This document shows, piece by piece, positions 1 to 64,000 of a DNA stretch of 64,000 nucleotides (positions are counted from its first letter, which is position 1; each line of letters begins with the position of its first letter). Made by a program: the position numbers and the translations under genes. Origin of the DNA: Tubulanus polymorphus (Eukaryota > Nemertea > Palaeonemertea > Tubulaniformes > Tubulanidae); contig NW_027437448.1 of assembly GCF_964204645.1 (NCBI RefSeq), forward strand, positions 46,712-110,711, written 5' to 3'. The notes under the pieces are model-generated. The model worked only from the letters and a program-made list of their open reading frames with translations. It had not been told where the DNA came from and searched no databases.

Positions 1-63
1 TGTAATATCCATAAAACCCCTGTGTGATCACATTAATTGTATCGTTTTTCTTTAACATTCCAG

Positions 64-1910
64 TTGAATGCAGACACTCATCATATTGATCAATGTGCGC
101 AACAAATATCTGATAAGATTAAAGCTAGTAACAGGTAAGCCATACTATAAACTATAACTGTTATGGTTTGCAATTTCCACACGTTAATTCATACCAATAT
201 CTCATTCCTGAATATTTCAGCTCTGATCAGGGTGACAGCAACGCTCACAAGCAGGGCGTGGAAGGAATGATGACTCTTATTAAGACAGTGAAGTGAGTAG
301 TCATGATGAATGTACAGTCCACCCCGATATCCCGCCCTCCCCGCCTACTGCCAGGTTTTCTCCATGTACATCTCAAAACACCTCCGATATACCGCCATAC
401 TCTCTATAGTGTCATACTCTCTATACCGCCAAAATCGTTCTGCACTGATGTGGGCGCAGTATACCAGGGGTTGACATTAGTGGTAAAGCAAAATCATTTT
501 GATATTAGACACTGGTATCAAACTGCCTCAAGCTTTATTGTATTTAATCCGAATGGTCTAAGAGCAGTCAATGCTAAAGTATGAATCATTTTTACTTACA
601 GAGATGTTTCGCAGCTAGAAGATAAGCAATTAACTTATTTGGTTATGCAGAATGAGTGCTATTTGAGGAATATTTTCCAGGGAAAGGTAGTGTACTTAAA
701 ATAATCATATATACCAGTCATTAGCGATTAATTTTGTGTTCAGGTGTCGTACAAAACTATCTCTCTAAGGTATTATATTAGTCTTCCATGACTGATATGT
801 ATCACAGTATTCATTACTTGTAGTCAACAGTAATGCTCATTTAATATATATATACTTTTAGACTAAATGTCGACGCCATGAAGACTACAAGAATGGCGGA
901 AAGAGCAGGCGTAAGTTGAAAATTAAGTACAATAACCAGTAGCTAATACCCTGGTAACCAAGTGTTTATGTGCCTTGCTTACTGTATTTCAGGTAACTTG
1001 ACCTTGCAAGTACCAATCACTTTGTACAGTGATGCGCAATGTGATGTAATAATAAAGGGATTAATGGACATGTTTTGCCCAACTGATACGAAGGTTTGTA
1101 TATACCGGTAAAGCTTTAAGTAATTTACCCTAGTATATCAAGTATTGCGTATGTAACCCACTTAAGTGAGCCATTTCGGTGTAGACGAAATATTTTGGGT
1201 TGTTTTAAATATGCTTCAATGCTTGTCTCGCTATGTTCACCAGGGGTTGTTTAATAGTAGATGTTCTATCCTCCCCTGGCAGGGTTCGTACCCGATGGCA
1301 TTGGCACAAAACCCTGCCACATTAGACCGAGTGCGCAGCTACCAGGCAGCTTAGATGATGACATTATCATTATTAGCAAATCAGATATCCCGGGTTTTCC
1401 CATTCTTTGTTGTTCCGTGAAATTTACCTCCGCGATTCTACAGCAAGCAATCTGATTGGTGCCGTAAGTTTTCGCGTGGCAAAGCTGCACACCCGGTCAA
1501 GTGTGGCAGGGGTTTGTGCCGTGTGGCTGAGTGAAGCGATGCCATCGGGTTCGATTCCCTGCTGTGGGAGGATGTAGATGTACCTGCATATATTGTTATA
1601 TTTTGTATGTACTGCATTTTTAATGTCATTGATTCCTTAATTTGTTCACAGGGGGCATTGAATATTGAAATTGTCTGATTGCTAAGCATTTCAGCAAATG
1701 TGCATGTTGTCTCTTAACACTTTGTTAGCCCGACCTCACCAAACTTTTGAATTATATTTTCAGTACATGGATTATGTGTTTCGAGTTTTGTTGCCAGAAA
1801 CACTGATAAAGATCTATATGGAGGTCCATCAAACATCACATGTACTAGCAGAAGAACGCTTGGCCGATGCTCTTTTGGGAAGTGAAAGTGATGAAGACAC
1901 TGAAAGCTGA
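64..1910 (+). CDS. 3' exons of an uncharacterised protein (gene starts left of window)
   Basis: Six exons join in phase: 64-134, 221-292, 602-686, 862-910, 993-1093, 1764-1910, ending in TGA. All have AG/GT borders. The visible 174-residue C-terminal part is soluble, without signal peptide or membrane segment. It has a His/Asp/Gln-rich start, a basic stretch (KCRRHEDYKNGGKSRR), a hydrophobic segment with LLPETLIKIYMEV in the last exon, and an acidic tail (ESDEDTES). The 'VLLPE' element followed by an amphipathic helix faintly recalls the C-terminus of PWWP3A/MUM1-like proteins, but this is from memory and weak. No function is claimed. The upstream exons are outside the window. The last intron carries a SINE-like inverted repeat. 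Confidence 0.7.
1258..1580. repeat. SINE-like inverted repeat in the last intron of the first gene
   Basis: About 88 bp at 1258-1345 are repeated in inverse orientation at 1490-1578, with scattered mismatches, around a 140-bp spacer. The right copy carries an A-box-like GTGGCTGAGTG (1523-1533) and a B-box GGTTCGATTCC (1548-1558). The left copy has the corresponding B-box on the minus strand. This suggests two head-to-head copies of a tRNA-derived SINE end, or one fold-back element. The A-to-B spacing is shorter than in a true tRNA, so it is not called a tRNA gene. Confidence 0.7.
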
Positions 1911-4015
1911 TCAATTGCCATATCTATAGTCGTTATTACGAGGTTCCACTGTTACATGATTGAAGTGTATGTTCCATCCATGCTTTTCGTAATTGACTTT
2001 GTGTTTTACATAGAGCAAAATATTTTTCATATACGTGGCAATGTACGTTGTATATTATAATTCATTGATACTGAAACAAAGTAATTTTGTATTGGTATAT
2101 TAAGTATGTTGAACTGTTCTGACAATCACATATCACTGATGTTTTTCATATTCTTTTTTATTGTTTGGTGAAAACGAAAACATTCAAATAATGTATGTAG
2201 AGTAGGTATTGGGTTAAGAAAATTTTATCAACAAAACAAACGTCCGTTGTGTTTTGTCTTTTATAAGCTTCGAGAGAACTAAGTATCAGTGGATAGAAAG
2301 AGGTACATGTATATAATATTCCTGTGTATATATTTTTTAATGTCAACGCAGAGGGATGTAAAATTAGAATCTTGTAAAATTGACATGTTCATTTTAAAAG
2401 AGATTATACATATGGTTATTATATTAATTTGGTCCTTTAGATGTAATATGCATTTGTATGTTTACTGATATATTTTATATGATAATAGAGCATAATTCAA
2501 TCTTTTATCCTATTTTTATCAAATGTCAAAATGCTCAATAACATATTAAATCAGTTCATACTTATAACTACATATCTAGCTCTGTTTTCGAATAGATCTG
2601 AAGTTAACTAGTCTACATATCATATAACTCAATAAAAAGTCTAATTCATTTAGGCTTAGATGCATGAAATCAAAATATTTGATATGCGTAGTATGAAAAC
2701 TTGGGCCTAGTCAAATGTTTACACTAAATTTGGCTAAATGAAATAGATTAAAATACTTACCTGTAAATATCAGCGAATAGAAAGAGTAAGATATATAAAA
2801 TTAATGTGTATATGTATCGAGAGTTTTAAAATCTGAATAACTTTCTGAGTCACTGCGACTATATATCTACCCTTGGGCTAGCTGGTGTCAGATGGCCTAA
2901 TATTTAATTAAATACAAACTATTCGTGCAATCGATCGCTATTACTCGTCGATTACTGCACGCTATTACTACCTTGTTTGAGTGTATCGTCAAACCGCCAG
3001 ATTGTATAATATTGATAATTGATAAGTTTGTTTAATGATATGATAAATATCAATTGAGCAAGATGGTAGACACACAGGTGCTCACAGTAATTCACAGTTT
3101 TAATTCGACTGATTTTCCTGAAAATTGAGACAAAACAACGTGTTTGCCGATAAATAATCAAAGTAAATTAAAGTCTGCCTTTCCGTCTGCCATCTAAACT
3201 TCGCATCAATGAAAAACTGATATTATCAGATTGACACATGCATTTACACTAAAGAATATATGTGAAATTAAGTGTTGCTAAATATTTGTAATATGCTCAC
3301 ACTATACATGCTACGTTTCACAAGTACGATCGTCTTTCCAGTATGCATAGCAATTTAGTTATTTTTTGAATTACACTACTTATATTTTCTAGACATATCA
3401 TTTGTAGTGCATTTATGAATGACATAAATAAAGGTATTTTGTATTAATTAAGTTTGGTTTCAATTGTTTTTATGCCATTCTTTGTAACAAGGCTACGTAC
3501 GTTGCTGACGAGCAAAGAAGATTGCATACAGATCGTTGCAATTCCTAGATACGATTCCTGTCAATTAAGTTCTCTCTATGTTTGTTGTAAAAAATACGTT
3601 CTGGATCTGGAACTTGGCAATAAGCAAATGAAACATGGTGTATAGACTGCCAAAAGAACTATCGTTTCAAGAGCATCGCCATTATGAATAATCATCTAGA
3701 AATTCGAGGAAAAGCTGTGCGATTTGTTAGGGATAAGTGAATAACTTAAATTTCACAATTTTCAAAGATTGCCCTAGCTACGCTTATAGGGGTAGGAGAT
3801 AGAAAATATCTATGCACGTTGTATGTATATTCGAAAGAATACCCACAATGAGCTAGTTTTTTTGTAATTTATACATGAAATATCAAATTAACATATAACT
3901 GAATAGTGCATGGAGATTTGATACACTAGTTTGTTAGTTATTCGAATCAAATGTTTCGTTGAAAGCACTGGCTTAAAATTATGTTTTTGTTGTTATAATT
4001 TTGAATATGAATAAA
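1911..4015. other. 3' UTR and AT-rich intergenic DNA
   Basis: This stretch is AT-rich with no convincing exon. Poly(A) signals AATAAA lie near 2631 and near 3428, so the first gene's 3' UTR could extend 0.7-1.5 kb. Short open frames here lack splice signals and protein-like composition. Confidence 0.5.
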
Positions 4016-5690
4016 CGGTTGTAGGTAAAAATCCCCTGGGTAAAAATCCCCCAGGTAAAAATCCCCCAGGTAAAAATCCCCTAGGTAAAAATCCCCAATT
4101 ATTCAAAGTAGGTAAAAGTCCCCCACCTTTTGAATGTAGTCCAAATTAGATACAATTTTAAGGTCAATTTATTCGTATTAATATATTCTATTTATTATTT
4201 ACCTTATAATTGCGTTACATAGAAATATCATGTATAGAAGTTATCGCATTTCAATGAAAAATACAAAATTAGAAGTTAATTAATTCACAAAATCGCATCA
4301 CATTAAAAATTACAAATTGGTTGTTCATTAATACTGTATCGCACAAAATATAAGTTAAAAAGAAAACAATCGCACAGTTCAAACATATTATGATTTTAAT
4401 TTTCAAAAAGCACTCTAAATTAAAAGTTTATTTATAACGCACAGCTTAAATAATATATCACAAGTTTAAAAAGGCTCATCAAATAGGTAAAAGATATTAC
4501 ATTTTGAAGTTTAAAAAGTATTACAAATTAGAAGTTATTAATTAATGTACAAAATCGCATCACATTGTAAATCACATCGCACAGTACTGCATCGCGCAAA
4601 ATATAAGTTAAAAAGAGGTCATCGCACAGTTCAGTTTTATTTTCAAAAAGTACTCCAAGTTAAAAGTTACTTTAGTTAACGTTTATCAATTCTAATTTCC
4701 AAGCGGAATGTTATGACCCACACCACGCAGGAAATCGGCCATATTCAAATGTCCATCATTGTATTGTCGACACAGTATTTGTAATCGTTCGTGTAACGGA
4801 CGATGGATGTTGCTAACCCGTCGTTGTGGAACTCCACCGATGGCGTTTTCCATTATCTTGGTGCTTGTGACACTCTGTTCCATTTGAATGGGACGGATGG
4901 CGCGCCATATAGAAGGGTGTTTTGTGCCCAATCAAATTGCGGAATCTGTTGTTCCATTCTTCTGAAACATTATTAGTTTTTGGGTCAGAGTTTAAAGTTG
5001 CTCGATTTACGTTCCATCTCTCGGGTGCAAATCTCGGAGCAATTCTCCGTATTATGTGTCGATTCTCTTCTCCGATTCTTCTTTCCCTATATGTTCCATT
5101 AACATATGTCGCATCGAAGTAGTTAATAAGAGGATCACAACCATCTGAGGCAACATCTCGTAGATGTTGCATTCCCGCCACAACATCCGCAGTGGGAAGA
5201 AATGCCAAACCATCAAGCCCACAGAATAACTTGAAATCGTCCTCATTCTGATACCTGAATACATAAGAGTAAATGAGTCAACAACAATTTGTACAAAATC
5301 ATTCAATTATTTTAAAAATTAAAAAAAGGTCATTTTCTTACCGATTTGCCATCCCGAGCTCTTGTATCTTGCGCCAGGTTGATTGTCTTAGGTGATAAAA
5401 ACAACCCTGAATCTGCAGTGCATCGCCGAAGACAGCTCTTAACGCGTGATGAACATCTCAAAGTCCACTATAACTGTATCGGGATCAATACCATCGACAT
5501 TTTCACTGATGGCATTGAACAAATCCTCGTATGTACCTTCTGACTTCCGCTGTAAGAATGTGTACACTAAAGGAACTGTTATATTGTCAACCAAAGGAGC
5601 ATGGATGACATACACCTGAGAAAAAAGTGGTGGTGCCATCGAAAAAGTTCACAAAGGATATTGGTGAGGAATTAAAACTTGAAAGCAGCA
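4016..5690 (-). mobile_element. Mutator-like (MULE) DNA transposon, 5'-truncated
   Basis: The left edge (4021-4130) consists of five tandem copies of GGTAAAAATCCCC followed by a related subterminal block. The interior encodes a MULE-type transposase on the minus strand. The same subterminal sequence recurs at 5750-5850 and 6645-6800, and its inverse at 6370-6430, so it is a family end. The transposase N-terminus and the element's own right end are missing, replaced by an abutting internal-deletion derivative. Confidence 0.75.
4692..5639 (-). pseudogene. MULE transposase fragment with one intron and a frameshift
   Basis: Read on the minus strand, the first exon (5342-5639) contains the MULE-domain signatures LFSQVYVIHAPLV and FLQRKSEGTYEDLF and a conserved VDFE acidic motif. 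An intron (5255-5341, GTAAGA...TTCAG) joins it to a second exon from 5254. That exon carries FFDATYVNGTY-like and NNVSEEWNNRFRNLIGH motifs typical of the C-terminal half of FLYWCH-associated MULE proteins. Near 4925 the frame breaks: one extra A in an A-run moves the reading from the frame ending at 4813 to the frame ending at 4692 (continuing HPSIWRAIRPIQ). The N-terminal zinc finger is absent. It is a dead but recent copy, because only one clear lesion was seen in the remaining frame. Confidence 0.8.
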
Positions 5691-5744
5691 AGCGGAAAAC
5701 AGTTCGATTTAAATTTGTCGTAATTCAAAGTAAGCATAGGCAAA

Positions 5745-6434
5745 GAGCTAACGGTTGTAGTTAAAAGCCCCCTCTGTAAAAATCCTCTAGGTAAAAATCC
5801 CCAAATATTCAAAGTAGGTAAAATTCCCCACTTTTCAATGATGTTCAAGAACATTTCAAAGCAAAATGTTTCTGAAATTTTATTCATTTGCAATGAGATT
5901 GAAATATGTTTGAACTGCGCAATGAAATCTTTCGTTGGGGTGAATTAGTTAACTCTTAGAATAAGATAAATTGTTAGAATTAATAAGAATAATGAACTTA
6001 TTATTCTTTATATCGAAAAATTCGAACTGAAATGGTATATTTTTGAAATGTGAAATCGTGTTAACTTGTATTTCAGCTGTGCGATGCCATGAGTTAATAG
6101 AAATAATGAACGTTTAATTTGAAATACTTTAGATTCAAGCTAGTGCGATAAATTTTAAATGTGCGATGAACCCTTTCATTAACTGCTATAACTTAAAGTA
6201 CTAATTTGGTATTAATGAACTGTTAATTTGTTGTAAGTTTTAATGCAATTAGTGTATACTATAGTTTGTACGCTCGTGATATCCTATGGTTTTCCACGGT
6301 AAAATATAAATAAATTGGATATGTGTATCTGAATTAATTTACCTCAAATTGTATCACTTCATTCAAAAGGAGGGGGATTTTTACCTACTCTGAAGAATTG
6401 GGGATTTTTACCTAGGGGATTTTTACCGCTAACC
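5745..6434. mobile_element. MITE related to the neighbouring MULE
   Basis: The left end (5749-5840) and right end (6370-6434) are inverted versions of the same GTAAAAATCCCC-rich sequence. The 550-bp interior is AT-rich and has no transposase frame. This is the structure of an internally deleted, non-autonomous derivative. It abuts the truncated autonomous copy. Confidence 0.7.
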
Positions 6435-6644
6435 AGAGCTTACAAGCCATTATACATTGAACCTTATTAAATCTAGATGACCCCGTAATTCCTTCAATTA
6501 CGTACGTACACAATATGATCACGGAAAGCGTACCAGGTGATAACGAATAATTACTCGGCCACTATATATTGATATTACGAATCGATGTATTTAATTCGGT
6601 TATCTAAACTCAGTCTACAATTCTTTAAATCACTAGTTAATTAA

Positions 6645-6800
6645 AAGGGTTAGGGGTAAAAAAAATCACCTAGTTAAAGATCCCCTATAGGTAATGTCCC
6701 CTCGGTGAAAAACCCCAATTCTCCAAAGTAGGTAACCCCCTACATTTTGATTTGGAGTGCAAGTAGATACACATTTTAAGGTCAATTTATTCATATTATT
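6645..6800. mobile_element. Third, decayed copy of the MULE left end
   Basis: The sequence aligns by eye to 4080-4190: degenerate TAAAAATC/CCCC repeats, then TTTTAAGGTCAATTTATTC. It is a truncated remnant with no matching right end. Confidence 0.65.
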
Positions 6801-6859
6801 CACGTACTTCTACGAATCTACGAGCAATTATCTGAAATTCAAACCATAGAACCACAGGG

Positions 6860-7019
6860 GCTCGTATCAGAGTTGTAGATTATGTAAAAACGATAATCTG
6901 TTAATGCAATGTATATAGTATATATAAAATAACTTTATATATTATATTATTTTATATATACTATATACATTGGATTAACAGATTATCGTTTTTACATTAC
7001 CTACAACTCTGATACGAGC
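6860..7019. repeat. 160-bp hairpin with 72-bp arms
   Basis: Arms 6860-6931 and 6948-7019 are reverse complements with about three mismatches, around a 16-bp AT loop. No coding content is visible. It is probably a fold-back MITE. Transcribed, it would form a long near-perfect double-stranded RNA. Confidence 0.9.
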
Positions 7020-9028
7020 CCGTGTGCATAGCACAGGTGGATCCGTTTCATCTATGATTGTGCACTAAAAAGAACAAATTGCTGCTTCTAGAAATGTCTT
7101 CACATTGCTAAAGATCATAAAAACACCTTTTAGCAACAATTCTACTTGACCTCCCTACCATGTCGCCAGGATCGAGGTTCCCAGCGCCTAGTTTTGCCTG
7201 TGCACAATTCGAAAGAGCGCTTTGAAAAGGGTACTCCCAAAAACTTGGTGATCTTTCATTGTATTTCCAAGTGACCATTTCATTTGAATAACCAACACTC
7301 TCGTAAAACCATCAAAATTGTCAATTTGTTTATGTTCAATATGCTGCAAATGCAATATCTTTTTATTATCTCCAAAAACAACTTGTCATTTCTTCAAGTC
7401 GATCACGGAGTGGGGTTTATCACGATCTAGGCGCTTTTTTCAGATTAATTTAAAAGACGCATGAATCTTTTCTGCCATGTTTACAGTGATAACCCTTATG
7501 GCCTTATTCCCAGTGATCCTGACAAGTAAGTGTTGGTAAACGTTGCATTTTACGGTACTTGATGGGCCAGCCAAAGATTTCTTTGAACTTTTTGGTTGAG
7601 TAAATTCTCTACAATTTTTATCTTTTCGAAATTTCAAACCTGAACTCAGTTCACAAAAATTCCCCTGACGTCAATAATCATAATTAGATAAAAATTACAC
7701 AATATGTTTTTGACAAATATTTATTAATATATGTAATAAAAATGTGCATTTTTTATTAAAATTGTTAGATGGAAGATGGGAAGATTGTTAGATGGGAAAT
7801 TCAATGATTTTAAAGCAGGGCCACATTCAGGCATCGGCTACTGGCAGCTCTAGTACCTGCATTGATTAAAGTAGGTCTGTAAACGAATTAATACGGTATG
7901 GGAGAAAATGGCCTCTATATCCTGCAAGTCTGGTCTGGATTTTTCGCCGATGAGTCAACAGCCGATACTTCGTAGTTTGATTTTGATAAATTCCGTCGTA
8001 TAAAATTGTTATGTGAGATCAAATGTAATAAATATAGAATGTGTGAAGGGCTGGGATCACCTGCAATCTCCATTTCCTTAGAAACAAAATCCACATTGGA
8101 ATCAGATAGATAAAACGAAAATTTCCATACAAAGACTTTATTATTATTCAAGCTTTATTTTCATTTTTCAATCACATATTCAATCTATACATGCCACTTC
8201 TAAAAAAAAATAGAAATAAGGCAGTTGGATGATACATGCTGTATACTGCTATATACACATCTACCAGCTACATAACCTCATATTTTAACGTTAACCAGAT
8301 ACTAATTAAAAGTTCATCATTATCATACCAGTCCCCAAATTAATCAGCCATTATAAAGCATCAACCAAGATTACAGTTTGATAATCATTATGTTTATAAC
8401 TCCAGAGATGTACAAGGAAGTCAATCCAAAGTCAAATTTGGTTAAGTGCTCATAATGATAAGTCAAAGTGATGTTTGAAACATAAATACTCAAGTCACAA
8501 TCTGTATTTCTAATATGTATTTATAATCAAATCTGCCAAATGTAAGTGATCATCTGGATAAGTCGTCACTTTTATCACAATCCCCAAAGTGTCGAGTTAA
8601 CCGTGGTTAACTGTTTTAGTTGAATCAACACATCAAAAGGGAGTCCCACCCTACGGTCTTATAATCACTCGATACGGTTCAGATACAGTTCAGAAGAAGA
8701 GTTAACAGCGTGATAAGTCTTATTGGTTCCCACTCTGTTTCTCTGTTTGTAGTTTTCTGTCAGTATGCTGCAAGTAGATAAAAAAATGTATGTCAATTAT
8801 CAAAATTTTATGTGATTTTGTATAAATATGTAATAATGAATACTCACAACTGTTCACAGCATTTCTTCTTTATGCTCGCCAGTTCAGCCATGAATCATCA
8901 TAACCTGGTAACATATTATCTGCCAATCCATTTACTTATAACCCTAGGAGGCACTGGTGGTCGACTCAATACAAAAACAGCAATCTTCCCTGCTAATAAA
9001 AACGTGGACAATACATAAATGTCTATTA
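7020..9028. other. Intergenic DNA, no gene seen
   Basis: AT-rich sequence with scattered short frames and no splice-consistent exon. I recognise no protein family here. Confidence 0.5.
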
Positions 9029-9029
9029 T

Positions 9030-9312
9030 GATGGGCGTCACCAGGATTTTTTTGGAGTTCATTTTTAGGAATAGAGGGGGTCTGGGTGTCCTCCCCAGAA
9101 AATTTTGTGCAAGCAGGCGTGTTCTGGTGCAATCTGAGGACGATAGGTAGACTGGTTCCCGTTTATAGGTAGACTGTTTCCCGTTTACTTTGTCTTTGCA
9201 TGTATTCATTTTATTTTGCTAATTTAGCAAATGCAAACCATGAGCCGACGTTTGAAAATTCAAAAAAGGGGGTTCGTTTTAACTACCGAATCCCCCTAGC
9301 GACGCCCATGAT
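9030..9312. mobile_element. MITE-like element with inverted ends
   Basis: The left end ATGATGGGCGTCACCAGG is mirrored by a near-complement at the right end (TAGCGACGCCCATGAT). Subterminal runs of five or more C or G lie just inside each end. No transposase is encoded. Confidence 0.6.
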
Positions 9313-9541
9313 TACTGATACACACACAGGCCCAGACTGTGGTATTAACTTTAACCCGGGGGCCAACTCAATTAAGAAAAAAATTAATGTGCATGATCAC
9401 CCAGATAGCATATTTCCCAATAACAGATGTACACACTCTCACGAGCAGTTTCCAGCAAAAAATAAATATCTCCTATCTGTCCAGCAAGTAAGTAAGAAAT
9501 GCTTGTGAAAACCAAGCAATGTGACATGTGACTATATAAGC

Positions 9542-9777
9542 ATCCCAGGGGCAGATCCAGGCTGGGAAAATGGGGTGGGGGTTCACTTTATATGACAAGG
9601 GCATTTTATCGTTGTGAAAAGTGTCCAATCGCATTGAGTGGGGCAGGCGCGACACACCACTAAGCTGCAGACTTTTGTCATATGCTGAGATCATTTGTAG
9701 GGTGGAATCTTTTGTAGTGAGATTTTCAAAAGGGCTGGGCAGAAAAGGGGTTGAAACCCTGGATCTGAGCATCCCTC
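9542..9777. mobile_element. Degenerate inverted-repeat element
   Basis: CAGGGGCAGATCCAGGCTGGG at the left is matched in inverse by CCCTGGATCTGAGCATCCCT at the right. The ends are imperfect and the element is short and non-coding, so it is probably an old MITE. Confidence 0.5.
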
Positions 9778-10074
9778 AAAACAAGTTAGACAATCCCGTC
9801 CGAAAAACTCCCAGTAATTTACTCTACATACCATACCGGGGCAAGTTGGTAGGCTCCAAAAGTTACCAAAACCATTGGCATTGCCATTGGGCCAGTGTCT
9901 ATTTCTCAAAGACGTTGGACTGGTTCAACGTCCCTTTGGTTTTGGAGATGATATCGATGATTTTGAATGATAGGACCTAAACATGCAGTAAATTAGGACA
10001 TGCAAAAAATTTGCCAGTTTTGTTGAATAAGACAAGTGTCAAAGTGACGTGAAAAACATGACAGAGCAGATCTT

Positions 10075-10185
10075 TACACGGACTTGACACAAAACGATTT
10101 TGACCTCAGTATCCTAGGTACTGTCTTTTTATATATAGTACCTAGGATACTGGGGTCAAAATCCTTTTTTCAAGTCCCTGTGGAT
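10075..10185. repeat. Hairpin repeat with ~50-bp arms
   Basis: The inner arms 10096-10122 and 10137-10163 (GATTTTGACCTCAGTATCC... and its complement) are nearly perfect. Weaker pairing extends to GGACTTG/CAAGTCC on the outside. The loop is TATA-rich. Confidence 0.8.
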
Positions 10186-10241
10186 CTTTTAGTTAAATGT
10201 TTAAATTCCGCAGCGGAACCAGGAAGTGACAGCGTAGCGCA

Positions 10242-10280
10242 GCGCACCTAGAGCGGCGCGCAGCGCCGCTCTAGGTGCGC
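10242..10280. repeat. Perfect GC-rich hairpin upstream of SEPHS
   Basis: Two 18-bp arms (GCGCACCTAGAGCGGCGC and its exact complement) flank a 3-base loop, inside a CpG-rich stretch about 0.65 kb before the SEPHS start codon. It could be a cruciform or protein-binding palindrome in the promoter region. Function is unknown. Confidence 0.85.
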
Positions 10281-10916
10281 GGCCGCCGCCGTGAAGGTTG
10301 AAAATGACACCCTCTAGCGGTTCCTTGTTTGATGTGGTTCCTCGAATGCTACCCCGACACACGGCGTCTTTAATTTAATCAAAAATCGCGGGCATTTGCA
10401 TTAAAAAACACGTTATAGTAGAATTTACTTTTATGGTTACAATTTAGCTTTCTTGTATTTTCTTTTTAATTGTACGAGTTAAACAAATTGTTAAATTGAT
10501 CGGCCGATCCAGAAAATAAAACCAGTGAGAGTAACCGCGCGGATGAGCGGCACTAGGTTTGTCACGTTAATGCTTTTTCCGGACTCTTTCACTTTATCAT
10601 TCCATGGTCGCAAGAATTTGAAGAGCCCAGTACTACACCCTTTCGGGTGCATTTTGGTTTTAACTAATTAATTTTCGCGCCAATTCTGCCGTCAACGCAC
10701 GCTATTTACAAACTGCTCCCTCGCAGGGAGCCTCTCATAACAAATCAATCGCGCCTCATTGTAAATGAACGCGGACATCCGGGTATTTCACCAGCGACTA
10801 GACAAAGAGGGAGTTGGTGATAATTTTGAGCCCCGGAGGAGCCGCGCTCAAAACATTGAATTTATTCTGTAAATACGAATCGACAGCGAAATTGATCGAT
10901 TTACAGAGATTCAGCG

Positions 10917-13900
10917 ATGGATAGTGTGGAAGCCGTAGCTGTAGAACAGACCGCTGAACTCACTAATAAACCGGTAATTCGTAGATTCGTTCCAACCGAT
11001 CATGATTTGGAAGCCTCTTTCCGACTCACTAAATTTGCCGACCTGAAAGGATGAGGGTGTAAAGTCCCCCAAGAAGTTCTGCTCAAACTTCTGGAGGGAC
11101 TTCAAGAACAGGAAAGCAATGAAAGTGTAGTCGCAGGAGATGGTGGAGATGGAACCTATGGATACGGTGCCGGCGGTGCTGCTGCACAGTTACCTAGAAT
11201 CGGTAAGTTGTTCATTGCTGGTCCCGAGCCCGAGGAGCCACGTTCAACTTCACGCACATTTTTCATTTCCGAATAAACTTCAAATTCTTATAATTTATCG
11301 CCATCTGATTCGATAAAAATGATTATTTATTATATTTGAAACATTTGAACAAGAATCAGTTTTATTTAGCGGTCTATTTATGGTTAAAATGGTGATCTAA
11401 TTTCATCGATTCATCTCCCGTTCGTTTCTCTTATTTTCAACATGGCGGATCAAGTCGAGTCACATGATCTGTATATTTGTAAACACGAGCACGTGTTCAA
11501 CTACTGGTTCGTCGACTGTCACATGTTTACGACGAGTGGGTTCGAATCCTGAATTAATGGTGTTTGTATTTGTTATTTCAGGTATAGGAATGGATTCGTG
11601 CGTGGTACCTCTGAGGCAACCTAATTTATCATTGGTGCAAACAACTGATTTTTTCTACCCATTGGTTGATGATCCGTACATGATGGTATCTTTTTAGATT
11701 TTTTGTGACGTTTTTTTATCCTGGCAGCTTGAGGTGGCCCGGATTGAGGGAGGTGCTGAGACAGGCTGGGTCACTCAGCAGCTGATATATTATATAACTG
11801 ATTTTGGTATATGTATTTTAGGGTAAGATAGCGTGTGCTAATGTATTGAGTGATCTGTATGCTATGGGTGCAATGGATTGCGATAATATGTTAATGCTGT
11901 TAGGAGTCAGTCAGAAGATGAGTGATAAAGAGAGAGATGTCGTCGTTCCTTTAATCATGAGAGGATTCAAGGTAAAAATCTCCTAAATCATTATTTATAA
12001 GTCCGTACTTCAATTCATGGTAAAATACTAAACTTCTGTTAAGATGTCTATTTGTGACGTAGTTTTTTGAGTAACACAAGTTGAGGCTTTACTTCAGACA
12101 CCTGCACCTGTAGTTGTGGTTATATATTGTAGGATACAGCTGAAGAGGCAGGTACCGCTGTCACTGGAGGTCAAACTGTTCTCAATCCATGGTTAACTAT
12201 TGGGGGCGTGGCTACATCAGTCTGTCAATCAAATGAGTTTATCATGTAAGTTTTTTGTTCGAAGTCTTTTTCGTTAAATTGAGATTCCGTATTTTAGTGT
12301 TTGTGTATTTACGCTAGGCCCGATGATGCGGTAGCCGGGGATGTTTTAGTGTTAACCAAACCGTTAGGAACGCAAGTAGCGGTAAACGCTCATCAGTGGT
12401 TGGACGTTCCTGAAAAATGGAACCGTTTAAAATTAGTCGTCAGCGAAGAAGACGTAAGAAAAGCTTATCACAGAGCGATGACTAGTATGGCTAGACTGAA
12501 TAGAACAGGTTCGTACACCTCCCCTCATCCCCCTCCCTATCCTCTCTCCCTTCCTCTCCCCTTCCCTCATCCCTCTAGACTGAATAGAACAGGTTCGTAC
12601 ACCTCCCCTCATCCCCCTCCCTATCCTCTCTCCCCCTCCCCTATCCTCTCCCCTTCCCTCATACCTCTAGACTGAATAGAACAGGTTCGTACACCTCCCC
12701 TCATCCCCCTCCCTATCCTCTCTCCCCCTCCCCTATCCTCTCCCCTTCCCTCATCCCTCATACCTCTAGACTGAATAGAACAGGTTCGTACACCTCCCCT
12801 CACCCCCCTCCCCTATCCTCTCTCCTATCCTCTCCCCCTCCCCTATCCTCTCCCCTTCCCTCATCCCTCCCCCTCTAGACTGAATAGGACAGGTTCGTAC
12901 ACTTCCCCTCATCCCCCTCCCTATCCTCTCTCCTATCCTCTCCCCCTCCCCTATCCTCTCCCCTTCCCTCATCCCTCCCCCTCTAGACTGAAAAGGACAG
13001 GTTCGTACACTTCCCCTCATCCCCCTCCCTATCCTCTCTCCTATCCTCTCCCCCTCCCCCTCTAGACTGAATAGAACAGGTTCGTACACCTCCCCTCATC
13101 CCCCTCCCTATCCTCTCTCCTATCCTCTCCCCCTCCCCTATCCTCTCCCCTTCCCTCATACCTCTCCCTTTAGACTGAATAGAACAGGTTCGTACACCTC
13201 CCCTCATCCCCTTCACCCCCCTCCCCTTTTGTCCCTCCCCTCTTCATCCCCCTTCTTTCTCTAGACTAAATAGAACAGGTTCGTATACCCTCTTCCCTCC
13301 TCATCTCCCCAAACCCCCTCCTCCCCTTCACATCCCCTCCCTCTCCTCCATCCTCTTCATTAGACTGAATCAAACAGGTTCATCTCTCCTCATCCCCTCT
13401 CCCTCCACCCTCTCCCCTCCCCTGTCTCCTCTCCCCTCCCTTCCCTCATCCATCTTCCTCTAGACTGAATAGAACAGGTTCGTACACCCCTTACCTCCTC
13501 TCCCTCTATCCTCCCTCTGATCTTCATCCCCTCCCTCTCCCCTTTCCTCCCTCTTCTCATCCCCCACCCCTTCCATCTCCTCTTTTCCTCTACCTACCAC
13601 CCTCTCCTCCATCCTCTCCTCCATCCTCTCTCCCTGTACCTACCACCCTCTCCTTAATCCTCTCTCCCTCCATCCTCTCTCCCTCCACCCTCTCCTTAAT
13701 CCTCTCTCCCTCCCTGTGGTGTATATAATAATTAATTGTTTATATTTGTAGCTGCGAAATTAATGCATAAATACAGCGCTCACGGTGCAACAGATGTCAC
13801 TGGTTTCGGGTTGCTAGGACACGCTAATAATTTGGCTCGTATTCAAAAACGTGAAGTCAGTTTCGTTATTCATAATTTACCGGTTATCGCTAAGATGGCC

Positions 13901-14282
13901 GCCGTTAGTAAAGCATGCGGAACTACGTTCGGTTTATATCAGGGGATGTCAGCTGAAACATCAGGTTCGTTCATTTCTCTGTCTATGTGGCTGTCTGTCC
14001 GTGTGGCTGTCTGTCTGTCTGTGGCTGTCTGTTTGTCTGCCTGTTTTACTGTAATCTCAGTATTTATTTATTGATCTGTTTTGTTTATAATTGATAGGTG
14101 GATTATTAATCGCGTTGCCACGGGAACAAGCCGCTGCGTTCTGTAAAGATATCGAGAGACAGGAAGGATATCAGGCGTGGATTATCGGAATCGTCGAGAG
14201 GGGTAACCATACAGCACGGATCATCGAGAAACCTCGAGTGATTGAGGTCCCGGCCAAAGAGAAAGACAATGAATCGTGGTAG
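10917..14282 (+). CDS. SEPHS2: Selenophosphate synthetase, predicted selenoprotein (SPS2-type)
   Basis: The enzyme makes selenophosphate from selenide and ATP, the selenium donor for Sec-tRNA. Seven exons: 10917-11202, 11582-11685, 11822-11971, 12133-12245, 12318-12508, 13752-13964, 14098-14282. They total 1242 nt (413 aa), close to vertebrate SEPHS length. Family motifs run in order: DLKG-TGA-GCKVPQ (active-site loop), [71 protein letters not shown]-like AWIIGIV and [11 protein letters not shown]. Codon 46 is TGA, where SEPHS1 proteins have another residue and SEPHS2 has selenocysteine. The start ATG precedes a plausible short N-terminus. Intron 5 is a giant splice-donor satellite. The symbol is by family; it could be a sole invertebrate SPS. 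Confidence 0.95.
11052..11054 (+). other. In-frame TGA, predicted selenocysteine codon (residue 46)
   Basis: TGA lies in the reading frame at the exact place of the catalytic Cys/Sec of selenophosphate synthetases, between KG and GCKVPQ. The frame is open on both sides and continues through six more exons, so this is recoding and not a pseudogene stop. The following bases are GGGTGT, encoding the conserved Gly-Cys. Confidence 0.93.
12490..13500 (+). repeat. Minisatellite of duplicated SEPHS exon-5 3' ends with donor sites
   Basis: Intron 5 begins GTTCGTACACC. About eleven copies of CTAGACTGAATAGAACAG + GTTCGTA follow (starts near 12490, 12572, 12667, 12766, 12876, 12982, 13062, 13170, 13262, 13361, 13461), separated by 50-90 bp of CT-rich filler. 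The first 18 bases are the real 3' end of exon 5, so every unit carries the exon-intron junction. Only the first is the real one. Filler length varies between copies. Confidence 0.95.
13501..13735 (+). repeat. Pyrimidine-rich low-complexity tract in SEPHS intron 5
   Basis: An almost pure C/T run built from CCATCCTCTCTCCCT-like short repeats, ending just before the intron's acceptor at 13751. Confidence 0.85.
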
Positions 14283-14589
14283 AGCCCCCTGGTGGTGGAC
14301 TCGAGAAACAGCCCAGTAGCGTAATTCCACAACACTTGGTTATAATAATCATTTAAATCCATTCGTCTCGGGTTCGAAAATAATCATCACATTTCATTGC
14401 ATTTAAAATTTGATGAATTGTATAAAAATCATGAAAATTATCGTCCATATTTTTGATTGTTTTATGAAGAATTTTGAATCCAATAATAGAGTCGGTTAGT
14501 TACTGTTGGCATGAGCAACCACTGTACTATAAACTCCGATGAAATACCGATTTATCTAAACCATATCGAGATATTCTGCAACTTTCTTG

Positions 14590-14625
14590 ATGAAATTATT
14601 TAGAGAAATTAAACTCATGGTTGAT
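14590..14625 (+). other. Weak SECIS-like candidate in the SEPHS 3' UTR
   Basis: ATGA (14590-14593) is followed after 12 nt by AA (14606), and a GAT (14623-14625) closes the opposite strand. AATTAT can pair with ATGGTT (two G-U pairs) and GAG with CTC around an A-rich loop, leaving a 3-nt bulge. The ATGA-to-AA spacing fits SECIS elements. The lower helix is not convincing. It is only a candidate; the true SECIS may lie elsewhere or be absent. Confidence 0.25.
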
Positions 14626-14702
14626 TCTAAATAATGGATGTTTTTATGAATGAAAGTTGTGGAATTTGGTTTTTATGTCGGTTTTAAACTAAACTATGAT
14701 TC

Positions 14703-14708
14703 AATAAA
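14703..14708 (+). terminator. Poly(A) signal of SEPHS
   Basis: AATAAA 420 nt after the SEPHS stop codon, in AT-rich 3' UTR. Confidence 0.6.
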
Positions 14709-14719
14709 CTAATTTTATA

Positions 14720-16267
14720 AGATAGAAATTTGCTTTTTATGTCGTTGGTTTTAATTCCTGCTGCCTGGGGTCTGGTGTCTGTAGATCGATAGGGTCCATT
14801 GAAGTATCCCAGTGATCCAACATTATCAGCTATCTATAGTCAATCTCTGACTGGTTTAGGGTGTAAGTCTATACAATGTACCGTTATTATCTCGATGAGA
14901 GTATATGACAGTGTATTTGGGGATGTTTTGTGCCTACTTTTCATAAAAATGCTGAAAATGCTACTACGCTGAAGTCTAATAAGTAACTTAAAAGTTTCTG
15001 AAAAATACTTGTAAAATGGATATACATGTAATGCGTAGAGCAAAAAATTAAAAGCCAAGCACACATCACTTAATGTGCCCTATTTGGTCCCGTGAGATAC
15101 GAGGAAAATGCAAACTAGTCGAGTTTTAGTCAAATATTGACTGAATTCTATTCCTGGGAAATAAAATAATATTTGCTTCAAATTCTTCCTGTGGCATGTG
15201 AATCTGCCGCTTTACCGCTTGCAACTACATCCGCTGAGTAACGAGTTCTATTAAACGTGGCTTGAAAATTTATTTCAAAGTCAGATTCATAATGATAAAG
15301 CTTTAATCCCAATAAAATGATGCATTTAAAACAAACTTATGTTAAGTGATGAATGAAATTTGACTTGGTTGAAAATATCTGCAATCTTATTCTTCGCATG
15401 CCACAGTAGACAAGCGAGGATGTATTAAATCTCATCCGTTCAGTGCTGCCTCTACGAACAACGATAGCGGAATTTCATTGAACTAATGTATTTACACTAT
15501 GGACCACTGTGGCACCTAATTCTAATATTGTTGTAATCATTTGAATAGGAACTATGGTATTATGAATCATGAATTGTGATTTATATATTTTTAGATAACT
15601 TATTCTCAATTAGCAAAAAACTATTTTGCTTATCAATTACTGATCAGAATAAGTCATCATCATTTTTGAATGATCAATTATCCAAATCATTGACAAAACC
15701 GCCATTATTTCCTGAGAAAATCGTCATTTGGAATACGGAACAAATCCCGAAATAAATTCGGGATTCGAACTTACAAACATTGCATTGTGGGATAAGCTAC
15801 CCTAGCGGTGATGGAACAAACTACAGTAAATATAATGAGATAATTTGTGAAAAATGACAGGTTAATAAACGATGTTCACAGGTAAATATTGAACTAATCT
15901 CAGTATTATAAACACAGTATCAAACATATAAATCAGTTGCATATACTGTATCGCTGAGGAATGGGGCCTGGCTGCATGCAGCAGCAGCAGCATCAGCATC
16001 CTCTGCAGCATCCTCTCTATCCAGCAGTCTCCATCTTCCTACCCTCAATCACTGTGGTGTATCCTGCATCACAGCCTCTCTTGCTGCTTCTTACACACAG
16101 TGTTGTTGCGTTAAACTGATAAATGCTGGATGCAGCAGCACTAACCGGGTCACTAGTCGGTGTCAGCTGCTGGCGGCCGTTACAGAAAGCTGACAGGAGC
16201 GTGGAGGAGGTAGCTACCCTACCCCTAGTATACTACTGACACTGACACTGCCTACACTGCTGCTGAT
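14720..16267. other. Intergenic DNA and probable ZNF promoter region
   Basis: AT-rich until about 15950, then a GCAGCAGCAGCATC repeat (15975-16010) and more balanced sequence that may hold the first non-coding exon of the zinc-finger gene. A GTAGC after GGAGGAG near 16209 could be its donor. No coding exon is seen. Confidence 0.4.
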
Positions 16268-16560
16268 ACCATACCTCTCCCTTACCCTCCCCATCTCCCT
16301 CCCTGTCCCCTCCTCTCTCCCCTCCCTCCCACTCCCCCTCTCCCCTCCTCTCTCCCCTTCTCTCCCTCCCCTCCTCCCTCTCCTCCCACTCCCCCTCTCC
16401 GCTCCTCTCTCCCCTCCATCCCCCTCTCCCCTCCTCCCTCCCCTCTCCCCTCCCTCCCCCTCTCCCCTCCTCCCTCCTATCTCCCCTCCATCCCCCTCTC
16501 CCCTCCTCCCTCCCCTCTCCCCTCCCTCCCCCTCTCCTCCCTCTCCTCCCACTCCCTCCC
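16268..16560 (+). repeat. Polypyrimidine tract before the zinc-finger gene
   Basis: Nearly 300 bases of CCCTCTCCCCTCCTCC-like sequence with few purines, 45 bp ahead of an acceptor (TTTCAG, 16599-16604). It probably lies in a 5' UTR intron and could form triplex DNA. Confidence 0.8.
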
Positions 16561-16631
16561 TGATTATTATTTCATTTGTTTAATTTTTATATTTTTCATT
16601 TCAGGATTTTGTGATTAATTCAACTACAACA

Positions 16632-16637
16632 ATGTAA
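16632..16637 (+). promoter_or_regulatory. Start-stop upstream ORF (ATG TAA) in the zinc-finger leader
   Basis: ACAACAATGTAAG: an ATG in good context (A at -3) directly followed by TAA, 20 nt before the main start codon and in the same exon (acceptor at 16604). Minimal uORFs of this kind hold ribosomes and lower translation in other animals. The effect here is inferred. Confidence 0.55.
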
Positions 16638-16656
16638 GACAGTTGAACTCTGAGCC

Positions 16657-19600
16657 ATGAGACGTAAACTATCAGAGGAAGAGCCGCGATCAGTGGCGGA
16701 TAAAACCACCAATAGATGGCGTACTAATCGACAATCTAAACACGACGAATCGGACAACAATGCGAAACCGATAGTAACCGGGCGAAGGTCGAGGTCAAAT
16801 TCGCCGAGGATTCGTAAATCTCCGAAAGAAGAGAAAAAGAAAACTTTAAAACGAAAAAAAGAGGAGGAAAGTAAAGATGAAGATAAGAGTGAAGAGGTTG
16901 ATAGTACAGCGGTGACACCTAGTGTGAAAAAACGAAAACTCACGGACACCGGTCAAGCTAAACCTAAACCTAAACCTAAACCTAAACTTAAAACTAATCC
17001 TAAACCTAAAAGGATCAGTAAAAAACTTGTCAAAAATGACAATCAAAATACGAAAACTGCAGCGCCCTCTAGTGGTGAAACCAGTATAGCAGCACCCTCT
17101 AGTGGTGAAACCAACCAAACAGTGACCTCTAGTGGTGAAACCAGTACAGAACAAGCGCCACCTAGTGGTGAATCCGGTACAACAATAGTGACATCTAGTG
17201 GCGAAACCAATCAAACAGCGACCTCAAGTGGTGAATCCAGTAAAACGCTAGTTACCTCTAGTGGCGAAACTAATGCCGCGGCGACCTCTAGTGGTGAAAC
17301 TAAAGAATCGAAACCAAAATCGAAACCTAAAAAACGAGCTTCCAAAAAAACATCAAAAACATCGAATACATCGAATACATCGAATACTGCTGATCATGAG
17401 AAACCAGTAAAAAAACCTCGAAAACAGAAAAAAAATGATCTCACAAAAAAAACCGAATTATCTACGGAGAATGGAACGAGTAATGGACAAAATTCAGACG
17501 ATAAAAAACCAGAAAATAATTCAGAAAAACCGATAAAATGTGAACAGAAAAAACGAGTAAAATCAGATTCGGAAAAACGAAGTTTAATTTGTGAAAAATG
17601 TGGATTTATTACAACAACGAGAACTTTATTAAAGAAACACGACGACCGTTGTCATAAAGAGGGTAACGAGGAATATATCAGAGACAATCCGTTTAAATGT
17701 ACCGTTTGTGACTATCGCGCTAAAAAACTAGGAGTTATTAAAGGACACCTTAAAAAACACGGGCTACGAATGTGTCATTACTGCGAGTTTACTGCCGAAC
17801 AAAACCAAGTGGAAATTCACGAGAGGAATATCCACTCAGATCGCGTAACGTCTAAACTGTGTAAAACGTGTCAGCGATATATCAAATGCGACAGCGATGA
17901 TTTCGAAACGCACTTCGAAAATTGCGACGGCAAGAAACGTCCGTTTGTTTGTAAAACGTGCGGTAAAGAATACGAATACGCATCGGCTTTAAAAATGCAT
18001 TCATTCACTCACGATAGCGGTCCGAAAAAATATCACTGCGAAAAGTGTCATTATAAAACGCATTATAAAATCAACCTTCAGAAACACATGGCAAACAAAC
18101 ACGCGGAAAATCGCGAGAAAAATATCCCGTGCCCGGAGTGCGAGAAAAAATTCTTCAACGAGGATAATCTTCGACGCCATCTTGTGTCGCATAGCGAAGA
18201 TCGTCCGTACTCGTGCGAGGAATGTTCGAAATCGTTTAAAACCGGAGTCGCTTTAAAGGGTCATTTAGAAACTCATATAACCGATCGACCCTACGCTTGC
18301 GGTATCGATTCCTGCGGTAAATCATTTAAAAGTACGAAACTATTACGTTTACATCAGGATGATATTCATAAACTATTACCACGTAAATTCAAGTGTAATT
18401 TCGATGGATGTGATTATATATTCTTTAAAAGCAGTCATTTAATCAGACATAGAGCTACGCATACAGGTTAGTTAGTTACAGTATCTGTACACCAGGGGGC
18501 ACTAACTGTTAACCCTTCAGCCCTGTAGTTCACGTATTAATAGATGATACTCGTGTTGTGATGGGATTTAAAAGGATTGGCGAATTTAATCAAGTTGAAT
18601 CAGAGAGAAAATCCTCCATTTTGTGAAATTTCTCTTGAATTTTAACTACGCCTAATACCTGAAATAAATGAAGTTATTTTTCTAGGGGTCACATGAACAA
18701 CATCAGGGCAAAAAATGGAAGAAATTTTGTGTGATTTAACATAAAACTCATTCATTACTAAACTCCAGCCTCTTCACGGATGATGAAATGTAAAATGCTG
18801 TAAATGTAGAATATTTTGTGTGTAATATTTATAGGTGAGAGGAAGTACGCGTGTGATTGGTCGAATTGTGGTAAAGCGTTTCGTCACGCCGATAACCTTA
18901 AAGTACATTACAGACAACACACTAATGAGAAACCGGTGAAATGTCATCTGTGTGACTTCGCTTGTCGTCAGAGAAATTCATTAACCTGGCATCTTAAACG
19001 TCAACATCCCGAAACCTCCATAGATGGCGCCGATAACGGTAACTATAGTAACGGTTCGACGGAGGTAGAGGAGGACGCCTCGGTCCAGGTGGCGCCGGTA
19101 GTCGTCGCCGCAGCCGTCGTAAAAAAGAAGAGGATTTATAAACGTCGGAAAAAAGTGGAGAAAGTCGAGGAATTAGAGGAGAAAAAATCGGAAACTGGTG
19201 AAAAAATCGGTGAATTGGGATTATTGAAAATATTGAGTAATTTAGAATTATTAAACGAGGAGTCGTTCGCTGATTGTGAGGACAGTGAGATTGAAGAGAT
19301 TGTGAATCTAACAGATCCTACAGCAGCGGCGGCACGCAGGAGAAAACGTAAAACAGACGGCAGCAAAAAACAACAAAGAGTTTATCAAAAACGAGCCTCT
19401 AAATCTATTAAACCTAAACCAGTAGAAACAGAGACAGCTGCTGTCTCAGCTACTGCACCTGATGTAGAACTAGGAGAAACAGCTGCTGAACCAGTGGTAG
19501 AATCGGAAACAGCTACGGAAACAGCTGCTGATCCTGCTGCAGAACCATCTACAGAAACTGCAGCATCGGCAGCCGAACCAGATACAGAACCATCTGTTGA

Positions 19601-22004
19601 ACCATCTCAACCAACTGTAGAACTAGTGAACGAACCAATCCTAGAACCATCGACTCAAATATCAGAGAATGATGATACTGAAGAGGAAGAAGGAGATCGT
19701 AAACAAATAAGAAGGATTCTGAGTCCACGAACTCGTAAAACAGCAGCAGCAGGTGCAGGTGCTGGTGCAGCAGGTGCTGGGCCTCGTAACTGGTTGATAA
19801 ACAGTAAATCAATAGAATCTCAGATCAGTGAAACTGATATTTATAATTTCACATCAGACGACGAACAAACTAGTGTTAATCCTCCTCCTATAGGTGGCGC
19901 TACTTGTGTTAGTAATAACGATGATAGTACGCGTAACGACCACCAGGTGGAAGAGTCACCGAGCGTCGATAGTAAGAGCGTTATAGATAAGATGAAAGAG
20001 AGGTATATCACGGATGAGAAAAGTCCGGTGGTTGCTTTGAGTCCGTTAGATATAGCTAAAATAGAGATCAAACATAACATTCATATACCTGATAATACAG
20101 CTGCACCTGCTGCTGCTGCTGCTGCTGCTGCTGAACAGCTTACCGACGGTCAACAAACAACATCTGCACCTGCGGTTGAACAAACTATATGCGCTGAACA
20201 AATTGCATCCGCACATCTGGAACAACCGGCATCTGTACCTGCTGAACTTATAGCATCTGCACCTGAGGTTGAACAAACTGCATCTGTTGAACAAACTGTA
20301 CCAGCTGAATCTACAGAAATGGCACCTGATTCTATAGAACAAATGGTATCTGTATCAACGGAACAAACAGCACCTGCATCTACAGAACAAATGGTACCTG
20401 AGTCTACAGAACAAATGGTATCTGTATCCGGTGATGACTATATGACTAGTAGTGGTGATACAGTGCCCCCTGGTGGTGAACTAGGAGTATATACAGCTGC
20501 AGCTGCGGATGATGATGATGATGAGATGATTAACAGTATTCATCCTTCGCAACAATTATTCGATAACGAAGAGAAAGAGAATGATGAAGATGTGAATGAT
20601 ATAAATATCGCTCGTTGTGAAGGAGAAATAATCGACCGTCAATTGTTACAGAAATATTTAGAAGACGCAACGATGGACGAGTTTGAAAAAGAGCAGTTGA
20701 TTAAAGATACCGAACCAAAAACAGAACCATCGGGTTCTACAACATCCACTGCGGAACATCAGTGGAAACCTGATCCACAACCCGATCCAAAATCAATTTC
20801 CACTTCCACCAGCTCCACCGCCGCGTGGTCCACTGTAGATCACGATAAACTATTAACGCATAGCGTTGAGCGTCTCTACGACAACAGTTCATTGTTACAA
20901 CCTAGCGGCGGTGAGCGTATAGATGGCGCTACTATGTATCGACCGGATCTGAATGGATTTTACGATACTCGAGGCGCGAGCGGATTGATACATCCTCCGC
21001 TGTATCCGGCATCCGGATACTCAACTCCGGTCGTTAATAAAGATACGTGTTCACCTCGCGGCGATCCGTTAATCTACAGCCAATCAGCAACTCCGTATTT
21101 ACCGTTAGCTACGAGTATGAACCAATCAGCACCGGCGTACCTCGACCCCTATAACGCCGCTCCGCATAGACAACAATACGATAACCCGTTAGGTAGCCTA
21201 GCGATGAGTACGGCTAAATATATCGAATCAGAGGTCAGTAAAACTGTAGAACGTCGAGTTTACTCGCAGCAGGGCTGGGCTTTACAAGAGACTCAATCAC
21301 TACGTCTTACTCATTCATTATTCCCACCGGGATCGCATCAGAACTGGGAATCGAGCAGCAGATCGGCTGCAGCTGCAGCTGCGTCTTATCCTTATATAGA
21401 TACCTCGTCTAGATCGTCTGCTTATCTCCCCGGGCAACCGCCTCCCGATACGTTAGATAAACAGACATTTGATCGTTACGATCACATGGCTTATTTAAAC
21501 TGTCGTCATCCGGCGATCGGTCAACATCCCGGTTTTAATCAACTACCGCCGCCGCTAGGGGGCGCTTCGAAGGCTTTATCGGATCAATATCGTAGCGATT
21601 ATCACCGTAGTTTCTCGACTCAAGCTACGACTGATTTATATTCGACGATGGATAAATATTTTTATCCTCGGGATTCGATGTATTCTCCTCATCAGAGAAT
21701 ACATCAACCGGTCGGTTTACAACCGGATCATCATCATCATCATCATCCATTCTCACCAGCGGGGGCGCCACCTGCACCCGCTCCTCAACATAACTACGTA
21801 CCTCGCGAGTATCCGACCTCACGGTATCCGCAAACTAATCCTTACGATTTCATACCCGATCCTAAACAGTATCCGGATACAGGTAAATATTCACAAGGCG
21901 CGCCGATGCAGTTTATACCTCGAGCCGGTTCGACTACAACTCACGATCCATATAGATCAACAATGCCTCTTTATAACATGATGAATCACCGTGGTTACAT
22001 GTAA
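16657..22004 (+). CDS. C2H2 zinc-finger protein, 12 fingers, long disordered C-terminus
   Basis: Two coding exons, 16657-18466 and 18835-22004, join in the inter-finger linker (HTG/ERKY, phase 1) to give 1659 aa. Residues 1-310 are Lys/Ser-rich and disordered, with a run of SSGET repeats. Twelve C2H2-type fingers follow (about residues 310-670); the fourth is degenerate (C2HC). Two fingers have long CxxxxC spacing (CGIDSCGKSF, CNFDGCDYIF). The last, CHLCDFACRQRNSLTWHLKRQH, resembles the terminal finger of the ZNF653/ZNF692/ZNF276 group, an uncertain assignment. The remaining ~980 aa hold a basic patch (KKKRIYKRRKK), Glu/Pro/Thr/Ala repeats, a (V)EQ(T/M)V(S/P)xST repeat, poly-Ala, poly-Asp and poly-His runs, and a Tyr/Pro/Ser-rich end. 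It is probably a nuclear DNA-binding regulator. The exact orthologue is not identified. Confidence 0.92.
17062..17316 (+). repeat. Coding minisatellite, nine SSGET-type repeats
   Basis: Nine near-copies of CCTCTAGTGGTGAAACC at 24-30 bp spacing encode (P/S)SGE(T/S) units. Spacing is always a multiple of three. The DNA core, read on the minus strand, is CACTAGAGG(T/G), and the first copies extend to CACCACTAGAGGGCGC, a CTCF-type sequence. Confidence 0.85.
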
Positions 22005-22299
22005 ACTATTATACGCGTTACATGCGGTTACAGCTAGTCAATGATGACCGTTAGTCCGGTTTAGTCCGGCAGTTGTGCCAATAGTCCGTTTGGTGCTGTA
22101 TATATTATTGTTGTGTAGTGTTTTATTGTTGCAGCTATTATTATTTATTGTTGCTATGCGTGAAGATAATGATTATAAACTCGTTAGTTCGGTGATCATG
22201 TGATCACATTTACTGACACACAACTTTATTGCTATTTCATCTGTCTACATTTGGGCTTCAGGGGGCAAAGAGTGAGGGGTGTAAATAGTGAAGTTTATG

Positions 22300-22518
22300 A
22301 GGGAGGGTGTGTGGGGGAGAGGGGGACTAAGGGGTGCTTGTATTGTTGTATAGGTTGTGTATGTTATGGGGGGAGGGGGAGGGGGGTGTAACGGAGGGAG
22401 GAGAGACTAGGGGGTGTCTATATTGTTGTACAGGTTGTGTATGTTATGGGGGAGGGGGAGGGGGGTGTAACGGAGGGAGGAGAGACTAGGGGGTGTCTAT
22501 ATTGTTGTACAGGTTGTG
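22300..22518 (+). repeat. G-rich tandem repeat in the ZNF 3' UTR or flank
   Basis: About 80-bp units with GGGGGAGGGGGAGGGGGG and GTATTGTTGTA-type arms, 2.5 copies. Runs of five or more G could form quadruplexes. Confidence 0.8.
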
Positions 22519-22904
22519 TATGTTATGTCAGGTGTATGTGTTTGTTGTAATGATGTTGTTTATTGTATAATAGGCGCCCTCTATCTCACTCTGTGGCGCC
22601 CCCTATCTCTCTCACTCGTTGGTGCGCCCTCTATTGTCAGTGTGTGTAAATAACATTGTTTTTTATATCGATTCATGTAGGTTTTAGTGGCTAGTTTACG
22701 TTGTTCGTTGTCGTCATAGTTGCTATAGATATTGTTGCTACGGTGATGTCTACTTATCAATACATTGTTGTAAGAAAGGTATATATTGCATTTATCGTAA
22801 TGAGATTTATTGATTATTATCAGTGTAAATTGTGCCTGTAAAACTTGACATGTCGTGTGTACTATAAACACAGGGTATTATAACAAATAGAGTTTATTTT
22901 ACTG

Positions 22905-23360
22905 CGAAAAACAGCGAGCAGTGAGTTGTGAACAGTGAGCAGCGAGTTGTGAACAGCGAGCAGCGAGTTGTGAACAGTGAGTTGTGAATAGCGAGTTGTG
23001 AACAGTGAGTTGTGGACAGCGAGCAGCGAGTTGTGAGTTGTGAACAGCGAGTTGTGAACAGCGAGTTGTGAACAGCGAGTTGTGAACAGTGAGTTGTGAG
23101 TTGTGAACAGCGAGTTGTGAACAGTGAGTTGTGAGTTGTGAACAGCGAGTTGTGAACAGTGAGTTGTGAACAACGAGCAGCGAGTTGTGAACAGTGAGTT
23201 GTGAACAGCAAGCAGTGAGTTGTGAACAGTGAGTTGTGAACAGCAAGCAGTGAGTTGTGAACAGTGAACAGCGAGTTGTGAACAGTGAGTTGTGAACAGT
23301 GAGTTGTGAACAGCAAGCAGTGAGTTGTGAACAGTGAGTTGTGAGCAGCGAGTTGCGAAC
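22905..23360 (+). repeat. Minisatellite (GTGAACAGCGAGTT family)
   Basis: About 30 copies of a 13-15 bp unit, (G/A)ACAG(C/T)GAGTTGT. It lies between the ZNF stop codon and the best poly(A) signals, so it is likely inside the 3' UTR. The long minus-strand frames across it are artefacts of the period. Confidence 0.9.
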
Positions 23361-23381
23361 GTTTCAATTTTCATTCTTGTA

Positions 23382-23458
23382 AATAAATTCTAATCAATTT
23401 CTGAGATTACTTACTACACGTATCTGAATTACCAGTAGGTGGCGCTGCTATCAATAAA
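23382..23458 (+). terminator. Poly(A) signals of the zinc-finger gene
   Basis: AATAAA at 23382-23387 and again at 23453-23458. The second follows directly after a CTCF-like CCAGTAGGTGGCGCT (23432-23446). This predicts a 3' UTR of about 1.4 kb. Confidence 0.55.
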
Positions 23459-23459
23459 G

Positions 23460-24240
23460 CTCTTTATTTTGTTTGTTTTTTATTTTAGATTTATACTTTG
23501 TTAATGATATTATTTTATCTTTGTTGATCAGTTTATCGCGTATATATGTACATATATGTATTTATATATCAAATAAGTGGTGGGGTTCGGGGGGAGGGGT
23601 TCAGGGGGAGGGGGAGGGTGTTCAGGGGTGATCTAGGGAGGTTTTAGGGGAGGTATTAAACCCAACGTTCAGTTCAGTTCCCCAATAGTTTTGTTACAGA
23701 TATTTAATACATGTGAATATGATATATTATAATTCTATAGATATTTAGATTTTTAGTAGGATTTTTAGATACAAATATAATAATAATTATAATAATAATA
23801 ATAATAATAATAATATCAATGATTGTATAAATTATTAGATATTTGAATTCATTGTGCATTATTCATTATTGTAACAGTCATTGTTGTGAGTTACCATAGA
23901 AACTGACCGCTCGCATGAGAGCGACAACTTGTGGTGCATTTTAAAAATAGAATGTGCTAAATCCTAAAAATTTGTGACCTGAATCAAAAATTAGATTGAA
24001 TTATATCACAATAGTTGTCATTTCTATGATCAAAAAGTTTGGTAATTTTGAACAATCATAATTTGATTTCAACAGAAATATAAAGAATATATATATATAT
24101 ATATATATATAATTATATTGTTGTCCTATAAATGTGTGCATTATTTTAAAAGTGACTCTTACCGTTAAAAAACGAAAAGGGTCTCCTAAAATATTTATTG
24201 AATAAAATGTAATTGTACACGAAATGTAATTGTTTTGATT
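23460..24240. other. AT-rich intergenic DNA with microsatellites
   Basis: Holds a G-rich patch (23580-23640), an (AAT)n run near 23780-23812 and an (AT)n run at 24089-24113. No exon is seen. Confidence 0.7.
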
Positions 24241-24443
24241 CTATTTCATAAGAAAATCAACAGCATGAACCGACTGAGAGGATGTACAAGGGTGTCCCGG
24301 GTTCGAACCCAGTAATTACTGATACTGGTTCAGAGTGGTCCTGATGCCGCGAATAAAGGATGTACAGGGGTGCCCCGGGTTCGAACCCAGTTATTACTGA
24401 TACTGATTCAGAGTTGTCCTGATGCCGAACAGGGGCATCCCGG

Positions 24444-24618
24444 CCGTACGGTGCTGCCTCTATGCTCATCGTTAGCGGGTTTATCATACACTAACGTAGT
24501 CGACTCTGGCAATCGACGTGCTGTCCAGTTATACTCCGTAACCCTAGCATGCCAGAGTTGACTTCCGTTAGTGTATGAAAATCCCGCCAACAATGAGCAT
24601 AGCGGCAGCACCGTACGG
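24444..24618. mobile_element. Palindromic MITE, copy 1
   Basis: A 175-bp element with ends CCGTACGGTGCTGCC and its complement and ~60-bp inverted arms, in the tRNA-like array. Copy 2 is at 25242-25418 and copy 3 spans 26337-27201. Confidence 0.85.
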
Positions 24619-24792
24619 GGGATTGTTGATACACAAAAGTATTACTGATACTGGTTCAGAGTGATGCTGAAAAGAGGATGTGCAGGGGTGTCCCGGGTTC
24701 GAACCCAGTTACTGATGCTGATTCAGAGTGTAGTCCTGATGCTGAATAGAGGATGTACAGGGGAGTCCCAGGTTCGAACGTGGGAATCAATG

Positions 24793-26170
24793 ACACCATG
24801 ACAATAAGTTCGCCATCTATTGGAATTTTGCTGAACTGTCAAAATCATAGAATTGACAATACCAAAGGTTTAGAAAGAACCATGTTTCTCATACGCCATC
24901 TACCGGCATATAGAATCATTAAGCATAGTGTCCCGGGTTCGACTGGGAATCACTGACACTGAATCAGAATAGTCCTGATGCTGTATAGAGGATGTGCAGG
25001 GGTGTCCCGGGGTCGAACCCAGTAATTACAGATACTGGTTCAGTGGTCCTGATGCCGAATAGAGGATGTACAGGGGTATCCCGGGTTCGAACCCCTGAGT
25101 CATTACTGATAATGGTTCAAAGTGGTCCTGATGCTGAATTGAGGATGAACAGGGGTGTCCCGGGTTCAAACCCAGTAATTACTGATACTCTGGTTCAGAG
25201 TTGTCCTGATGCTGAATAGAGGATGTACAGGGGTGTCCTGACCGTACGGTGCTGCCGCTATGCTCATCGTTAGCGGGTTTTTCATCCACTAACGTACGTC
25301 GACTCTGGCAATCGACGTGCTGTCCAGTTACACTCCGTAACCCTAGCATGCCAGAGTTGACTAACGTTAGTGTATAAAAATCCCGCTAACAATGAGCATA
25401 GCGGCAGCACCGTACGAGGAAATGTTGATATACAAACTGTATTACTGATACTGATTCAGAGTGGTACTGATGCTGAATAGAGGATGTAATGGGGTGTCCC
25501 GGGTTCAGACCCAGTAATTACTGATACTGATTCAGAGTTGTCCTGATGCTGGATAGAGGGTGTACAGGGGTGTCCCGGGTTCGAACCCAGTATCATTACT
25601 GATACTGATTCAGAGTGGTACTGATGCTGAATAGAGGATGTAATGGGTTGTCCCGGGTTCGATCCCAGTAATTGCTGATACTGATTCAGAGTGGTCCTGA
25701 TGCTGAATAGAGGATGTACAGGTGTGTCCCGGGTTCGATCCCATGACAATAAGTTCGCCATCTATCGGAATTTTGCTGAACTGTCAAAATCATAGAATTG
25801 ACAATACCACGGTTTTAGATTGAACCATGTTTCTCATACGCCATCTACCGGCATATAGAATCATTAAGCATAGTGTCCCGGGTTCGAACCTGGAAATCAC
25901 TGACACTGATTCAGGGTGGTCCTGATGCTATAGCGGATTTACTGGGGTGTCCCGGGTTCGAACCCAGTAATTACTGACACCGATTCAGAATGGTCCTGAT
26001 GCTGTATAGAAGATGTACAGGTGTGTCCCGGGTTCGATCCCATGACAATAAGTTCGCCATCTATCGGAATTTAGCTGAACTGTCAAAATCATAGAATTGA
26101 CGATACCAAGGTTTTAGAATGAACCATGTTTCGCATACGCCATCCACCGGAATATAGAATCATTAAGCAT
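24793..26170 (+). repeat. 133-bp non-tRNA-like repeat, three copies
   Basis: Copies at 24793-24925, 25738-25870 and 26038-26170 begin ATGACAATAAGTTCGCCATC and end AATCATTAAGCATAGT, each replacing part of a 76-bp unit. A diverged relative is at 62385-62500, where it again follows a B-box-like sequence, so this is a dispersed element linked to the tRNA-like end. Confidence 0.75.
25242..25418. mobile_element. Palindromic MITE, copy 2
   Basis: Same element as 24444-24618, nearly identical including the central CAATCGACGTGCTGTCC. It again interrupts a 76-bp unit. Confidence 0.85.
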
Positions 26171-26336
26171 AGTGTCCCGGGTTCGAACCTGGGAATCACT
26201 GACACTGAATCAGAATAGTCCTGATGCCGAATTGACGATGAACAGGGATGTCCCGGGTTCGAATCCAGTAATTAGTGACACTGTTACAGAGTGCATGGTC
26301 CTGATGCTGAATAGAGGATGTACAGGGGCATCCCGG

Positions 26337-27201
26337 CCGTACGGTGCTGCCGCTATGCTCATCGTTAGCGGGTTTTTCATACACTAACGTAAGTCGACTC
26401 TGGCAATCGACGTGCTGTCCTTAGGCGTTTTTATGGAAGCCCTGAGACGACATCTTGAGTTTATGAGTTCCCCAGTTCATAACTTCCTGAGTTCTCAAAT
26501 TCATGAATTCCTGTGTTCGTTTGATGACAAAAAGCCTGCGATACTTTAACATCGAACGTTAACACGATGTTCTATGAAAGACCCGCGTCTAAGGCTCAAG
26601 ACGACACTGTATAACCAGCAATTAACGGCATGTTGAAGGGAGAAGGGCGCCTCCGTTCTGCCGGCATGTAGCTCGAGCGGCTCCGATTTTCTGTACGTGG
26701 TAGTGGGTGACTCCGATTCACTGCCGACTCTCGATGTGTCTGTTCAGGTTTTAATTATAATGGAGACAAACGCTCATTATTAGACATTTTTAACATCTTT
26801 TGATTTTCTATAAACCATCAAGAAAGCAGATAGCTGATGATAGACTGGTTGCCGGTCTACCATCAGTTGACTGCCAGTGCAGGATGATTGGACACAGTCA
26901 ACCAGTCTAGGTTGATGTGAGACATAACTTTTGTAGTTAATTCATGGCGAAAAAGGATTTGACATCCTTAGAATATGATGTTTTTTAAGTCGCGTTATTT
27001 CATAGTTTGCCAAAATGCACAAATAAACTCAAAATCTCATAAACTCAGGAAGTGATGAACTGGGGAACTCATAACCTCAAGATGTCGTCTCAGGGCTTCC
27101 ATAGTTTTAAGTTATACTCCGAAACCCTAGCTTGCCAAAGTTGACTTACGTTAGTGTATGAAAATCCCGCTAACGATGAGCATAGTGGCAGCACCGTACG
27201 G
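26337..27201. mobile_element. Palindromic MITE, copy 3, split by a second MITE
   Basis: The left half (26337-26420) and right half (27104-27201) match the 175-bp element. They are separated by a different element at 26432-27103, showing nested insertion. Confidence 0.85.
26432..27103. mobile_element. Second MITE with ~60-bp terminal inverted repeats
   Basis: TATGGAAGCCCTGAGACGAC at the left is mirrored at the right end, and the inverted arms run 26432-26492 and 27043-27103 with few mismatches. The 550-bp interior has no transposase frame and includes a smaller imperfect palindrome (ACTGGTTGCC / AACCAGTCTA, 26840-26915). Confidence 0.85.
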
Positions 27202-27669
27202 GGAAATGTTGATATACAAAAGTAAATACTGATACTGGTTCAGTGATGCTGAATAGAGGGTACAGGGATGTCCAGGGTTCAAATCCAGTAATTACTGATA
27301 CTGATTCAGAGTGGTCCTGATGCTGAAAAGGATGTACAGGGGCGTCCCGGGTTCAAATCGAAAATCAATTCACAACAAAAACAAAACACAAACATTCTCA
27401 TCATAGTCTCGAAATCTAATTCATTGTTACATATTTGAAATTCAGAAATAAGCAAAATAAACATCCATTTAAGAAATTCAAAACGCTGCAGATGAAACTG
27501 ACGCCGGTTTTAAATAGATTAATAAGTGAATTATGGTTTGATAAAGGCTTCACTAATACAAAGTGGTGAATATAAATGTAACTGTACACGTAGGATATAA
27601 ATAGAACAAACAGTTGAATATCAATGCATGGAATTAAATTGCTGAGGGGTGAAACGCGTCAAATTCATT

Positions 27670-29079
27670 CTATCTGAAATGTTTTCCATCTAAAACACAA
27701 TTCATTTCTTTCACGCTTTGTTTAACGCAATCAACGAATTCAGAAACATTCGTCTCCGGGGGATACGACGTAACAATACAACCGAGTTTATCAGCCATTA
27801 TAGCGTAACCTACAACACAAAGAGCAACACGATTAACAGAAGAGAGGGGAGTGAGGGGGAGGGGGAGTGAGGTGGAGGGGGGAACTCACCTATACCATAT
27901 CCATCAGATACAACTGGAGCAAATCCACCAATCAGAACAGAAGGACTGCTCAATGTAGAGGTAGATATGATGTTATGGTTGAGTAGATTATACCCGGGCT
28001 CCTCGTAAATATCTGGTAATTTATCACCTCGATTTAAACAGATCGATTTCATCGCGAATAAATGACGATCAAAACCTTGACCTGAAAATATAAATCACAC
28101 GACAATAGAAAATAGAACAGCAACCTAATCCTAATCCTAATCCTAATCCTAATCCTAATCCTATAAAATGTCTAATGTCTGGTGATTGTAGTTAAGCCCT
28201 GAATACATGTGAAGTGTGGACTATCAGTTTTTTAACTGGTCTAATGTCTGATGTTTCATGGTGAAGTCCTCATCCCTGAATTAGACTTACCCATCGCAGC
28301 ATTTTTAGTCAGTTCATTATGTTTATCGGAACATTGTCTGATAGAATTTTCCATCTCTTGCGGAGAAGCTTCAGACGTGGTTGTATTAAACATTTCACTA
28401 GTATTTCTAGTAAATAAAGTACAAGGTCGAATAGTTTCAGTTCTACCGTGTTTAAACGCTGATGTACTGCATGATTCATACGAACCGACTGTTCTTCCAT
28501 TTGATTGTTTATGGTAAGCCATCTGTAAAATAAATACATCATTGAACCATGTACGGTACGCGACATCAGACATTATTATCAAACACTCACCTGAAACGCT
28601 AATTGCATAAAAGCATCCGGACTGATTTTCTTACTTTTCAAATATTTGCTTCCGAAAGCATCCATCACGAAATAATCCAAATCTAAAGTTTTAACTTTCT
28701 GATCGAATTTCTCTAAAGCCGTTTTGATGCCGCTTTTTACTTCATCGTTCAATTGAAACTCTACAAATAGAAAACAAACTGATTTAAATCTAGAATTGTA
28801 AATTGATAAGTTGTAAATTGAAAGTAGTAAATGCCACTGACTGATTCGTCGAACGGATTGCGATGAATCGATACTCGATGGTTTGGAATCGGGATGAACG
28901 CTCGGATTCGACGTCGTATCTTTAAATACTTCGTTGAAGAATCTGAGTACAGCAACGCCATCTCCCCACGAGTGTTCAAAATTCACACTAGCGGTTCCAT
29001 CAGCAGCAAATAACAGAGAAAATGATTTATCATACCACCTACAATATACAATAAACAACTCTACAACTTACAACTGAGC

Positions 29080-29112
<33 letters not shown>

Positions 29113-32100
29113 TTAAACCTGTTTGAAGCGCGACCGTGTAAAAACTGACTCGACATTCCTTTCACATCAGTTTCATGTTTAGGTGAATAATCGTCTAAAG
29201 ACAGCATGAATACAGCCGTATCTACGAGTCTTAGAGCTTCTTCATTACCTATAAACACAACATCCAACAGTTATAAATAGTTGATGAAATGATATATAGG
29301 TGTCTCTGACTGTCGTACCGACCGTTATTCACTAATGATTCTCTCAGTTGCGCCCAGGTGTCTCTGTGTTCTGACGTTAAAGCTCCTATTGGATGTTCAC
29401 ATTCACCGATATCATCATTCAATATATACTGTATATTAGCCATTATATCACCAGGGGGCGCTATACGACCTGTATAAAATGTAGAGGAATATAGTTTGAA
29501 TCACCAGGGGGCGCTATACGACCTGTATAAAATGTAGAGGAATATAGTTTAAATCACCAGGGGGCGCTATACGACCTGTATAAAATGTAGAGGAATATAG
29601 TTTAAATCACCAGGGGGCGCTATACGATCTGTATAAAATGTAGAGGAATATAGTTTAAATCACCAGGGGGCGCTATACGACCTGTATAAAATGTAGAGGA
29701 ATATAGTTTGAATCACCAGGGGGCGCTATACGACCTGTATAAAATGTAGAGGAATATAGTTTAAATCACCAGGGGGCGCTATACGACCTGTATAAAATGT
29801 AGAGGAATATAGTTTAAATCACCAGGGGGCGCTATACGACCTGTATAAAATGTAGAGGAATATAGTTTAAATCACCAGGGGGCGCTATACGACCTGTATA
29901 AAATGTAGAGGAATATAGTTTAAATCACCAGGGGGCGCTATACGACCTGTATAAAATGTAGAGGAATATAGTTTAAACCACCAGGGGGCGCTATACGACC
30001 TGTATAAAATGTAGAGGAATATAGTTTGAATCACCAGGGGGCGCTATACGACCTGTATAAAATGTAGAGGAATATAGTTTGAATCACCAGGGGGCGCTAT
30101 ACGACCTGTATAAAATGTAGAGGAATATAGTTTAAATCACCAGGGGGCGCTATACGACCTGTATAAAATGTAGAGGAATATAGTTTAAATCACCAGGGGG
30201 CGCTATACGACCTGTATAAAATGTAGAGGAATATAGTTTAAATCACCAGGGGGCGCTATACGACCTGTATAAAATGTAGAGGAATATAGTTTAAATCACC
30301 AGGGGGCGCTATACGATCTGTATAAAATGTAGAGGAATATAGTTTGAATCACCAGGGGGCGCTATACGACCTGTATAAAATGTAGAGGAATATAGTTTAA
30401 ACCACCAGGGGGCGCTATACGACCTGTAAAAAAAACGCAGGGGGCGCTATAAACCGGTGTAAAACTTTAAAACTTACCATCTTCATTGATCACATCGAAT
30501 ATATAAATATGACCTTTTCGTTGAACAGCAATGTGTCGAGCAGTTTCATCCGTTAACAGTTCATCCTTCACAAGTCTGAAATAATAATAATAATGATGAA
30601 GTCATCAATAAATAGATTCAGATATAAACTGATGAGTATAGAATGTGTGTTTTACCGTGGAATACGAGTTGAATTAAACAATCTCGGAAATTGACTCATA
30701 TCTAACGGGAATGCTTTATACCAATAGGCTCCGTACCAAGAAACAGCTTGAGGTAAATACCTAGAAATACATATAACTACTGACTACCTTATTCCTACCT
30801 CATCTCAAATACAGCTTATTCAATCTTACTTGACAAAATTACGAAAACTTTGTGTGTCACTTTTCTTCGGATTCAGATGGAAAACTTCAGGTTCTAATAA
30901 TCCAGCTCGGTAGGTTTTCATAAATTTCATAGCAGAAACAATCATATTAGTGGCTCTGACAATCTGTAAAAACAATCATATTTCGTGGCCCTGACAATCT
31001 TTAAAAACAATCAAATTTAGTGGCTCTGACAATCTGTAAAAACAATCATATTTAGTGTCTCTGACAAGGCATTGAATTAAAATGAATATATGAATGGTTT
31101 GAAATGGATTGAATACCTGTGTATTGTAGAGTTTCCTCGGATCTGGGTTAAAAACCACAAACGGATTGTGATTGAAAACCAGAGCGGGTCGATATTTCAA
31201 ATACATATCATACCAGGGACCTGAAACAACAATACACAAATACCAGTACATCTTAATACATCGGAGTAATACATTGGAGTAATACATCGGAGTAATACAT
31301 CGGAGTAATACATCGGAGTAATACATCGGAGTAATACATCGGAGCAATACATCGGAGTAATACATCGGAGTAATACATCGGATTAATACATCGGAGTAAT
31401 ACATTGGAGTAATACATCGGAGTAATACATCGGAGTAATACATCGGATTAATACATCGGAGCAATACATCGGAGTAATACATCGGAGTAATACATCGGAT
31501 TAATACATCGGAGTTATACATCGGAGTAATACATCGGAGCAATACATCGGAGTAATACATCGGAGCAATACATCGGAGTAATACATCCTTACTTACCAGA
31601 TATATAACTAGTTTGTTTATTAGATTTATCTAATTGCACTAATTCATTGTGATATTCTGCAAAAACATTAAAATACAATTTGTCAATCAATTATCAAATT
31701 AGTTGATTAAATTCGGACACTCGCTCGTGCGCACGGTACCTTGAAGTGACTGAACAGTTTTATCAACAGAGAAATGTTGTTTATGTTGAGGGATTAAAGG
31801 TTGAACTGATTGCGAGTATCTGCTGCATGTATCATGTAGTTTAGGTATCGGTAATCGAGGTAAACTCCTCTGGAAATGATCGGTAGGAATCGAACTACGA
31901 TGTAATAATTCATCAGCATCAAATTCACTGTCGCAATAAATAGAAAAACATACATTTCAAACAGAGTTGTTTTAAACACATATCTTTTAATGAGTGTTTA
32001 ATTCCACTATATATAGGAATGTATAACATGATGTCATATCTTAAAACCTGTAAAGACGTGTGTCTCTGAAACGCAGTAGCGTCTGCACAGACAGTGTTTA

Positions 32101-32919
32101 TTGTTTCTAATTACCGTTTTGAATCTTTCTTGTTACTGCTATGAAATTTTTTGAAGCATGTTGATAATTTCTGAAAGAGATAGATACAATTTAAAATCAA
32201 CTGGTTGGGGATCGGTGCGGGATGAAAGTAGAGCCCGATGAGGTATTGCCGGCGCTGGGACGAGTTTGTAGCACTTTGGTACCATTTAGACTAATGTCTA
32301 TTTCAACCTGACTTGAGAGCATTCCGGGTGGCCTAGCTCACTCATTTTTGGTAGTACATACCTGATAAAGGTCTTAAAAAGGACAGGCAGTCGACCTAAA
32401 TCATCATTTTTTAATCCATTTGAAACTGTATTGAAGGATATCCAAAAAATCTGCAGTGAGAGGGGTTCCTGAGAGAAAAGAGACTCCATGATTTGAAAGT
32501 TTAACAATATGTTTCCATGCCTACGTATCAAATTTCAGTTGGTAGGCAGATTTTTTGGATATCCTTCAATACAGTTTCAAATGGATTAAAAAACGATGAT
32601 TTAGGTTGACTGCCAGTCCTTTCTAGTCCTAATAAGACTTCTATCAGGTATGTACCACCAAAACGACTGACTGAGCTAGGCCACCCTGTATGCTCTCAAG
32701 TCAAGTTGAAATAGACATTAGTCTGAATACAGCAGGACATTGTGACGTTCCTGACAACAACTTGTCTTGGAGACAGGTAACACTGTATGTATAGCTCCGC
32801 TAGGACTCGGGGGGGGGGGGTGGTCTTACCGGTATATTACACTGAATACTGCTGCTGCAGCTGCTGCTGCTGTTTATTATCGTCCTGTATCTTTTAGATA
32901 AACATCTGGACAGCAACAT
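27670..32919 (-). CDS. CPT2: Carnitine O-palmitoyltransferase 2, mitochondrial
   Basis: It converts acylcarnitine back to acyl-CoA on the matrix side of the inner mitochondrial membrane. Fifteen exons in transcript order: 32830-32919, 32115-32170, 31740-31927, 31597-31656, 31117-31220, 30830-30963, 30656-30760, 30478-30575, 29323-29469, 29119-29248, 28842-29038, 28591-28760, 28291-28522, 27890-28081, 27670-27809. They sum to 2043 nt, 680 aa (vertebrate CPT2 is ~658). The first exon is Ser/Arg/Lys-rich, fitting a mitochondrial presequence. Family motifs: [56 protein letters not shown] with the catalytic His, [28 protein letters not shown] and [15 protein letters not shown]. Exons 1-3 lie inside the ninefold tandem duplication. 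Introns 4 and 8 are satellites. Confidence 0.96.
28119..28162 (-). repeat. (CCTAAT)n hexamer run in CPT2 intron 13
   Basis: Seven or so copies of CCTAAT. It resembles telomere repeats superficially, but the unit differs from TTAGGG. Confidence 0.8.
29430..30450 (-). repeat. 53-bp satellite carrying the CPT2 exon-9 acceptor, 19 copies
   Basis: Period is exactly 53 bp, with cores starting at 29451, 29504, 29557 and so on to 30405, plus one degenerate copy near 30440. On the sense strand each unit reads TTTTATACAG + GTCGTATAGCGCCCCCTGGTGAT. That is the intron end, AG, and the first ~24 bases of exon 9. Only the copy nearest the exon (acceptor at 29470) leads into coding sequence. On the plus strand every copy has CACCAGGGGGCGCTA, a CTCF-type core. 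Copies differ by one or two bases. Confidence 0.97.
31255..31588 (-). repeat. 13-bp satellite filling CPT2 intron 4
   Basis: About 25 copies of ATACATCGGAGTA with few variants. It begins nine bases after the exon-4 donor (GTAAGTAAG) and ends some 35 bases before the acceptor of exon 5. Confidence 0.95.
32289..32723. mobile_element. 435-bp MITE in CPT2 intron 1
   Basis: Long terminal inverted repeats (~170 bp each): GACTAATGTCTATTTCAAC at the left and its complement at the right. It is present only in the first tandem unit; the eight others have the short uninterrupted sequence around TAGTCTGAATACAGG. It therefore inserted after, or was lost before, the amplification. Confidence 0.85.
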
Positions 32920-32935
32920 TTTGAATTTTTAGAGC

Positions 32936-32947
32936 AACCCGGAAGTA
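32936..32947. promoter_or_regulatory. ETS-type motif of the CPT2 promoter (repeated in every unit)
   Basis: ACCCGGAAGTAA (with CCGGAAGT, the GABP/ETS core) just upstream of the CPT2 start codon. The same 12 bases occur between DPAGT1 and SLC35E3 and, inverted, between PSMB5 and SMIM13. U5 and U7 copies read GTAGACC instead of GTAAACC downstream. Confidence 0.6.
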
Positions 32948-33734
32948 AACCGGAACACCGCCACAGCTGTCAGATTTTACTCATTGCTACCGAATAATTA
33001 TAGCAAGGTCAGCTCCACAGCCTTGATAAATGCTTATCGCAAAGACAAAAAGAAGCATAGAAAATATTTTTTATGTAACCGTATTTTGTAAATAATAATA
33101 TGTATGTTACAGTTCAGTTTCTATACACAGTTTTCTGATATATAAGATTGATCTCAATCAATTTAATGTATGCGAAAAATGTATCTGTTATCATTCGATT
33201 TAGTGGCGCTAATTTAGTGTTCTAGTCCTACGCATGGTGGCAGCACTTGACGGTACTATACCAATGTCCCCGACCCGCGGGCCGGGTGCCGTTTTCTGCC
33301 CGGGTCAACTATTGCCCGAAAACCTATCAACTATTAAAGAAAAAAGAAAACAAGCAAAGGAAAATATCTTGTATAGAAAGTTTATTAATAATTTATAGAA
33401 AAGCCTTTTATCCTCAGCACAGAAAGGATTACAAAAATACATTCCATCGATAACATTTTTTTCAACCGTTTTTGTGACAATAAAAGTTCATTCCAATAGG
33501 GGAAAAACTTTTTAAGTATTTCGTTCATTAACAATTAGAAATTTTTTGAATCAAAACTCGATCAGAATTTGTTCTAAACTCAATCAGTGATTGGTACAAA
33601 CAACACTGGTGAAAATTGATGATTATCTGAGACATATTAAATTTGATTAATTAATTTTTACTTTTTGGGCTCCACTTCACCCAGCTGCATCAGTCTTTCC
33701 CTCTTCCTCTTCTCCAGGTCTCTCTCTCTCTATT

Positions 33735-33992
33735 TTATACATCATAAAATAATCGTGATAATTGATATCTTATCATAAATGCAACAATGCTGCAAAATAC
33801 CTAAAAAAATCAATAACAGTTTAAACATTAGTTCAATCTATTGATATTAGCATAAAATCATTAGAAATTAAAACTTACTTGAAAATACACAACACAGCGA
33901 ATAAACGCACTAAAACACGGCCGAATAAACCGAGGACTTCAACGCGGAATTTCACTCAACTAATTCCTAATTTATTCGTTTTAGCATCAAAT
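33735..33992 (-). pseudogene. DPAGT1: Unit 1: DPAGT1 exon 8 copy and internally deleted exon 7
   Basis: Exon 8 copy at 33735-33800 and exon 7 copy at 33879-33992. The latter has lost ~130 of 244 bases in its middle, so it cannot encode the normal segment. It lies downstream of the functional CPT2 promoter on the other side. Confidence 0.9.
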
Positions 33993-34014
33993 CTAAAATA
34001 AATAATAAAAACCT

Positions 34015-36140
34015 TCAACATCAAATTCACTGTCGCAATAAGTAGAAAAACATACATTTCAAACAGAGTAGTTTTAAATACATATCTCTTAACCCTTTCA
34101 GTGCCGACTAATTAATACTCTATAGTGCGGGAGAAAATTTGAAAATTTTGAAGAATTCCACCCTAGTGTGTTGAATAACGGGAATACCACTATAGTGCAT
34201 CTACACCGCGGTGCGGTGTATCGTTAGTTACTAATATTTCACTATGTTTGACAGGTGCTGCCATTTTTCAAGAGAGATATAAATTAAATACTAATTACAT
34301 CAATAGACCGCAGTGTGGTGTACTAGCAAAATCTATCACTGATTTATACACCGCATTGCGGTGCAGACGCACTGAAAGGGAAACGAATGTTTAATTCAAC
34401 TATATATAGGAATGTATAACATGATGTCATATCTTAAAACCTGTAAAGACGTGTGTCTCTGAAACGCAGTAGCGTCTGCACAGACAGTGTTTATTGTTTC
34501 TAATTACCGCTTTGAATCTTTCTTGTTACTGCTATGAAATTTTTTGATGCATGTTGATAATTTCTGAAAGAGATAGATAAAATTTAAAATCAACTGTTTG
34601 GGGAGTGGTGCGGGATGAAAGTAGAGCCAGATGAGGTATTGCCGGCGCTGGGACGAGTTTGTAGCTTGGTACCATAATAGACTAGTCTGAATACAGGACA
34701 TTGTTACGTTCCTGACTGACAACAAATTGTCTTGGAGACAGGTAACCCTGTATGTATAGCTCCGCTAGGACTCGGGGGGGGGGGTGGTCTTACCGGTATA
34801 TTACACTGAATACTGCTGCTGCAGCTGCTGCTGCTGTTTATTATCGTCCTGTATCTTTTAGATAAACATCTGGACAGCAACATTTTGAATTTTTAGAGCA
34901 ACCCGGAAGTAAACCGGAACACCGCCACAGCTGTCAGATTTTACACATTGCTACCGAATAATTAGAGCAAGGTCAGCTCCACAGCCTTGATAAATGCTTA
35001 TCGCAAAGACAAAAAGAGGCATAGAAAATATTTTTTATGTAACCGTATTTTGTAAATAAAAATATGTATGTAACAGTTCAGTTTCTATACACAGTTTTCT
35101 GATATATGAGATTGATCTTAATCAATTTAATGTATCCGAAAAATGTATCTGTTATCATTCGATTTAGTGGCGCTAATTTAGTGTTCTAGTCCTAGGCATG
35201 GTGGCAGCACTTGACGGTACTATACCAATGTCCCCGACCCCGCGTGCCGGGTGCCGTTTCTGCCCGGGTCACCTATTGCCCGAAAACCTATCGACTATTA
35301 AAGTAAAAAGAAAACAAGCAAAGGAAAATATCTTGTATAGAAAGTTTATTAATAATTTATAGAAAAGCCTTTTATCCTCAGCACAGAAAGGATTACAAAA
35401 ATACATTCCATCGATAACATTTTTTTCAACCGTTTTTGTGACAATAAAAGTTCATTCCAATAGGGGAAAAACTTTTTAAGTATTTCGTTCATTAACAATT
35501 AGAAATTTTTTGAATCAAAACTCGATCAGAATTTGTTCTAAACTCAATCAGTGATTAGTACAAACAACACTGGTGAAAATTGATGATTATCTGAGACAAA
35601 TTAAATTTGATTAATTTATTTTTACTTTGTGGGCTCCACTTCGCCCAGCTGCATCAGTCTTTCCTTCTTCCTCTTCTCCAGGTCTCTCTCTCTCTCTTTT
35701 ATACATCATAAAATAATCGTGATAATTGATATCTGATCATAAATGCAACAATGCTGCAAAATACCTAAAAAAAACAATAACAGTTTAAACATTAGTTTAA
35801 TCTATTGATATTAGCATAAAATCATTAGAAATCAAAACTTACTTGAAAAGCAAGAAGAATCACTGTCAGTGATCTCTCATGAGTCGGACCAATAATTGAT
35901 CAAATAAAATTAATCAGCGTAAAATTATTACATTCGACAAATTTTCCGTCGTCGCCGAGATTGTATTTAATATCGATAATACGCAACACAGCGAATAAAC
36001 GCACTAAAACACGGCCGAATAAACTGAGGTCTTCAACGCGGAATTTCACTAAACTCATTCCTAATTTATTCGTTTTAGCATCAAATCTAAAATAAATAAT
36101 ATAAACATTCTATGAATAAATGGAACAGGAGAGAGGGGGA
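34015..36140 (-). pseudogene. Tandem unit 2: CPT2 5' exons and DPAGT1 3' exons
   Basis: CPT2 exon 3 is reduced to its first bases (near 34018-34030). Exon 2 copy 34508-34563, exon 1 copy 34794-34883, DPAGT1 exon 7 copy 35843-36086 with the shared TGA. A piggyBac-like MITE sits at 34093-34380. Confidence 0.9.
34093..34380. mobile_element. piggyBac-like MITE (first of seven copies in the tandem units)
   Basis: Ends CCCTTTCAGTGC / GCACTGAAAGGG, preceded by TTAA at the left. Inside are palindromes such as ACACCGCAGTGCGGTGTA. Copies: 34093-34380, 36440-36726, 39075-39362, 41445-41732, 43796-44083, 46166-46453 and 50575-50850 (right end lost). The TTAA and CCC start suggest the piggyBac superfamily. 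The right TTAA is not intact. Confidence 0.7.
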
Positions 36141-38489
36141 GGATCAATTATCGAATAAGTTGATTAAATACGGACGCACGCACGGTACCTTGAAGCGACT
36201 GCACAGTTTTATCAACAGAGAAATGTTGTTTATGTTGAGGGATTAAAGGTTGAACTGATTGCGAGTATCTGCTGCATGTATCATGTAGTTTAGGTATCGG
36301 TAATCGAGGTAAACTCCTCTGGAAATGATCGGTAGGAATCGAACTACGATGTAATAATTCATCAGCATCAAATTCACTGTCGCAATAAATAGAAAAACAT
36401 ACATTTCAAACAGAGTTGTTTTAAATACATATCTCTTAACCCTTTCAGTGCCGACTAATTAATACTCTATAGTGCGGGAGAAAATTAGAAAATTTTGAAG
36501 AATTCCACCCTAGTGTGTTGAATACAAGAAATACCACTATAGTGCGTCTACATCGGGTGCGGTGTATCGTTAGTTACTAATATTTCACTATGTTTGACAG
36601 GTGCTGCCATTTTTCAAGAGAGATATAAATTAAATACTAATTACATCAATAGACCGCAGTGTGGTGTACTAGCAAAATCTATCACTGATTTATACACCGC
36701 ATTGCGGTGCAGATGCACTGAAAGGGAAACGAGTGTTTAATTCAACTATATATAGGAATGTATAACATGATGTCATATCTTAAAACCTGTAAAGACGTGT
36801 GTCTCTGAAACGCAGTAGCGTCTGCACAGACAGTGTTTATTGTTTCTAATTACCGCTTTGAATCTTTCTTGTTACTGCTATGAAGTTTTTTGATGCATGT
36901 TGATAATTTCTGAAAGAGATAGATACAATTTAAAATCAACTGTTTGGGGAGTGGTGCGGGATGAAAGTAGAGCCAGATGAGGTATTGCCGGCGCTGGGAC
37001 GAGTTTGTAGCTTGGTACCATAATAGACATGATAGACTAGTCTGAATACAGGACATTGTTACGTTCCTGACAACAAATTGTCTTGGAGACAGGTAACCCT
37101 GTATGTATAGCTCCGCTAGGACTCGGGGGGGGGGGGGTGGTCTTACCGGTATATTACACTGAATACTGCTGCTGCAGCTGCTGCTGCTGTTTATTATCGT
37201 CCTGTATCTTTTAGATAAACATCTGGACAGCAACATTTTGAATTTTTAGAGCAACCCGGAAGTAAACCGGAACACCGCCACAGCTGTCAGATTTTACACA
37301 TTGCTACCGAATAATTAGAGCAAGGTCAGCTCCACAGCCTTGATAAATGCTTATCGCAAAGACAAAAAGAGGCATAGAAAATATTTTTTATGTAACCGTA
37401 TTTTGTAAATAAAAATATCTATGTAACAGTTCAGTTTCTATACACAGTTTTCTGATATATGAGATTGATCTTAATCAATTTAATGTATGCGAAAAATGTA
37501 TCCGTTATCATTCGATTTAGTGACGCTAATTTAGTGTTCTAGTCCTACGCATGGTGGCAGCACTTGACGGTACTATACCAATGTCCCCGACCCCGCGTGC
37601 CGTTTTCTGCCCGGGTCACCTATTGCCCGAAAACCTATCAACTATTAAAGAAAAAAGAAAACAAGCAAAGGAAAATATCTTGTATAGAAAGTTTATTAAT
37701 AATTTATAGAAAAGCCTTTTATCCTCAGCACAGAAAGGATTACAAAAATACATTCCATCGATAACATTTTTTTCAACCGTTTTTGTGACAATAAAAGTTC
37801 ATTCCAATAGGGGAAAAACTTTTTAAGTATTTCGTTCATTAACAATTAGAAATTTTTTGAATCAAAACTGGATCAGAATTTGTTCTAAACTCAATCAGTG
37901 ATTAGTACAAACAACATTGGTGAAAATTGATGATTATCTGAGACAAATTAAATTTGATTAATTAATTTTTACTTTGTGGGCTCCACTTCACCCAGCTGCA
38001 TCAGTCTTTCCTTCTTCCTCTTCTCCAGGTCTCTCTCTCTCTCTCTTTTATACGTCATAAAATAATCGTGATAATTGATATCTTATCATAAATGCAACAA
38101 TGCTGCAAAATACCTAAAAAAAACAATAACAGTTTAAACATTAGTTTAATCTATTGATATTAGCATAAAATCATTAGAAATCAAAACTTACTTGAAAAGC
38201 AAGAGGAATCACTGTGAGTGATCTCTCATGAGTCGGACCAATAATTGATCAAATAAAATTAATCAGCGTAAAATTATTACATTCGACAAATTTTCCGTCG
38301 TCGCCGAGATTGTACTTAATATCGATAATACGCAACACAGCGAATAAACGCACTAAAACACGGCCGAATAAACCGAGGTCTTCAACGCGGAATTTTACTA
38401 AACTCATTCCTAATTTATTCGTTTTAGCATCAAATCTAAAATAAATAATAAAAACATTCTTTGAATAAATGGAACAGGAGAAAGGGGGA
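36141..38489 (-). pseudogene. Tandem unit 3
   Basis: CPT2 exon copies 36189-36376 (3), 36854-36909 (2) and 37147-37236 (1) keep their frames and splice sites. DPAGT1 exon 7 copy 38192-38435 has the shared TGA. MITE 36440-36726. Confidence 0.92.
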
Positions 38490-41145
38490 GGATCAATTAT
38501 CAAATAAGTTGATTAAATACGGACGCACGCACGGTACCTTGAAGCGACTGCACAGTTTTATCAACAGAGAAATGTTGTTTATGTTGAGGGATTAAAGGTT
38601 GAACTGATTGAGAGTATCTGCTGCATGTATCGTGTAGTTTAGGTATCGGTAATCGAGGTAAACTCCTCTGGAAATGATCGGTAGGAATCGAACTACGATG
38701 TAATAATTCATCAGCATCAAATTCACTGTCGCAATAAATAGAAAAACATACATTTCAAACAGAGTATTGTTGAGACGAGAAGATACACAATATCCGTGTA
38801 AGAAGATAACAAGAGAAATCCCACAATAAGTTCAGCCAAAACGAGAAACTTGAATAGAAGAGTTATATATATTTTTGCGCAACGTTTCGGCTAAAGACTA
38901 TTAGCCATCATCAGGCGTACTGAGTACGCCTGATGATGGCTAATAGTCTTTAGCCGAAACGTTGCGCAAAAATATATATAACTCTTCTATTCAAGTTTCT
39001 CGTTTTGGCTGAACTTATTGTGGGATTTCTCTTGTTGTTTTCAAACAGAGTAGTTTTAAATACATATCTCTTAACCCTTTCAGTGCCGACTAATTAATAC
39101 TCTATAGTGCGGGAGAAAATTTGAAAATTTTGAAGAATTCCACCCTAGTGTGTTGAATAACGGGAATACCACTATAGTGCGTCTGCACCGCGGCGCGGTG
39201 TATCGTTAGTTACTAATATTTCACTATGTTTGACAGGTGCTGCCATTTTTCAAGAGAGATATAAATAAAATACTAATTACATCAATACACCGCAGTGTGG
39301 TGTACTAGCAAAATCTATCACTGATTTATACACCGCACTGCGGTGTAGACACACTGAAAGGGAAATGAGTGTTTAATTCCACTATATATAGGAATGTATA
39401 ACATGATGTCATATCTTAAAACCTGTAAAGACGTGTGTCTCTGAAACGCAGTAGCGTCTGCACAGACAGTGTTTATTGTTTCTAATTACCGTTTTGAATC
39501 TTTTTTGTTACTGCTATGAAATTTTTTGAAGCATGTTGATAATTTCTGAAAGAGATAGATACAATTTAAAATCAACTGGTTGGGGAGTGGTGCGGGATGA
39601 AAGTAGAGCCAGATGAGGTATTGCCGGCGCTGGGACGAGTTTGTAGCACTTTGGTACCATTTAGTCACTAGTCTGAATACAGGACATTGTTACGTTCCTG
39701 ACAACAACTTGTCTTGGAGACAGGTAACACTGTATGTATAGCTCCGCTAGGACTCGGGGGGGGGGGTCTCGGGGGTGGTCTTACCGGTATATTACACTGA
39801 ATACTGCTGCTGCAGCTGCTGCTGCTGTTTATTATCGTCCTGTATCTTTTAGATAAACATCTGGACAGCAACATTTTGAATTTTTAGGGCAACCCGGAAG
39901 TAAACCGGAACACCGCCACAGCTGTCAGACTTTACTCATTGCTACCGAATAATTAGAGCAAGGTCAGCTCCACAGCCTTGATAAATGCTTATCGCAAAGA
40001 CAAAAAGAGGCATAGAAAATATTTTTTATGTAACCGTATTTTGTAAATAAAAATATCTATGTAACAGTTCATGTAACAATTCAGTTTCTATACACAGTTT
40101 TCTGATATATAAGATTGATCTTACTCAATTTAATGTATCCGAAAAATGTATCTGTTATCATTCGATTTAGTGGCGCTAATTTAGTGTTCTAGTCCTACGC
40201 ATGGTGGCAGCACTTGACGGTACTATACCAATGTCCCCGACCCCGCGGGCCGGGTGCCGTTTTCTGCCCGGGTCACCTAATGCCCGAAAACCTATCAACT
40301 ATTAAAGTAAAAAGAAAACAAGCAAAGGAAAATATCTTGTATAGAAAGTTTATTAATAATTTATAGAAAAGCCTTTTATCCTCAGCACAGAAAGGATTAC
40401 AAAAATACATTCCATCGATAACATTTTTTTCAACCGTTTTTGTGACAATAAAAGTTCATTCCAATAGGGGAAAAACTTTTTAAGTATTTCGTTCATTAAC
40501 AATTAGAAATTTTTTGAATCAAAACTCGATCAGAATTTGTTCTAAACTCAATCAGTGATTAGTACAAACAACACTGGTGAAAATTGATGATTATCTGAGA
40601 CAAATTAAATTTGATTAATTTATTTTTACTTTGTGGGCTCCACTTCGCCCAGCTGCATCAGTCTTTCCTTCTTCCTCTTCTCCAGGTCTCTCTCTCTCTC
40701 TTTTATACATCATAAAATAATCGTGATAATTGATATCTTATCATAAATGCAACAATGCTGCAAAATACCTTAAAAAAAACAATAACAGTTTAAACATTAG
40801 TTAAATCTATTGATATTAGCATAAAATCATTAGAAATCAAAACTTACTTGAAAAGCAAGGCGAATCACTGTCAGTGATCTCTCATGAGTCGGACCAATAA
40901 TTGATCAAATAAAATTAATCAGCGTAAAATTATTACATTCGACAAATTTTCCGTCGTCACCGAGATTGTATTTAATATCGATAATACGCAACACAGCGAA
41001 TAAACGCACTAAAACACGGCCGAATAAACCGAGGACTTCAACGCGGAATTTCACTAAACTCATTCCTAATTTATTCGTTTTAGCATCAAATCTAAAATAA
41101 ATAATAAAAACATTCTTTGAATAAATGGAACAGGAGAGAGGGGGA
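38490..41145 (-). pseudogene. Tandem unit 4, with a palindromic insertion
   Basis: CPT2 exon copies 38538-38725, 39490-39545, 39785-39874; DPAGT1 exon 7 copy 40848-41091 with the shared TGA. MITE 39075-39362. A 286-bp palindromic insertion (38766-39051 including one repeat of the target) makes this the longest unit. Confidence 0.92.
38766..39037. mobile_element. Palindromic insertion with hammerhead-like core and target duplication
   Basis: Arms 38808-38920 and 38924-39036 are perfect or near-perfect reverse complements around a 3-base centre. Fourteen bases of target (TTTCAAACAGAGTA) are repeated on both sides, and the other eight units show the empty site, so this is a real insertion. Each arm includes CTGATGA, a GGCTAA/TTAGCC stem and GAAAC (38930-38960), reminiscent of hammerhead ribozymes of Penelope-like elements. 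One extra U before the stem departs from the consensus. Confidence 0.85.
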
Positions 41146-43496
41146 GGATCAATTATCAAATAAGTTGATTAAATACGGACGCACGCACGGTACCTTGAAG
41201 CGACTGCACAGTTTTATCAACAGAGAAATGTTGTTTATGTTGAGGGATTAAAGGTTGAACTGATTGCGAGTATCTGCTGCATGTATCGTGTAGTTTAGGT
41301 ATCGGTAATCGTGGTAAACTCCTCTGGAAATGATCGGTAGGAATCGAACTACGATGTAATAATTCATCAGCATCAAATTCACTGTCGCAATGAATAGAAA
41401 AACATACATTTCAAACAGAGTAGTTTTAAATACATATCTCTTAACCCTTTCAGTGCCGACCAATTAATACTCTATAGTGCGGGAGAAAATTTGAAAATTT
41501 TGAAGAATTCCACCCTAGTGTGTTGAATAACGGGAATACCACTATAGTGCGTCTGCACCGCGGCGCGGTGTATCGTTAGTTACTAATATTTCACTATGTT
41601 TGACAGGTGCTGCCATTTTTCAAGAGAGATATAAATAAAATACTAATTACATCAATAGACCGCAGTGTAGTGTACTAGCAAAATCTATCACTGATTTATA
41701 CACCGCACTGCGGTGTAGACACACTGAAAGGGAAATGAGTGTTTAATTCCACTATATATAGGAATGTATAACATGATGTCATATCTTAAAACCTGTAAAG
41801 ACGTGTGTCTCTGAAACGCAGTAGCGTCTGCACAGACAGTGTTTATTGTTTCTAATTACCGTTTTGAATCTTTTTTGTTACTGCTATGAAATTTTTTGAA
41901 GCATGTTGATAATTTCTGAAAGAGATAGATACAATTTAAAATCAACTGGTTGGGGAGTGGTGCGGGATGAAAGTAGAGCCAGATGAGGTATTGCCGGCGC
42001 TGGGACGAGTTTGTAGCACTTTGGTACCATTTAGTCACTAGTCTGAATACAGGACATTGTTACGTTCCTGACAACAACTTGTCTTGGAGACAGGTAACAC
42101 TGTATGTATAGCTCCGCTAGGACTCGGGGGGGGGGTCTCAGGGGTGGTCTTACCGGTATATTACACTGAATACTGCTGCTGCAGCTGCTGCTGCTGTTTA
42201 TTATCGTCCTGTATCTTTTAGATAAACATCTGGACAGCAACATTTTGAATTTTTAGGGCAACCCGGAAGTAGACCGGAACACCGCCACAGCTGTCAGACT
42301 TTACTCATTGCTACCGAATAATTAGAGCAAGGTCAGCTCCACAGCCTTGATAAATGCTTATCGCAAAGACAAAAAGAGGCATAGAAAATATTTTTTATGT
42401 AACCGTATTTTGTAAATAAAAATATCTATGTAACAGTTCAGTTTCTATACACAGTTTTCTGATATATGAGATTGATCTTAATCAATTTAATGTATGCGAA
42501 AAATGTATCCGTTATCATTCGATTTAGTGACGCTAATTTAGTGTTCTAGTCCTACGCATGGTGGCAGCACTTGACGGTACTATACCAATGTCCCCGACCC
42601 CGCGTGCCGTTTTCTGCCCGGGTCACCTATTGCCCGAAAACCTATCAACTATTAAAGAAAAAAGAAAACAAGCAAAGGAAAATATCTTGTATAGAAAGTT
42701 TATTAATAATTTATAGAAAAGCCTTTTATCCTCAGCACAGAAAGGATTACAAAAATACATTCCATCGATAACATTTTTTTCAACCGTTTTTGTGACAATA
42801 AAAGTTCATTCCAATAGGGGAAAAACTTTTTAAGTATTTCGTTCATTAACAATTAGAAATTTTTTGAATCAAAACTCGATCAGAATTTGTTCTAAACTCA
42901 ATCAGTGATTAGTACAAACAACATTGGTGAAAATTGATGATTATCTGAGACAAATTAAATTTGATTAATTAATTTTTACTTTGTGGGCTCCACTTCACCC
43001 AGCTGCATCAGTCTTTCCTTCTTCCTCTTCTCCAGGTCTCTCTCTCTCTCTCTTTTATACGTCATAAAATAATCGTGATAATTGATATCTTATCATAAAT
43101 GCAACAATGCTGCAAAATACCTAAAAAAAACAATAACAGTTTAAACATTAGTTTAATCTATTGATATTAGCATAAAATCATTAGAAATCAAAACTTACTT
43201 GAAAAGCAAGAAGAATCACTGTGAGTGATCTCTCATGAGTCGGACCAATAATTGATCAAATAAAATTAATCAGCGTAAAATTATTACATTCGACAAATTT
43301 TCCGTCGTCGCCGAGATTGTACTTAATATCGATAATACGCAACACAGCGAATAAACGCACTAAAACACGGCCGAATAAACCGAGGTCTTCAACGCGGAAT
43401 TTTACTAAACTCATTCCTAATTTATTCGTTTTAGCATCAAATCTAAAATAAATAATAAAAACATTCTTTGAATAAATGGAACAGGAGAAAGGGGGA
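41146..43496 (-). pseudogene. Tandem unit 5
   Basis: CPT2 exon copies 41194-41381, 41860-41915, 42154-42243; DPAGT1 exon 7 copy 43199-43442 with the shared TGA. MITE 41445-41732. The part from the CPT2 exon-1 region onward (from about 42.3 kb) is nearly identical to the corresponding part of unit 3. Confidence 0.92.
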
Positions 43497-45866
43497 GGAT
43501 CAATTATCAAATAAGTTGATTAAATACGGACGCACGCACGGTACCTTGAAGCGACTGCACAGTTTTATCAACAGAGAAATGTTGTTTATGTTGAGGGATT
43601 AAAGGTTGAACTGATTGAGAGTATCTGCTGCATGTATCGTGTAGTTTAGGTATCGGTAATCGAGGTAAACTCCTCTGGAAATGATCGGTAGGAATCGAAC
43701 TACGATGTAATAATTCATCAGCATCAAATTCACTGTCGCAATAAATAGAAAAACATACATTTCAAACAGAGTAGTTTTAAATACATATCTCTTAACCCTT
43801 TCAGTGCCGACTAATTAATACTCTATAGTGCGGGAGAAAATTTGAAAATTTTGAAGAATTCCACCCTAGTGTGTTGAATAACGGGAATACCACTATAGTG
43901 CGTCTGCACCGCGGCGCGGTGTATCGTTAGTTACTAATATTTCACTATGTTTGACAGGTGCTGCCATTTTTCAAGAGAGATATAAATAAAATACTAATTA
44001 CATCAATACACCGCAGTGTGGTGTACTAGCAAAATCTATCACTGATTTATACACCGCACTGCGGTGTAGACACACTGAAAGGGAAATGAGTGTTTAATTC
44101 CACTATATATAGGAATGTATAACATGATGTCATATCTTAAAACCTGTAAAGACGTGTGTCTCTGAAACGCAGTAGCGTCTGCACAGACAGTGTTTATTGT
44201 TTCTAATTACCGTTTTGAATCTTTTTTGTTACTGCTATGAAATTTTTTGAAGCATGTTGATAATTTCTGAAAGAGATAGATACAATTTAAAATCAACTGG
44301 TTGGGGAGTGGTGCGGGATGAAAGTAGAGCCAGATGAGGTATTGCCGGCGCTGGGACGAGTTTGTAGCACTTTGGTACCATTTAGTCACTAGTCTGAATA
44401 CAGGACATTGTTACGTTCCTGACAACAACTTGTCTTGGAGACAGGTAACACTGTATGTATAGCTCCGCTAGGACTCGGGGGGGGGGGTCTCGGGGGTGGT
44501 CTTACCGGTATATTACACTGAATACTGCTGCTGCAGCTGCTGCTGCTGTTTATTATCGTCCTGTATCTTTTAGATAAACATCTGGACAGCAACATTTTGA
44601 ATTTTTAGGGCAACCCGGAAGTAAACCGGAACACCGCCACAGCTGTCAGACTTTACTCATTGCTACCGAATAATTAGAGCAAGGTCAGCTCCACAGCCTT
44701 GATAAATGCTTATCGCAAAGACAAAAAGAGGCATAGAAAATATTTTTTATGTAACCGTATTTTGTAAATAAAAATATCTATGTAACAGTTCATGTAACAA
44801 TTCAGTTTCTATACACAGTTTTCTGATATATAAGATTGATCTTACTCAATTTAATGTATCCGAAAAATGTATCTGTTATCATTCGATTTAGTGGCGCTAA
44901 TTTAGTGTTCTAGTCCTACGCATGGTGGCAGCACTTGACGGTACTATACCAATGTCCCCGACCCCGCGGGCCGGGTGCCGTTTTCTGCCCGGGTCACCTA
45001 TTGCCCGAAAACCTATCAACTATTAAAGTAAAAAGAAAACAAGCAAAGGAAAATATCTTGTATAGAAAGTTTATTAATAATTTATAGAAAAGCCTTTTAT
45101 CCTCAGCACAGAAAGGATTACAAAAATACATTCCATCGATAACATTTTTTTCAACCGTTTTTGTGACAATAAAAGTTCATTCCAATAGGGGAAAAACTTT
45201 TTAAGTATTTCGTTCATTAACAATTAGAAATTTTTTGAATCAAAACTCGATCAGAATTTGTTCTAAACTCAATCAGTGATTAGTACAAACAACACTGGTG
45301 AAAATTGATGATTATCTGAGACAAATTAAATTTGATTAATTTATTTTTACTTTGTGGGCTCCACTTCGCCCAGCTGCATCAGTCTTTCCTTCTTCCTCTT
45401 CTCCAGGTCTCTCTCTCTCTCTTTTATACATCATAAAATAATCGTGATAATTGATATCTTATCATAAATGCAACAATGCTGCAAAATACCTTAAAAAAAA
45501 CAATAACAGTTTAAACATTAGTTAAATCTATTGATATTAGCATAAAATCATTAGAAATCAAAACTTACTTGAAAAGCAAGGCGAATCACTGTCAGTGATC
45601 TCTCATGAGTCGGACCAATAATTGATCAAATAAAATTAATCAGCGTAAAATTATTACATTCGACAAATTTTCCGTCGTCACCGAGATTGTATTTAATATC
45701 GATAATACGCAACACAGCGAATAAACGCACTAAAACACGGCCGAATAAACCGAGGACTTCAACGCGGAATTTCACTAAACTCATTCCTAATTTATTCGTT
45801 TTAGCATCAAATCTAAAATAAATAATAAAAACATTCTTTGAATAAATGGAACAGGAGAAAGGGGGA
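43497..45866 (-). pseudogene. Tandem unit 6, near-twin of unit 4
   Basis: CPT2 exon copies 43545-43732, 44211-44266, 44506-44595; DPAGT1 exon 7 copy 45569-45812 with the shared TGA. MITE 43796-44083. It matches unit 4 (including a private CATGTAACAATTCAG duplication near 44790) except that it lacks the palindrome. Confidence 0.92.
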
Positions 45867-48229
45867 GGATCAATTATCAAATAAGTTGATTAAATACGGA
45901 CGCACGCACGGTACCTTGAAGCGACTGCACAGTTTTATCAACAGAGAAATGTTGTTTATGTTGAGGGATTAAAGGTTGAACTGATTGCGAGTATCTGCTG
46001 CATGTATCGTGTAGTTTAGGTATCGGTAATCGTGGTAAACTCCTCTGGAAATGATCGGTAGGAATCGAACTACGATGTAATAATTCATCAGCATCAAATT
46101 CACTGTCGCAATGAATAGAAAAACATACATTTCAAACAGAGTAGTTTTAAATACATATCTCTTAACCCTTTCAGTGCCGACCAATTAATACTCTATAGTG
46201 CGGGAGAAAATTTGAAAATTTTGAAGAATTCCACCCTAGTGTGTTGAATAACGGGAATACCACTATAGTGCGTCTGCACCGCGGCGCGGTGTATCGTTAG
46301 TTACTAATATTTCACTATGTTTGACAGGTGCTGCCATTTTTCAAGAGAGATATAAATAAAATACTAATTACATCAATAGACCGCAGTGTAGTGTACTAGC
46401 AAAATCTATCACTGATTTATACACCGCACTGCGGTGTAGACACACTGAAAGGGAAATGAGTGTTTAATTCCACTATATATAGGAATGTATAACATGATGT
46501 CATATCTTAAAACCTGTAAAGACGTGTGTCTCTGAAACGCAGTAGCGTCTGCACAGACAGTGTTTATTGTTTCTAATTACCGTTTTGAATCTTTTTTGTT
46601 ACTGCTATGAAATTTTTTGAAGCATGTTGATAATTTCTGGAAGAGATAGATACAATTTAAAATCAACTGGTTGGGGAGTGGTGCGGGATGAAAGTAGAGC
46701 CAGATGAGGTATTGCCGGCGCTGGGACGAGTTTGTAGCACTTTGGTACCATTTAGTCACTAGTCTGAATACAGGACATTGTTACGTTCCTGACAACAACT
46801 TGTCTTGGAGACAGGTAACACTGTATGTATAGCTCCGCTAGGACTCGGGGGGGGGGGTCTCAGGGGTGGTCTTACCGGTATATTACACTGAATACTGCTG
46901 CTGCAGCTGCTGCTGCTGTTTATTATCGTCCTGTATCTTTTAGATAAACATCTGGACAGCAACATTTTGAATTTTTAGGGCAACCCGGAAGTAGACCGGA
47001 ACACCGCCACAGCTGTCAGACTTTACTCATTGCTACCGAATAATTAGAGCAAGGTCAGCTCCACAGCCTTGATAAATGCTTATCGCAAAGACAAAAAGAG
47101 GCATAGAAAATATTTTTTATGTAACCGTATTTTGTAAATAGAAATATCTATGTAACAATTCAGTTTCTATACACAGTTTTCTGATATATAAGATTGATCT
47201 TACTCAATTTAATGTATCCGAAAAATGTATCTGTTATCATTCGATTTAGTGGCGCTAATTTAGTGTTCTAGTCCTAGGCATGGTGGCAGCACTTGACGGT
47301 ACTATACCAATGTCCCCGACCCCGCGGGCCGGGTGCCGTTTTCTGCCCGGGTCACCTATTGCCCGAAAACCTATCAACTATTAAAGAAAAAAGAAAACAA
47401 GCAAAGGAAAATATCTTGTATAGAAAGTTTATTAATAATTTATAGAAAAGCCTTTTATCCTCAGCACAGAAAGGATTACAAAAATACATTCCATCGATAA
47501 CATTTTTTTCAACCGTTTTTGTGACAATAAAAGTTCATTCCAATAGGGGAAAAACTTTTTAAGTATTTCGTTCATTAACAATTAGAAATTTTTTGAATCA
47601 AAACTGGATCAGAATTTGTTCTAAACTCAATCAGTGATTAGTACAAACAACACTGGTGAAAATTGATGATTATCTGAGACAAATTAAATTTGATTAATTA
47701 ATTTTTACTTTGTGGGCTCCACTTCGCCCAGCTGCATCAGTCTTTCCTTCTTCCTCTTCTCCAGGTCTCTCTCTCTCTCTTTTATACATCATAAAATAAT
47801 CGTGATAATTGATATCTGATCATAAATGCAACAATGCTGCAAAATACCTAAAAAAAACAATAACAGTTTAAACATTAGTTTAATCTATTGATATTAGCAT
47901 AAAATCATTAGAAATCAAAACTTACTTGAAAAGCAAGGCGAATCACTGTCAGTGATCTCTCATTGAGTTGGACCAATAATTGATCAAATAAAATTAATCA
48001 GCGTAAAATTATTACATTCGACAAATTTTCCGTCGTCGCCGAGATTGTATTAAATATCGATAATACGCAACACAGCGAATAAACGCACTAAAACACGGCC
48101 GAATAAACCGAGGACTTCAACGCGGAATTTCACTAAACTCATTCCTAATTTATTCATTTTAGCATCAAATCTAAAATAAATAATAAAAACATTCTATGAA
48201 TAAATGGAACGGAGAAAGGGGGAGGGGGA
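45867..48229 (-). pseudogene. Tandem unit 7
   Basis: CPT2 exon copies 45915-46102, 46581-46636, 46876-46965. DPAGT1 exon 7 copy 47936-48180 has a one-base insertion (CATTGAGTTGG) in addition to the shared TGA. MITE 46166-46453. Confidence 0.92.
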
Positions 48230-50276
48230 GGATCAATTATCAAATAAGTTGATTAAATACGGACGCACGCACGGTACCTTGAAGCGACTGCACAGTTTTA
48301 TCAACAGAGAAATGTTGTTTATGTTGAGGGATTAAAGGTTGAACTGATTGCGAGTATCTGCTGCATGTATCGTGTAGTTTAGGTATCGGTAATCGAGGTA
48401 AACTCCTCTGGAAATGATCGGTAGGAATCGAACTACGATGTAATAATTCATCAGCATCAAATTCACTGTCGCAATAAATAGAAAAACATACATTTCAAAC
48501 AGAGTTGTTTTAAACACATATCTTTTAATGAATGTTTAATTCCACTATATATAGGAATGTATAACATGATGTCATTATCTTAAAACCTGTAAAGACGTGT
48601 GTCTCTGAAACGCAGTAGCGTCTGCACAGACAGTGTTTATTGTTTCTAATTACCGTTTTGAATCTTTCTTGTTACTGCTATGAAATTTTTTGATGCATGT
48701 TGATAATTTCTGAAAGAGATAGATACAATTTAAAATCAACTGTTTGGGGAGTGGTGCGGGATGAAAGTAGAGCCAGAGGAGGTATTGCCGGCGCTGGGAC
48801 GAGTTTGTAGCTTGGTACCATAATAGACTAGTCTGAATATAGGACATTGTTACGTTCCTGACAACAACTAGTCTTGGAGACAGGTAACACTGTATGTATA
48901 GCTCCGCTAGGACTCGGGGGGGGTGGTCTTACCGGTATATTACACTGAATACTGCTGCTGCAGCTGCTGCTGCTGTTTATTATCGTCCTGTATCTTTTAG
49001 ATAAACATCTGGACAGCAACATTTTGAATTTTTAGAGCAACCCGGAAGTAAACCGGAACACCGCCACAGCTGTCAGATTTTACACATTGCTACCGAATAA
49101 TTAGAGCAAGGTCAGCTCCACAGCCTTGATAAATGCTTATCGCAAAGACAAAAAGAGGCATAGAAAATATTTTTTATGTAACCGTATTTTGTAAATAAAA
49201 ATATGTATGTAACAGTTCAGTTTCTATACACAGTTTTCTGATATATGAGATTGATCTTAATCAATTTAATGTATGCGAAAAATGTATCTGTTATCATTCG
49301 ATTTAGTGACGCTAATTTAGTGTTCTAGTCCTACGCATGGTGGCAGCACTTGACGGTACTATACCAATGTCCCCGACCCCGCGTGCCGGGTGCCGTTTTC
49401 TGCCCGGGTCACCTATTGCCCGAAAACCTATCGACTATTAAAGAAAAAAGAAAACAAGCAAAGGAAAATATCTTGTATAGAAAGTTTATTAATAATTTAT
49501 AGAAAAGCCTTTTATCCTCAGCACAGAAAGGATTACAAAAATACATTCCATCGATAACATTTTTTTCAACCGTTTTTGTGACAATAGTTCATTCCAATAG
49601 GGGAAAAACTTTTTAAGTATTTCGTTCATTAACAATTAGAATTTTTTTGAATCAAAACTGATCAGAATTTGTTCTAAACTCAATCAGTGATTGGTACAAA
49701 CAACACTGGTGAAAATTGATGATTATCTGAGACAAATTAAATTTGATTAATTAATTTTTACTTTGTGGGCTCCACTTCGCCCAGCTGCATCAGTCTTTCC
49801 TTCTTCCTCTTCTCCAGGTCTCTCTCTCTCTCTTTTACACATCATAAAATAATCGTGATAATTGATATCTGATCATAAATGCAACAATGCTGCAAAATAT
49901 CTAAAAAAACAATAACAGTTTAAACATTAGTTTAATCTATTGATATTAGCATAAAATCATTAGAAATCAAAACTTACTTGAAAAGCAAGAAGAATCACTG
50001 TCAGTGATCTCTCATGAGTCGGACCAATAATTGATCAAATAAAATTAATCAGCGTAAAATTATTACATTCGACAAATTTTCCGTCGTCGCCGAGATTGTA
50101 TTTAATATCGATAATACGCAACACAGCGAATAAACGCACTAAAACACGGCCGAATAAACCGAGGACTTCAACGCGGAATTTCACTAAACTCATTCCTAAT
50201 TTATTCGTTTTAGCATCAAATCTAAAATAAATAATAAAAACATTCTATGAATAAATGGAACAGGAGAAAGGGGGAA
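48230..50276 (-). pseudogene. Tandem unit 8, lacks the MITE
   Basis: CPT2 exon copies 48278-48465, 48654-48709, 48933-49022; DPAGT1 exon 7 copy 49978-50221 with the shared TGA. The piggyBac-like MITE is absent and the site reads TCTTTTAATGAATG, like unit 1, so this unit preserves the ancestral empty site. Confidence 0.92.
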
Positions 50277-52141
50277 GACCAATTATCGAATAAGTTGATT
50301 AAATACGGACGCACGCACGGTACCTTGAAGCGACTGAACAGTTTTATCAACAGAGAAATGTTGTTTATGTTGAGAGATTAAAGGTTGAACTGCTTGCGAG
50401 TATCTGCTGCATGTATCATGTAGTTTAGGTATCGGTAATCGAGGTAAACTCCTCTGGAAATGATCGGTAGGAATCGAACTACGATGTAATAATTCATCAG
50501 CATCAAATTCACTGTCGCAATAAATAGAAAAACATACATTTCAAACAGAGTTGTTTTAAATACATATCTCTTAACCCTTTCAGTGCCGACTAATTAATAC
50601 TCTATAGTGCGGGAGAAAATTTGAAAATTTTGAAGAATTCCACCCTAGTGTGTTGAATAACGGGAATACCCCTATAGTGCATCTACACCGCGGTGCGGTG
50701 TATCATTAGTTACTAATATTTCACTATGTTTGACAGGTGCTGCCATTTTTCAAGAGAGATATAAATTAAATACTAATTACATCAATAGACCGCAGTGCGG
50801 TGTACTAGCAAAATCTATCACTGATTTATACACCGCACTGCGGTGCAGACTGTATAACATGATGTCATATCTTAAAACCTGTAAAGACGTGTGTCTCTGA
50901 AACGCAGTAGCGTCTGCACAGACAGTGTTTATTGTTTCTAATTACCGTTTTGAATCTTTCTTGTTACTGCTATGAAATTTTTTGATGCATGTTGATAATT
51001 TCTGAAAGAGATAGATAAAATTTAAAATCAACTGGTTGGGGATCGGTGCGGGATGAAAGTAGAGCCCGATGAGGTATTGCCGGCGCTGGGACGAGTTTGT
51101 AGCACTTTGGTACCATTTGATTTAGTCACTAGTCTGAATACAGGACATTGTTACGTTCCTGACAACAACTAGCCTTGGAGACAGGTAACACTGTATGTAT
51201 AGCTCCGCTAGGACTCGGGGGGGGGTGGTCTTACCGGTATATTACACTGAATACTGCTGCTGCAGCTGCTGCTGCTGTTTATTATCGTCCTGTATCTTTT
51301 AGTTAAACATCTGGACAGCAACATTTTGAATTTTTAGAGCAACCCGGAAGTAAACCGGAACACCGCCACAGCTGTCAGATTTTACTCATTGCTACCGAAT
51401 AATTAGAGCAAGGTCAGCTCCACAGCCTTGATAAATGCTTATCGCAAAGACAAAAAGAGGCATAGAATTTATTTTTTATGTAACCGTATTTTGTAAATAA
51501 AAATATCTATGTAACAGTTCAGTTTCTATACACAGTTTTCTGATATATGAGATTGATCTCAATCAATTTAATGTATGCGAAAAATGTATCTGTTATCATT
51601 CGATTTAGTGACGCTAATTTAGTGTTCTAGTCCTACGCATGGTGGCAGCACTTGACGGTACTATACCAATGTCCCCGACCCCGCGTGCCGGGTGCCGTTT
51701 TCTGCCCGGGTCACCTATTGCCCGAAAACCTATCAACTATTAAAGAAAAAAGAAAACAAGCAAAGGAAAATATCTTGTATAGAAAGTTTATTAATAATTT
51801 ATAGAAAAGCCTTTTATCCTCAGCACAGAAAGGATTACAAAAATACATTCCATCGATAACATTTTTTTCAACCGTTTTTGTGACAATAAAAGTTCATTCC
51901 AATAGGGGAAAAACTTTTTAAGTATTTCGTTCATTAACAATTAGAAATTTTTTGAATCAAAACTCGATCAGAATTTGTTCTAAACTCAATCAGTGATTAG
52001 TACAAACAACACTGGTGAAAATTGATGATTATCTGAGACAAATTAAATTTGATTAATTAATTTTTACTTTGTGGGCTCCACTTCGCCCAGCTGCATCAGT
52101 CTTTCCTTCTTATCTTCTCCAGGTCTCTCTCTCTCTCTCTT
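50277..52141 (-). pseudogene. CPT2: Tandem unit 9: CPT2 exon copies next to functional DPAGT1
   Basis: CPT2 exon copies 50324-50511 (3), 50946-51001 (2) and 51235-51324 (1) lie directly downstream of the functional DPAGT1 gene, whose exons 7 and 8 form the rest of the unit. A truncated MITE sits at 50575-50850. Confidence 0.9.
51787..51792 (-). terminator. Poly(A) signal of DPAGT1 (repeated in every unit)
   Basis: AATAAA on the minus strand 350 nt after the DPAGT1 stop codon, within TTATTAATAAACTTTC. The same signal is present in the other tandem units, giving nine potential terminators ahead of or between CPT2 promoters. Confidence 0.6.
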
Positions 52142-55100
52142 TTATACGTCATAAAATAATCGTGATAATTGATATCTTATCATAAATGCAACAATGCTGC
52201 AAAATACCTAAAAAAAACAATAACAGTTTAAACATTAGTTTAATCTATTGATATTAGCATAAAATCATTAGAAATCAAAACTTACTTGAAAAGCAAGAAG
52301 AATCACTGTGAGTGATCTCTCATGAGTCGGACCAATAATTGATAAAATAAAATTAATCAGCGTAAAATTATTACATTCGACAAATTTTCCGTCGTCGCCG
52401 AGATTGTACTTAATATCGATAATACGCAACACAGCGAATAAACGCACTAAAACACGGCCGAATAAACCGAGGTCTTCAACGCGGAATTTTACTAAACTCA
52501 TTCCTAATTTATTCGTTTTAGCATCAAATCTAAAATAAATAATAAAAACATTCTATGAATAAATGGAACAGGAGTGAGGGAGAGGGGGAGGGGAGGAGGA
52601 TGGGGAGGAGGGGCGAACTGAGAGATGAAAATCTTACTTTGGTAAACGATGTCTCGGACACGGCACGAAGTGAAACAGCTGAGGAACCGAATAAATAAAA
52701 TTCAAAACTTGCGGAATAAAAAACAGTAACATTGTTTTACTGAAGTGACTGAGAATCGCGACGACTGCGAACGTCATTCCGGAAAAATAACAGAATGTGT
52801 CTCCGACAAATACAGCAGACGGATACCTGGAAATATATACAATCAATCAAATCAATCAATCAATCAGACAGTCAGCTAACCAATCAACTAACCAGTCAGC
52901 CAGCAAGTCAGCCAGCTTACCACAGCCAGCCAATCAATCGACAAACCAGTCAGCTAACTAACCAACCGACTAATCAGACAGCCAACCAATCAGCCAAGTA
53001 ACCAGTCAGCTAACTAACCAGTCAGCTAACTAACCAACCGACTTATCAGTCAGCCAAATAGTCAGCATACAAACAAACCAACTGATCAGCCAGCCAACCA
53101 GTCAACTAACCAACCAACTAATCAGCCAGCCAACCAGTCGGCTAACCAACTAATCAGCCTGCCAACCAGTCAGTCAGTTAATCAATTATTCACTGATAAA
53201 TTACTGCCATATTTTTACTTACCAGTTGTAATACATTAATGCTAATGTAACGGCCAGATAAGGCATCATGAATATCAGTGAAAATACGTGATCATTATTA
53301 AAATCACCTGAAATATAGAATTTATTCATTTTAGCATTAATTAGCATGAATTATAAACGGTTATAATCGAATGTTGATGATTCATACCTCGTAATTCGAT
53401 CAGATTGAATATAATAACTGATATAGAAATGATGACACTTTGACCGCATTCTAATCCATTTATACCGGCTAATATATTAATAGCATTAGTACAGAATACA
53501 GCCAGCATTCCCATATACACATAATACAATAAACCTACAAATATAATACATATATCAATCAGCTGACACACGTAATACTCATTGTATCAATCAGCTGACA
53601 CACGTAATACTCATTGTATCAATCAGCTGACCCCAGTAATACTCATTGTATCAATCAGCTGACACGCGTAATACTCATTGTATCAATCAGCTGACCCCAG
53701 TAATACTCATTGTATCAATCAGCTGACCCCAGTAATACTCATTGTATCAATCAGCTGACCCCAGTAATACTCATTGTATCAATCAGCTGACACACGTAAT
53801 ACTCATTGTATCAATCAGCTGACCCCAGTAATACTCATTGTATCAATCAGCTGACCCCAGTAATACTCATTGTATCAATCAGCTGACCCAGTAATACTCA
53901 TTGTATCAATCAGCTGACCCCAGTAATACTCATTGTATCAATCAGCTGACCCCAGTAATACTCATTGTATCAATCAGCTGACCCCAGTAATACTCATTGT
54001 ATCAATCAGCTGACACACGTAATACTCATTGTATCAATCAGCTGACCCCAGTAATACTCATTGTATCAATCAGCTGACCCCAGTAATACTCATTGTATCA
54101 ATCAGCTGACCCCAGTAATACTCATTGTATCAATCAGCTGACCCCAGTAATACTCATTGTATCAATCAGCTGACACACGTAATACTCATTGTATCAATCA
54201 GCTGACACATGTAATACTCATTGTATCAATCAGCTGACACACGTAATACTCATTGTATCAATCAGCTGACACACGTAATACTCATTGTATCAATCAGCTG
54301 ACACATGTAATACTCATTGTATCCACGGATACTTACTGAGATTTAAATCGTATCCTAGCAACGCGCGTAGCGGTTTAGGTACAATAATTGTAGTGGATCC
54401 AAAATTCACGAAATAAACCATTAACAACGGAAGAGACGCCATCGTAGGCAGCAGCAACTTGTGGCGCCATCTTAAATCTAAAACATCGTCTGCGAACCCG
54501 AGGAATATCATACAACAGATCGACAGCAGAGCAGAAATAAACTCGACCAACTGAAATATATACATACAATTAACAACAGGAGCGGGTACTCGATTCAGGT
54601 GTTAGGAGTGGGTACTCGATTCAGGTGTTAGGAGTGGGTACTCGATTCAGGTGTTAGGAGCGGGTACTCGATTCAGGTGTTAGGAGCGGGTACTCGATTC
54701 AGGTGTTAGGAGTGGGTACTCGATTCAGGTGTTAGGAGTGGGTACTCGATTCAGGTGTTAGGAGCGGGTACTCGATTCAGGTGTTAGCAGCGGGTACTCG
54801 ATTCAGGTGTTAGGAGCGGGTACTCGATTCAGGTGTTAGGAGCAGGTACTCGATTCAGGTGTTAGGAGCAGGTACTCGATTCAGGTGTTAGGAGCAGGTA
54901 CTCGATTCAGGTGTTAGGAGCAGGTACTCGATTCAGGTGTTAGGAGCAGGTACTCGATTCAGGTGTTAGGAGCAGGTACTCGATTCAGGTGTTAGCAGCA
55001 GGTACTCGATTCAGGTGTTAGCAGCAGGTACTCAATTCAGGTGTTAGCAGCAGGTACTCGATTCAGGTGTTAGGAGCAGGTACTCGATTCAGGTGTTAGG

Positions 55101-55667
55101 AGCGGGTACTCGATTCAGGTGTTAGGAGTGGGTACTCGATTCAGGTGTTAGGAGCCGGTACTCGATTCAGGTGTTAGGGGCAGGTACTCGATTCAGGTGT
55201 TAGGAGCAGGTACTCAATTCAGGTGTTAGCAGCAGGTACTCGATTCAGGTGATAGGAGCAGGTACTCGATTAACCCCTGGCAAGTGAGGATGAAGTACTT
55301 ACACGTTCATGTGGAAATGCCTGTAATATTTTCCCTTCCGCGATATGTTGATAAAATACGACTGGTATAAACAGGAATAGAACTAATAGATAAATAGCTC
55401 CGCACAAGACGCCTTGAGCCTCAGGTCTGTCAAATATAAACCACAAATATCAGAAATTACAATTCATATGTTAATGAAAGAAACAGGACAATAAAGGGAA
55501 GCAACTTACACTTTGACTTTTGTCGTTTTGCTCAAATCAATGCCGAATAAATTGGCTTTAATGAACATCTGTTTGAATCTAGGAATTAATCTGAATGTCA
55601 CAATGAACGCGATTATTGATAAAAAAGCGTTTGATAACAATAAATAACTCTGATTTGCGGCATACAT
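52142..55667 (-). CDS. DPAGT1: UDP-GlcNAc:dolichyl-phosphate GlcNAc-1-phosphotransferase
   Basis: It transfers GlcNAc-1-phosphate to dolichyl phosphate, the first step of N-glycan precursor assembly, as a multi-pass ER membrane protein. Eight exons in transcript order: 55510-55667, 55303-55426, 54337-54550, 53388-53534, 53223-53307, 52638-52826, 52286-52529, 52142-52207. They total 1227 nt, 408 aa, exactly the human length. Motifs: [15 protein letters not shown] (Asp-rich), [53 protein letters not shown] and C-terminal [11 protein letters not shown]. Many hydrophobic segments are visible. Exons 7-8 form the right end of the tandem amplification, and the functional exon 7 has TTA where the seven near-full-length internal copies have TGA. 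Introns 2, 3 and 5 are tandem repeats. Confidence 0.97.
52840..53180 (-). repeat. CAAT/CAGC-type tetranucleotide-derived repeat in DPAGT1 intron 5
   Basis: Imperfect mixture of AATC, CAGT, CAGC and AACC words (AATCAATCAATCAGACAGTC...), filling nearly the whole intron between exons 5 and 6. Confidence 0.85.
53546..54330 (-). repeat. 32-bp satellite filling DPAGT1 intron 3
   Basis: About 24 copies of CAGCTGACCCCAGTAATACTCATTGTATCAAT, with two subtypes (ACCCCAG and ACACACG). It reaches within ~15 bases of both splice sites. Each copy contains CAGCTG, an E-box. Confidence 0.95.
54582..55272 (-). repeat. 26-bp satellite filling DPAGT1 intron 2
   Basis: About 26 copies of GGAGCGGGTACTCGATTCAGGTGTTA. 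Variants at the fifth to seventh bases (AGCGGG, AGTGGG, AGCAGG) are grouped in blocks, showing local homogenisation. Confidence 0.95.
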
Positions 55668-57192
<1,525 letters not shown>

Positions 57193-57336
57193 TTTCATCA
57201 AAATATACCATATTTCAAAAACAGTTTTTCTAAGGACAATCTAAGGTGGGCTGGTCCTCGAGTGATGGGTTTAGTTTATTCAATGTTTATGTTCAGTATT
57301 TTTTTTCTGGAATCTTCTGAATTCATTCATTTAACA

Positions 57337-57342
57337 AATAAA
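57337..57342 (+). terminator. Poly(A) signal of SLC35E3
   Basis: AATAAA 145 nt after the stop codon, in AT-rich sequence. Confidence 0.65.
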
Positions 57343-57669
57343 ATAATGTAAATACATGTACTTAAAATCTCTACAAACTTCACTACTTTGAGGATGTGAA
57401 ATCATTGATACCTTTAAATTCCGCTAGATGGCGCATGAGTCGCCAGTAAGATGCAGCGTTACGCTCGAACATGACTTGTTGGTCATTCGTTCAGCTAAAT
57501 GGTACCGGTATATGAATCGCGACACCCCTCGTCATTGAGGAATCCATTCCCAATATCAGACATTGGGACCGTAAAAACTTGACTTGACATAAGACTGTGA
57601 AACTGACCCCTGTAGTGATATGTATGATACGATATAGCAGAAACATTTAGTACAAATACATATAACTTA

Positions 57670-57675
57670 TTTATT
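57670..57675 (-). terminator. Poly(A) signal of PSMB5
   Basis: AATAAA on the minus strand, 62 nt after the PSMB5 stop. A second possible signal lies near 57711. A CTCF-like CGCTAGATGGCGC (57422-57434) stands between the two convergent 3' ends. Confidence 0.55.
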
Positions 57676-57736
57676 TTGAAGGAATTGATTTCAAAAACAC
57701 ATTCATCATTTTTATTTCATCTTCATTTTATCCTCT

Positions 57737-60700
57737 TCATTTCTTCTCTTTCTCTGCGAGATATTTATAATGTAGTTTCATCGTATCTGTTTGAGAAACT
57801 TTAATCCAACCATCTTCCTTCATGTGATACACTACAAAACATACAACATCCTACATTGTGGTGGGCAGTATGAGAGGAGAGGGCAGTATGAGAGGAGAGG
57901 GGGGTGGAGAGGGGGGGTATGTTAAATCGCACACTTTTACCCTAACCATCTCCTCCTCATGGATGTTTTTATATATGCACCTCGTTCCCCCTTTAAGACA
58001 TGGGGCCACACCATTCGATCAACCTCCCTTTTATTCAATCAAATCTTTTACCCTAACCGACTATCTCATGGATGGTTTTGTATGTAATCTCCCTTATTGA
58101 TGGTGCATATAGCATATCCCCTCATTCCCCTCACGTATGGAGGGAGGAAGGGAGGGGTGGATTGAATACTCACAGTTAACGACACCTCCGCTGTACGCGT
58201 CTCTATGAGTGGCGTGATAAATAGACCTCACTCCCAGTTCATACGCTTCCTCTACAGATAAATCATATCTATATCCGTCGTCTAAAACCCCGTAAGCGTA
58301 CGGAGATCCCGATCCAACGGAGAACAGATTACCGGATAATCTCTGACCGTCGCTGTCAACATAGAATAATCCGGGCCCCTACAATTATACAATACCAGAA
58401 ACTAGTTAATAACACCCCCTAGTGGCCAGTCGGTAAAATACTGGAATAATGAATTACTTATACTTACTCTCTTGTCCCAACCAACGATCATAGTTCCCTA
58501 GAATAACAAAATAAAACAATTCAACATAAACAAAGAGAAATACAGAGAGAGGGAGGAAGGGGAGAGAGAGGGGAGAGTAAGAGGAGAAAGGGAGGAGAGG
58601 GGAGAGGGAGGAAGGGGAGAGTAAGAGGAAAAAGGGAGGAGAGGGGAGAGGGAGGAAGGGGAGAGTAAGAGGAGAGGAAGGAGAGAGTAAGAGGAGAGGA
58701 GAGAGGGGAGGAGAGAGGGGAGAGAGGAGAGAGGGGAGGAGAGAGGGAGGAGAGAGGGGAGAGTAAAAGAGGAGGGGAGAGGGGAGGAGAGAGTAAGTGG
58801 AGAAAGGGAGGAGAGGGAAGAGGGGAGAGGGAGAGAGAGGGAGGGAGGAGAGGGGAGTGAGCAAAAGAGGGAGAGGGGAAAGGGAGGAGAGAGTAAGAGG
58901 AGAAAGGGAGGGGAGGGGAGAGGGAGGAGAGAGTAAGAGGAGAGTAAGAGAGAGAGAAGAGAAAGGGAGGAGAGGGAGGAGAGAGGGAGGAGAGCGATGC
59001 TTACCATAGATAAACCCATACCGCGATAGTCATACACAATATTTCCCAATAGTTTTGAAGCCGCAGCAACAGAAATTCTTTCTTTATTCCTCAATTCATA
59101 AATCCTAAAATGAAATGTTTATAACATGTTTGATAAACTGCACCAGAGGAGGAGTTGTGACCGGGTGTGGACCAACTGACCGGACTAGATGTAGTGTATA
59201 CTGACCGGACTAGATGTAGTGTATACTGACCGGACTAGATGTAGTGTATACTGACCGGACTAGATGTAGTGTATACTGTCCGGACTAGATGTAGTGTATA
59301 CTGACCGGACTAGATGTAGTGTATACTGACCGGACTAGATGTAGTGTATACTGACCGGACTAGATGTAGTGTATACTGACCGGACTAGATGTAGTGTATA
59401 CTGACCGGACTAGATGTAGTGTATACTGACCGGACTAGATGTAGTGTATACTGACCGGACTAGATGTAGTGTATACTGACCGGACTAGATGTAGTGTATA
59501 CTGACCGGACTAGATGTAGTGTATACTGACCGGACTAGATGTAGTGTATACTGACCGGACTAGATGTAGTGTATACTGACCGGACTAGATGTAGTGTATA
59601 CTGACCGGACTAGATGTAGTGTATACTGACCGGACTAGATGTAGTGTATACTTACCGGACTAGATGTAGTGTATACTGACCGGACTAGATGTAGTGTATA
59701 CTGACCGGACTAGATGTAGTGTATACTGACCGGACTGGATGTAGTGTATACTGACCGGACTAGATGTAGGGTATACTGACCGGACTAGATGTAGTGTATA
59801 CTGGCGGGACTAGATGTAGTGTATACTGGCCGGACTAGATGTAGTGTATACTGACCGGACTAGATGTAGTGTATACTGACCGGACTAGATGTAGTGTATA
59901 CTGACCGGACTAGATGTAGTGTATACTGACCGGACTAGATGTAGTGTATACTGACCGGACTAGATGTAGTGTATACTGACCGGACTAGATGTAGTGTATA
60001 CTGACCGGACTAGATGTAGGGTATACTGACCGGACTAGATGTAGTGTATACTGACCGGACTAGATGTAGTGTATACTGACCTGGCTTCTCTTGCTAGAAC
60101 TCTCTCCCAGAACATACAATCAGCAGCGCCACCTGCCATCGTACCCAACAGAAACGGGTTGATTTCAATCACTTTCTTCACAGTCTGTGACGCTATCAAC
60201 ACAAACAAACAAACAATAGATTGAGAGATCTCCTGATTTTACTGTTTGATAATCCTTCAATACAGCGTAATACACAGTTTCACTGGTCGCGTATTGAGAC
60301 GATATTGAGGTATGTATTCAAAGGATTAAGCGAAACATCCCCAAAAAATTGATCCCAGATAAAAATAAATAATTTCAGCTCTCTCTGGACAGGACGCAGA
60401 GTGCCAGTGGTTCAGGGAGGGAGGGGGAGGGTATCAGTTGCTTACCGATGAGAGGTCCTGCTGAAGCTCTCGAATCCACTGCAACTATCACACCTTCTTT
60501 AAATTTAAATGCTAAAGTTGTCGTTCCATGATCGAAATGTATTTTCATCGGACTTTCATCATCAGTCAACTCGTTCAAACTTCTCCGACCCTGACACAGC
60601 GAACAAGCAATAAAATAAATTGACAATTGATTGAATATTGAATATTTTGTAACTGTCTGATTCTGTGATGATAAGAATGAAACTCACGTCATAATTCGGA

Positions 60701-60816
60701 GGTACCACAAATCTATCCTGTTCCCCAAAAGTGACATCGCTATTTCGAGCATTTAAAGGGTAAACTTGCGTTTGAAACTGTTTTTTATCGAAACGACAAA
60801 TCTCAGCGAGCGCCAT
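57737..60816 (-). CDS. PSMB5: 20S proteasome subunit beta-5 (chymotrypsin-like)
   Basis: Catalytic subunit of the 20S proteasome. Seven exons: 60688-60816, 60446-60590, 60081-60192, 59005-59104, 58468-58497 (only 30 nt), 58174-58378, 57737-57831. They total 816 nt, 271 aa. A 65-residue propeptide ends HFDHG, followed by TTTLAFKF with the catalytic Thr (residue 66). [71 protein letters not shown] and [12 protein letters not shown] are strongly conserved. The micro-exon encodes [10 protein letters not shown]. Intron 3 is a satellite made of its own donor sequence; intron 4 is GA-rich. Confidence 0.97.
58520..58997 (-). repeat. Purine tract (GGGAGAGGGAGGA)n in PSMB5 intron 4
   Basis: Some 480 bases almost wholly A/G on the plus strand, so pyrimidine in the RNA. 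It is built of AGGAGAGAGG/GTAAGAGGAGAAAGG sub-repeats and adjoins the 30-nt exon. Confidence 0.9.
59172..60080 (-). repeat. 25-bp satellite made of the PSMB5 exon-3 donor, ~36 copies
   Basis: The sense-strand unit GTCAGTATACACTACATCTAGTCCG starts directly at the exon-3/intron-3 border (CCAG/GTCAGT at 60080) and repeats ~36 times with only about eight variant bases. Each following unit is preceded by CCG, so each is a potential 5' splice site (CCG/GTCAGTA). Confidence 0.97.
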
Positions 60817-61143
60817 GATGACTTTGGGTATTTATGCCGTCAGGTGCTGCCATCTAGCGCTTTTACAAATATATTCCTCTAGACTGGTTACCGGTCTCGT
60901 TTGAATGGGACAGTCAGCCAGTCTAATACTCCTGCCGTACGACTGATGAAATCCGATGACATTTAGGGTCAGGGTTAGTTAGAATTTTATCTGGCTGGTA
61001 AGGCAAAATCACTTCAAACCCGACAGTCGGTTTCCGGTTGGCTCCGGTTAATTCCGGTCGGTTTCAGTTGGTTATTAGTAGAAGCCGTCAAGTCAAATCC
61101 AATTAAATGTTATTGAAAGTTACTTCCGGGTTGGTTGATAGAA
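60817..61143. promoter_or_regulatory. Bidirectional promoter between PSMB5 and SMIM13
   Basis: The start codons diverge across 327 bp. GTTACTTCCGGGTT (61119-61132) is the inverse of the ACCCGGAAGTAA motif seen in the other two promoters. A CTCF-like GCTGCCATCTAGCGC lies at 60846-60860. No TATA box is seen. Confidence 0.7.
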
Positions 61144-62043
61144 ATGAATGAGATTTTTCTATCAATATTTTCACTCGTCGCTTCCCTTCTTGTTGTCATA
61201 TTATTCATATTTTTAGGTATGTTTCAGTTTTATTTATGTTTATTTCCGACGCTCACTTGAAGTATTTTGTTATTCGCATTTTTTAATGTAAAAGTGAGCC
61301 TCCTCCGGAGCCGACTAGACCCCAGGCCCGGCCCCCAAGCTAGAAGCAAGGTCCATGGGGTAACTTTGCTTTTACCTTATCGTCGGTGGTGCTTTTATCT
61401 TATCGAGAATATCCAGTGGGCTTGTTGAATGATAACCCTACTCTGCTGGTGGGTTCCCCTCCCGGGTAGATGTAACCGGATTTACTGACTGGATTCTCTC
61501 AATCCATGAGACCATATGTTATCAATATGTTACCAAGGCATGGATACCAGTGAATCCACGTTTGCACCTGCGAATCACCATAGAATCTCCAGACAGTCTC
61601 CAGAGATCTAGGTTGTTTTATCCAGTATGAAATTAATTAAATTGTCATGTAGTTTTTATGATAGTGGTTATAGAAAATAAGTTTAAACTGTAGCCGTTGG
61701 ATGTAGCTACTATTTAGTTCACTGATCCAGTTCCAGATCGGCTGTCAATCATTGTTGAATCTGAATATGTGTACATGTTTATTTGCTCTATTAATCTACT
61801 TTTAATTGTTTCTAGGATGGTACATTGTATATATTGTTTATTGTTTCTAGGATGGTACATTGTATATATTGTTTATTGTTTCTAGGATGGTACATTGTTT
61901 GGAAGCTGTTTCTATCGAGGTTTAAATTCATACAAGAATTACTAGGATCTGATGGCTGTAAAAGTGAAGAATCAACAATGAGTCAGCAGCAGGATCAATC
62001 CAAATCAAAAACAACTAGACGACGCAATTTAAGAATTGATTGA
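61144..62043 (+). CDS. SMIM13: Small integral membrane protein 13
   Basis: Two exons, 61144-61216 and 61886-62043, give 76 aa. Residues 4-24 are a single hydrophobic membrane segment (LSIFSLVASLLVVILFIFL), followed by GWYIVWKLFLSRFKFIQEL, the conserved SMIM13 motif, then a hydrophilic Ser/Gln/Arg-rich tail ending RRRNLRID. Human SMIM13 is ~91 aa with the same order. Function is unknown. The intron is phase 1. The acceptor region of exon 2 is triplicated. Poly(A) signal at 62215-62220. Confidence 0.92.
61797..61898 (+). repeat. Triplicated acceptor of SMIM13 exon 2
   Basis: Three copies of TTGTTTCTAG + GATGGTACATTGT at about 35-bp period. Each has a pyrimidine stretch, AG and the first 13 bases of exon 2. 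Only the third (acceptor 61885) continues with GTTTGGAAG into the coding exon. Confidence 0.93.
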
Positions 62044-62214
62044 TCATCCATAAAACCAAAAACATGTGAAATTGAAAAAACTCTGTGTAATACACGATTT
62101 CTCCGGTAGATGGCGCAGGTGTAATGAGAGAGACTTCTGTAGCTCTGGCAAGCGACGATCTAATATCTAGTGTAATTTATAAACATGTACCGTCAATTTT
62201 TGTCAAACAATTGA

Positions 62215-62220
62215 AATAAA
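62215..62220 (+). terminator. Poly(A) signal of SMIM13
   Basis: AATAAA 172 nt after the stop codon. Confidence 0.65.
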
Positions 62221-62262
62221 TGTAAATGTTTTTGTAGAAAAAAGTTTTATGATTTTGTTCCT

Positions 62263-62515
62263 GTAGAGGCCGAGGAGTAGTGAGGATGTCCTAGGTTCAA
62301 ATCCAGAATCAGACAAGTGGTAATATTCGGTAAACTGTACATGGTTCCATTTTTTTTATTTCGGGCGGTTGTACTCAGATTATTTCGCCATCTATTGGAA
62401 TTTTGCTCAACTATCATATCCTGGCTTTTGAAACCTAGCAAAATTTGTGACGAAGGATTTTTCGCATGCGCCATCTATCGGAAATTTATCGCCTTTAGGG
62501 CGTTGACTAGAAGAG
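62263..62515 (+). repeat. Dispersed tRNA-like end plus relative of the 133-bp repeat
   Basis: GGATGTCCTAGGTTCAAATCC (B-box-like, near 62284-62304) is followed at 62385 by TTCGCCATCTATTGGAATTTTGCT and GCGCCATCTATCGG, matching the repeats of the 24-26 kb array. Confidence 0.65.
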
Positions 62516-62520
62516 AATGT

Positions 62521-62785
62521 GCGGGGAACACTGATTCTGAGTGATCCCGATGAAACAGTTCTATTTGGTTATTTGGTTCCTTCCCCTAGAACTGTCATTC
62601 CCTCCCGCGCAGCCCGTCGCAATGTGAATTCCAACCACACTGATTGCATTGCTGCAATCTGGGATCTCGCGGGAGCTCGCGGTATCTCACACCTCGAGCG
62701 CTGCAGCAGTTCATTGAAATATGTTGAATTCCTTAAATTTAATTACTATACGAACATGGCGCTATAAGCGATCAGCGATATCCCC
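62521..62785. other. CpG-containing intergenic segment
   Basis: Includes GGGATCTCGCGGGAGCTCGCG and GAACATGGCGCT, features often seen in promoters, but no exon was recognised. Confidence 0.4.
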
Positions 62786-62794
62786 AAGCTGAAC

Positions 62795-63178
62795 CCTGGT
62801 GGAGTCGTATGCCAAGCTGGACCCTGAGAGTCGTGTGCCAAGCTCTAGAGTCTGAGAGTCGTGTGCCAAGCTCTGGAGTCTGAGAGTCGTGTGCCAAGCT
62901 CTGGAGTCTGAGAGTCGTGTGCCAAGCTCTGGAGTCTGAGAGTCGTGTGCCAAGCTCTGGAGTCTGAGAGTCGTGTGCCAAGCTCTGGAGTCTGAGAGTC
63001 GTGTGCCAAGCTCTGGAGTCTGAGAGTCGTGTGCCAAGCTCTGGAGTCTGAGAGTCGTGTGCCAAGCTCTGGAGTCTGAGAGTCGTGTGCCAAGCTGGAG
63101 TGTGAGAGTCGTGTGCCAAGCTCTGGAGTCTGAGAGTCGTGTGCCAAGCTCTGGACCCTGAGAGTCGTGTGCCAAGCT
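62795..63178. repeat. 28-bp minisatellite (GAGAGTCGTGTGCCAAGCTCTGGAGTCT)
   Basis: About 13-14 copies, highly uniform in the middle. Edge variants carry GGACCC. The long minus-strand frames here are products of the repeat. Confidence 0.93.
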
Positions 63179-63246
63179 GATAATTTTCCTCTATTCGTTT
63201 ATTTCATCGTTAGTAATAAAATTATACATCTATCTGTTGGATTGTC

Positions 63247-63408
63247 GTCACGTGATTGCGGAGGAGGCGCAACAATGTGTTGGACGCGTTACTGTTGGTA
63301 ACGCGGCTGTAGCTCGCGCGGTATTTAGCAGACGGATCTCTCAGTGTCTCGTCTCTCTCTCCTCGGGGTTTGTGGAGGAGGATTCTACTGCATACTCGAT
63401 TGTTTTCG
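63247..63408 (+). promoter_or_regulatory. Probable promoter and 5' non-coding exon of a downstream gene
   Basis: GTCACGTGA (63247-63255, a USF/CLEAR-type E-box), CpG-rich sequence, then an exon-like stretch ending TTTTCG/GTAAGATATT (donor at 63409). The next acceptor, TGTTTTACAG (ends 63940), leads to the coding exon at the window edge. Confidence 0.5.
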
Positions 63409-63956
63409 GTAAGATATTACATGATTTTTCCGGTGTACACATGAAGGCCGTGAGGACTGCAGACTGAAACTGTTGAATGTATTGTTTAACAATGAATATT
63501 TCATTCCGGGTTTTTTAACAAATCGACTTCTCATCATTATAATATCCGGGTAGTTTCCGGCCGATATCAGTTGCTGGCACGAAGCCAAATGCAGTAAAGA
63601 AGTTGATCCCTTCCCGCAGCGGGAATAAATCGAGTCATCACTTGCCAGGGTTTACTCCGATATTATTCATCAAACAACCAGTGAAGCCGTGTGTAACCAG
63701 TCTAATATGGGACGTAAACAAGTCTAATGTAAAACCCCCGATCCGGGTCTAGAGTCACGTGTCACAAGGATTGGATGCTTTCTATTTCAGTCGTCCCATC
63801 ATGCACCGCTGTTCAAAACGATGATTATCACGTGTTATATTTAAATTTAGTTAATTCAGAGAGGCCCCGCCCCTTCTCCCCCTCCCACTCCCCCCACTCC
63901 CCAGAACTTACAGATCTTTTCACAATCATCTGTTTTACAGCTATTGAGGTACCCGT

Positions 63957-64000
63957 ATGGAAGACGCCGGGAACCGGGATGCTGTTTGTGGTTCCTGCCG
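63957..64000 (+). CDS. First codons of an unidentified protein, cut by the window end
   Basis: After the acceptor at 63940, ATG at 63957 opens a frame beginning MEDAGNRDAVCGSC that runs off the window. Fifteen residues are too few to name the family. Confidence 0.5.
   Translation, partial: MEDAGNRDAVCGSC

Follow-up and report, generated by a model that had tools for sequence, protein, structure and literature searches.

A ninefold tandem array at the boundary of DPAGT1 and CPT2 in Tubulanus polymorphus

Gene content and layout of the array

The window analysed here, a 64,000-nt stretch of contig NW_027437448.1 (C31 below) of the nemertean Tubulanus polymorphus, carries CPT2 and DPAGT1, housekeeping genes of fatty-acid oxidation and N-glycosylation, respectively. 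With the exons outside the array joined by eye and their splice sites checked in part, the CPT2 exons match the solved CPT2 structure 2deb (E 2.7e-223) and the DPAGT1 exons match the solved DPAGT1 structure 6fm9 (E 3.2e-156; chain residues 12-388 of 409). The tail encoded by the last two DPAGT1 exons, e8 and e9, aligns as far as the last residue of the 6fm9 chain. CPT2 exons E3 and E4 align to the mature N-terminus, the match beginning at query residue 53, inside E3; E1 and E2 are called from an ATG, an open frame, splice signals and a presequence-like composition, without homology support.

On the minus strand, from ~52,600 to ~31,640, self-alignment reveals nine head-to-tail units that are ~93-99% identical pairwise by block and, with edges placed at the junctions, 2,054-2,656 bp long (Table 1). 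Each is composed of DPAGT1 e8 and e9, the intergenic region and CPT2 E1-E3, such that no unit holds a whole gene. The sequence-only reading, which had described a ninefold tandem amplification of a gene junction rather than of a gene, in units of ~2.0-2.65 kb, and had named self-alignment as a check, is borne out on each of these points. Its statement that every unit contains all five exons stands for e9, E1 and E2, which exon probes find in nine of nine units, but needs correction for the other two, each of which has a full-probe match in eight: U9 matches only the first 119 of 256 bases of e8, and U8 matches 27 of 209 bases of E3. A deletion crosses the U8/U9 junction. The same probes recover, as sequence copies, the eight extra CPT2 E1 and upstream regions and the eight extra e9 and poly(A)-signal regions that had been proposed, and an AATAAA lies at the same place 3' of e9 in all nine units. 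Because identity extends at kilobase scale over nine copies, we exclude chance as the origin of the array.

Table 1. Features of the DPAGT1-CPT2 array (window coordinates)
Feature	Position	Strand	Remarks
DPAGT1 exons upstream of array	52628..55667	-	six-frame exons; first matched ~55,461-55,667, last ~52,628-52,846
U1 (completes DPAGT1)	50290..52600	-	e8 52286-52529, e9 52142-52207, E1 51235-51324, E2 50946-51001, E3 50324-50511
Example junction, E3 donor to e8 acceptor	50222..50323	-	102 nt; 102-107 nt at the seven intact junctions
U2	48236..50289	-	shared TGA in e8; without intron-2 insertion
U3	45876..48235	-	e8 with two stops and a 1-nt frameshift
U4	43506..45875	-	near-twin of U6
U5	41155..43505	-	recombinant, U7-like then U3-like
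U6	38499..41154	-	286-bp net insertion in CPT2 intron 2
U7	36150..38498	-	
U8	34012..36149	-	CPT2 E3 lost save its first bases
~0.29-kb insertion, CPT2 intron 2 (U8 copy)	34093..34380	-	ends CCCTTTCAGTGC / GCACTGAAAGGG beside TTAA
U9 (completes CPT2)	31640..34011	-	E1 32830-32919, E2 32115-32170, E3 31740-31927; e8 truncated
CPT2 exons 4 to end, downstream of array	27682..31657	-	E4 start ~31,657

As had also been proposed, the sequence needed for a single complete DPAGT1 and a single complete CPT2 lies at the outer edges, U1 completing the former and U9 the latter. Searches of the genome itself place the DPAGT1 exons upstream of the array between C31:99339 and 102378, and the CPT2 exons downstream of it between C31:74393 and 77941. 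Across the 267.8-Mb assembly, these searches turned up no further locus for either gene: all 24 DPAGT1 matches and 34 of the 36 CPT2 matches fall on C31, and the remaining two are pieces on C12 with 45-48% identity. Since the ends of the tandem duplication fall inside two neighbouring genes, it is the automatic outcome that each gene keeps a working copy at the edges, and this needs no special explanation.

Several other elements accompany the array. The ~0.29-kb insertion in CPT2 intron 2, with the ends and TTAA given in Table 1, has what we take to be a piggyBac-like look; it is present in U8, U3-U7 and U1 (where one end is lost) and absent from U2 and U9. Most of the U6 insertion is a near-perfect inverted repeat (about 38,767-39,038), and intron 1 in U9 carries a 0.4-kb fold-back insertion (about 32,293-32,712). 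A downstream CPT2 intron contains a 19-copy array of CTCF-like repeats. Scans for bacterial promoters and terminators, tRNAs and Rfam families yielded nothing useful, and a COX1 search of the assembly gave no match.

Repeated exons and predicted transcripts

Every extra copy of e8 is broken, seven of the eight by one shared TGA and the eighth (U9) by truncation with a stop of its own, and only U1 retains an open e8. CPT2 E1-E3 are open in seven of the eight extra units (8/9 overall). With U8 excluded, the extra units carry 5 replacement and 7 silent changes in these CPT2 exons (one-sided p = 0.0097), and the dead DPAGT1 exons carry 11 and 9 (p = 0.044). We make no claim of selection on the extra CPT2 exons, because a similar silent excess is seen in the dead DPAGT1 exons and a Fisher comparison over all sites (p = 0.72) leaves the two genes unseparated. 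The CPT2 excess is nevertheless more than neutrality of the copies alone would give, and it counts against the explanation that we favour below; functional ancestors or alleles offer a simpler reason for it, given that dead exons show one too. E1 is the least variable segment of the unit (1 of 90 columns), which is unexplained if E1 is free to change. The private changes in the U1 copy of the CPT2 exons number three, all of which alter an amino acid.

Upstream of E1, each unit holds a copy of the region that precedes E1 in U9, rather than a new promoter made by the fusion. Just before the ATG lies ACTTCCGG, which we take to be ETS-like; it is kept in all nine units, and therefore the extra promoters may well be live. 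DPAGT1 would be expected to end at the poly(A) site of U1 and CPT2 to start at the promoter of U9. If the internal CPT2 promoters fire, E3 would presumably splice to the e8 acceptor that follows within 102-107 nt in the seven intact internal copies, and the transcript would run as far as the next poly(A) site of DPAGT1. This splice shifts the frame and meets a stop 5-8 codons past E3 in seven of seven cases, so that no new fused ORF results; the predicted product is 119 aa in six and 116 aa in one. Splicing that skips E3 is in frame with e8 and would yield 110 aa in six of the seven and 88 aa in the other. Thus, as far as splice signals and reading frames can predict, the internal units should give frame-shifted CPT2-DPAGT1 chimeric RNAs and not additional CPT2. 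The stop in the E3-to-e8 form falls upstream of the e8-e9 splice, and the chimera is therefore a likely target of nonsense-mediated decay.

It is appropriate to ask whether the array instead serves CPT2 as a promoter array. Transcription could then begin at any one of the nine promoters, with E3 spliced past the DPAGT1 pieces to the only E4, and expression would be raised or diversified. The open E1-E3 in eight of nine units and the universal ETS-like core are in keeping with such a role. However, an e8 acceptor close behind each intact internal E3 and a DPAGT1 poly(A) signal in every unit stand in the way, E4 lies as far as ~18.7 kb away, and the 200 bases before the ATG (13 of 200 columns variable) are no less variable than most other parts of the unit. 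We consider this role quite unlikely.

Another proposal would treat the internal chimeras as new genes under selection, as with Sdic of Drosophila, encoding either the ~119-aa presequence-bearing peptide or the in-frame 110-aa form that skips E3. When changes private to U1 or U9 are set aside, a split that was chosen post hoc, the internal CPT2 exons show 2 replacement to 6 silent changes (one-sided p = 0.003), and the frame agreement of the E3-skipped forms points the same way. Yet the dead DPAGT1 exons are similarly skewed under this split (8:9, p = 0.013; Fisher p = 0.40 against CPT2), the tail after E3 comprises only 5-8 frame-shifted residues, and U8 has lost E3 save its first bases. We therefore regard selected new genes as very unlikely. 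The slimmest probability goes to the array being a selected regulatory device, with eight extra live CPT2 promoters wired to DPAGT1 terminators, decay-prone or peptide-coding chimeras that adjust how much CPT2 is made or bring a CPT2-presequence peptide to the mitochondria, and the nearby CTCF-like repeats organising promoter choice.

Origin and growth of the array

The seven intact junctions share one breakpoint, at which CPT2 intron 3 ('...AATTGAT') is fused to DPAGT1 intron 7 ('ATCCTCC...') with an overlap of 'AT'; the agreement holds once substitutions in U1/U2 and a difference of 5 nt in length in U2/U3 are allowed for. One breakpoint common to all seven argues that one duplication founded the array. 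On this evidence the founding event was a single tandem duplication of ~2.3 kb with its ends in those two introns and ~2 bp of shared sequence at the joint, the route of repair being a surmise. Growth to nine units would have followed by misalignment of near-identical copies and unequal crossing-over, perhaps with conversion.

Comparison among units suggests how a late step might have occurred. U4 and U6 are 99.96% identical over e8-E3 and differ over the whole unit by 2 substitutions and the 286-bp net insertion. U5 differs from U7 by 2 substitutions up to alignment column ~1115 and from U3 by 1 substitution from ~1229 (gap columns uncounted), and the reversed pairings, with U3 before the switch and U7 after it, show many differing sites. 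The switch point falls in the intergenic region, and the duplicated block is in register, with the stretch from mid-U3 to mid-U5 equalling that from mid-U5 to mid-U7. This is the pattern to be expected from a crossover that doubled a block of two units, and it supports a two-unit unequal crossover as a probable late growth step. A broader scheme, in which every internal unit is a recombinant with U9 on the left and U1 on the right, was dropped, as most diagnostic sites reflect changes confined to U1 or to U9 and those that are informative divide uncleanly.

The same similarity invites the concern that an assembler expanded the array, wholly or partly, by joining alleles or repeated reads end to end. 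The window lies on a contig of only 110,711 bp in an assembly whose contigs reach 32 Mb, and the array stops ~11.4 kb short of the end of this contig. The near-identity of U4 and U6 and the recurrence of the two-unit block would also fit. Because U4 and U6 differ so little, the exact count of nine is less secure, and 'at least seven distinct units' is the firmer statement. Against an artefact, unit pairs other than U4/U6 are ~1-3% apart in substitutions and have distinct insertions, deletions and stops, which is beyond what one or two alleles could supply. Furthermore, among the 40 scored of 90 candidates, a 1.7-kb flank is matched over its full length on C31 alone, and C31 is unlike a second haplotype of a placed locus, because the CPT2, DPAGT1 and flank matches sit on it, bar the two weak C12 pieces. 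Overall, we judge an artefact unlikely.

Kilobase tandem arrays were absent from six arbitrarily placed 10-kb chromosome stretches and from one flank on C31, a sample too small to give a rate. A different array was present in both of two stretches that had been chosen for a 3'-UTR-like match.

We consider it likely that one boundary duplication, followed by growth through unequal crossing-over, produced the array, that the internal units are dispensable, and that the net effect, most likely, is near neutral. DPAGT1 needs e8-e9 in the first unit alone and CPT2 needs E1-E3 in the last alone, and thus the material between the edges can be spared. The low divergence suggests that the array is probably young. 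Beyond what the sequence-only reading had described, the analysis adds the dead copies of e8, the frame-mismatched chimeras, the shared breakpoint and the two-unit crossover.

Significance and known systems

The array is not a new class of system but a striking example of a known duplication route. Its value is as a clean record of how a boundary duplication gives rise to numerous chimeric transcription units and yet leaves both parent genes whole. With half of each edge unit under constraint and the rest free, the locus lends itself to a direct test of what becomes of spare promoters and chimeras, be it decay, harmless firing or recruitment. It is likewise well suited as a test site for variation in copy number, through unequal crossing-over, in a housekeeping region. 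A limited literature search found no paper joining DPAGT1, CPT2 and 'tandem duplication'.

In alternative-first-exon arrays of the UGT1A or protocadherin type, diverse 5' exons are each spliced to a common 3' part, and no terminator intervenes. We reject that model here, given 5' exons that are near identical and a DPAGT1 terminal exon with AATAAA in every unit.

Human RCCX (STK19-C4-CYP21-TNX) varies in copy number via unequal crossover, with gene conversion, according to one account (PMC8362596). There too the module ends cut the flanking genes: the outer STK19 and TNXB are intact, and the truncated STK19B and TNXA lie between them. Whereas RCCX modules, commonly one to three, hold the whole genes C4 and CYP21, the unit described here holds none. 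RCCX-like dynamics are nonetheless evident in the recombinant U5 and the in-register duplicated blocks. Tandem duplications in Drosophila yakuba produced 76 chimeras, 24 of them with raised expression, and their breakpoints likewise lie inside neighbouring genes, so that the 5' part of one gene is fused with the 3' part of another; these are population variants, and many-copy amplification goes unmentioned in the consulted portion of that work (PMC5460883).

Judged by its sequence organization, the array matches the topology of Sdic in Drosophila melanogaster. As described, Sdic arose by incomplete duplication over the adjacent genes Cdic/sw and AnnX and has 4 repeats in the assembly, with Southern blots suggesting up to 10 (PMC3395120, PMC3449122). 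In both systems, the tandemly amplified unit joins the latter half of the upstream gene to the first part of its downstream neighbour, intact parental genes lie at both outer edges, an inserted element travels with the repeats and copy number is hard to settle. Sdic became a chimeric gene that is expressed and has both a new promoter and an N-terminus refashioned after internal deletions, whereas the present array copies the downstream gene's own upstream region and its expected splice would give no fused frame.

Architecture and genomic setting of the array

Self-BLAST of the window, which contains no N bases, returned nine direct copies of one repeat, as expected from the sequence-only reading of a ninefold tandem amplification of the DPAGT1/CPT2 junction, and the measured unit lengths (2,054-2,656 bp across the nine) agree with its estimate of ~2.0-2.65 kb. 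Both genes lie on the minus strand, with U1, the first unit in gene direction, completing DPAGT1 and U9, the last, completing CPT2. Edge sequence places the tail of DPAGT1 intron 7 first in each unit, followed by the last two DPAGT1 exons (e8 and e9; numbering ours, for convenience), a 3' UTR that includes AATAAA, a stretch of upstream sequence a few hundred bases long, the first three CPT2 exons (E1-E3) and finally the very start of CPT2 intron 3. The same reading had assigned all five exons to every unit. Exon probes bore this out for e9, E1 and E2 (nine of nine units each) but recovered full e8 and full E3 in only eight units each.

The joined DPAGT1 exons match the solved chain 6fm9 (E 3.2e-156, chain residues 12-388 of 409), with e8-e9 aligning up to its last residue, and the joined CPT2 exons match the solved chain 2deb (E 2.7e-223, chain residues 21-649 of 653), where E3 and E4, the first exon beyond the array, align with the mature N-terminus. 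The peptide encoded by e9 ends ...RLFYDV-stop. E1 and E2 aligned to none of the solved structures and were called from the ATG, frame and splice signals; E1 opens with MLLSRCL..., which is presequence-like.

The contig that holds the array, C31, measures 110,711 bases versus 32 Mb for C1 of the same assembly; the window occupies C31:46712-110711, and the exact contig end coincides with the window end (64000), ~11.4 kb past the array. We searched the genome (267,791,593 bases, 77 contigs) with several probes. A 961-base piece of the unit gave nine matches, all inside the array, plus a 139-base fragment on contig C10 at 80%; 34 of 36 CPT2 matches fell on C31, the remaining two being weak and on contig C12, as did 24 of 24 DPAGT1 matches. 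Among the matches listed for a 1.7-kb flank (40 of 90 candidates scored), one was full length, on C31, and the other 40 spanned ~57-110 bases each. Because these matches are essentially confined to C31, the contig seems not to represent a second haplotype of a locus placed elsewhere.

Other repeats and frames were also recorded. The 53-bp repeat holds CACCAGGGGGCGCTA, which we take to resemble the CTCF consensus core, 19 times with zero mismatch; the window has 21 matches (two outside the repeat, with 1 mismatch) versus none in 100 shuffles. Three minisatellites sit in DPAGT1/CPT2 introns on both array flanks.

Positions of genes, repeats and open frames (window coordinates unless a contig or stretch is named)
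Feature	Position	Strand	Description
DPAGT1	from ~55,667 downward	minus	joined exon translation vs 6fm9
CPT2	end near 27,682	minus	joined exon translation vs 2deb
U6-only insertion	38767-39038		286-bp net, mostly near-perfect inverted repeat, 98% over 241 bases
53-bp tandem repeat	29443-30433		in CPT2 intron
Looser CTCF-like matches	17062, 17155, 20463, 23432		
Minisatellite	31254-31587		13-bp units, ~24-27 copies
Minisatellite	53553-54323		32-bp units, ~24-27 copies
Minisatellite	54578-55271		26-bp units, ~24-27 copies
Nested tandem repeats	24279-26326		~74-78, 154 and 299 bp
25-bp repeat	59175-60081		~36 copies, 98% match, between two Pfam proteasome family open frames
Open frames	12298-14071		one matches Pfam AIRS_C; presumably selenophosphate synthetase-like; pyrimidine-rich minisatellite between frames
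C2H2 zinc-finger frame pair	16654-22001		follows the AIRS_C-matching frames
Second kilobase-scale array	C10:20001-35790 (stretches L015 1-10000, L016 1-5790)		units ~5 and 4.1 kb, 99% identical; reverse-transcriptase-like frame, GIY-YIG-like end; presumably Penelope-like
DPAGT1 3' UTR-like segment	L016 7412-7550, beyond the C10 array		141 columns, 79-81% identical to part of the 3' UTR of all nine units

Coding state and variation of the copied exons

Only U1 has an open e8. A Leu-to-TGA change is common to U2-U8 (all seven units retaining the site), U3 carries an additional TAG and a 1-nt frameshift, and U9 has a private stop and a truncation. All nine units keep e9, E1 and E2 open, and eight keep E3 open, the exception being U8, in which it is mostly deleted. 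The CPT2 part of U1, which is dispensable for CPT2, has three private changes, each altering an amino acid.

Replacement and silent changes at variable coding sites number 5 and 7 in CPT2 (eight units, U8 left out) and 11, including three stops, and 9 in DPAGT1 (nine units). Against neutral expectations for replacements of 0.77 and 0.75, respectively, obtained using the noncoding transition bias, silent changes are in excess in both (one-sided p = 0.0097 and 0.044), and the counts do not differ between the genes (Fisher p = 0.72). With the extra DPAGT1 pieces dead, this excess most probably stems from changes dating from a time when the sequences still worked as genes or alleles. The density of variable columns is 0.061 in e8 and e9, 0.038 in intron 8 and 0.029 in the 3' UTR; on the CPT2 side it is 0.065 in the 200 bases before the ATG, 0.011 in E1 (1 of 90 columns, a low value that may be chance), 0.117 in intron 1, 0.071 in E2, 0.058 in intron 2 and 0.053 in E3.

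Origin and growth of the array

All seven intact junctions share one fusion, in which CPT2 intron 3 and DPAGT1 intron 7 overlap by 2 bases (AT); variants comprise base changes at U1/U2 and a 5-nt length difference at U2/U3, and the U8/U9 join is a deletion spanning a junction. By origin we class the array with boundary-spanning tandem duplications, a known kind of event. U1 and U3-U8 carry an inserted element within CPT2 intron 2, whereas U2 and U9 lack it, and a 0.4-kb fold-back element occurs in U9 alone. U4 and U6 are separated by two substitutions apart from the U6 insertion, which U4 lacks, and U5 switches within ~115 alignment columns from U7-like to U3-like. The U5 switch and the U4/U6 pair form the pattern left by unequal crossing-over in a two-unit register. 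The repetition of mid-U3 to mid-U5 as mid-U5 to mid-U7 may partly stem from the assembly or from alleles, so reads are needed to support a copy number of nine; however, the remaining differences between units allow no such explanation.

Predicted transcripts and comparison with known systems

Every unit carries AATAAA at a constant position 3' of e9, and ACTTCCGG, presumably ETS-like, just upstream of the ATG. In U1-U7 the E3 donor is followed, 102-107 nt on, by an e8 acceptor. Splicing between them is predicted to join CPT2 residues 1-111 to DLMLKRIN (119 aa, six of seven units) or DLMLK (116 aa, one of seven); with E3 skipped, the predicted product would stay in frame and measure 110 aa (six of seven) or 88 aa (one of seven). 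A stop upstream of a splice generally exposes an RNA to decay, and such decay would be expected for the chimera because its frame-shifted stop precedes the e8-e9 splice. Internal initiation, if any, would be expected to yield short chimeric RNAs rather than CPT2, because the e8 acceptor is near E3 and AATAAA follows e9.

As described in PMC3395120 and PMC3449122, the Sdic cluster likewise arose by incomplete duplication over two adjacent genes, with tandem copies and intact parents outside. Two Sdic features, a new coding frame and a new promoter, are absent from our array, and we therefore do not call it a Sdic-like gene. RCCX, described in PMC8362596, has similarly truncated boundary genes and similar recombination dynamics. 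Boundary-crossing duplications are numerous in Drosophila yakuba, with 76 chimeras that, unlike whole-gene duplicates, often alter expression, according to PMC5460883. What is unusual in the present array is the number of units, the lack of a whole gene in each and how the two halves contrast.
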